A DNA stretch of 33,377 nt, from positions 1-33,377 of the IMG/VR virus record IMGVR_UViG_3300008117_000290; one strand, given 5' to 3'. Every line of letters begins with the position of its first letter. Position 1 is the first letter of the stretch. Origin of the DNA: a virus. The position numbers and the translations under genes are program-made. A model generated the notes under the pieces. That model worked only from the letters and a program-made list of their open reading frames with translations, had not been told where the DNA came from and searched no databases. Shown here piece after piece: positions 1 to 33,377 of this stretch.

Positions 1-1673
1 CTGGTTCGACTGTTGTCAGCATTGACCCAGAATAAACCAGCACCAGAAGCTTCAACAAGCATCAACTTGCCCAGCTTCATATCTGGAACAATCAAAGCAC
101 CTTCGACCATTGCACCCAACATATCGGAGATAACTCCCATATCGTCGTTGTAAATTTGTTCACGATTGAACACAACAACTTGGCCGCTGGTCGTCAACTT
201 GCTTCGATATTCGGTTTCTTTTCCGAAATCAGTCATTTCGAGCTTTCCGTCTCGTTGGACTTCGTCCCAAATCTTTCCACCACCTGGACGGAATCGTTGG
301 GTTTCACGGAAGTCCTTGTTGGATTCTTCCTTGAGATATCGAGTGGCAAACGGTGGGTTGATTTCCCATCGTTCTTCCATCATCATATCGGTGGTTTTCT
401 TGAGCAAGTTTGGCATATCAATCGTGCTGTAAGCAGCAGCATTGTTGATGTTCAAACTTACCTGTCGAGCCGAGTTCTTGACAGCTTCGCAAACAAATTC
501 AACGTCGCTGAATCCACCGAATCGTTTGGAAGTTTCAGCAGAGTTGGCAATGTTGACGAGTGTTTCGATAAAACCCCATCGTGGTCCATTGTTGGCAAGA
601 TCGATTGACTTTTTGTCGATACCGTGCTTTTCCAACGTCTCAGGTCGGACACCGCAGGAAAGAGCAAAGTGAGCCAAGATGTTTGAACCTTCACCACCCG
701 CACGATTTCCTGGGGTGAGGTTTGGTACTTGTGGTAGACCGTTGTTGAACATGTCGAGTTTGATGGAATTCTCGATAGCTTCGAGTCCGTGTCCCTCGTT
801 CAAGCACTTTTCGATGTGTGGCAAATACTTTGGGTATTTGTTCATCAACAAACTGATCTGGACGATCTCAGCTCGGTTGCCAGAATTTTGAACCACTGGG
901 GTAGGAGCAACAACAGGAATCACAACTGGTGCAGGAGCAGCCGGTGGTGCTGAGTTTTGAACAGGAGCAACAGGTGGAACAACAGGTGGAACAGCAGCAG
1001 GTGCTGGTGGAACCACTGGTGGGGTTGCAGGGGGTTCAGCGGGTGTAACAGGTAGAGCAGAGTTCAAAAGCATTGTAATAGCTTCCTTGTTTAAGAGACC
1101 GAAACTGGTATTGGAGTCACGACCACTCATTGTGACCGTCATTTCTTTGAGAACAGAGCGTTCAGCAACGTACATAGGTCCCGTTACTTCACGATTATTG
1201 ACAACACGTTTTTGTCCTTTTTCGAGGAACGTGATATCTTCTTGATTAGGGATTCTGAGTCCCATACTTGCTTCGAACGGAAATCCGTTCTTGATAGCTT
1301 GTACAACAGTATCGGTTGTACTCGATGGAAAAGATGTCACTCCCTCCCCAGAAAGATTTGTGTCAGTCTTACTGATCGTTGTCGAGTGGCCAATGGGTTC
1401 CCAATGCTCGTAAAGGATTGGTACGCTATTCTTGTAGGTAATACCTGACAAGCTATAGATCATTGGATGCTTGACACCGTAATCAGAAAGATTAACAGGT
1501 TGCCCAGAGTAACCAGCAAACGACAGCTTAGTTAGGCTGCCGTTCTCCCCTGGGGTGGTAGTAGTTGTTGTTGCAAGGTTGAATACTGCTTCGCCAACTG
1601 CTGGCTTGTGTTCTTCCGTCTTGCTGTTGTCACGAGCATTTCGGATGATCTCAAGCCGTTTTGTGAGCTTCAT
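1..1673 (-). CDS. Prohead protease-major capsid protein fusion (partial, runs off left edge)
   Basis: The open frame starts at ATG 1673 and stays open to base 1 (557 codons seen). Residues about 60-190 resemble an HK97/Mu-type prohead serine protease: YEHWEPIGH at 88-96 offers the catalytic His, and FEASMGLR at 133-140 offers the Ser (S136). Residues about 208-262 are a Pro/Ala/Val-rich linker. From about 400 onward the protein resembles Mu gpT-like major head subunits (WEINPPFATRYLKEE, DFRETQRFRPGG, WDEVQRDGKLE, FNREQIYNDDMGV). The protease would cleave scaffold and capsid during prohead maturation, and here it is probably released from its own polyprotein. Its ATG overlaps the portal stop (ATGA), so translation is likely coupled. 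The fold assignment is from motif recognition only; the linker and the fusion are directly visible. Confidence 0.8.
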   Translation of the reverse strand, partial: MKLTKRLEIIRNARDNSKTEEHKPAVGEAVFNLATTTTTTPGENGSLTKLSFAGYSGQPVNLSDYGVKHPMIYSLSGITYKNSVPILYEHWEPIGHSTTISKTDTNLSGEGVTSFPSSTTDTVVQAIKNGFPFEASMGLRIPNQEDITFLEKGQKRVVNNREVTGPMYVAERSVLKEMTVTMSGRDSNTSFGLLNKEAITMLLNSALPVTPAEPPATPPVVPPAPAAVPPVVPPVAPVQNSAPPAAPAPVVIPVVAPTPVVQNSGNRAEIVQISLLMNKYPKYLPHIEKCLNEGHGLEAIENSIKLDMFNNGLPQVPNLTPGNRAGGEGSNILAHFALSCGVRPETLEKHGIDKKSIDLANNGPRWGFIETLVNIANSAETSKRFGGFSDVEFVCEAVKNSARQVSLNINNAAAYSTIDMPNLLKKTTDMMMEERWEINPPFATRYLKEESNKDFRETQRFRPGGGKIWDEVQRDGKLEMTDFGKETEYRSKLTTSGQVVVFNREQIYNDDMGVISDMLGAMVEGALIVPDMKLGKLMLVEASGAGLFWVNADNSRT

Positions 1674-3109
1674 GATCGTTTCTTTCTTTTGCTTGAGTTC
1701 TGGGTAGTATCTTGTTCTGTCGGGTCATCTTCGGTGTCGTCTTCTAGATCGTCTTCGGGTTCGATTTGCATAAGACTCGAAGCTGCTGAGACTCGACCTA
1801 GTGTGAGTATCTTGCACATATCACTGTACTCGATTTCAAGTAGGTCTGCTTCTCTTTGAATTTCTCGACGTGGATTACGTCCTCGTTCAGTGTAGTACCT
1901 TACAAGGGTCGTAGCTCCGGTTTGAAGATCGGTAGCTGTGCTGTTGCTAATCTTCTGGGGGTCGGGGTGGTTAAACACTTGAGAATAACTCAGAGTGTAA
2001 GTCAGCCCTTCTTCCTTAACAAATCTTAGTGTTTTGTCTTGGAAGTAGTTTTTAGTCAATGCTCCGGCTGTGAACCAGAGCTTGACCATACGGTGTACTA
2101 CAGGAGCAAAATCTTCTCGGTCAATGTTGATGGTGTTCTTCCAAGGACCGAAGTCAACTTGGCTAGAAGCCATGTTGTATTGCCGACTGTTACCTGTCGC
2201 TAAGTTGACAGGCATGTTGATACAACGAGCAGCAGCACCAACCATTGCATCAAGAGCTTCTGCATCTTCGGCTGTAGTACCTGAATACGACAAACCTTCG
2301 AGCGTAGCTCCTGGGGGGAGAGTAGGGACCATTCCTGGTTCATACTCCCATTTGCCTGTAGGCATCCCTTCGGCATCTTCTTTACCCCAAACAGTTGGGT
2401 CAAGTTTAATAGCCATTGGAATTGCCGACCGAAACTCAGCACTACGTATGATCGAGTCTAAGTATCGTTTGACACTAGGGAAGATACAAAGTGCTGGGGA
2501 ACATTCGGGTATGCCACAGATCATGTTAGCATACTTATTTTTCCACCAAAGAATGATGTCTCGTACATCGTATTCTTCTCCGGTGTCTAAATAAATTCGA
2601 ATTGGTTCCCAGTTTTCACTGTACTCAATACCTTCCCACACTCGTTCAAGTGCTCCCTTTCCTACAGGATTTTGGAGCTTGTCAGCTGAGATAACACGGA
2701 GTCCGAGTTTGACTTCATGTTCGGTGTTGACCATTGCAAATGGAATTCCGATGCCTACTCCTGTTCTTGCTGCTTCTCGTCGAAGTAATCGAATAGAAGC
2801 ACCTAGACCAGTTTCTTGGCAGAATTGAACCCACTTGTCTTCGATGTTAGTATTAACGTCTGGGTCAGAAGCACCACCGATTAAAAGTGGTGAAGGTCCA
2901 ACACAGTCGTTAGACAAGGTATTGAGAATACCGTGGTAGTGACTACCTTCTTCATCTTGTTCCATTGAGACATACATGAGTTTTCTTCGAACCCAAGGAT
3001 GTCTAATAGCTTTTAAAAATCGGTCTCTTGGAACCTCGTTATAAGGTTGAATGTCTCGGTTCTTAATAAGACCGAGATTTCTGAGTGTGTTGAGAATCAG
3101 TCGTCGCAT
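1670..3109 (-). CDS. Phage portal protein, lambda family
   Basis: A 479-residue protein forming the dodecameric portal vertex through which DNA is packaged. It begins with a short basic segment (MRRLILNTLRNLGLIKNRD). Then comes the portal core: HGILNTLSNDCVGPSPLLIGG at about 59-79, the W..F......G helix, a GIGIPF segment and the clip/stem-like GIPECSPALCIFPSVKRY followed by RSAEFRSAIPMAI. The tail is Asp/Glu-rich (EPEDDLEDDTEDDPTEQD) and then Lys-rich. It lies between a small upstream protein (13-base overlap) and the protease-capsid gene (ATGA overlap), the usual packaging/head order. Length and order fit lambda gpB-type portals. Confidence 0.85.
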   Translation of the reverse strand: MRRLILNTLRNLGLIKNRDIQPYNEVPRDRFLKAIRHPWVRRKLMYVSMEQDEEGSHYHGILNTLSNDCVGPSPLLIGGASDPDVNTNIEDKWVQFCQETGLGASIRLLRREAARTGVGIGIPFAMVNTEHEVKLGLRVISADKLQNPVGKGALERVWEGIEYSENWEPIRIYLDTGEEYDVRDIILWWKNKYANMICGIPECSPALCIFPSVKRYLDSIIRSAEFRSAIPMAIKLDPTVWGKEDAEGMPTGKWEYEPGMVPTLPPGATLEGLSYSGTTAEDAEALDAMVGAAARCINMPVNLATGNSRQYNMASSQVDFGPWKNTINIDREDFAPVVHRMVKLWFTAGALTKNYFQDKTLRFVKEEGLTYTLSYSQVFNHPDPQKISNSTATDLQTGATTLVRYYTERGRNPRREIQREADLLEIEYSDMCKILTLGRVSAASSLMQIEPEDDLEDDTEDDPTEQDTTQNSSKRKKRS

Positions 3110-3321
3110 GGTGTAATTCCTACGTCCTCACAACTGCACCCGTTTTTGGGTACAGCTTTTACAAAAGTAAAATTATTGAGAAAAGGTTTTCGAGTACCAC
3201 GAGAGTTAGCTGCTTTAATCAGTTCAGCTAGACCGAACTGCTCAACTTCTTCCTGGGGTGTCTTTACTCGTTTTGGACCGACAGCGGCTTGGATAGCCTG
3301 AATGTTTTCTTCGAGTGACAT
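3097..3321 (-). CDS. Small protein upstream of portal, possible head-tail joining protein
   Basis: A 74-residue protein from ATG 3321. It ends 13 bases inside the portal gene, so the two are translationally linked. The first half is helical (MSLEENIQAIQAAVGPKRV, then EEVEQFGLAELIKAANS). The C-terminus carries CSCEDVG and a final CDD. In lambda the small joining protein gpW is encoded immediately before the portal, and the size and place match, but I see only weak sequence resemblance (helix, RV, then a D/LxxLI helix). The function is therefore positional inference. One copy of the CCTGGGG motif (3252-3258) encodes T-P-Q-E here. Confidence 0.7.
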   Translation of the reverse strand: MSLEENIQAIQAAVGPKRVKTPQEEVEQFGLAELIKAANSRGTRKPFLNNFTFVKAVPKNGCSCEDVGITPCDD

Positions 3322-3328
3322 GGTAGTC

Positions 3329-5254
3329 CTAGTTGTTGAAAGCTGCGTACTTCTGAACTGCTGGACCGTATAGAATTATACGACCTGTTGTGGAGTCTCT
3401 GAGAGACCAAAACATACATTTGTCGGTTTGTTCGGCAACTGATGAAAGAGTTACAGAAACAGAGTTAGTGACTGAGGTTAGTCCTGTGACTACCAACAAG
3501 TTCGTCTTGTCAGATTTCTCTAAACAAAACGTCATCGGTTGACCGTCGAAAGTACCACTAGCTAAAGTAATTAAGTAAGTACGAGCTTCATTGTTGAAGA
3601 ATGTAAATACATTTTTCTCTAGCAGAGTATTATCGAGGTTGATGAATGCTTCTGGTGTAACAGTAACAGAAGCTCCACCACCACCCCCACCCCCAGAAGG
3701 AGCCAAACTCAAGGCTTGAACGGTCCAACGAACTAGACTTGTACCAGAACCGACAAGCATAAATGCAAGGTCTGTTACTAGCTGAGCCGTGGCTGCCGGT
3801 ATCCTGGTGAGTAGTGTAGTTGTGTTGGCTAGTGTGTCGAATAGGTTTTTACCTGCTGTGTTGACACCAAAGCTAGACAAGTTTTGAGTCCACACTCCTG
3901 TTACGATTTCTGTTACTGCATCAGTAGCTAATGCACTAGCGGTCATTACATTCGGTTGCATTTGGTGAACATCAACTTGTACATGCCCAGAACCAGCACC
4001 TGTAACTCCAATCGTCCTGTTGGAATTGTTGCTAATAATCCATCTGTCACCAAATGAACCGTTGACCCAACCACCATTAGGCATAGCATTCATAACAGCA
4101 TCACGGTTTTGGTTAGCTGTAGGAATGTCTCCGACTGCTGCTGGAAGTGCTGGTAGTCTGGTGTCAATACTGTTGACAGTTGTTTGTACTGACTGTAAAA
4201 CAGTTAGTGTGTCATAGTTGACGACAGACCCGATCCACTCAATATACCGACTTTCTCCTGACACTGTACCGGACCCAACAATTCGCAAGTTTTCCTGGGG
4301 GTGGGCATTTGATACAGAGTAGGTGAATATGTATCGACCCGTGGACGGGTTAGTGACACTACTGAGATTGGCAGAGCGTGACGTGCCAGCAGCATTTGAA
4401 GCTGTAACTGTTGGTAGTGTGTCAAGGTTGACAAGTTTTCCTTCATTATCTCTAACGACAATCGTGAAGGCGTAAAGTGTTGATCCAGCATCGGGAATCT
4501 CCAGGAGAGGGGAACCGTAAATGTTAATGAGAGCAGACAGGTTATTGAGGTTTCCAATTGCCGTATTAACAGTGGAAATTGGAAGGTCAAGATTGAGCAG
4601 TCGAGTGTCGTTGGCAAGGAGTGGGTTGGTCGGAATAAGGTTGATCGGAGCATTGAGGTTTGCTAGCCGGGCATCATTTGACAACAATGGTGTTGTTGGA
4701 ATCGAACCTACTGCTGCATTTAGGTTGTCAACAATCAATTTACCTACACTACCAACTGTTGTGAGTGTGTTTGTGAGTGTGGCAAATATAGCTGCAATAC
4801 CAGCACTAGATAAAACAACTCCAGTTGCTTGAGTAATGTTGGTTGGACTAGCTATTGATCCTGGGAAGGTGACAGCAGCAGAAGCATTGGCCGTTTGACC
4901 AGCAACCTGAGTTACGTTTGCTTTGACGTTTCGATTCTCAAGTGAGAACGACTTGAGCTTGACCCTGGTTAAATCTTTGCTATCTACTGTTCCTGCGGTG
5001 AAAACTACGTCGTAATCTTCACCTACGACATATGCAGCATCAGCAGACGTATCAATGACTACCATGTGAAACCCTGCCTTACCATCGTAATCAATGGTAG
5101 TGGTGATACCAGCAGTAATCTCCGTGGTGCTGTTTTTGTAAACAGCAAACGTAGGAGCAATGCTTGGAGTAGTCGGAACTAAGGCTTGGTTGAGTGTATT
5201 GAACTTGATCCGAATACCCGAACCAACTGGGAAATCACCGTAATAGTCGTTCAT
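3329..5254 (-). CDS. Tail fibre/baseplate-type structural protein with poly-Gly hinge
   Basis: A 641-residue protein rich in Thr, Asn, Val and Ala with no enzymatic motif. The N-terminus (DFPVGSGIRIKFNTLNQALVP...) resembles fibre or baseplate N-terminal beta domains. The middle has imperfect repeats built on P.TPLLSNDARLANLNAPI and PTNPLLANDTRLLNLDLPI (about residues 190-230), plus Ig-like segments. A GGGGGGG hinge near residue 530 precedes a C-terminal beta domain (EAFINLDNTLLEKNVFTFF ... MFWSLRDSTTGRIILYGP). It lies just downstream of a beta-helix adhesin with its own Gly7 run. I infer a virion fibre or receptor-contact protein; the exact place in the tail is unknown. Confidence 0.65.
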   Translation of the reverse strand: MNDYYGDFPVGSGIRIKFNTLNQALVPTTPSIAPTFAVYKNSTTEITAGITTTIDYDGKAGFHMVVIDTSADAAYVVGEDYDVVFTAGTVDSKDLTRVKLKSFSLENRNVKANVTQVAGQTANASAAVTFPGSIASPTNITQATGVVLSSAGIAAIFATLTNTLTTVGSVGKLIVDNLNAAVGSIPTTPLLSNDARLANLNAPINLIPTNPLLANDTRLLNLDLPISTVNTAIGNLNNLSALINIYGSPLLEIPDAGSTLYAFTIVVRDNEGKLVNLDTLPTVTASNAAGTSRSANLSSVTNPSTGRYIFTYSVSNAHPQENLRIVGSGTVSGESRYIEWIGSVVNYDTLTVLQSVQTTVNSIDTRLPALPAAVGDIPTANQNRDAVMNAMPNGGWVNGSFGDRWIISNNSNRTIGVTGAGSGHVQVDVHQMQPNVMTASALATDAVTEIVTGVWTQNLSSFGVNTAGKNLFDTLANTTTLLTRIPAATAQLVTDLAFMLVGSGTSLVRWTVQALSLAPSGGGGGGGASVTVTPEAFINLDNTLLEKNVFTFFNNEARTYLITLASGTFDGQPMTFCLEKSDKTNLLVVTGLTSVTNSVSVTLSSVAEQTDKCMFWSLRDSTTGRIILYGPAVQKYAAFNN

Positions 5255-5256
5255 GT

Positions 5257-6621
5257 TTAGTTGATTAAAGGATGGTTCAAAGGATCAAATACACCGCCAC
5301 CGCCACCGCCACCTGCACTTTGGATTGCTCCGATGTCTATCGACGATGCAGCAACGGACACACCGTTTCCGATCGTAGCTGGTGACTTAGGGAAGCCTTG
5401 ACCAACTATTGCCGATCCTGGCCCATAGTTTGCCGTAGACCTGCTGACATACGTTGGCGTCACGGCAATGCAATTTCTTTCAAGCACCGATCCCGCCGTG
5501 GTAAAATTGCCGCTGGTATTGGCATCGCCGCCCGATCCAAAGTTACAACTTTCGGCCCTGACAGTTGGCAACTCACTTAACTGGCTTGTCCTAATGCCAA
5601 ACGCTCCGCCTTTTGTGAAATTGCAATTAATGAACATGACGGTCCAGCCGCCAGAACCAAAATTACTAGTTGAAAAATTGTCAGTTGACGGGCTGTCGAA
5701 AGTGCAATCAACAATGAGCGAACCCGGACCTGAATTGTTAATCAGTAGATTTTCGTTCGCCTGATCGTGAAAAAGACAACGAGAAAAAAAGTTCCCGCCC
5801 GCATTGATCCGAACAGGGTTAGAGTTTGAACGAAACACCGAGCCGTAAGCGACAATTGGCTGCGTTGTGTCTGTGGCAAAGCTAGTGCAGTTTTGAATGG
5901 CTGAGTTAATAAGCCTAGCACCTGTCGTAAGGCCAATACGCAGTTGATTGGTTGCGTGCCCGAGTATGCACCGATTAAGAGTCAATACTCGACTGCTACC
6001 ACTACCTGTCGTCGAAATCCCGTTTGCCAACGTCTTGGTTGCGTTTGTGTTTTCAAGTGTAATGTCCTCAACGTACAGTTCAGAAAAACCAGCACTATCC
6101 CACTGAATTGCCGTCGTGTTCGCTGTGCATGTAAGCCTTCGAGATGTACCAACAGTGTTGGACCTAAAAACCGCATAGTTGCCTGCGTTGGGCCCGCTGA
6201 TGCTCAACGTGCTAGTAATCGTCTGATCGGTTTCAAGTAAGCACTCCCAGCCGGGACGCCATCCGTTAGCCGACAAAAGAGTCCTAGATGATGCAGCATC
6301 CAAGGTTGCTCTCTTTCCTCCAATTGCCCAAGTCTGGCCTGTTGCAGTCACACCGTAAGCCAAAGCAACTGTCACGACTTTGGTTGTATTGTTTACCCCA
6401 GTGATTTTCGCAAATTGCCGACCGCTCGATGTCGACACCCACAGGCAAGCCGAGCCGTCAGTTGCGACACCAGAAAGATCCGGATTGTCAGCAATTAAAT
6501 TAACCGATGTTGTAGCGTTGAGGCTAGCTCCAGTTCCAAAGATAGCCGTTGCTGGACCTGCTCCGCTAGCTTGCGTGTCGGACCCTGTAGAAACATTGAA
6601 AACGATTTTTGGTTCTGGCAT
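5257..6621 (-). CDS. Right-handed beta-helix adhesin / tailspike-like protein
   Basis: A 454-residue protein with the repetitive short beta-strand pattern of parallel beta-helix (pectate-lyase-like) proteins: SELYVEDITLENTNATKTLANGIS, RVLTLNRCILGH, ARLINSAIQNCTSF, FFSRCLFHDQAN, SLIVDCTFDSPST, WTVMFINCNFTKGG. It ends with DIGAIQSAGGGGGGG, a closing motif common in such proteins, and a short tail. Phage tailspikes of this fold bind or cut host surface glycans; no catalytic residues can be assigned here. Two bases separate it from the next gene. The coding style looks more GC-rich than its neighbours, and it carries no copy of the CCTGGGG motif, which suggests recent acquisition. Confidence 0.7.
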   Translation of the reverse strand: MPEPKIVFNVSTGSDTQASGAGPATAIFGTGASLNATTSVNLIADNPDLSGVATDGSACLWVSTSSGRQFAKITGVNNTTKVVTVALAYGVTATGQTWAIGGKRATLDAASSRTLLSANGWRPGWECLLETDQTITSTLSISGPNAGNYAVFRSNTVGTSRRLTCTANTTAIQWDSAGFSELYVEDITLENTNATKTLANGISTTGSGSSRVLTLNRCILGHATNQLRIGLTTGARLINSAIQNCTSFATDTTQPIVAYGSVFRSNSNPVRINAGGNFFSRCLFHDQANENLLINNSGPGSLIVDCTFDSPSTDNFSTSNFGSGGWTVMFINCNFTKGGAFGIRTSQLSELPTVRAESCNFGSGGDANTSGNFTTAGSVLERNCIAVTPTYVSRSTANYGPGSAIVGQGFPKSPATIGNGVSVAASSIDIGAIQSAGGGGGGGVFDPLNHPLIN

Positions 6622-6624
6622 TGC

Positions 6625-7119
6625 TTAGAATTCCGGTTCTGTTTCGGGGTTTCCGTCCCATACGTTCATGGCCTCTCGATAGGCTTGTGTGTAGTCTTGG
6701 GCATAGTCGGTTTTTGTTTGCTTGTATATCTCAAGCAAAAGTTTAGCTTGAGCTTCGCCCACTTCTTCTGGGGTGGTTGTGATGTTGTTTTGTTCGAGGA
6801 CGGAGATCATCCGGTTAGTGTGATTTGCCAAAGCTATTGCGACTGGGTGGTTTAATGCTCTCAATCTAGTATTGATTGATGGATCACCTAGTTGAACACC
6901 ACTTGCTGCTTCGGTAATCATCCATTCGTAACCAGCTTGTTTTACTAAAGTTAGGAAGGCAGGCATGTTATCTCCGCCAATAAACTTAGCAATTTCAGTA
7001 AGTCGATACATTTTGAGATCGAGGTACTGTACGTTCTTTTCTTCCAATACAGTATGTAACTGTACGGGAGTAAGAGTTTGCCAACTAGGAATTGCTTGGA
7101 TGAGTTGTTGTATGGTCAT
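6625..7119 (-). CDS. Hypothetical protein, mostly helical
   Basis: A 164-residue protein from ATG 7119, overlapping the upstream membrane-protein stop as ATGA. It is predicted helical throughout: MTIQQLIQAIPSWQTLTPVQ, LTEIAKFIGGDNMPAFLTLV, RALNHPVAIALANHTNRMIS. The acidic C-terminus ends NPETEPEF. There is no signal peptide or clear membrane segment, and I do not recognise the family. Its place between the candidate spanin/holin gene and the adhesin suggests a tail or lysis-region role, which is inference only. Confidence 0.65.
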   Translation of the reverse strand: MTIQQLIQAIPSWQTLTPVQLHTVLEEKNVQYLDLKMYRLTEIAKFIGGDNMPAFLTLVKQAGYEWMITEAASGVQLGDPSINTRLRALNHPVAIALANHTNRMISVLEQNNITTTPEEVGEAQAKLLLEIYKQTKTDYAQDYTQAYREAMNVWDGNPETEPEF

Positions 7120-7394
7120 GCTGTCCTCGATTTAAGGTTGTTGATTTCCTGTTTGAGGGCAGTAATTTCGACTTGTTGTAGGATTTGTGTCTTGTAAAGT
7201 TCAAGACGATTTTTTTCGCAATCGTCTGATCTTACTTCTTGTTTGACAAGATTCTTTTGAAGATCTTCGATTGCTTTGGCATTTGTGGATTCAAGTTTAC
7301 GGTAGAAAAACGCAACGATGGTTGAGAGAGTAGCAATCACAGTCAAGACCCCTTTTACCCACCAATCATTTGGAGTTGGTTCTGTACCGTCCAT
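7116..7394 (-). CDS. Small membrane protein with coiled coil (holin- or spanin-like candidate)
   Basis: A 92-residue protein. Residues about 11-29 (WWVKGVLTVIATLSTIVAF) form one membrane segment. The rest is a charged coiled coil with two cysteine-free heptad stretches around ESTNAKAIEDLQKNLVKQEV and LQQVEITALKQEINNLKS. One N-terminal membrane span followed by a coiled coil is typical of inner-membrane spanins (Rz) and of some accessory holins. No endolysin was recognised next to it, so the lysis role is inferred from architecture only. The stop overlaps the next start (ATGA). Confidence 0.7.
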   Translation of the reverse strand: MDGTEPTPNDWWVKGVLTVIATLSTIVAFFYRKLESTNAKAIEDLQKNLVKQEVRSDDCEKNRLELYKTQILQQVEITALKQEINNLKSRTA

Positions 7395-7403
7395 TGTGTT
7401 TCC

Positions 7404-7730
7404 TTACCATTCGTAAACGACAATAAAATCTTTGTCTGCTGCCTCAATGCCGCCAAGTTTGATTTGTACCGAACTTAAACCAGCGGTATATTCTGGCGGA
7501 ATGTTGATTGATCTGACGGTAGCACCTACCGTAAAAGACAAGGCTGTGTTTGAACTGCCTTGAAACAAAGTGTCATAAGTTCCATCGGCAATACCACCAC
7601 TTAATGAAAAGCTAGTGGCTACAGCCATAACTGGTGTTCGAATTCTGACCACCTTTGCTCCTGGGGGGAGAGGAAGTGGTTCTGAGTTAGAAGCTCCAGC
7701 TAAGACTCGAATTGTGTGTGGTTGAATCAT
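7404..7730 (-). CDS. Small beta-rich protein, possible virion decoration protein
   Basis: A 108-residue protein. I chose ATG 7730 because it overlaps the upstream stop as ATGA; an in-frame TTG at 7745 lies inside the upstream gene and is less likely. The sequence reads as a beta sandwich: IRVLAGASNSEPLPLPPGAK, VVRIRTPVMAVATSFSLSGG, VGATVRSINIPPEYTAG, VQIKLGGIEAADKDFIVVYE. There is no signal peptide. Such short all-beta proteins in phage structural operons are often decoration or minor tail proteins, but the family is not recognised. Confidence 0.65.
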   Translation of the reverse strand: MIQPHTIRVLAGASNSEPLPLPPGAKVVRIRTPVMAVATSFSLSGGIADGTYDTLFQGSSNTALSFTVGATVRSINIPPEYTAGLSSVQIKLGGIEAADKDFIVVYEW

Positions 7731-8503
7731 GGTATGTTTGGGCAAACTCCGTTAACACAAAGACCTCGAACTACAGCTTTCATACATTCTCGGTACGCCC
7801 CAACGTCTTGTGGATTGTACTTTGCTATTTCTCTGTCAACTGGGATTCTCCACACGTTGAGCCAATCTTTGCCTTTACTATCGATTTGTCGAATCGAAAA
7901 GCAAAGTTCGATTGTAGCAGTTACTGCACCCTTTGCTTCTGGTAGGGTTGGTGGTAAGCTGTTGATTGTCTTGATTAGGTTTGTTTGGAGGAGTTGGGTT
8001 GTTGAAGCATCTTTTAAGGTATCAATACCCGTTCTAGATACTACTCGTAGACTGTCAAAGTTTGGAGAAGGAACTGGAGTAGGAGTAGGAACCGGAGTAG
8101 GAACTGGGGTTGGCCCTGTTCCTGGGGGAGTAGTAGGAAGCATACCTACTACATCTATTGTGTGGAATTGGTAGTCAATAGCTGCTGTCTTGTCTGCAAC
8201 AATCAACCCAAACTGGTATTTGCCTGGACTCGGAATGGAAAAGAAGATGTTCGAACCACACGTCGCTGACTGTGATTTTAGTTCTTCTGGTATGATCCAA
8301 ACTTTGTTTTCACCGACGGCATCCTGATGTGATAGAAAAACCAGCGTACCAGCCAATGCTGTACTTGGCCCCTTTATTGTTGCCTTCACAGTCGGAGTCT
8401 CTTGCCCTAGTGCGACCTGAGCAAAGAAAACCAAACAAGCAAACAACATCGTAGGAGCAATGTTGCGTACTTGTACAAATACCAGAGGGTTGAAAGTTTT
8501 CAT
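7727..8503 (-). CDS. Secreted protein with Ig/PKD-like domain and Pro-Thr linker
   Basis: A 258-residue protein from ATG 8503. It has an N-terminal signal peptide: basic start, hydrophobic TMLFACLVFFAQVALGQ, likely cleavage after ALG or ALGQ near residue 34. Residues about 38-118 look like a beta-sandwich domain (VKATIKGPSTALAGTLVFLS ... GKYQFGLIVADKTA). A linker of repeated P-T-P-V-P follows at about 128-144. The C-terminal domain contains four cysteines (CFSIRQ, RECMKAVVRGLCVNGVC). Export from the host or display at the envelope is expected. The secretion signal is clear, the function is unknown, and PTPVP linkers are common in planctomycetal secreted proteins. Confidence 0.7.
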   Translation of the reverse strand: MKTFNPLVFVQVRNIAPTMLFACLVFFAQVALGQETPTVKATIKGPSTALAGTLVFLSHQDAVGENKVWIIPEELKSQSATCGSNIFFSIPSPGKYQFGLIVADKTAAIDYQFHTIDVVGMLPTTPPGTGPTPVPTPVPTPTPVPSPNFDSLRVVSRTGIDTLKDASTTQLLQTNLIKTINSLPPTLPEAKGAVTATIELCFSIRQIDSKGKDWLNVWRIPVDREIAKYNPQDVGAYRECMKAVVRGLCVNGVCPNIP

Positions 8504-8524
8504 GATAAACAGAGAGTGTTGAGG

Positions 8525-9001
8525 TTAATCGTTTTTGGGAGACTCGACGTACGACTCAGCAGTTGCCGGCTTTGTAGTTGGAGCTTTAACAGAACCAGTA
8601 TCAGACACGAGTTCGGCACCCATCGTTGACAGGTTTGGTGCTGGAGCTGGTTGTTGCTTTTTCTTGCGGTTCTCCATGATGGCTTTGATAAGCTCAAGGA
8701 TAATTGGGATAAGAACTTCCCAACCTTGAGTACCAACTGTTGGTCCACCAGAAGCAATGCTGACTTCCAAGCTGGCAACTGCCGATTCAAGGTCAGCACA
8801 AAGATCGTCAATGTCTTTGACATTGAGAGTGCCGACTTCGTCCTGGGGGAGAGTTGGTGGTGAAAGCTTGGCAAGCAGACAACCAGCAACCCACAAGGCT
8901 TGCTTGACGGTTTGTACGTTGACTCCGTTACGGACATCAGCAACAAGGCTGAGGACACACGAAAGAGAAACGTCGTTTGGGAATTGAGCTGAACAGGACA
9001 T
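8525..9001 (-). CDS. Hypothetical protein with amphipathic helix
   Basis: A 158-residue protein. The start is ATG 9001 (MSCSAQFP), preceded by AAAGGTG as ribosome binding site; a TTG 27 bases upstream has no such site. Residues about 15-55 are helical and Cys-containing. A strongly hydrophobic/amphipathic stretch WEVLIPIILELIKAIMENRKKKQQ sits near residue 95, followed by a low-complexity Pro/Ala/Thr tail. The short hydrophobic helix next to a basic cluster could be membrane-associated. I do not recognise the family. Confidence 0.65.
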   Translation of the reverse strand: MSCSAQFPNDVSLSCVLSLVADVRNGVNVQTVKQALWVAGCLLAKLSPPTLPQDEVGTLNVKDIDDLCADLESAVASLEVSIASGGPTVGTQGWEVLIPIILELIKAIMENRKKKQQPAPAPNLSTMGAELVSDTGSVKAPTTKPATAESYVESPKND

Positions 9002-9194
9002 TATTACACCTTTGTGTAAAAAGGACAAACAAACGGAAACTAACGACTGAATCTGCTGGGTTGAACATTCGAATGGTGTGTGTACCAGTTCCTAGGTTGT
9101 TTCCAGAAACAATGTACACTCCACCTTCGAGTGGACCTGTGTTGCTCGACAGCACGTTTTGTACTGGGGAGATTGGAATTGAACCGTTTATCAT
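8937..9194 (-). CDS. Small hypothetical protein filling the gap after the broken protease
   Basis: An 85-residue frame whose ATG at 9194 overlaps the stop of the protease 3' fragment as ATGA. The first about 60 residues look like genuine beta-structured sequence (GSIPISPVQNVLSSNTGPLE, GGVYIVSGNNLGTGTHTIRM). The last 21 residues run into the next gene in another frame (65-base overlap). Without it there would be an unusual 190-base hole in a tightly packed operon. Function unknown. Confidence 0.5.
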   Translation of the reverse strand: MINGSIPISPVQNVLSSNTGPLEGGVYIVSGNNLGTGTHTIRMFNPADSVVSFRLFVLFTQRCNNVLFSSIPKRRFSFVCPQPCC

Positions 9195-10125
9195 ACATAC
9201 ACCAGTTGATCGTTGAGGAGAGCATTGATGATCTCCGAAGTTTGTGGGATACCATGTCCGTGAGCAGGATCAAAACCTGGTTCACCTACGTCTTTGGTGT
9301 AGAGCTTCAAGAAGTCTCTTACACCTTCGATGCCGTCAAAAACAGCGTAACCTTCACGAAGTCTGATTCCTTGGATAAGGGCACACAGTCCAGCAAAGTC
9401 TGGAGTTGCCATGCTTGTAAGACATCAAGTTCTCTTCCTCCAGAAGAAAAAGATGCCCGTTTACCGTCTTTACGGTAAGCTCCGATAGCAAGGCATTCAC
9501 TGTGGTATCGGGCTGGATAGCCGATCGTATTTGCACGACCAGTATACCCTGAGTTACCAGCAGCAGCTACGACAATTACACCTTTAGTCCAGGCATATTG
9601 TAGAGCTTCTTGCATTGGTTTGTAAGGAGAGGATGATCCGAGAGATAAGCTGATAATATGAGCACCAGCTTCAACAGCCCATCTAATTCCTTGGGCTATT
9701 GCTTCGGATGATCCACTACCTCGATTCGACAAAACCTTACCGACCAGTAGAGAGGCAGCAGGAGCTACTCCTATGCCCTCTCGTCCTAAGACCGTTCCTG
9801 CACAATGGGTTCCGTGCCCATTACCATCTTTCCAGCTCTCACCCTGGATAAATGATTTCCCCTCTACTGGTTCTGGTAAGACGTCGTGTGGATTGCAACC
9901 TGTGTCGAGTACAGCTACTTTGATACCTTCTCCACGGTATCGTTTCCAAATTGGTTCGTAGATAGCTTTTGGTCTGTGCCAGAGTTCTGTAGGTACTCCA
10001 AAAGTTTCTACTTCTGAGAACTTTAGGTCTGGTGGGAATGATACAGGTGGGTTGTACATTTTTGATACGAAAAAAGGTTGGAACCTAGAGCAAGCCCTTG
10101 GAACCAACCTTTTGAGTCGTATCAT
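9191..10125 (-). pseudogene. Subtilisin-like serine protease (S8) broken by a deletion/frameshift
   Basis: The 5' frame (from ATG 10125, or ATG 10059 after the hairpin) carries the catalytic Asp (VAVLDTGCNPHD), the His (DGNGHGTHCAGTV) and the oxyanion Asn (VVAAAGNSGYTG) of a subtilase. It reads on to SSGGRELDVL. At about 9418 the expected continuation jumps to the -1 frame, where TSMATPDFAGLCALIQG holds the catalytic Ser motif, followed by a subtilase-like C-terminus (DVGEPGFDPAHGHGIPQ) ending at 9191. In subtilisins about 20 residues separate ELDV from TSMA; here they are nearly adjacent, so about 60 bases are missing as well as the frame. No classical slippery heptamer is visible at the junction. 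It is most simply a recently inactivated protease; an assembly error is the main alternative. Confidence 0.8.
10063..10124 (-). terminator. Long two-tier hairpin in the leader of the protease (attenuator-like)
   Basis: On the minus strand TGATACGA (10124-10117) pairs with TCGTATCA (10070-10063). Inside that, AAAAGGTTGG (10113-10104) pairs with CCAACCTTTT (10081-10072), with a smaller inner AGGG/CTCT stem. The inner GGTTGG/CCAACC stem followed by six T looks like an intrinsic terminator. It begins about 28 bases after the predicted transcription start at 10152 and ends 4 bases before ATG 10059. This suggests an attenuator or a short stable leader RNA. The function is inferred; the pairing is directly visible. 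Confidence 0.55.
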
Positions 10126-10135
10126 GTTGTGATAC
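10119..10135. promoter_or_regulatory. Palindromic operator-like site A, GTATCATGTTGTGATAC
   Basis: An inverted repeat with arms GTATCA/TGATAC and a 5-base centre. It lies 17-33 bases downstream of the predicted transcription start of the minus-strand promoter. It shares the pattern TATCA-Y-NTTGTGATA with sites at 10216-10230 and 32730-32746. Its left arm also forms the base of the 10063-10124 hairpin, so it could act as DNA, as RNA, or both. Confidence 0.55.
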
Positions 10136-10151
10136 TATTCAGGTGCGGCTC

Positions 10152-10187
10152 CCCGTAGATTATACGCAAAAACCGCTAGAAAGTCAA
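10152..10187 (-). promoter_or_regulatory. Sigma70-type promoter, TTGACT-17-TATAAT
   Basis: On the minus strand the -35 hexamer TTGACT is at 10187-10182 and a perfect -10 TATAAT at 10164-10159, with exactly 17 bases between. Transcription should start near 10152 and run toward the protease and structural genes. It lies in the only gap in this part of the genome (10126-10217) and is AT-rich upstream of -35. It is flanked by two copies of the same palindrome, centred 96 bp apart. Confidence 0.8.
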
Positions 10188-10215
10188 GTAAAATTTTCAA
10201 AATAACGCGAAAAAA

Positions 10216-10230
10216 TATCACGTTGTGATA
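10216..10230. promoter_or_regulatory. Palindromic operator-like site B, TATCACGTTGTGATA
   Basis: A near-perfect inverted repeat (TATCAC/GTGATA, 3-base centre) about 29 bp upstream of the -35 box. It overlaps the stop codon of the 10218-10454 gene. Together with site A it brackets the promoter, an arrangement that suits a looping repressor or a repressor/activator pair. Confidence 0.5.
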
Positions 10231-10454
10231 ACACGGACGCCCTGCAAGTCAGAAATACCTATATCACCGTTTGTACAAGAGTGTATATCGGTATCCGTAA
10301 CTGTAAATCCGTTAGTGCAACTTCCGTGTTGCATAATATCAAGAAGTCTTGTAAGAGCTTCATTTCTTTCTGCATAAAAACGTGGACTTGCTTTTAGTTT
10401 ACCACACAGTCGACATTTGAACACGTAACCGTAGTCAACTTTTTCGGCAGCCAT
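10218..10454 (-). CDS. Small zinc-ribbon-like protein
   Basis: A 78-residue protein from ATG 10454, overlapping the nuclease stop by one base (TAATG). FKCRLCGKLKASP supplies one CxxC pair near the N-terminus. Two more cysteines (HGSCTNGF and HSCTNGD) could complete a metal site. It ends with GDIGISDLQGVRVITT. It is the last gene before the promoter region, and its stop lies inside palindrome B. It resembles small zinc-finger proteins of phages in general; function unknown. Confidence 0.65.
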   Translation of the reverse strand: MAAEKVDYGYVFKCRLCGKLKASPRFYAERNEALTRLLDIMQHGSCTNGFTVTDTDIHSCTNGDIGISDLQGVRVITT

Positions 10455-11074
10455 TATAAGTCTATTCTCCTTACGTTGAAGTATTCGGATGGAACTTCGA
10501 AGCTATAACCTGACTGTAGAGCTTCTGTTTGGTTTTCTGGAGGACAACAAAGTAGTTCTGTTGGAAAGTTTGCTTCTGTTTGTCTTCCACAAGTTATCCA
10601 GTGTTGTTCTGAGTTCATTCTTTGAGAAGAAGGAGTTCCTACTCGAACTGGAGTACCTCTAGCTGCTCGTTCGGCATTTTGAAGTTCTTGTTGAGTCCAA
10701 GGAGTCTTAGCTTCCTTTCCTGTAAATGATTTTGCCATACCATTTGAGATAAGAATAGAAGAAAGAGTGACACTTCGAACTTCTGTTGGAGATTCAAGGT
10801 TTGTGTACGGAACCCACACTTGTCCGACGAATCTACCACTAAATTTATCGGCTGTGACATACTGAACACGAATTGCGTCAGAGTGGATAATCAGCCAACG
10901 AGTCAACCATTCTATGATGAACTTACCAGCGTCCGTGTTCTTTTCTGGGGTGTCGATACCGTGTAGACGTAGTCGACGGTTCACAAGGACTTCTGTGAAA
11001 GGTGTGCATGGAAGGATACAGTCGAATGTATCTCCGTCGAGAACTTTGAGTGCAAAAGGTTTGATTAGGTTCAT
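10454..11074 (-). CDS. Thermonuclease (staphylococcal nuclease-like, SNase/TNase family)
   Basis: A 206-residue protein. The SNase fold signature is present: VLDGDTFD at about 11-18, LRLHGIDTPEKN at about 35-46 (catalytic Arg/Asp/Glu region), DKFSGRFVGQVWV at about 76-88 and LSSILISNGMAKSF at about 104-117. The extra C-terminus of about 80 residues with CC and CG pairs has no match I recognise. No signal peptide is visible, so the enzyme probably acts inside the cell on host or phage DNA. Its ATG overlaps the stop of the tiny upstream gene (ATGA). Family confidence is high. Confidence 0.85.
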   Translation of the reverse strand: MNLIKPFALKVLDGDTFDCILPCTPFTEVLVNRRLRLHGIDTPEKNTDAGKFIIEWLTRWLIIHSDAIRVQYVTADKFSGRFVGQVWVPYTNLESPTEVRSVTLSSILISNGMAKSFTGKEAKTPWTQQELQNAERAARGTPVRVGTPSSQRMNSEQHWITCGRQTEANFPTELLCCPPENQTEALQSGYSFEVPSEYFNVRRIDL

Positions 11075-11220
11075 TTGTTTTTCTCTCTTTCTAGTTCTTC
11101 TATGAATGCTATGAGTTTACCTTGATGGTAACCTTTTGTGTAGCCTAGTTTGTATGCAGAGTGCATACAACAACCTAGACTTATAGCTAAACTTACAAGA
11201 AATAAGATGATGTCGTTCAT
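11071..11220 (-). CDS. Micro-membrane protein (49 residues)
   Basis: The frame reads MNDIILFLVSLAISLGCCMH, then SAYKLGYTKGYHQGKLIAFI and EELEREKNK. It has one N-terminal membrane segment followed by a charged helix. Both ends overlap neighbours as ATGA (start inside the stop of 11217-12215, stop inside the start of the nuclease), which strongly supports translation. It could be a lysis-related or membrane-anchoring peptide; no family is recognised. Confidence 0.7.
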   Translation of the reverse strand: MNDIILFLVSLAISLGCCMHSAYKLGYTKGYHQGKLIAFIEELEREKNK

Positions 11221-12215
11221 TTGGTATCGTCTGGGTGAAGGTAAGTGTCAGGTTGGTCATTGCTGTCTACTGCTTGCCACAAGGCAAACGTAAGACGAGC
11301 CATTGCATTGACTAGGTGTGGTTCGTCTCTGTTGCCACGATTCCATTCGTTGATATGGTTCATGGCATGATTCAAGTGATCCCACTGTGGAATGTTTTTC
11401 CAGTTATCCTTGCCGTACTTTCTGGCACCAAAGCCAAGGCATTGAGCAAGCAAACGAAGTACGACTGGTGGGATGCAATCAAATCGAGCATCAAGGTGAG
11501 ATTGTTTGCCACCTTGTTCATTCACTACGGTTGTCGTTTCCTGGGGTGAGTACGGTTTGATGATGTCCTCTGGTATGTTAGTTCCATGATCGATAAAGCC
11601 GCCATGCTTTGAGTACCGCTTGATTGAGTATTTCCAACCATACACTCCATCGAATGGGTGGATAGATGTTATGTACACTTCATCTTCTGGTGGTCCGCAT
11701 ATGACACGTTCATTAACTTTGTACTTCGGTTCTGGGATGGGTGGTGTTTCTTTTTGAAGTTCGTTTTCTAGTATAGAATCTAAATACGCTCCTCCAGCAA
11801 CAAGTATTTTGTATTCGTACTGTTCGTAGTTCGAATTGTAAGTACAAGTTATTACTTGACCGGCTTGGTCGTAATATAGAACTAAATCGCCAGACATAAA
11901 CTTTGGTGCTCGTGGTGGTGGGTTTGGTGGTGGAGCAAGTTCGAGTGCAGATTCTTTTATTTCTGCAGACGGTAAAGCTAGTATTAGGTTAGAAGAAGAA
12001 GGTTCATTTAACTCAACAGAGTAGACCCAATTACTGGCTATGTACTTACGATTTGTTACTTTGTACCGAAGTTGTTTGTAGATAACTTCGTCACGAATGT
12101 TAAACTTTGGTGGTGGAACTGGTTGTTTGGTTGTCATTTTTTGCGGCTTTCTGTCTTTGACAAGCAAAGTTAGAAGTAGTACGACGAGTACACCGATGTT
12201 TTTAGGAGTTAGCAA
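11217..12215 (-). CDS. MazZ/DUF5664-like dNTP diphosphohydrolase with SH3-like repeats
   Basis: The C-terminal about 85 residues (GGKQSHLDARFDCIPPVVLR ... LGFGARKYGKDNWKNIPQWD ... HAMNHINEWNRGNRDEPHLVNAMARLTFALWQAV) match the phage dATP/dGTP diphosphohydrolase N-terminal family, with the K..R.D..P, KYG.NW and HL.HA-like helix pattern. Upstream are three SH3/KOW-like beta repeats, each starting PKF/PKY (PKFNIRDEVIYKQLRYKV; PKFMSGDLVLYYDQAG; PKYKVNERVICGPPED). The start is uncertain. TTG 12215 gives a hydrophobic N-terminus (IGVLVVLLLTLLV) but sits in the loop of a hairpin; ATG 12137 gives a soluble protein of 306 residues. It probably trims the purine dNTP pool. Confidence 0.75.
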   Translation of the reverse strand: MLTPKNIGVLVVLLLTLLVKDRKPQKMTTKQPVPPPKFNIRDEVIYKQLRYKVTNRKYIASNWVYSVELNEPSSSNLILALPSAEIKESALELAPPPNPPPRAPKFMSGDLVLYYDQAGQVITCTYNSNYEQYEYKILVAGGAYLDSILENELQKETPPIPEPKYKVNERVICGPPEDEVYITSIHPFDGVYGWKYSIKRYSKHGGFIDHGTNIPEDIIKPYSPQETTTVVNEQGGKQSHLDARFDCIPPVVLRLLAQCLGFGARKYGKDNWKNIPQWDHLNHAMNHINEWNRGNRDEPHLVNAMARLTFALWQAVDSNDQPDTYLHPDDTK

Positions 12216-12230
12216 ACTAACTCTCTAAAA
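12200..12230 (-). terminator. 13-bp hairpin between terminase and the MazZ-like gene
   Basis: TTTTAG-GAGTTAG (12200-12212) pairs with CTAACTC-T-CTAAAA (12217-12230) around a four-base loop, with one bulged T. It starts 5 bases past the terminase stop. There is no T-run after it on the minus strand, so it may be an RNA-processing or stability element and not a true terminator. The TTG start option of the next gene lies in its loop. Confidence 0.5.
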
Positions 12231-12235
12231 CATCC

Positions 12236-14419
12236 TTACTTTTGACTCTGTATGTAAGCGTTCATATCTAATTTCTTGGTTTCTTTACGGGCTTTGAGGG
12301 TACAGCCTGCTTTGATAAGTAGGGCTGTAGCTCCGATTGTGTTGTCAAAGAATTCGTTGTCGTGAATTTTGTCGTCTTTGGTCCACTCAACTACGATACG
12401 GTTCTCTTTGACGTTGGTCTTGGTTTCAGGTGATTCAGAAGTTGAGTGGTCAGCAAACAACTGATGGTCTCCAGGATTTTCTGGGATGAACAGTTTGTTG
12501 CTACCAATACTTCCTGGGCGAGTGATCCAACCACGATGTACTAGAGTCTTAATAGCATTGGTATCGATCTTCAAGAGTTCGACTACTCTATCAACACTTG
12601 GTGTCGAAAAACAATGGAAGTGCATTGTTCTGTCACCGTGTACTTGTTCCATCATAGGTTTATCTTTTACACCATAGAAGATACCCTGAGTACCAAGCAT
12701 AAGAGATCGGTGTTTGCTCTCACGAATAGCACGGAGAATATCGTCAGTTTGCCACATCGTATCGAACCCGATGTATCTGTGGACAATTTCGTGACCATCT
12801 TCTCGTTTGTATAGTGTGTTAGCTAAGATTTCACCGAAGTCTTTGACAGCTTGATACATCATACTACCATAATCTTCTCGTTGGATATCAGGATAGATAT
12901 GTTCAAGCTTTCGAATAATCTTTCCTTTCTTCCAGATAACTCCAGGTTGTGGTGGGTATGTACCATAGTCAATGATGTAAGGACGAAGTTCAATGTCAGA
13001 AGTCATTGTAAGATAAGTCAACAAGTCTCCGTTACAGTCAACGTGAGTAACTAAGTGCTTACAATGAGCAGGCACCATTCTCCTGGGTAGGTGAGAAATA
13101 CGTGTTACGATTTGTTCGTGGGTGGCTTTAAGAATTTCTTCGTCGAGATTCTTTCGAACAACAATACATTGACATTCAAAGTTGAAGGCTTCTTCACCTT
13201 CTTCAAAGAAAAATGTCATAGCATGGTGTACGGCAGATAACTCAATTGGATCGTCTGTTTCCCATTCGTATGCCCACTCCCAGGTAGCTTCTGCACCTTC
13301 GTGTAGAGCATCGTAGTTATTACGAACAAACTCTGATGCACGACGTTGAGCTTTTTCTCTGTCACCTTCCTTGCGACGATCAAAGTTAAGAAGGATAGCT
13401 GCAAATTCTTCCCACAAGTCCATGTTCTTAGGCATGGTTTTGAGCATAGAATAGAGAGCTACTTCCCAAGATGGTTCGTCAAGAATAAAGTGTGTTGCAA
13501 CGTCACCCTCGATGTTTGGGGTGATAGTCATAATTGCTCGAATTTTCTTAGCATGACTACCACCGAACATCACAGATCGTTTGATTGTGCGAATGATCTT
13601 CTGAGAAACAGTTGGACTAACTGCTTCCTTGTCAGTTTGAATGTCGTCAATCAAAACAAAGTCGGGTCTAACAGATTTTCCAGCATTGGGACCGTATCGA
13701 ATTTTCTTAGAGATTCCTCGAAGATTATCCTTGGTACGAACTAGAATAATAGCACCGCTGCTTGGTTCTCCTGGGACGTAAGGAAATTGTACACTGTCTT
13801 TGCCCCAGTCGATACCAGTAGGTTCGTCGTTTAGAGTTTGCCTACTTGCTTTGAATGCTTTACCTTCGGTTGCTTGAAAGCATTTCATGACTACCGGAAA
13901 GTATTTGCTCAATACATCGTTTGTTAGCAATTCTGTTTGAAGTTGCTCCATGATGTCTTGTGACTTGTCGATAGCCGAAGAAACTACCAGAGCAAACTTG
14001 ATGTCACCTGTGAGGATACCAAATAGGAGTTGGTTGATTGCTCTGGAGGTCTTAGCAAATCCACGAGGTTCTGCTTGAACAAGTTTACCACGAGACTGAA
14101 CGATACGTTGAAATCTACGAATGGCTGTGTTTTGTTCTTCACCAAACGGTTTTTGACCCGTACTGTTAGGAAACAAAACTTGGTGCATTTTGACGTAGTC
14201 TAAACGTAGTTCTTCCCTTGCCGCCAGTATTTCTGGGGAGAGGGTACAATCTGCTTCGACGTTGTGTACAAGAGATCGCATGAGTGCTGATCTTTTGTCG
14301 TTACGACTATCGACAGATTTCTTGCGGGTAATAGCTTGTAACAAATCGTCGGGAGATAAAGTTTCGGGGATTGTAGAGTCACTATCAAACTCCCCAAACA
14401 TATCGAAGTTTTTAGGCAT
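12236..14419 (-). CDS. terL: Terminase large subunit (packaging ATPase-nuclease)
   Basis: A 727-residue protein that cuts concatemeric DNA and pumps it into proheads. The ATPase domain shows a Walker A-like QAEPRGFAKTS at 115-125 and Walker B RPDFVLIDDIQTD at 251-263, with a coupling segment RAIMTITPN. The C-terminal nuclease-like region contains IDYGTYPPQPG, HRYIGFDTMW and a final NEFFDNTIGATALLIKAGC, the D-x-E/DN..GA..AL pattern of gpA-type terminases. It starts at ATG 14419, overlapping the primase stop as TGATG. No separate small terminase subunit was recognised nearby. Confidence 0.88.
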   Translation of the reverse strand: MPKNFDMFGEFDSDSTIPETLSPDDLLQAITRKKSVDSRNDKRSALMRSLVHNVEADCTLSPEILAAREELRLDYVKMHQVLFPNSTGQKPFGEEQNTAIRRFQRIVQSRGKLVQAEPRGFAKTSRAINQLLFGILTGDIKFALVVSSAIDKSQDIMEQLQTELLTNDVLSKYFPVVMKCFQATEGKAFKASRQTLNDEPTGIDWGKDSVQFPYVPGEPSSGAIILVRTKDNLRGISKKIRYGPNAGKSVRPDFVLIDDIQTDKEAVSPTVSQKIIRTIKRSVMFGGSHAKKIRAIMTITPNIEGDVATHFILDEPSWEVALYSMLKTMPKNMDLWEEFAAILLNFDRRKEGDREKAQRRASEFVRNNYDALHEGAEATWEWAYEWETDDPIELSAVHHAMTFFFEEGEEAFNFECQCIVVRKNLDEEILKATHEQIVTRISHLPRRMVPAHCKHLVTHVDCNGDLLTYLTMTSDIELRPYIIDYGTYPPQPGVIWKKGKIIRKLEHIYPDIQREDYGSMMYQAVKDFGEILANTLYKREDGHEIVHRYIGFDTMWQTDDILRAIRESKHRSLMLGTQGIFYGVKDKPMMEQVHGDRTMHFHCFSTPSVDRVVELLKIDTNAIKTLVHRGWITRPGSIGSNKLFIPENPGDHQLFADHSTSESPETKTNVKENRIVVEWTKDDKIHDNEFFDNTIGATALLIKAGCTLKARKETKKLDMNAYIQSQK

Positions 14420-16452
14420 CAGTCAAATCCAATATGTCGAAGCGACTTAGTAATTTCTGGAGCAAGTTGCACTCGTAGTACCTTACGACCTAATCCAGAA
14501 GCTGAGTCTGTTTGGTGGCCGAATAGTAGTCGTAGTGCTAGTAAATCTTGAAGTTCTCGATTTACACGTTCGATTGGTAAGTTGGTAAGATTCACAAGCT
14601 CGTCACGACTCCTGGGGGTAGTCATAATATGCTTGCAAATCATCATGCGGGCAGATTTGTAGTCAATGATGTCTTTGACGACTTTCATGACTAACTGATC
14701 TACTAGGTGGTTTGGTCGGTCAAGACCTAAGACAACTGGGGCACACATGTACAACATGGTAAGCTGGCCAATGAGTCGAGCAGCAACTTCAATGATAGGT
14801 TGAGAAGCTATCTCACGTTGACCAAAGTTTTCTCGGTCGACTTTGGTACGAAGTGCAGCTGCCAACCTAGCCCAGATTTTGATGTTCTGTTGGTGTTCCA
14901 TATCAAGTTGTGTGTTGCAGTTCTTTTCCATCAGCAACTCAATAAAACCTTTAGCTGCTGCCACCACCGGCATTTCTGGGGGGAGAGTTGATGGGTTGAT
15001 TGCTGATGTCATAGATCGTTGAAGCATCCTCTCCTCGATCAGTTCTCTGTCACGGTCTGACAAGTCAAGTTCGAAGTCAAGAAATCGTTCACCAAGGAAC
15101 GCTTGGTCAGATCGACGAAGTACGTGCGTACCACAAAGAATCATGGTACTACGGACGTTTCGGTAATCGTGTGAAACCATGTTCTTGTAGAACGTAGAAC
15201 TGTCTTTGTCATAGAAGTCTCGGAGTTCTGAGAAGATTTGTTGTACGTTTCCTTGCTTCATCAGAGCATCGGCATCTTTGACGATCAAAGTCTTGCCAGC
15301 AATAAGAGGAATCAAAGATGCGTCAGTGTTACCTTTCTCGTCTTTCCAACCAGAAAACAAACCTGTAAACGTAGATTTGAGTACAACTTGGCTAGAACCA
15401 CTGACCACTTTGGCGATGGTTGTTTTGCCTGACGATGGAGCACCAAACATACGAACCCATAGCTGCTCGCCTTCTACCCTGGTGGAGTAGATGGAAGATA
15501 TGACTAAGAGTAGTCCTAGCTTCATGGGGTCGGTTGTGTGATAAATTGACTCGTATCGTTTGACTAATTCGTCGTAAGAAGTACAACTGCGGTCTGCTTC
15601 TACAGTCTCGATTGTGTTCTTAACGACCACAATGTTTTCGGGGGAAGTATAAGGTTTGATCCATTCTTTGATCTTACCGAAGGAGCCTCGGCCGTGGTCT
15701 TTGTAACAATCGTTGAGGTCGTAACCTTCTGGTTTGTCGGAAGGCCAGTCAAGAAATGAAATCGACTTTGGTTTGTACTGGGAACTAGAAATATGTTTAA
15801 GAATTACTTGTTCAAACCCAGCACGACCAGAAGGATCGTTATCATAACAAAAAACAACATGCTTCTCAGACAGAGCTTCACACCAGGCACTTTTCCATAC
15901 ACCAGCCCCAGGAACACCAATCGGGGTGATGCCATTGGAAGCAATGATAGCTTTGGCAGCTAGCCGATCCCAATGTCCTTCGACAACCCATACGGTATCT
16001 TCTGTGGTTTCATCCCAGTTCATGAGTGTATGCTCAATTCCTGGGGATGCCATAATCATCCATTTGTCAAACCATTCTTGAGTAACCTTGTCTTGTTTGC
16101 GGATCAAAGCAACTTTGTAAAGGTTGTTCAGCTTGCCATTCTTGAAGGTAGGTATCAAGTACGTTCCGTTGTAGTCGTTGTACTTGAGTCCAGCTTCTTG
16201 AATACAAGAAATTGGTAGTTCTCGAAGGTTCGCAATAAAGTGCGAAGTACGAGTCATGTTGTCAAACCGATTGTACAGTTCTCGAATGAACGTAATCGGG
16301 TTGCCACTTTTCATGCACACTTTACAGTCCCAGAGACCGTTCTCTTGGTTGTAGAAAAAGTGTTTTTCTTTCTCACAAAATGGACAATCAGTAATGTACT
16401 GACCACCATGTTGTTCGGGTTTGAAACCAGTATGAAATTCAAACAGATGCAC
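14419..16452 (-). CDS. DNA primase (Zn finger + TOPRIM) fused to an AAA+ helicase-like domain
   Basis: A 677-residue replication protein. The DnaG-type zinc finger uses C23, C26, C43 and C46. TOPRIM residues are E158 (VWVVEGHWD) and D204/D206 (CYDNDPSGRAG). A P-loop ATPase domain follows with Walker A GAPSSGKTT at 337-345, Walker B-like LIVKDADAL at 389-397 and a sensor-like RSTMILCGTH at 434-443. The C-terminus looks like a winged helix (RSRDELVNLTNLPIERVNRE). The helicase part is not DnaB/T7 gp4-like but looks AAA+, which is unusual. The start is GTG 16452, chosen because AGGAG lies 6 bases upstream. That SD is part of a CCCCAGG motif copy. Confidence 0.82.
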   Translation of the reverse strand: MHLFEFHTGFKPEQHGGQYITDCPFCEKEKHFFYNQENGLWDCKVCMKSGNPITFIRELYNRFDNMTRTSHFIANLRELPISCIQEAGLKYNDYNGTYLIPTFKNGKLNNLYKVALIRKQDKVTQEWFDKWMIMASPGIEHTLMNWDETTEDTVWVVEGHWDRLAAKAIIASNGITPIGVPGAGVWKSAWCEALSEKHVVFCYDNDPSGRAGFEQVILKHISSSQYKPKSISFLDWPSDKPEGYDLNDCYKDHGRGSFGKIKEWIKPYTSPENIVVVKNTIETVEADRSCTSYDELVKRYESIYHTTDPMKLGLLLVISSIYSTRVEGEQLWVRMFGAPSSGKTTIAKVVSGSSQVVLKSTFTGLFSGWKDEKGNTDASLIPLIAGKTLIVKDADALMKQGNVQQIFSELRDFYDKDSSTFYKNMVSHDYRNVRSTMILCGTHVLRRSDQAFLGERFLDFELDLSDRDRELIEERMLQRSMTSAINPSTLPPEMPVVAAAKGFIELLMEKNCNTQLDMEHQQNIKIWARLAAALRTKVDRENFGQREIASQPIIEVAARLIGQLTMLYMCAPVVLGLDRPNHLVDQLVMKVVKDIIDYKSARMMICKHIMTTPRSRDELVNLTNLPIERVNRELQDLLALRLLFGHQTDSASGLGRKVLRVQLAPEITKSLRHIGFD

Positions 16453-16479
16453 GTTACTCTCCTGGGGTGGGTTAGGTGT

Positions 16480-16695
16480 TTATCTACGACGACGAAGTAG
16501 ACGTTCTCTCATATCAAAGAGTGCTTGCCTGTCTGCTTCGTTGGGATTGTTGAGTTCGTCTTTGACGATCTCACTTAGTTCTACTTTCCTCTCAGCTAGA
16601 GGAATTGTTGTGTTGAGCATGAGTTCTTCTGCTTCAAGTAGTGCAACTTTCAGCAAAATTACTTTTTCTTTGAGTGTGTACGGTTCGGTCGGCAT
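16480..16695 (-). CDS. Small helical protein between polymerase and primase
   Basis: A 71-residue, highly charged helical protein (LKEKVILLKVALLEAEELML, then ERKVELSEIVKDELNNP) ending in RERLLRRRR. It starts at ATG 16695, 5 bases after the polymerase stop. The basic tail suggests nucleic-acid contact or a polymerase/primase partner, but this is inference from position. The family is not recognised. Confidence 0.65.
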   Translation of the reverse strand: MPTEPYTLKEKVILLKVALLEAEELMLNTTIPLAERKVELSEIVKDELNNPNEADRQALFDMRERLLRRRR

Positions 16696-16700
16696 TGTGA

Positions 16701-18602
16701 TTATTTGTGTTGTTGGAGTATTTCTTGAACGATTGTGTTGGTTTCATCGGCAGGATTGTACAGAAGTTCCCAAGTAACATCACAAGTTGGTATGAGGCTT
16801 TTACCTGCTTCTGAGATTGCTCGGCACTTTGCTTCAATAATGAGAGGCAAAGCTGGTACAATCTTGACTTCGGTATCGAGACCGTCATGTAACTGTGAGT
16901 TCATCTGACAATTGAACTTACGATAAAGTGGGCTTGCGTCCCAATTTATCATAGCAAGAGTCATGATCCAGCCAGCAGCTCCCTGGACAAAGTAGTTACA
17001 GGCTTTGAATGGTTCGTCTGGTGGTACGTCGAGACGATAGCCACCTAGTGTGTGAATAGCATACGTCTTGTGACGAACGTAGCATTCTTCGGCAAGTTTA
17101 CGTCTCGAATCTGTGAATTCTTTGATACCAGGAAATCGGGCATCAATCTTTGCACAGTAGTTAGGTAATGATGTACTCTTGCTTCCGTGATACGTTTCGT
17201 TTGTCTTCATATCTGTTGCACCATAGATACGAGAGAAATTACCGTTCTTAACTCGCTGGTAAACTTTGAGAGCTTTTTGGTCAAGCTCGTTGAGTTGACT
17301 CTTGCTCTTTGATTTAGCTAGTCGGTAAGCATCCATTTGTTCTGGAAAGATAATTTCCATAATCATTTCGTGGACTGACTTGCCTGCTTCAAAAGCTTTG
17401 ATAAGCTCTACGTTACCAACAGAGTAAGCCCAGATACGAAGCTCGATGTTCACCATGTCAGTACAGATCCAGACGTATCCTGGGGGTGGACCGAATAAGA
17501 ATCGGAGTATTTTGTCTGAGTTCTGATCGTTAGGACTGTTCGAGCTTTGACGAGTTTCTCTGGTTCCTGTGATGTTGAGAGACGAGTGGGTACGATTGTT
17601 TTCATCAAGCCAGTTGATGTAGCTTGTGAGGTCGGTAATGTGTTTTTGTTTCTTCTTGTACAAAGCAAGCTGGACTAAAGGCTCAGCATCAATCATTTCG
17701 GAGTACGACTTTAGAGCTTTCTGGTCCATTGCTGGGACAGGTTTCTTACCTTTGGTTTGGAACTTTACTGGAATCTTTAGTCGGTTGTGAATCAAGTCGA
17801 CTAGGTGTTGACGACTATTAGGATTAAACCTATAGTCGATCTTAGCTAGTCTCTTGATATTCCAACGATGTTCTTCCATTTCTTTCTCGAACTTAGCAAT
17901 CAGTCTAGCAGCTTTTTCTTTGTCAAACGATTTGCCGTTGGTTTGAATGTTGTAGACAATGCGGATCAGTTTCTTGCGAGTCTGGTAGACGTTCCAAAGA
18001 CCGTCAACCATAATGCTTGTCTTGAAAGCATCCCACAAGAGTAGGGTACGCTCAACGTCACCTACAGCGTAAGTACGACAGGCATTTATAGCAAGCCAGT
18101 AATCCATCTTCCAGAACATCGTACCGTTCTTGCGTAGTCCTGGGAAGTGGTGGTGTCCTGCTTTAGCTACACAGTATCCTGCTTTGCGTGCTTCCTTGAT
18201 TGCATCTTTGACTTGTTCTTCGAGAAACACTTCGTCAACGTCAGAATAGTTGAAATACTTGACTCCGAGGTCTTTAAGATTGTGGGTGTCACCAGAACAA
18301 ACACAATGAGAAGCTAGCAAAGTATCTTCGAGTTTGTCCCAGAATAGTTCTGGTGGAATCCCGATAGAAGCTAATGCTCGAATATCAAAGGCAGCATTGT
18401 GAAAGATAATCTTACTTGCTGACTTGACCAGATCAATAAACTCTGCAACTTCATCTTGTTCCCATGTAACGTCACGAGTGTACGGATCAACTCTGCCTTC
18501 AAAGACGTAGTTGCTTTTACCGTCACAAGCTGTAATCATGAATGGACGACACCCATGAAAAAAGTCTGTACCTGTTGTTTCTGTATCAACCGCTAGAATC
18601 AT
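16701..18602 (-). CDS. Family A DNA polymerase with 3'-5' exonuclease domain
   Basis: A 633-residue replicative polymerase. Exonuclease motifs: D6 and E8 (VDTETTG), FHNAAFD at 67-73, YAVGDVE at 178-184. Polymerase motif A is CTDMVNIELRIWA at 380-392 (D382), motif B is KNGNFSRIYGA at 452-462, and motif C is QLHDGLDTE at 570-578. Motif C reads HDG where family A enzymes normally have HDE; this is worth noting, although the metal-binding Asp is kept. The start ATG overlaps the stop of the preceding gene (TAATG). It lies in one operon with primase and terminase. Confidence 0.9.
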   Translation of the reverse strand: MILAVDTETTGTDFFHGCRPFMITACDGKSNYVFEGRVDPYTRDVTWEQDEVAEFIDLVKSASKIIFHNAAFDIRALASIGIPPELFWDKLEDTLLASHCVCSGDTHNLKDLGVKYFNYSDVDEVFLEEQVKDAIKEARKAGYCVAKAGHHHFPGLRKNGTMFWKMDYWLAINACRTYAVGDVERTLLLWDAFKTSIMVDGLWNVYQTRKKLIRIVYNIQTNGKSFDKEKAARLIAKFEKEMEEHRWNIKRLAKIDYRFNPNSRQHLVDLIHNRLKIPVKFQTKGKKPVPAMDQKALKSYSEMIDAEPLVQLALYKKKQKHITDLTSYINWLDENNRTHSSLNITGTRETRQSSNSPNDQNSDKILRFLFGPPPGYVWICTDMVNIELRIWAYSVGNVELIKAFEAGKSVHEMIMEIIFPEQMDAYRLAKSKSKSQLNELDQKALKVYQRVKNGNFSRIYGATDMKTNETYHGSKSTSLPNYCAKIDARFPGIKEFTDSRRKLAEECYVRHKTYAIHTLGGYRLDVPPDEPFKACNYFVQGAAGWIMTLAMINWDASPLYRKFNCQMNSQLHDGLDTEVKIVPALPLIIEAKCRAISEAGKSLIPTCDVTWELLYNPADETNTIVQEILQQHK

Positions 18603-18874
18603 TACGAGTTACTCCTTGAGAGTGCGTTGTGGCATCGGTCTTTCCATTGAGCAAGATACGATTGGTTTACTGGTCGATCTTCTGCAATTCGACTAGCTTC
18701 CCAATCTTCTCCTGGGGGGTGGAATGTTAGTTGGTTCGGTCTGATATGTGTTTTGTTGACGTATCGAACTAAACCTGTTGGTGGGTCTGGGTACTCTAGT
18801 CTACGGACTTTTCCGTCAGAGTAAGTAAATTCGGCAACGGGTGCGTGGGTTTCAGATTTCTTCTTGTTGGGCAA
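18602..18874 (-). CDS. Hypothetical protein upstream of polymerase, TTG start
   Basis: A 90-residue protein. The start is TTG 18874, supported by AAGGAAAG about 6 bases upstream; there is no ATG option near the N-terminus. The sequence has a short beta hairpin (AEFTYSDGKVRRLEYPDPPT) and a charged helical C-terminus. The stop overlaps the polymerase start by one base, and the 5' end overlaps the zinc-ribbon gene by 23 bases. Function unknown. One CCTGGGG motif copy encodes P-P-G-E. Confidence 0.65.
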   Translation of the reverse strand: MPNKKKSETHAPVAEFTYSDGKVRRLEYPDPPTGLVRYVNKTHIRPNQLTFHPPGEDWEASRIAEDRPVNQSYLAQWKDRCHNALSRSNS

Positions 18875-19064
18875 TTTTATCTTTCCTTATGCGAGGTTTT
18901 CTTTTCAAGTACGAAGGGTTCGTCACGGTAAATGACACATTGCAAGATTGGCATGACCAAGTAGGACCAATTGCTTTTTCATACAACTTATCGTGACCGC
19001 ACGATGGACAGCACCGCATTAAGTACAGTTTGGTTCGATTTTTTAAGTCTTGCCAATTTGTCAT
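18852..19064 (-). CDS. Zinc-ribbon protein
   Basis: A 70-residue protein from ATG 19064. CCPSCGHDKLYEK and WSCQSCNVSF give two CxxC pairs in the spacing of a zinc ribbon, followed by a basic tail (YLKRKPRIRKDK). A longer reading from 19178 would run through the tRNA-like element and is rejected. It is probably a nucleic-acid-binding or transcription-associated small protein; the partner is unknown. Confidence 0.7.
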   Translation of the reverse strand: MTNWQDLKNRTKLYLMRCCPSCGHDKLYEKAIGPTWSCQSCNVSFTVTNPSYLKRKPRIRKDKIAQQEEI

Positions 19065-19110
19065 AGTATCGACCCTATATTCGTATTTTCTAAGTACAAA
19101 CAAACAAAAA

Positions 19111-19208
19111 TGAGTCAGACAGGAATCGAACCTGTGTTCACGCCTTAAAGGGGTACCACACACATTACTGTGCTCCAATTTCGCGTTCTACCACTGAACT
19201 ACTGACTC
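19111..19208 (-). tRNA. tRNA-like element with intact acceptor, D and T arms but no normal anticodon arm
   Basis: Read on the minus strand, GAGTCAG (19208-19202) pairs with CTGACTC (19118-19112), plus an optional eighth pair. The D arm is GTTC-AGTGGTA-GAAC. The T arm is ACAGG-TTCGATT-CCTGT, with the canonical TTCGA loop. Between D and T arms lie 49 bases instead of the usual about 23-40. I found no 5-bp stem with a 7-base loop there, so no anticodon can be assigned. A CACA-GTAA-TGTG hairpin is inside. It could be a tRNA with an insertion, a long-variable-arm tRNA that I mis-fold, or a tRNA mimic. Confidence 0.6.
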
Positions 19209-19215
19209 AACAAAA

Positions 19216-19271
19216 AGGACCGGGCAGGACTTTAACCCGCCAAAGCCGCTAAGCTCGCTCAATGCCGATCC
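19216..19271 (-). tRNA. 56-nt tRNA-like element lacking a D arm (degenerate or mimic)
   Basis: GGATCGG (19271-19265) pairs with CCGGTCC (19223-19217) as a 7-bp acceptor with one G-U. GCGGG-TTAAAGT-CCTGC forms a T-arm of exactly 17 bases with a near-canonical loop. Only 24 bases lie between acceptor and T arm, too few for D and anticodon arms. It sits 7 bases upstream of the other tRNA-like element. It is not a normal tRNA; it may be a decayed tRNA or a tRNA-like structural RNA. Confidence 0.35.
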
Positions 19272-19272
19272 T

Positions 19273-19291
19273 TGGTTGGTTAAGCCAACCA
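19273..19291 (-). other. Perfect 7-bp hairpin TGGTTGG-(5)-CCAACCA
   Basis: The arms 19273-19279 and 19285-19291 are exact complements around TTAAG. The hairpin is immediately upstream (minus sense) of the 56-nt tRNA-like element. It could be a processing signal or a separate arm of the same RNA. Confidence 0.5.
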
Positions 19292-19363
19292 CTCTGCACA
19301 ACAAAACAGTAGATTACTTAGGGTAATTACTCCCTGACGATGGTACTGCCAGACACTTACATT

Positions 19364-19471
19364 CTGTTTGGGTTGAAGGAGCTGTGCTTAAGTAAATCCT
19401 GTAGTGTACCAGTTCAAGGTCAGCGACGACTTAGAACTGGTGGGTAGGATGGCCAAGCAAGCCCCAAACAG
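19364..19471 (-). ncRNA. 108-nt rod-shaped structured RNA candidate
   Basis: Four helices are nested one inside the other: CTGTTTGGG 19364-19372 with CCCAAACAG 19463-19471 (9 bp); TGCTT 19385-19389 with AAGCA 19455-19459; ATCCT 19396-19400 with AGGAT 19446-19450; ACCAGTTC-AAG 19408-19418 with CTT-A-GAACTGGT 19430-19441 (11 bp, one bulge). The outer stem abuts the stop codon of the secreted-protein gene. The interior has no protein frame that I can support. The shape recalls rod-like regulatory RNAs such as 6S RNA, or phage packaging RNAs, but I see no sequence match. The minus strand is assumed from the surrounding transcription. Confidence 0.55.
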
Positions 19472-19945
19472 CTATTCGTACAAGTTGCAAGCAAACCAAC
19501 CCCAAGCTCGGAGTCGTCGATTGTAGCCGTAAGCTACACCTGACTCACGAAGTTTTCGTTGATTGTAGTAGCAACATTGTCGAACAGCAGCTTCTGGAGA
19601 CGAAGTAGAAAAACCTACACCTTCGGCAGAACCACCACCGAAACCACCACCAACGTGGCAACAAGAACCCATTGCTGCTTGTCGGTTAGCTTTCGATTGA
19701 GCAACACCACAAGCAAATCCTTGAGCAGTAGCTTGTACTACTGACCTGACCGGCTGTACTTCCTGGAGGTAGTACACTGGTGCTGAAACGACAGTACCGA
19801 CCACTTCTGCTGTGTCGTAGACGACAGATCGTACAGGAGTACGGCAGGTTCCATTGGCACAAGGCTCTTGGGCGAACATTGGCAAGCAAAGTAGCCAAGC
19901 TACCACGACCATGACACAAACACCGACACCGACAAATTGAGACAT
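19472..19945 (-). CDS. Secreted Cys/Gly-rich protein of planctomycetal type
   Basis: A 157-residue protein from ATG 19945 (MSQFVGVGVCVMVVVAWLLC), with signal peptide cleavage likely after PMFA. An earlier GTG at 20023 was rejected because it has no binding site. The mature part contains CANGTCRTP. The C-terminal module contains CCHVGGGFGGG, EGVGFSTSSPEAAVRQCCY and GWFACNLYE. From memory this GVGFS-SSP-CCY-GW.AC pattern occurs in small secreted proteins of Planctomycetes, which is the main host clue here. The N-terminal mature region has repeats of VRSVV. The role is unknown; it may modify the host envelope. Confidence 0.72.
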   Translation of the reverse strand: MSQFVGVGVCVMVVVAWLLCLPMFAQEPCANGTCRTPVRSVVYDTAEVVGTVVSAPVYYLQEVQPVRSVVQATAQGFACGVAQSKANRQAAMGSCCHVGGGFGGGSAEGVGFSTSSPEAAVRQCCYYNQRKLRESGVAYGYNRRLRAWGWFACNLYE

Positions 19946-20032
19946 CTTCACAATAGTTTTCCTTAACCAAACGAACAAACAAAACCAGTGGTGGCTCACT
20001 GGCAAAACACGACTGTAGCTCACACAGGGAGG

Positions 20033-20062
20033 GTTCTAAGCATCGAAGTTGATGCTTAGAAC
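20033..20062. terminator. Perfect 12-bp hairpin, terminator-like without U-tract
   Basis: GTTCTAAGCATC (20033-20044) and GATGCTTAGAAC (20051-20062) are exact complements around GAAGTT. It lies 28 bases past the stop of the DUF669-like gene in the 145-base gap before the secreted-protein start. No T-run follows on either strand. A role as an RNase III/processing site or a weak terminator separating two transcription units is inferred. Confidence 0.6.
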
Positions 20063-20090
20063 TGAGATTGACAGATAATCGAACAACAAA

Positions 20091-20885
20091 CTAGAACGTC
20101 ACTTTGTCAACGTGAACGATCTTCTCCATTGTAGGATCGTCAACCGACTTGATCTGAAGCTTGTTCGAACTTTCGAACACGTCTTCAACGGTCCACTCCA
20201 TTTCCAAGTGGGTCACTTTGGAACCCTTAGAAGGGAGGGCACTCGGACTCGCCTGTGATGGGGCAGCAGTCTGGGTTTGGGCCGTAGCAACCGATGGACT
20301 TGCAGAACTCGATGCCGACCCAACTACGTTTGGGCTTGGCACCGAAGGAGCGATGCTGTCTGTAGGCTCGATGTGCTGTTCGACGGTTGCTAAACGGATA
20401 CCCTTGTTGTCATCCAGACGATTGTATTGGTCTTGGATGATTTCGAAGTGCAACGAGTGACCTTCCTTCTGCAAGAAGTATTCACCGATCTCAGCAGGAC
20501 TGTCATGACCGACCCGAACTTCTCTGGGGAGACCGAGACGTTCCATGTCGTTGAGGAAAATCTCGTACCGACCAGCAGCCGTCATGTTGGTAGAATCGCT
20601 GAACCAGTAGGTCTTGCGAAGTTGTTTGCCAGCATGGTCTGGATGGTCGATGATGTTCAGAACGATCTGAGCATATGCCGAGCCTTCCTTGAAGGAACCA
20701 TCGGGGTTCGTCTTGTCTTTCGACTTGTCGAACTTGAAGTCCGTGATGATGCACACACCTGTGGACCCAACGGGTACAGGAATGTTTTGCATCCTCGATT
20801 CAGCACTCTTGGCTTCCTCGATGCGGGTTTGGTTCTTGCCATAGAAGGACATGAAACTTGCAGATACTTCGGATTTTTTGGACAT
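20091..20885 (-). CDS. DUF669-like putative single-strand DNA-binding protein
   Basis: A 264-residue protein. The start is ATG 20885 with AGAAGAGAA upstream; a TTG 27 bases earlier is less likely. Residues about 35-150 fit the DUF669 pattern: VPVGSTGVCIITDFKF, AYAQIVLNIIDHPDHAGKQL, RKTYWFSDSTNMTAAGRYE and a LGLP helix. A Ser/Ala/Pro/Thr linker follows at about 175-220, then a small C-terminal beta domain (VTHLEMEWTVEDVFESSNKL) resembling a polymerase/primase contact module. It sits directly downstream of a Sak4-like ATPase, the usual partner of DUF669 proteins in phage recombination modules. The role is inferred from family and context. Confidence 0.6.
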   Translation of the reverse strand: MSKKSEVSASFMSFYGKNQTRIEEAKSAESRMQNIPVPVGSTGVCIITDFKFDKSKDKTNPDGSFKEGSAYAQIVLNIIDHPDHAGKQLRKTYWFSDSTNMTAAGRYEIFLNDMERLGLPREVRVGHDSPAEIGEYFLQKEGHSLHFEIIQDQYNRLDDNKGIRLATVEQHIEPTDSIAPSVPSPNVVGSASSSASPSVATAQTQTAAPSQASPSALPSKGSKVTHLEMEWTVEDVFESSNKLQIKSVDDPTMEKIVHVDKVTF

Positions 20886-20901
20886 AGTAAATTCTCTTCT
20901 G

Positions 20902-20922
20902 AAAACAAACAAACAAACAAAC
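20902..20922. repeat. (AAAC)n microsatellite, leader of DUF669-like gene
   Basis: About five AAAC units; on the coding strand this is a GTTTGTTTG-rich, U-rich leader ending 17 bases before the start codon. Similar GTTTGTTTG tracts precede the genes at 19064 and 19945. It may favour ribosome protein S1 binding. Confidence 0.6.
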
Positions 20923-20924
20923 GA

Positions 20925-20941
20925 GTTTTGATCTTATAGCA
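20925..20941 (-). promoter_or_regulatory. Candidate extended -10 promoter TGC-TATAAG
   Basis: On the minus strand TATAAG (20938-20933) is preceded by TG-C, an extended -10. No convincing -35 is seen (TATTCA with a 16-base spacer at best). An inverted repeat CAAC-N6-GTTG surrounds 20940-20954. It lies in the 104-base gap between the Sak4-like and DUF669-like genes. Confidence 0.35.
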
Positions 20942-20989
20942 ACTACATGTTGTCTGAATAAAAAAATCAAAACACAAACACGAACGACA

Positions 20990-21793
20990 CTAACCAGTCG
21001 GGGAAGCTTTTACCCATTCCTTTCTAATAGCTTCCGGAAAATGTTTGGACAAGTTCTTCCAGGCTTCCTGGGGTGACTTACCCATGTTGATGATTGGAGG
21101 CATACCCCATCGGTTCTTGGCTTGGTGGGCAGCAGACACGGTAGTATAGATAACTCGGTTGTCATCTTCCCGTGCTTTGCCTTCCATTGCCAAACCACCT
21201 TTGGCCGAATCGGTAACTCGATTGATGTCGATTGACAAGTTGAGAAAGAATATAAATCCTGCCCAAGCTGTCAAGACGGATCGCATACCAAGACCTTTGT
21301 CATTGTCATCAAGGTTGATGATATGACTGATGTAGTCTGGACCCATCGAGTTTGCCATTGTAGTTGTACCTACGTGTCCTAACAGGATGATGTTGACCCC
21401 GTCGTTCGTCTTGTTAGTACATAGGTCAAGAAACTGTTGAAACACCACAGGTGATTCTTGTCTTGGACCTTTACTGTAAGAGTTGAACTGCATCCAGTCA
21501 TTCTTGTAGAACTGTTGACAAACGTGTTCAAAGATTTTGCTTTGCAAGCCCTTAGTCGAGTCAATCAGGATTGTACCCTTAGTGACTTTTGTAATTGCTT
21601 GAGCAAGTTGTTGGAACGAAGTAATGATGTAGTTCAGACTATTCTCTGGAACTTGACCTACTACTTCAAGGTCTTGGTAGCCAGTTTCACCGATTGACAT
21701 ACAGTGAACTGGACCTGGAAACTGGAGGCCAAGGCTGGTCTTACCCATACCTTCACGACCGTAAATAACACCTGCCATACCACGTATAGCCAA
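20990..21793 (-). CDS. Sak4-like RecA-fold ATPase (phage nucleotide-binding recombination protein)
   Basis: A 267-residue P-loop protein. Walker A is GREGMGKTSL at about 12-21 and Walker B-like GTILIDST at about 73-80. A later NIILLGHVGTT strand ends with a polar residue typical of RecA-core proteins. Sak4-type proteins promote single-strand annealing and pair with DUF669/SSB proteins, here encoded next. The start is TTG 21793: AGGAG sits exactly 7 bases upstream, while the in-frame ATG at 21778 has none. Its leader contains the CGTCCCT...AGGA hairpin element shared with three other genes. Confidence 0.75.
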   Translation of the reverse strand: MAIRGMAGVIYGREGMGKTSLGLQFPGPVHCMSIGETGYQDLEVVGQVPENSLNYIITSFQQLAQAITKVTKGTILIDSTKGLQSKIFEHVCQQFYKNDWMQFNSYSKGPRQESPVVFQQFLDLCTNKTNDGVNIILLGHVGTTTMANSMGPDYISHIINLDDNDKGLGMRSVLTAWAGFIFFLNLSIDINRVTDSAKGGLAMEGKAREDDNRVIYTTVSAAHQAKNRWGMPPIINMGKSPQEAWKNLSKHFPEAIRKEWVKASPTG

Positions 21794-21800
21794 AATAAAT

Positions 21801-21822
21801 CTCCTAAAACAAGAGGGACGGA
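21801..21822 (-). promoter_or_regulatory. Leader element CGTCCCT-N-AGGAG, copy 1
   Basis: On the minus strand the leader reads CGTCCCTCTTG, then TTTTAGGAG, before the TTG start of the Sak4-like gene. The CCT/AGG arms place the Shine-Dalgarno in a small stem. Related copies are at 26287-26310, 26678-26703 and 33119-33145. Confidence 0.5.
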
Positions 21823-21826
21823 CAGA

Positions 21827-22675
21827 CTACAAATTGTTGTCTGCTTTTCGGGTGGCATCTTCTGGGGTGAAGGTGCCGGTTGGGTATCGTTTACGAAGTT
21901 TGGCTTCGTTTGCGTTGAGTATGTCTTGGAGAGTCAAGTTAAGGTCAACAGTAGCAAACACAGTGATGAATGCCCAGAATCCACGAATGTATATCGGGAG
22001 TAGTGACCAGTCTGCTGTACGGTAGTACAACACACGTTTGACATAATCCAGGAAACCTTCAACGTACTGTGGAAAGTCGATGGTTTCGTAATTCTTGTAC
22101 GTTGGGAGTAACTCGACGTAATCGTTACACAGCATTACAACAGAGATTTCCATCACAGCCAGTTGCATACGTTTGTCGAGGGATTCGGCAGACAAGTAGT
22201 CTCCGTGTTTTTCATTCAAAGCACGGTCGAAGATCAACGTGTACGGATGCTTGGCGGGGCCTTCTTTGGTCAGCAAGTCAATGATTTCATTTTCATCACG
22301 ACCAAACAATTCCTGGGGTGGAATGAGTTCGGGGTAGTCTTTTTTGTACGTTACATCGACCGGGTCCCGGAATTCTGGACGATGCATCGTTGTTGCAACG
22401 TACTTGTCCATGGTGTTTTCCAACATGGCGACGTAGTAGCAAAGGTCTCCCAGTTCTTTGATGTATGCTGTTCGAGCTGGCGATCCTTGTGAAGTGTCTC
22501 CACCGAACAGGAAGTCGAGTCGAGCTTCACACACTTCGAATGCTTCTCCGGCGATGCCGAGAGTACAGTGGTTAAAGTCGTCACGAACGATATGTTCTGG
22601 GTCGGTGAATTGGCTAGCTGCGAACGTGGTAAGTACGAAGTTGTGGTACGGGTTGGTACGAGGACGAATTTTCAT
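21827..22675 (-). CDS. MazG-like nucleoside triphosphate pyrophosphohydrolase
   Basis: A 282-residue all-helical protein. The metal-binding helices of MazG-like enzymes are visible: LGIAGEAFEVCEARLDF (E..E) at about 39-55 and YIKELGDLCYYVAML (E..D) at about 71-85. The C-terminus has NANEAKLRKRYPTGTFTPEDA, the characteristic N..KL..RYP..F tail of phage MazG-like proteins. It would hydrolyse (d)NTPs and may affect nucleotide pools or alarmone levels. An extra central helical domain of about 120 residues is unusual. The start ATG overlaps the preceding stop (TAATG). Confidence 0.75.
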   Translation of the reverse strand: MKIRPRTNPYHNFVLTTFAASQFTDPEHIVRDDFNHCTLGIAGEAFEVCEARLDFLFGGDTSQGSPARTAYIKELGDLCYYVAMLENTMDKYVATTMHRPEFRDPVDVTYKKDYPELIPPQELFGRDENEIIDLLTKEGPAKHPYTLIFDRALNEKHGDYLSAESLDKRMQLAVMEISVVMLCNDYVELLPTYKNYETIDFPQYVEGFLDYVKRVLYYRTADWSLLPIYIRGFWAFITVFATVDLNLTLQDILNANEAKLRKRYPTGTFTPEDATRKADNNL

Positions 22676-23742
22676 TAGTTTTCTCCGTGGAGTTCTTTGA
22701 ACAGGTGAGGGACTGGAACAAGGGATTCGAGTGGTAAAGCTCCAGTAAGATACTGATAGTAGTCTTTCTTGTACGAGTCTGTTCGAGCAGGGTCGAACAA
22801 ACGTAGCGGTCGTTTGTGGAACAAGTGATTGTAGCAGTCAGGATTAAATGGATCAAAACTGTCGGCTAACGTGTACTCGTACATGTAACACAAACTGTCA
22901 ATGATGGGATCAAGAACCTCCTTTCGATATTGGGTCACGACTTCCCTGGGGTGGGTACTGATATGCTGGTCTACCCAGAATATCTTGTTACGAGCAACTG
23001 GGTACTCTTTGTAAGCAGTACAGTTGTTGTACAGACGTTCGATGTAGAACTTGTGTCGTTCTCCAGCTTGTCTTGGTGGACAGTTCCATTGGACTTCTGG
23101 TATACGAAGAATATCGTACACAACGTGGTCACAAAATTCACCTAACAGTTCCATAGCATGAAGATACAGATTGAGTTGAAGATCGGTGCGAATTTCTTGT
23201 CGATGCTGTAGCTTGTCGTGCCTTCCCTTACACTTGTGTTCGACAAGTATACGAGATTTGTCGAGTGATAATCCCATAGGGACTGAACTGTAGTCAAAGT
23301 TACCGTTCCGTCTACCAATACCGTCAATCTTACCCATGAGTGAGATTGTGAAGTTCTTGGTACGATACGGTTCTTTGAACTGACGTTCTGTCTCAACATC
23401 GAAGTACAATTTGAATCTATCGTCATACAACTTCATCATTTCCTGGACGGAGTGAATGGTTGTTGGATCGATAGATACGTATTTGCTTTCTTCTTGCTTG
23501 AGAACTTCTTGAACAGTAGTTCGATGTTCTTCGGACAGGCTATGGTAGAGTTCAGGCCACTGGAGTGTAACCTCTAGTAACTTGTGCATCATGTTACCCC
23601 ACATCAAGTTTTGATTGAGTTGGGATGGTTCTTCAAGTCCGAGTCCGTAATAAAGTACGAAACTGAACGGGTCTTGAAGGTATTTCGACAAAAGGGATTG
23701 TGTTATTCCTCCGTCGATTGGGCCTCGCCATTTCCATTGCAT
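22675..23742 (-). CDS. PD-(D/E)XK nuclease, RecB/Cas4-like
   Basis: A 355-residue protein. The RecB-type nuclease signature is present: LMWGNMMHKLLEVTL at about 46-60 (conserved His), a D-containing strand MGKIDGIGRR, SRILVEHKCKGRHDKLQ (E-x-K) and QEIRTDLQLNLYLHAM (Q...Y motif). These are the catalytic pieces of the exonuclease found in phage recombination modules. It sits between the MazG-like gene and a protein of unknown function. Its start overlaps the upstream gene by 40 bases. I cannot say whether it carries an iron-sulfur site; only isolated cysteines are visible. Confidence 0.75.
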   Translation of the reverse strand: MQWKWRGPIDGGITQSLLSKYLQDPFSFVLYYGLGLEEPSQLNQNLMWGNMMHKLLEVTLQWPELYHSLSEEHRTTVQEVLKQEESKYVSIDPTTIHSVQEMMKLYDDRFKLYFDVETERQFKEPYRTKNFTISLMGKIDGIGRRNGNFDYSSVPMGLSLDKSRILVEHKCKGRHDKLQHRQEIRTDLQLNLYLHAMELLGEFCDHVVYDILRIPEVQWNCPPRQAGERHKFYIERLYNNCTAYKEYPVARNKIFWVDQHISTHPREVVTQYRKEVLDPIIDSLCYMYEYTLADSFDPFNPDCYNHLFHKRPLRLFDPARTDSYKKDYYQYLTGALPLESLVPVPHLFKELHGEN

Positions 23743-24731
23743 GTCGGTATCTCTCCTGGTGTGTAGATGATAAAATTTTCCCCAACTTTAGGGTCAGAAA
23801 GTGGTTTTAGAACTGGCGGTGTTTCCTGGGGTGGGGTTCTGTAGGTGGTCGGTGTTGGTCGAACTTGGAGGTCTTTTGCACAGTACGAAGTTGGTGGTGG
23901 TACTGGAGTGTTTGCAAGTACAAGTTCTCGTACACGCACTGATTGTTTTCGACCTTCTAAGACACAATACAGATGTCCTGCCAAATCTTCAACAGTTTTT
24001 ATTACTTTGTAGATAGGTTCGTCATAAGCATGGATATGTTGTACAGTGTCTCCGGGTTGAAAGACATATTGTCGGTAAACTTGTGGGTGTTCCTTAAGAG
24101 AAAATGACTTACCGACAAGTTCTGACTGTACATGCAAAGAAATACGTTCGTTCATTTTTGTTCTGTCAGAAGGGTAAATCTTTTCTCCACGTTCCAGTGG
24201 TCTGTAGTCTGACCAGTTGAAAGACTTCTCTTTAGTATCGGTCTCGAAGTCTAATCGACTGTCTGGTTGTTGAAGAATTTTGGCTAAGTTTTTTGCAACT
24301 GTTTCTGTATCATAGGCAACTTGCTGGGGAGTGTTTGCAAGTACAGCGTCAGATCGAACTTGTGCAGCTTTTGCACCTTTCTCTTGCATGGCTTGTCGAA
24401 AGTTGTCAAGATTTTTTGTAAGAACAGGGTCAGGTTCTTTGTTGCAGATCAGGGTTTCATTTAACGCAGGTATGTCGATACTTTTTGGTTGGTGCAGGGG
24501 TAGTCCGTCAGGGCAGTTGTCGTAACCGACTTGTAGTGCGTCTGATACGTAGTCGATGGGGTCACGGACTATGATGTTGGTAATCTTATCACCGATACAA
24601 AAGTCAATTCTTGTACCCACAAGTCCAATGTCGTTTTCTCGGAATTTGAATTCACAAAAAGCAACGATTGCTTGGGGGTCGATAAAGACACGCAGGTTTT
24701 CGATGGTCATGAATTGAACAAAAGGTTTCAT
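23703..24731 (-). CDS. Hypothetical protein with SH3-like segment
   Basis: A 342-residue protein from ATG 24731 (MKPFVQFMTIENLRVFIDPQ). A longer reading from 24908 would overlap the UDG gene and is rejected. The N-terminal about 65 residues form a small beta domain (VFIDPQAIVAFCEFKFREND). A helical middle follows, with VLTKNLDNFRQAMQEKGAKA and TVAKNLAKILQQPDS. Then comes an SH3/KOW-like part (YVFQPGDTVQHIHAYDEPIY, VLEGRKQSVRVRELVL) and a Pro-rich tail. The SH3 part resembles those fused to the MazZ-like enzyme. Function unknown; it is encoded between UDG-like and nuclease genes. Confidence 0.65.
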   Translation of the reverse strand: MKPFVQFMTIENLRVFIDPQAIVAFCEFKFRENDIGLVGTRIDFCIGDKITNIIVRDPIDYVSDALQVGYDNCPDGLPLHQPKSIDIPALNETLICNKEPDPVLTKNLDNFRQAMQEKGAKAAQVRSDAVLANTPQQVAYDTETVAKNLAKILQQPDSRLDFETDTKEKSFNWSDYRPLERGEKIYPSDRTKMNERISLHVQSELVGKSFSLKEHPQVYRQYVFQPGDTVQHIHAYDEPIYKVIKTVEDLAGHLYCVLEGRKQSVRVRELVLANTPVPPPTSYCAKDLQVRPTPTTYRTPPQETPPVLKPLSDPKVGENFIIYTPGEIPTCNGNGEAQSTEE

Positions 24732-24741
24732 GGTGGATGGT

Positions 24742-25452
24742 TTACCTTGTGGTGAGAGTTTGGATAAAGTTTGTGAGTTTGTTGACTTCTCTACGGCATT
24801 CCAAAAGTTTGTATTCTTTTTGTAGGAACTTGTAAAGAGGTTCTCGGAACAAAGTGTGAGTAGGGTAACGGAGAGAGACAAATTGGTTTCGTTTGACGGA
24901 GTTTCCAACGTAAACTACACCGTGAGGTTTGAAGGAACCAGCTAGTTCGGTAATATGCTCAGCACAAAGATTGACCTCTTTTGAGCTAGGTGGTCTACCT
25001 TGATTGATAACGTCCGCATACGTTCCTGGGGTGGAAAGGAATTCATTGGCTTCATCTTGTTCGGTAGACAAGAATTCTTTTCCGTCAGGTTTGTAGAGTC
25101 GAACGATATCTTTGGTTTCACAACACACGGTGTGTGTCATGCAGTAGTCGATGCTTAGACGAAGTTCTGAGATTATAAAGTCAAGAACTCGTCCGGCAAA
25201 TCCAGTAAAAGGAATCCCTGTGTTAGCGTCGGTTCGGTCTGGGGCTTCTCCGATGAACAAGAGTCGTTTGGGGTTGGTGTTTCCGTAGGTGTGCTTTCCA
25301 TCCCTTCTAACGGCCACGATTCTGCGTCCTGTGGCAAGTAAGCATCGGTTGCACTTACCCCAGTCGGCATGGCCTGTATGACTATTGTAGTAGAGCTTAG
25401 TGCCTGGTATCTTATGCCCGACAGGATTTTGTTTATCATTTCCAGACTGCAT
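24742..25452 (-). CDS. Uracil-DNA glycosylase superfamily protein (family 4-like, Fe-S)
   Basis: A 236-residue protein. Residues 34-48 (CNRCLLATGRRIVAV) give the first Cys pair and the R..V typical of family 4/5 enzymes. FIGEAPDRTDANTGIPFTGFAG at 67-87 is the GEAPG-E-G-PF-G-AG active-site loop. HTVCCETK and a later LCAEHI provide the remaining iron-sulfur cysteines, separated by an insertion of about 40 residues. VVYVGNSVKR replaces the usual G..A. It probably removes uracil or another modified base. The first about 280 bases overlap another frame that encodes an HTH protein. Confidence 0.75.
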   Translation of the reverse strand: MQSGNDKQNPVGHKIPGTKLYYNSHTGHADWGKCNRCLLATGRRIVAVRRDGKHTYGNTNPKRLLFIGEAPDRTDANTGIPFTGFAGRVLDFIISELRLSIDYCMTHTVCCETKDIVRLYKPDGKEFLSTEQDEANEFLSTPGTYADVINQGRPPSSKEVNLCAEHITELAGSFKPHGVVYVGNSVKRNQFVSLRYPTHTLFREPLYKFLQKEYKLLECRREVNKLTNFIQTLTTR

Positions 25453-25697
25453 TTGCGGTCTCCGTTAAGAATTGCATGGAAGTTGGGTGGTGACATACCG
25501 ATCTTCTCGCAATACTGGCGATAATTGCCAGGTGCATGACGATCAATAAGGTCTTTTATTAAGTAACCTTCTCGCTGCTTCAGCAAGATTGTTGGGTTGA
25601 AGTTCGGATCGTTGGGTCTGGGAATAATCAAACTTTCTGATTCCGGGGTGACGTCCTTCAAGGACGAATTTAATGGTGTCGATTGTTCGTCTTTCAT
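25173..25697 (-). CDS. HTH (XRE-like) protein, long overlap with UDG gene
   Basis: A 174-residue protein from ATG 25697. Residues about 55-90 (YRQYCEKIGMSPPNFHAILNGDRKCSLEMINKIL) look like a lambda-repressor-type helix-turn-helix. The remainder is low complexity (Pro/Thr/Ser/Glu) and reads through the first 280 bases of the UDG-like gene in another frame. The N-terminus also overlaps the nuclease-like gene by 155 bases. The HTH makes it a candidate transcriptional regulator, possibly of the palindromic sites, but there is no direct link. The real C-terminus may be this long, since no earlier stop exists. Confidence 0.6.
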   Translation of the reverse strand: MKDEQSTPLNSSLKDVTPESESLIIPRPNDPNFNPTILLKQREGYLIKDLIDRHAPGNYRQYCEKIGMSPPNFHAILNGDRKCSLEMINKILSGIRYQALSSTTIVIQAMPTGVSATDAYLPQDAESWPLEGMESTPTETPTPNDSCSSEKPQTEPTLTQGFLLLDLPDEFLTL

Positions 25698-26001
25698 CTG
25701 ATTTTAGGTCCGCTGACATAAAGTAAAGAATGATCCAGCCAGCCATGACCAGATCGTTGTGTTTTCTGTAGTCTCGTTGCATTCCTTTGTAACTCAAGTG
25801 TCCTGTACCATAACCTTGCAGTTCGACTACTATCTTTTCCTGGGGGAAGCAGAAGTCTAGTTCCCACTTGTTTGATAAGTGAACTGTGTGGTGGTGGACA
25901 ATGGGGTAGGTGCTGTGAGATTTCCATACTTGGTGAAAGTTTTCTTCGAAGTTACTGTCGTAGATTGCTTTCTTGGGTCGGTATGCTTTTTTCATAATCA
26001 T
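25543..26001 (-). CDS. PD-(D/E)XK / VSR-like endonuclease (DUF559-type)
   Basis: A 152-residue protein. I take ATG 26001 (MIMKKAYRPKK); ATG 25995 and an upstream TTG are alternatives. NKWELDFCFPQEKIVVELQGYG is the D-x-(P)-E-L-x-G active site of DUF559/VSR-like nucleases, followed by D..KHNDLVMAGWIILYF, the typical D..+...L...GW..L.F tail. Such small nucleases act in repair, restriction or host-DNA attack. Both ends overlap neighbours (25952-26278 and 25173-25697). Confidence 0.7.
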   Translation of the reverse strand: MIMKKAYRPKKAIYDSNFEENFHQVWKSHSTYPIVHHHTVHLSNKWELDFCFPQEKIVVELQGYGTGHLSYKGMQRDYRKHNDLVMAGWIILYFMSADLKSDERRTIDTIKFVLEGRHPGIRKFDYSQTQRSELQPNNLAEAARRLLNKRPY

Positions 26002-26278
26002 CCATTGGTTTGGGTGCAAATTGCACGCCTATCATTAGTAATGACTTCCGTGCTTCTGACAGGTGTTTCAGACAATCTTGAAAAGAGTCTGACATCAAGA
26101 CGAAGTTGTCTGTGATGACGTTGGGGCCGAACTTTTCTGGGGAGGGTGGGAATCCTTGTCTGCTGGTGACAGTGGGTACGTGTTGATGGTCGAAGTTCAT
26201 TGCAGATAGCTGTGCAGCCATTTTGATACAGGCTTCGATCTGGGTGTACAGTGTGTATTCTGGGTGTTGTTGAGTCAC
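25952..26278 (-). CDS. Hypothetical protein, GTG start
   Basis: A 108-residue protein. The start is GTG 26278 with AAAGGA 8 bases upstream. It is helical: YTLYTQIEACIKMAAQLSAM and SDSFQDCLKHLSEARKSLLM. A loop SRQGFPPSPEKFGPN includes one CCTGGGG motif copy. Its leader carries the CGTCCCTT...AAAGGA element. Function unknown. Confidence 0.6.
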   Translation of the reverse strand: MTQQHPEYTLYTQIEACIKMAAQLSAMNFDHQHVPTVTSRQGFPPSPEKFGPNVITDNFVLMSDSFQDCLKHLSEARKSLLMIGVQFAPKPMDDYEKSIPTQESNLRQ

Positions 26279-26286
26279 GATATAAA

Positions 26287-26310
26287 TCCTTTAGGAAAGG
26301 GACGAAACGA
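26287..26310 (-). promoter_or_regulatory. Leader element CGTCCCTT-N-AAGGA, copy 2
   Basis: On the minus strand it reads TTTCGTCCCTTTCCTAAAGGA. CCTTT and AAAGG can pair around TCCT-like bases, putting the Shine-Dalgarno in a stem 8 bases before the GTG start at 26278. Confidence 0.5.
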
Positions 26311-26320
26311 AAGCTAAGGG

Positions 26321-26671
26321 TTAGTTTGCTGTCAGTTGGCTAAGAATAAATTCTTTCGCTGTTTCAAATGTTGCGTTAAGCAAATACGTTCCAGTAGGCT
26401 TTCCGTGCTCCAGGCAAAACAAAACTGGCAATTGCTGAATTGTCGGGCAAACTACGCCACCTTTGAGGTAGATCGGACCGCCATATGCTTGATTGTGAAA
26501 AACCGTCAAGCATGTAAAATTGTTGTCTTTCTCAGAGATGCTGTCTAGCTGGCTGTGCAAATCGAACATCGTGTAGTCATCTACCAAAATGAACGTCTTC
26601 TTTCCATCTGGTTTTTTGTAACTGGAATCAAAAGACCCCCATCCAACTAAAAACTCAGGGTAGTTTGGCAT
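26321..26671 (-). CDS. Hypothetical protein
   Basis: A 116-residue protein from ATG 26671, with TAAGGAA about 10 bases upstream. It looks like a mixed alpha/beta globular protein (KTFILVDDYTMFDLHSQLDS, NFTCLTVFHNQAYGGPIYLK). There is no signal peptide and no recognised motif. It lacks the CCTGGGG motif, as do its two downstream-strand neighbours. The leader carries copy 3 of the hairpin element. Confidence 0.6.
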   Translation of the reverse strand: MPNYPEFLVGWGSFDSSYKKPDGKKTFILVDDYTMFDLHSQLDSISEKDNNFTCLTVFHNQAYGGPIYLKGGVVCPTIQQLPVLFCLEHGKPTGTYLLNATFETAKEFILSQLTAN

Positions 26672-26677
26672 AACAAG

Positions 26678-26703
26678 TTTCCTTAAGTAAGGGACGAAAC
26701 AAA
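26678..26703 (-). promoter_or_regulatory. Leader element CGTCCCTT-N-AAGGA, copy 3
   Basis: On the minus strand it reads TTTCGTCCCTTACTTAAGGAAA. CCTT and AAGG form the arms and AAGGA is the ribosome binding site for ATG 26671. Confidence 0.5.
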
Positions 26704-26711
26704 GTGGACGG

Positions 26712-26960
26712 TTATCGGGTTCTGTTGTCAGTTAGTATGACACAACTTTCGTCGTATCTGTTTGGATCAATTCTTTCGCATGTTGAGTGTTGGGTATTAA
26801 GCCAGGTTTCAGCACCTTCTTCAGCGTGTTGTTGAGCTGCGATATATCGAGCATCATTTACTGAAGTAGCACAGACTATGAAGCTGTCAACTACATCGTA
26901 TCGAAGTTCAAAAGGTTTGTGTCGGCGAAGTATGTAAAAGTGACGTTTTGGTGGTGTCAT
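26712..26960 (-). CDS. Small protein sharing its N-terminus with 28921-29235
   Basis: An 82-residue protein starting MTPPKRHFYILRRHKP. It continues YDVVDSFIVCATSVNDARYIAAQQHAEEG and ends in CERIDPNRYDESCVILTDNRT. The fold looks like small beta-alpha phage proteins with YDxxDSxVV-AR.IAA-W patterns, function unknown. Its first 12 codons match those of the gene at 28921-29235 at the DNA level (35-bp repeat), although the remainder differs. Start and upstream stop abut (TAA then ATG). Confidence 0.65.
   Translation of the reverse strand: MTPPKRHFYILRRHKPFELRYDVVDSFIVCATSVNDARYIAAQQHAEEGAETWLNTQHSTCERIDPNRYDESCVILTDNRTR
26926..26960 (-). repeat. 35-bp direct repeat covering a gene start, copy 1
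   Basis: The repeat starts CGAAGTATGTAAAAGTGACG on the plus strand and ends at the start codon. It differs at a single base from 29201-29235. It encodes the shared MT-x-PKRHFYILR N-terminus. Confidence 0.85.
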
Positions 26961-27185
26961 TTAGATGAATCCTAATCGGGTTTTTGGTGTAGAGGATGGT
27001 TCTGGTTCGTACCTGGCTCGGAGAGTTACGTTTCCTACTTCATCGTCAGGTACATAAAGTTTACTAAGACCCCATAATGCTAATGGAATATCGGAGTCGG
27101 AGTCAGTATCGTCTATTCTAACTGTTTGTGCGAGTTGTTCTGGGGTGAGTAATTTGAGCAACTCAAGAAGTTCAAGGTAGGTCAT
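26961..27185 (-). CDS. Small acidic protein
   Basis: A 74-residue protein: helix (MTYLELLELLKLLTPEQLAQ), then an acidic stretch (IDDTDSDSDIPLAL) and a C-terminal beta part ending TRLGFI. The LTPEQLAQ-V segment recurs in small phage proteins of unknown role. The two-base gap to the ligase stop and the abutting downstream start support it. The CCTGGGG copy here encodes T-P-E. Confidence 0.6.
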   Translation of the reverse strand: MTYLELLELLKLLTPEQLAQTVRIDDTDSDSDIPLALWGLSKLYVPDDEVGNVTLRARYEPEPSSTPKTRLGFI

Positions 27186-27187
27186 GG

Positions 27188-28387
27188 TTAGTCAAGGTTT
27201 CCTGTGTGGCGTGATGGATTTAGCTGATCTGAAACAGATCCATCTAAACCATCCTTGGTTTCGGTGGGGAGGTCTTTGTCGGATTCTTCTTTGGCAAAGT
27301 AGTGGATTCCGACTGGGCATCGAGGAATACCTGAGTCGGTTAGTCCCTCGAATTCGACTTTGAGCCACTTACCGATGTAGTTCTCTTTGTAGACAAGAAT
27401 TTGTTGTCGTTTGGATCGAGTACCACGGAACGAACAACGAAATTCTCTGCCGTGTGAAGTAGCACAAACAAACACACCTTCCTTATTTGTTCCTGGGAGG
27501 ACGTCGATGATTTCAAATTCTGAGTCGACAAAAGACTTCATCTTGAGTAGACCGGCAGATCGTTTGTTGATTTCGTATGGAGCATTGGCGTCACGAATCA
27601 TCATGCCTTCGTACTTGAGAGACTTGTACTCGTCAAATTGATCTTGAAGTTCTTCATCGGTAGGGCAAGTATCGTACAAGATGGTATGAACAACCTTGAA
27701 TGGACACTTGCGAGAGAAGTAGCGTACTTTCTGGAAAGGGTGTGAAGGATCGGTACGGACTTTGATGTAAAAATCTTCCATGATGCTCACAACTCGTTGA
27801 ACTTCTTCGATACGAGCTGAAAATGGTGCCTCAGTGTCGATAATGTCGAATACGTGGTACTCGATTTCTTGACAAGCAATCAGGTCGGGTGTGTTACGCA
27901 TGACATACGAGTAAATCGTCTGTAATGGTGTGTTTGGGATAATGAGTTCACCGTCGAGCTTGATACCGTCTGGTATTTTGCTCAAGTACAACTCGATGTG
28001 AGGACAACTTGTGAATAGTTGGTTCTTTCTTGACAAGAGTCCTTCCTTGGACATCACACAACGAATACCGTCCAGCTTTGGTTGGAGTGCTGTCGAGTGG
28101 AACTTAGGGTTCCGCTTGTATTCCTGGGCGAGCATTGGAAGGGAAGGTTGTGATGTTGGTATTGATCGAGAGTAACCTTTACGGTCAATCTGGTAGTTGA
28201 TTCGGCTTTGGTAGTCAGAGAGCTTGGATTCTGGGAGAGTTTGACTACCGTGCTGTACTTCTTCTGCTCCTGGGAAGGTAGACTTACGTCCCCATGTTAG
28301 TACGAGTAGAGAAGTTTCTTCGTTGTACTCGGCTGTCCACCAAGTAAGGTCGTTGAAGTTGTTGAGGCAGTAGAGTGTTGTTTTCAT
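27188..28387 (-). CDS. ATP-dependent DNA ligase with N-terminal WGR-like domain
   Basis: A 399-residue protein from ATG 28387 (MKTTLYCLNNFNDLTWWTAE); a longer reading was rejected because it crosses the leader and the gene at 28429. Residues about 15-72 fit a WGR domain (TWWTAEYNEETSLLVLTWGR ... QIDRKGY). The ligase core has LQPKLDGIRCV with adenylated K104, LDGELII at about 144-150, KYEGMMIRDA and LLKMKSF, and a C-terminal OB-fold region (GKWLKVEFEGLTDSGIPRCP). It seals nicks in phage DNA. WGR domains bind nucleic-acid ends, so the fusion may target the ligase to breaks. Confidence 0.85.
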   Translation of the reverse strand: MKTTLYCLNNFNDLTWWTAEYNEETSLLVLTWGRKSTFPGAEEVQHGSQTLPESKLSDYQSRINYQIDRKGYSRSIPTSQPSLPMLAQEYKRNPKFHSTALQPKLDGIRCVMSKEGLLSRKNQLFTSCPHIELYLSKIPDGIKLDGELIIPNTPLQTIYSYVMRNTPDLIACQEIEYHVFDIIDTEAPFSARIEEVQRVVSIMEDFYIKVRTDPSHPFQKVRYFSRKCPFKVVHTILYDTCPTDEELQDQFDEYKSLKYEGMMIRDANAPYEINKRSAGLLKMKSFVDSEFEIIDVLPGTNKEGVFVCATSHGREFRCSFRGTRSKRQQILVYKENYIGKWLKVEFEGLTDSGIPRCPVGIHYFAKEESDKDLPTETKDGLDGSVSDQLNPSRHTGNLD

Positions 28388-28428
28388 AGTGTAAAGTGAG
28401 AGAGTGAGAGTGATAACAAAGGTGAGAG
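28388..28428 (-). promoter_or_regulatory. CTCTCAC-rich leader of ligase
   Basis: On the minus strand three CTCTCAC-type units precede the ligase ATG, with no canonical Shine-Dalgarno. Similar pyrimidine-rich CTCTCAC leaders lie at 28843-28920 and 31603-31674, and GCTCTCACAA precedes the helicase start. Confidence 0.4.
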
Positions 28429-28842
28429 TTAGCCTACAACTTTGATGGTTTTGGTGTTGACAAAGTTTTCGGCAGAGGATTGTAAGTTGTCGACAACGAT
28501 CGAGCCGGATGAACCGTCTCGGTTTTTGAATGTTATATGGAAACTTGGATTTCGATACAACATTTTGTCGAGTGCAAATAAGTTTGTTAGCACGACTAAC
28601 AACAAAGAAGCCATTTCTCCTCTTGTTTTGATGATGTCGTTTGTTTCTTCGCAAGTTGGTTTCTGGGGATACTGCACAGCTGTATCAAAGTAAAGCGGTG
28701 CTGATACCCAGGCTTGCAAAAGAGGAGACAACGGATTGTCTTGGTATTGTTGTGCAAAGAATTGAAAACAATCTTCGCTGATTACCTCAATGTAAGCACG
28801 TTTTTGTTCAATCGGAAGGGAATGGTATTGTTCTTCATGCAT
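28429..28842 (-). CDS. Hypothetical protein
   Basis: A 137-residue protein from ATG 28842. Helical N-terminus (IEQKRAYIEVISEDCFQFFA), middle helix (GEMASLLLVVLTNLFALDKM) and C-terminal beta part (FHITFKNRDGSSGSIVVDNL). The LLLVVLTNLF stretch is hydrophobic but bracketed by charges and probably buried. Family unknown. It is encoded between the ligase and the 28921 gene, with a CTCTCAC leader. Confidence 0.6.
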   Translation of the reverse strand: MHEEQYHSLPIEQKRAYIEVISEDCFQFFAQQYQDNPLSPLLQAWVSAPLYFDTAVQYPQKPTCEETNDIIKTRGEMASLLLVVLTNLFALDKMLYRNPSFHITFKNRDGSSGSIVVDNLQSSAENFVNTKTIKVVG

Positions 28843-28920
28843 TGTGAGAGTTCCTTGAGAAAGTGAGAGTGAGAAATAGAGGGAAACAGAGGGTTAGTTG
28901 TTAAAATTGTGAGTTTATAA

Positions 28921-29235
28921 TTACACGTACATCCCTTTGATGTGTCCAAGCGTTCGCCAAAGCCCAGATCTTATCTGTTGCTCCGACATGCTGCCGTCTT
29001 CGATCATTGACTTAAGCACGGGATACCCATGTATTTCCTTGACCCCATCGACCTCAAGTCTCTTAAACACGAAAACGAAATACCTTTTTGACTCATCTTC
29101 GGTCAGCTCGCAGGATTCGACTATAGGGGTTAAATGGTGTTGTATGCTACCTAACGCTCGACGGCAAACCTGCACAGCATCTATGTTTTTTGTTGTCAGA
29201 CGAAGTATGTAAAAGTGACGTTTTGGTTGTGTCAT
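28921..29235 (-). CDS. Small protein sharing its N-terminus with 26712-26960
   Basis: A 104-residue protein, MTQPKRHFYILRLTTKNIDA. The body (VQVCRRALGSIQHHLTPIVE, KRYFVFVFKRLEVDGVKEIH) is unrelated to the other protein except for the first 12 residues. There is no CCTGGGG motif and the coding style looks slightly different. Function unknown. Confidence 0.6.
   Translation of the reverse strand: MTQPKRHFYILRLTTKNIDAVQVCRRALGSIQHHLTPIVESCELTEDESKRYFVFVFKRLEVDGVKEIHGYPVLKSMIEDGSMSEQQIRSGLWRTLGHIKGMYV
29201..29235 (-). repeat. 35-bp direct repeat covering a gene start, copy 2
   Basis: It matches 26926-26960 with one mismatch (TTGTG for TGGTG near the start codon). Confidence 0.85.
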
Positions 29236-29263
29236 GGTTTTGTTGTCTCGTTATGAAAGTTTT

Positions 29264-30796
29264 CTAGTCGTTGAAAAGGTAGTACAGGTCGGACTTGGTA
29301 CGGGTGTGAGCAACAAAGTCTACGTTCTTTTCTTGCTCGATTTGGTCAGGAGTTTCGGCTTTGGACGATGGAACTGGTGGATTGAGGAGTCCAACCACCT
29401 TAGCTTCCAAGCCTTTAGCTTTGTGAACTGTTGACAAAACAACGTGTTGGGAGCCTTTTGGTGGCTGTAAAAGTTGTTTTAGCATTGGTTCGAAGTCATC
29501 AAGACTGTTGCAAGACTTGAGAACGTGTCGAATACAGTCAAACTTGTCTTTGTTGGCTTGCTTTGCCATAGCATTGCCAACTTCGAGAGTACGTTGTTCG
29601 TACTGTGCAAGTTTGAGTAGTAAATCTTCGATGTTGCTAGCTCGTCGGTTGGCAACTGTGCTGATTAGGTTCTTAATCAGGCTACCACCGAGAGATTTGC
29701 ATGGAATACCAGCTTTGACGTACTGTAAAGCTAGTTTGACCAATGGAGCATTGTATCGACACACAATCATAGGATTTTTGTCCTTAGAATTGGCATGTTC
29801 ACTCAACTCGTTGAGGGTAGTTTGGGTCCATTCGATGATGTTTTCGGCTACAATTCGACCAATAATACCGTCTTTTTTGCCCTCAATGGTACGAATTTGG
29901 GCCGTAGGACGGATTTTATTAGCCAAAGCAGCTATGTTTGGTGGTAGCCGAAACGACAATCTGAGGGGTAAATTAGCCACACAATACTCACTGATACGTT
30001 CCATAGAGTGTGGATCAGCACCATTCCAGCCGTTAATTGCTTGGTTATTGTCACCTACAAACACCAAATTCTTGGCTAATTTGAGGCTAAGAGCCAGTCT
30101 AGCTGGTGACAAGTCCTGACATTCGTCAACAAAACCGATTTCGTGTGGTGGAGTCTTGATTAAGAACAAAGCCAACCACACTTGCATCATGTAAGTGATA
30201 CCGATTCGACGATCGACAGTTTTCATTGCTCGAATAATCTCCGAGCATTGAGAAATCATATCTGGGTGGATTTTGTACGGTGCAAGCTCACTGTACTTTG
30301 CTTGCAGGGCATACAGGTTTTCCTGGGTGATGTCGAGTAGTTCTTCTTGGAGCTTCTCGACGAAACGTAGAGAACTGATCCAGTCGAATCGTCGTTTGTT
30401 TTGACTCATAGTTTGACCTGTGAGCTTCTCGACAATAGCTTCTCCGGCTCGTTCGTTAACTGGAACATAACCGTAGGCTTTTTGGATGATCGAGTAACCC
30501 CAACCGTGGTGAGTTTTTACGTCAGTATCTTTGTGGATACGAGGTTTGAGGTCATCGACCGTGGTGTTATTGTAGGCCATGTAGATCGCTTTATGGCAAT
30601 CAAGACCAACCACGGCCACGTCCGGTTTCCTGGGGAAGTTGCCTCTACACCATTGGTAGATAGCAGCTTGTTCTGGTGTGTTTTGGAACCGAGTAAGCCA
30701 CATGACAGGGTTTGCTGACTTGTAGTACAAGTAAGCATCGACGATTGTACTGGTTTTACCGCAACCAGGTCCAGCGTTAATTAGTAGGTTTGGCAT
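29264..30796 (-). CDS. Superfamily 1 (UvrD/Rep-like) DNA helicase
   Basis: A 510-residue helicase. Motif I is AGPGCGKTST at 8-17, motif II VDECQD at 223-228, motif III GDNNQAINGW at 248-257, motif IV-like LRLSFRLP at 278-285, motif V VVLSTVHKAKGLEA at about 455 and motif VI-like VAHTRTKSDLYYL near the C-terminus. It unwinds DNA during replication or recombination. It is shorter than UvrD (about 700), lacking most of the 1B/2B domains. ATG 30796 is preceded by GCTCTCACAA and overlaps the upstream gene by 20 bases. Confidence 0.87.
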   Translation of the reverse strand: MPNLLINAGPGCGKTSTIVDAYLYYKSANPVMWLTRFQNTPEQAAIYQWCRGNFPRKPDVAVVGLDCHKAIYMAYNNTTVDDLKPRIHKDTDVKTHHGWGYSIIQKAYGYVPVNERAGEAIVEKLTGQTMSQNKRRFDWISSLRFVEKLQEELLDITQENLYALQAKYSELAPYKIHPDMISQCSEIIRAMKTVDRRIGITYMMQVWLALFLIKTPPHEIGFVDECQDLSPARLALSLKLAKNLVFVGDNNQAINGWNGADPHSMERISEYCVANLPLRLSFRLPPNIAALANKIRPTAQIRTIEGKKDGIIGRIVAENIIEWTQTTLNELSEHANSKDKNPMIVCRYNAPLVKLALQYVKAGIPCKSLGGSLIKNLISTVANRRASNIEDLLLKLAQYEQRTLEVGNAMAKQANKDKFDCIRHVLKSCNSLDDFEPMLKQLLQPPKGSQHVVLSTVHKAKGLEAKVVGLLNPPVPSSKAETPDQIEQEKNVDFVAHTRTKSDLYYLFND

Positions 30797-31055
30797 TTGT
30801 GAGAGCTATGTAGTTGGAAGAAATATGGAATATGAGGTTGTGTACAAGTCTTTTGCCCTTACGTTGAGCAATGAACTTTTGTCCGAGAATGTCAATCTCA
30901 ATGTTGTCAAACTTTACACCTTTTTTGTAGGGAAAGAAACTGACAGTGAGAGTTACATTGTGATAGAGGATTCGGCCTGTGGTTGGATCGAGGATTTCTG
31001 CTCGATCATAGGAGAAGATGGAACTAGGACGATTGTTGATCGGTACGTTTGACAT
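30777..31055 (-). CDS. Small basic beta-rich protein
   Basis: A 92-residue protein from ATG 31055 (MSNVPINNRPSSIFSYDRAE); ATG 31067 is also possible. Its beta-strand pattern (ILYHNVTLTVSFFPYKKGVK, NIEIDILGQKFIAQRKGKRL) and basic charge are noted. A longer frame overlapping the coiled-coil gene is rejected. It ends 20 bases inside the helicase gene. Function unknown. Confidence 0.6.
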   Translation of the reverse strand: MSNVPINNRPSSIFSYDRAEILDPTTGRILYHNVTLTVSFFPYKKGVKFDNIEIDILGQKFIAQRKGKRLVHNLIFHISSNYIALTNAKPTN

Positions 31056-31602
31056 GCGTTGTTCCATGATCTGTTTTGAAAATCTTGTGCCACTTTCTCT
31101 TTTCTTTATTTGCTCTTGCATTGAATTTTTTGACACGTTTGGCTTCCTTGTCAAACTCAGCACAGAATTGCTCATAAGTAAAACCTGGATAGTGGCGTTT
31201 GGCGACTTCACAAAGTTTTGTTGAGATCAACTTTGTGTAATCAAGGTCGTCTCTTACTTTGTTGAATTTAGAAACGAGTTCTTGGTAGAATCCTTCTTGC
31301 TTACCAATGATTCCTTCGAGTCGAGCTTTTTCTTGAGTCGAGCTGTTAATACTAGCTTGCAGCAGTTCATTTTCTGCATTAAGTTGATCGACAGTTCTTT
31401 GGAGCTGGGTGTTCTTTTCGATTATCAGTCGAAGTTCTTCACGAAGATCGTCTATAACTTTTTGTGCTTCTGCTTTTTCTCGAATAACTGATCCAGTTTT
31501 TCTTTTAATCGGATCAATGATGTCTTGAACAAACTCAGATAGCTGTCTGTGCATACTGAGAAATTCTAGAAGGTCGTCCGCACTTTTGATTGTGATTTCC
31601 AT
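31024..31602 (-). CDS. Coiled-coil protein
   Basis: A 192-residue protein from ATG 31602. A long coiled coil spans about residues 35-125 (EKAEAQKVIDDLREELRLII, QLQRTVDQLNAENELLQASI, EKARLEGIIGKQEGFYQELV). A basic C-terminus follows (FNARANKEKRKWHKIF). It has no catalytic motif. The leader is CTCTCAC-rich and ends in AAGGAAAAC. It may be a scaffold or DNA-associated structural protein; unrecognised. Confidence 0.65.
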   Translation of the reverse strand: MEITIKSADDLLEFLSMHRQLSEFVQDIIDPIKRKTGSVIREKAEAQKVIDDLREELRLIIEKNTQLQRTVDQLNAENELLQASINSSTQEKARLEGIIGKQEGFYQELVSKFNKVRDDLDYTKLISTKLCEVAKRHYPGFTYEQFCAEFDKEAKRVKKFNARANKEKRKWHKIFKTDHGTTHVKRTDQQSS

Positions 31603-31674
31603 AATCAGGTTTTCCTTGTGAGAGTGTAAACAAAAACGGTGAGAGAAATTGGGAGAGTTGAGAGAATGAGGTAA
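31603..31674 (-). promoter_or_regulatory. CTCTCAC-rich leader
   Basis: On the minus strand it has CATTCTCTCAACTCTCCC, CTCTCACCG and ACTCTCACAAGGAA before ATG 31602. These are pyrimidine-rich repeats of CTCTC(A) like those at 28388-28428 and 28843-28920. Confidence 0.4.
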
Positions 31675-31854
31675 TCAAGAGTTACGAGTAGCTGGGTCAC
31701 CGTCTGGGTCGTTTCCTGGGGTGGGTGGTGGTTGGATAGATGGGAAGCAGACAGAGCCTACTATGATTCCGGTAAGGAACGTGAAAGCACAAGACAAGAT
31801 GGTTGAAACGATGAGAAGATTGGTGTCGATGGTGAACATGAGTGAGATAGGCAT
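31675..31854 (-). CDS. Small membrane protein (59 residues)
   Basis: The frame reads MPISLMFTIDTNLLIVSTIL, then SCAFTFLTGIIVGSVCFPSI, a Pro-rich turn and DPDGDPATRNS. It has one strong membrane segment at about 13-36 with a short acidic tail. It overlaps the end of the 31761-32114 gene by 94 bases in another frame. The Pro-rich turn contains a CCTGGGG motif copy. It is a holin-size protein, but there is no lysis gene near it. Confidence 0.6.
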   Translation of the reverse strand: MPISLMFTIDTNLLIVSTILSCAFTFLTGIIVGSVCFPSIQPPPTPGNDPDGDPATRNS

Positions 31855-32114
31855 CCTAATGGAACAACGAATTTGAGGGAAGATCTTCCGACTGGTGAAA
31901 CCGTAACTTTAATTCCACCTGATTTCATCAAATATACTTGATGAAACTTAACTTTCTTTCCGACGTATTGAGTAAATCTTGTGTTACCAGAAAACTCAGC
32001 AAACCCTCTTGCGTATTCATTGATAACAAGGTCGGTCTTGATTAGATGGTCTCGGAGAGACATAAACAATCCAGACCAAGACATCACCGGCTCCGGTGTT
32101 TCTGGGGTAGTCAT
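31761..32114 (-). CDS. Hypothetical protein
   Basis: A 117-residue protein from ATG 32114, which overlaps the upstream stop as ATGA. The first about 75 residues look globular (SWSGLFMSLRDHLIKTDLVI, RFTQYVGKKVKFHQVYLMKS). The last 35 residues are Ser/Cys/Pro-rich and fall in the overlap with the small membrane protein, so they may be a by-product of that frame. Function unknown. Confidence 0.55.
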   Translation of the reverse strand: MTTPETPEPVMSWSGLFMSLRDHLIKTDLVINEYARGFAEFSGNTRFTQYVGKKVKFHQVYLMKSGGIKVTVSPVGRSSLKFVVPLGCLSHSCSPSTPIFSSFQPSCLVLSRSLPES

Positions 32115-32329
32115 AGTTTGATAACACAAATTTGGGTGAGAGACTTGTAACGAATGTTGAAGGTGGTTGTGCCTCTAAGTGAGGCAGCATCTTCTTTGTT
32201 GATGTAACGACCATCGTGAGGACTAGAAATGTCTTTGATTAGGAAGTCTTCGTTGGCTTCCCAGTCAGCAAGAACAGCTTTCTTAGATTTGTAGTCACGA
32301 CCGTAAGCAGGAACGAGTGTAAGATACAT
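32111..32329 (-). CDS. Small conserved phage-type protein (RDYKSKKAVLADWEANEDF)
   Basis: A 72-residue protein from ATG 32329 with GGAG about 9 bases upstream. It contains GRDYKSKKAVLADWEANEDF and GRYINKEDA. From memory this DYxSKKA..DW..GKDF pattern is common in small proteins of unrelated phages. It may be a small nucleic-acid- or ribosome-binding protein, but no function is established to my knowledge. The upstream reading from 32386 is rejected. Confidence 0.65.
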   Translation of the reverse strand: MYLTLVPAYGRDYKSKKAVLADWEANEDFLIKDISSPHDGRYINKEDAASLRGTTTFNIRYKSLTQICVIKL

Positions 32330-32367
32330 AACGAGGTACTCCAAAGAATGGAACGAAACGGAACGGG

Positions 32368-32664
32368 TTAGAGACTGATGGTACATTCATCGAACATACG
32401 AAAAAGCTCGTGGTACTTGTATTCGTAGTCGAACATGATCCAGAGTGGACGGAGAAGTTCGAGTGTGTCGATTGCTTGTTGACGAAGTATTTGTCGATTG
32501 CCGAGAGGAATGTTTGTGTTTGTCATATGATTGTACATTTCATACAACGAATCTTTTTGTCGGAGAAGAATAGGGTCAATCTTATCTGTATCGACCCGAA
32601 AAAATCTAGCTTCACAGTTTTGATTTTGAGGGTACGGAATGAATGGGGCTGGAGTGTTATTCAT
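32368..32664 (-). CDS. Hypothetical protein
   Basis: A 98-residue protein from ATG 32664 with AGGAAG 5 bases upstream. Pro-rich N-terminus (MNNTPAPFIPYPQNQN) followed by helices (LLRQKDSLYEMYNHM, RQILRQQAIDTLELLRPLWI). Family unknown. A third copy of the TATCA-N-TGATA palindrome lies 66-82 bases upstream. Confidence 0.6.
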   Translation of the reverse strand: MNNTPAPFIPYPQNQNCEARFFRVDTDKIDPILLRQKDSLYEMYNHMTNTNIPLGNRQILRQQAIDTLELLRPLWIMFDYEYKYHELFRMFDECTISL

Positions 32665-32729
32665 GATATCTTCCTATGATATTAAACTGACGATTTTGAA
32701 AAGACTGTACACGAACGAGATGCGAAAAC

Positions 32730-32746
32730 GTATCATTTTGTGATAC
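32730..32746. promoter_or_regulatory. Palindromic operator-like site C, GTATCATTTTGTGATAC
   Basis: It has the same arms (GTATCA/TGATAC) and near-identical centre as site A at 10119-10135. It overlaps the stop codon of the 32733-32933 gene, as site B overlaps its own upstream stop. No clear -35/-10 pair was found beside it. Confidence 0.5.
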
Positions 32747-32933
32747 TTGACTGTGCTTGCTTTAGCATTTCTGCTATGCTAGGCTTGGGCTGCACTTGTT
32801 TCCTGGGTGGAGAAAGAGATAGTGCTTTGTGGGTGTTAGCTGCTGGACCGTAGTTTTTAGGTTTAGCACCTGAACGATTGTGGTGGATGTCGATGAGATA
32901 CTTACCACGAGGTTTACGAATGATACGAACCAT
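32733..32933 (-). CDS. Small basic protein
   Basis: A 66-residue protein, MVRIIRKPRGKYLIDIHHNR, with a basic middle and a helical end (SIAEMLKQAQSSI). The leader AAGGAAACTCGTT is identical to that of the 32945-33112 gene. It may bind nucleic acid; the family is unknown. It carries a CCTGGGT variant of the motif. Confidence 0.6.
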   Translation of the reverse strand: MVRIIRKPRGKYLIDIHHNRSGAKPKNYGPAANTHKALSLSPPRKQVQPKPSIAEMLKQAQSSITK

Positions 32934-32944
32934 AACGAGTTTCC

Positions 32945-33112
32945 TTACGAAGAAGATGCTGGATGATAAGGTTCGATTTCAGAGTGACTAAAGACATCAG
33001 ACGTACTACCAATCTGAATACGATACACAAGTCCATCGTACATATCACGAATTTCTTTGATAATACCAACACCTAAAGGTGTCTCGACTTGATCCCCGAC
33101 TTGGTATTCCAT
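32945..33112 (-). CDS. Small SH3/KOW-like protein (55 residues)
   Basis: The frame reads MEYQVGDQVETPLGVGIIKE, then IRDMYDGLVYRIQIGSTSDV and a short tail. V-GD-V-TPLG-G-I is the hallmark start of small SH3/KOW-like domains, as in the repeats of the MazZ-like protein. It has TAAGGAAACTCGTT upstream of ATG. It is shorter than most genes here but well supported by its binding site and the tight spacing. Confidence 0.65.
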   Translation of the reverse strand: MEYQVGDQVETPLGVGIIKEIRDMYDGLVYRIQIGSTSDVFSHSEIEPYHPASSS

Positions 33113-33118
33113 AACGAG

Positions 33119-33145
33119 TTTCCTTAAACAAGGGACGAAACAAAC
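33119..33145 (-). promoter_or_regulatory. Leader element CGTCCCTT-N-AAGGA, copy 4
   Basis: On the minus strand it reads TTTCGTCCCTTGTTTAAGGA, ending 10 bases before the ATG at 33112. CCTT/AAGG arms are present. Confidence 0.5.
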
Positions 33146-33151
33146 GGAGAG

Positions 33152-33377
33152 TTAGACGAACTTGACACAAAGCCCATGAGGTGCAAGTAGATTATTGAGG
33201 GGGACCAGCAGTTCTTTCTGGGGGTAGACGTCTAACTTGATGATGGACTGAGTTAGAGGACTGTCGAGGATAGATCGACGTAGTTGGACTGTAAAGGGTG
33301 GAACGTGTCTTTTGAGTTGAGAAGGGAATTTTGTTTTCTCAGGAATTGAAATACCACGAGCCAACAAAAGACAGCCG
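33152..33377 (-). CDS. Hypothetical protein, partial (runs off right edge)
   Basis: The frame is open to the edge, so the start is outside the window; an in-frame TTG at 33367 is probably internal. The visible about 75 C-terminal residues (PSQLKRHVPPFTVQLRRSIL, QSIIKLDVYPQKELLVPLNN) are beta/helix mixed with no recognised motif. One CCTGGGG-type copy (33218) encodes Y-P-Q-K. Confidence 0.5.
   Translation of the reverse strand, partial: GCLLLARGISIPEKTKFPSQLKRHVPPFTVQLRRSILDSPLTQSIIKLDVYPQKELLVPLNNLLAPHGLCVKFV

Follow-up and report, generated by a model that had tools for sequence, protein, structure and literature searches.

A G-rich sequence recurs throughout the window, that is, the whole 33,377-nt stretch of viral DNA analyzed here, and the question raised is whether this repetition is a recognition signal and, if so, what reads it. 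The initial annotation, which wrote the sequence as (T)CCTGGGG(TG), reported almost uniform orientation and proposed a new recognition sequence for this phage or its host.

Counts, orientation and consensus in the window

The 41 copies of CTGGGG on the plus strand and 6 on the minus strand counted in that annotation were reproduced exactly. The near-single orientation holds equally for longer forms, with strand ratios of 30:1 for TCCTGGG and 20:1 for TCCTGGGG, and 15 copies of CTGGGGTG against 0 in the opposite orientation. The motif is present as originally written, although the true consensus is slightly longer, 5'-TTCCTGGG(G)N(G)(G/A)-3' on the plus strand and (C/T)(C)N(C)CCCAG(G/A)AA on the coding strand. 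It is thus a motif of 9–12 nt, found on the non-coding strand at about 1–2 sites/kb across the whole genome. Weaker members consist of CTGGGG without the surrounding TCCTGGG, for example at 896, 1550, 1955, 6768, 10945, 21862, 22946, and 27140. TTCCTGGGG is carried by a group of uncultured phages, apparently from lake water, and literature searches on the motif found no earlier report of it. The sites in the window are as follows.

710..33223, plus strand, span of the 41 counted CTGGGG copies
708..717, plus strand, TCCTGGGGTG
2309..2316, plus strand, TCCTGGGG
3251..3260, plus strand, TCCTGGGGTG, P-Q-E phase
4293..4300, plus strand, TCCTGGGG
4859..4865, plus strand, TCCTGGG
7659..7666, plus strand, TCCTGGGG
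8120..8127, plus strand, TCCTGGGG
8841..8848, plus strand, TCCTGGGG
11539..11548, plus strand, TCCTGGGGTG
12512..12518, plus strand, TCCTGGG
13081..13087, plus strand, TCCTGGG
13769..13775, plus strand, TCCTGGG
14610..14617, plus strand, TCCTGGGG
15906..15913, minus strand, sole oppositely oriented TCCTGGGG
16039..16046, plus strand, TCCTGGGG
16460..16469, plus strand, TCCTGGGGTG, within the 27-bp gap preceding the primase gene
17478..17485, plus strand, TCCTGGGG
18138..18144, plus strand, TCCTGGG
18710..18717, plus strand, TCCTGGGG
21066..21075, plus strand, TCCTGGGGTG
22311..22320, plus strand, TCCTGGGGTG
23824..23833, plus strand, TCCTGGGGTG
25024..25033, plus strand, TCCTGGGGTG, P-Q-E in a 60-aa ORF
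25838..25845, plus strand, TCCTGGGG
27491..27497, plus strand, TCCTGGG
28122..28128, plus strand, TCCTGGG
28268..28274, plus strand, TCCTGGG
30321..30327, plus strand, TCCTGGG
30628..30635, plus strand, TCCTGGGG
31714..31723, plus strand, TCCTGGGGTG, outside called genes
32801..32807, plus strand, TCCTGGG

Shuffle controls and placement relative to genes

Expected counts were obtained by shuffling synonymous codons within genes, which holds proteins and codon usage constant. On the coding strand CCCCAGGA is observed 17 times against 1.1 expected (maximum 4), and CCCAGGA 27 times against 2.7 (maximum 7); under a null that also keeps codon-junction dinucleotides the expected values are 7.4 and 11.3, respectively. 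Dinucleotide shuffles (n = 100, both strands summed) give 0.5 TCCTGGGG and 2.8 TCCTGGG and never reached the observed counts. Both the codon-preserving and the dinucleotide controls suggested in the initial annotation are therefore exceeded, and codon or dinucleotide bias is ruled out as the source of the motif. The reverse form, CTGGGG on the coding strand, is near its codon-shuffle expectation (6 observed, 3.8 expected): one orientation is enriched and the opposite one is not avoided. The 8-mer z score is about 11–16 in the window, G006, and G008, and lower in G013 and G014.

After merging, 51 sites are distributed 27/14/7 over the three codon phases, with 3 outside called genes. The presence of copies in all phases and in non-coding DNA rules out a protein motif, as had been argued from fewer copies. 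The coordinates given previously are correct, and the copy at 16462 indeed lies outside the called genes, but the copy at 25026 reads P-Q-E rather than T-P-G and that at 31716 is also outside called genes. Site density is similar within genes (1.63/kb) and outside them (1.81/kb), 611 of 679 sites in nine genomes being intragenic. Position within genes is near uniform (KS p 0.12), favoring neither gene starts, ends, nor gaps, which rules out a ribosome-binding or gene-boundary element. Spacing is more even than random (CV 0.57–0.84 vs 0.97), with short and long gaps both depleted, so that spacing is underdispersed around mean gaps of 416–873 bp.

Taken with the positional conservation described below, the occurrence in all frames, equal coding and non-coding density, even spacing, and enrichment exclude a motif at the protein level, avoidance of restriction, and codon bias. 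The motif is maintained by selection on nucleic acid and very probably represents a real recognition signal that has a direction, genome-wide and strand-polar. The plus strand, on which it sits, has G over C at fourfold sites. Because all genes of the clade lie on one strand, replication polarity and transcription polarity are inseparable within these genomes.

The motif in other phages and the search for a host

Ten related IMG/VR contigs also carry the motif on the non-coding strand, as the initial annotation had suggested checking; together with the window these eleven contigs contain 422 sites on one strand and 51 on the other over 506 kb, and polarity is uniform over about 50 kb. Enrichment beyond codon usage is found in the relatives too, and site positions in aligned genes are kept more often than those of matched 7-mers. 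One relative uses the variant CCCAGAA, the core CCCAG remaining constant where the second G varies. A distant relative has the motif in both orientations; there the C-rich strand of the strong form is the sense strand, and TCCTGGG is also in excess on the sense strand (8 vs 2.0). A search with motif-containing 14-mers retrieved one 10-kb contig of an unrelated phage, in which the sense strand carries the C-rich form (10:1) and codons explain part of the excess (10 observed vs 2.5 expected). The proposal of a new recognition sequence thus stands as regards a signal at the nucleic-acid level, but not its restriction to this phage. Distant relatives with a 24–26% identical primase lack the motif. 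A TATCCGTATCC repeat in two distant contigs resembles a tandem repeat and is not a comparable motif.

No relative that would indicate a host emerged when the primase and terminase were aligned with 84,980 species genomes. Microcystis, considered because of the likely bloom origin of some contigs, gave no lead as a host, the motif being absent from three Microcystis phages.

Candidate readers of the motif

Five genes of the window phage bear on what might read the motif.

14419..16452, minus strand, primase-helicase with DnaG-type zinc ribbon and Walker A, candidate reader if the sites serve priming
20990..21793, minus strand, AAA_24 / Sak4-like recombinase
22675..23742, minus strand, PD-(D/E)XK nuclease, closest in fold to AddAB and a Cas4-type protein (low-confidence model)
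27188..28654, minus strand, ATP-dependent DNA ligase
29264..30796, minus strand, UvrD-type SF1 helicase

AlphaFold gave no usable model of the primase (pLDDT 45). A primase with a zinc ribbon is conserved across the whole clade. An AGGAG preceding the primase start happens to come from the copy at 16462.

The likeliest reading, put forward tentatively, is a Chi-like polarity signal for a host helicase-nuclease. An enzyme of the RecBCD/AddAB type would enter phage DNA at a free end, the phage's own UvrD helicase and PD-(D/E)XK nuclease being the less likely enzyme, and degradation would stop on reaching the motif in its active orientation. The strand would then be passed to a recombinase, either the phage Sak4-like protein or host RecA, so that one-orientation sites every 0.4–0.9 kb could reduce loss from an end open during infection, replication, or packaging. 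Like the Chi of E. coli and lambdoid phages (GCTGGTGG), the motif is short, asymmetric, over-represented beyond codon usage, and orientation-biased, and it occurs within and outside genes. Chi in E. coli is likewise G-rich and on the strand with G over C. A blind scan of a recombinase-less E. coli phage recovered true Chi, enriched and oriented 16:4, and phages without a RecBCD inhibitor reportedly over-represent Chi (PMC3784561). Among the phage's own genes are those for a recombinase, a UvrD helicase, and a predicted nuclease of the AddAB/Cas4 fold class, and occurrence in the unrelated fragment and the distant relative favors a reader common to several phages, i.e., a host factor. However, the sequence is another one; enrichment and polarity exceed those of Chi in the tested E. 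coli phages, in which Chi is concentrated toward one end and not evenly spread; the G-rich strand is opposite to that of mEp460 Chi, taking terminase to tail genes as the direction; and the unrelated support is a single contig with a partly codon-driven excess. The known Chi sequences of E. coli, P. syringae, Lactococcus, and S. aureus are absent or rare in the clade (GCTGGTGG 17 vs 22 on the two strands, GCGCGTG and GCTGGCGC absent), which is not decisive because Chi differs between host groups.

A lagging-strand priming signal, rather unlikely in our estimation, would require the phage primase-helicase to recognize an extended template site and one-way replication to use one-strand sites at Okazaki-like intervals; on the template 5'-TTCCTGGGG-3', initiation at CTG by a primase of the DnaG type would yield purine primers pppAGGAA. 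The density and even spacing, with short and long gaps depleted, are compatible with one-strand Okazaki fragments, the G-rich plus strand at fourfold sites is as expected for the lagging-strand template of rightward forks, and the clade-wide primase and the invariant CCCAG core also fit. Known primases, however, read about three nucleotides, and no comparable genome-wide enrichment is visible in T7; the forks would oppose transcription, and the occurrence pattern runs contrary, with the motif present in the unrelated fragment as well as in a structural-module relative and missing from the distant relatives whose primase is 24–26% identical. Given the same low probability are strand-specific nicks as in T5, phiKMV, and tf, made by a phage nickase cutting the non-coding strand at the motif. 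This one-strand pattern is the closest known, an approximately 9-nt motif in all contexts over the whole genome: tf has 14 nicks in 5'-TACTRTGMC-3', on one strand only and independent of gene direction, and phiKMV-like phages are nicked on the non-coding strand (PMC3517423). When run on tf, the same blind scan against a codon null puts TACTGTGAC first among 9-mers (9:0), and the window phage has a ligase gene. The present motif, at 30–50 sites, is nevertheless several times denser, more degenerate, and near-exclusive rather than exclusive to one strand, the three known nick motifs all lack enrichment in the clade, and no nickase candidate was found; the nicks in those phages were shown by experiment, whereas the sites here are known from sequence.

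Because transcription is unidirectional, a transcript signal would give the same pattern, and CCCCAGGAA about every 600 nt of mRNA could be recognized by a protein of host or phage, such as one sustaining transcription or protecting long polycistronic RNA. The clade, the unrelated fragment, and (for the strong form) the distant relative all have the C-rich form on their sense strand, but the opposite TCCTGGG excess on the sense strand of that relative and the lack of linkage to gene starts, ends, or gaps make an RNA-level role quite unlikely; the CCCAGAA variant makes a GGA-binding CsrA-type protein unlikely as well. Repressor stoperators halting transcription, as in cluster A (L5) mycobacteriophages, are asymmetric, in a single orientation relative to transcription, and present in >20 copies per genome (PMC9283540), all of which fits. 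They are nonetheless very improbable here, since stoperators are 13-mers in promoters and short intergenic gaps that serve an immunity repressor; the sites here are mostly intragenic, the known 13-mer is absent from the clade, and PHROGs and Pfam scans of the larger window proteins recognized no repressor or integrase. Least probable of all is immunity to type III restriction, to which the one-orientation array of T7 (36 CTGCTG vs 0 CAGCAG) is attributed through EcoP15I; the complete strand bias of a short sequence is similar, but that explanation predicts avoidance of the opposite orientation, whereas here the forward orientation is raised about tenfold.

To our knowledge few motifs are strand-polar over a whole genome, and every one of those described (Chi, KOPS, uptake sequences, nick sites) indicates a DNA-processing activity. 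The present motif is evenly spaced and strong enough to override codon choice in eleven genomes. A possible though doubtful extension is that, in this clade, extended sites for the phage's own machinery of replication or end processing (either a long-site primase or a phage AddAB-like helicase-nuclease with its own Chi) are arrayed at even intervals along one strand of the genome, codon choice being selected genome-wide for a kind of directional DNA-processing signal undescribed in phages. A Chi-like signal would reveal the Chi sequence used by an uncultured bacterial group and provide a means of assigning hosts to phages; were the sites to serve priming or nicking, they would clearly exemplify selection for spaced processing sites in phage DNA, or bear on the unexplained T5 and tf nicks.

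Excess and orientation of the motif in the window

The CTGGGG counts of the initial annotation hold, with 41 copies on the plus strand and 6 on the minus strand. The minus strand holds all called genes of the window except one doubtful 228-bp ORF (gene calls throughout are our own longest-ORF calls). The strong form TCCTGGGG occurs 21 times (20 on the plus strand), against 0.5 expected from dinucleotide shuffles. The excess persists under the codon-preserving control that the initial annotation had proposed, in which synonymous codons were shuffled within each gene so that proteins and codon usage stay unchanged: on the coding strand, CCCCAGGA is observed 17 times against 1.1 expected, and CCCAGGA 27 times against 2.7. 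Retaining junction dinucleotides as well raises the expectations to 7.4 and 11.3, respectively. The opposite orientation is at the expectation of the codon null. The z of CCCCAGGA is 11.7, whereas after synonymous shuffling of the window the top z for any 8-mer is 4.2–5.8.

Distribution and conservation across the clade

Terminase and primase searches yielded ten more related contigs of 35–53 kb, of uncertified completeness, having terminases 50–85% identical to that of the window; record G009, which looks like a near-duplicate of related contig G008, was left out of the count. The motif recurs in related phages, where the initial annotation had proposed to look for it: in each of nine genomes, CCCAGGA and CCCCAGG lie far above the codon-null expectation, and the motif family supplies the top 7-, 8- and 9-mer both in pooled groups and in the window and relatives G006, G008, G013 and G014 scanned singly. 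The favored strand is always the non-coding one (TCCTGGG 422 versus 51 in 506 kb, eleven contigs including the window). The flank drifts, being mostly CACCCCAGGAA, but CTCCCCAGGAA in G008, the genes of which lack CACCCCAG, and CCCCAGAA in low-GC G014. Contigs with primases merely 24–26% identical do not carry the motif.

In nine genomes, 611 sites lie inside genes (1.63 per kb) and 68 outside (1.81 per kb), in all three codon phases and at near-uniform relative positions within genes. Most genomes space the sites more evenly than expected at random (gap CV 0.57–0.84 versus ∼0.97; P < 0.02 in six of nine, 0.06–0.08 in the other three). In four genomes the spacing was also compared with that of similarly frequent 5-mers, and the motif is the more regular. 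Gaps at both extremes, very short or very long, are depleted. In aligned genes of pairs <75% identical, CCCAGGA is kept at 36% of places versus 10% for 7-mers of equal GC; the few other 7-mers as frequent average 30%, and several of these overlap the motif. Density is 0.60 per kb in genes without clade homologs versus 0.94 in core genes (0.61 versus 0.74 in G008), which suggests that newly acquired genes accumulate sites, possibly after some delay. Site density, layout, gap evenness, conservation and gene-class densities together indicate that a nucleic-acid signal is under selection for its density, its spacing and the strand that it occupies; the phage clade has in common a selected, evenly spaced, strand-polar motif.

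Clearly mixed orientation is limited to short gene-poor stretches, chiefly end-of-contig repeat regions in relatives G004 and G005. Regions observed in the relatives are:

G004 L032:1-1141, purine-rich AG/GAGCTC low-complexity non-coding region with the motif in both orientations
G006 near 1470-2091, similar purine-rich AG/GAGCTC stretch
G005 L035:100-440 and the matching G003 end, iteron-like array of ∼46-bp direct repeats (TAGCATTAG...) at a non-coding contig end, a possible replication origin
G008 L045:2384-11790, block of ∼10 genes without homolog in most other clade members, some of them for repetitive, beta-helix and metalloprotease-like proteins, which may have roles in receptor binding or an appendage

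Candidate readers of the motif

The same blind scan was applied to benchmark phages. In phage tf the top 9-mer is TACTGTGAC (9 to 0), its experimentally mapped nick sequence (PMC3517423). Recombinase-less E. coli phage mEp460 gives Chi at 16 to 4 (z 4.8), with most copies towards the right of the genome, and T7 an EcoP15I-type bias of 36 to 0; CTGCTG is not among the enriched T7 k-mers of 7–9 letters. All three signals are weaker than the window motif.

With every gene in the same direction, the motif orientation expected from transcription is also the one expected from one-way replication. At fourfold sites C outnumbers G on coding strands (skew −0.29 to −0.39), which would place the G-rich form on the leading-like strand if this skew is replicative. 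A directional G-rich site on such a strand, in a phage that encodes a recombinase, would fit a Chi-like role, which we tentatively put forward as the likeliest single reading, with a reader that we infer. A function at the RNA level, strand-specific nicking and lagging-strand priming are each less likely alternatives.

IMG/VR was also screened with two motif-bearing 14-mers, giving 192 loci among which, besides clade members, two contigs stood out. G023 (18 kb), a distant relative, shares structural genes with the clade at 25–48% identity and contains 11 CCCAGGA and 10 TCCTGGG (1.4 and 1.2 expected under a first-order Markov model), with TCCTGGGG at 8:2 favoring the non-coding strand. G018 (10 kb, GC 53%, HK97-type head genes) has no detectable homology to the clade, and its TCCTGGG count is 10:1 on the non-coding strand versus 0.4 and 0.6 expected. 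Presence of the motif in a phage unrelated to the clade would favor a host factor as reader; as the codon null is weaker here (10 observed versus 2.5 expected, maximum 7 in 200 shuffles) and G018 was picked from a screen, this is suggestive, not proof. The motif is not numerous in the two G018 relatives examined.

The E. coli KOPS pattern GGGNAGGG is biased 55:5 towards the G-rich strand across the clade, yet 1:1 in the window; the clade bias may simply reflect overlap with the 3′ tail of the motif.

Gene content and other features

The 33,377-base window is an IMG/VR virus record of a tailed phage encoding a lambda-type terminase and portal, together with a primase-helicase, family-A DNA polymerase, Sak4-like recombinase, PD-(D/E)XK nuclease, ATP-dependent ligase and UvrD helicase. 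The modeled nuclease (pLDDT 55) has an AddAB-like fold match (E 3.5e-5), alongside matches to Cas4-type proteins and RecE; the AddAB-like match is too unspecific to establish that the phage encodes a Chi system of its own. Primase and terminase alignments against 84,980 species genomes found no relative and yielded no host; contig identifiers, rather than any record field, suggest a freshwater origin. Two further window features were observed:

16460-16469, intergenic motif copy that places an AGGAG shortly before the GTG start of the primase gene and may double as the ribosome-binding site of that gene
19111-19208, minus strand, Rfam tRNA spanning 98 nt (51 bits), not called by ARAGORN, which could contain an insertion or long variable arm

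In the window (1-33377) and G001–G008, GCGC is nearly absent (0–5 per genome, with a pooled count of 12 where 77 are expected), and strong avoidance extends to many 6-bp palindromes, e.g., CTCGAG (6 versus 122), suggesting hosts rich in restriction systems.
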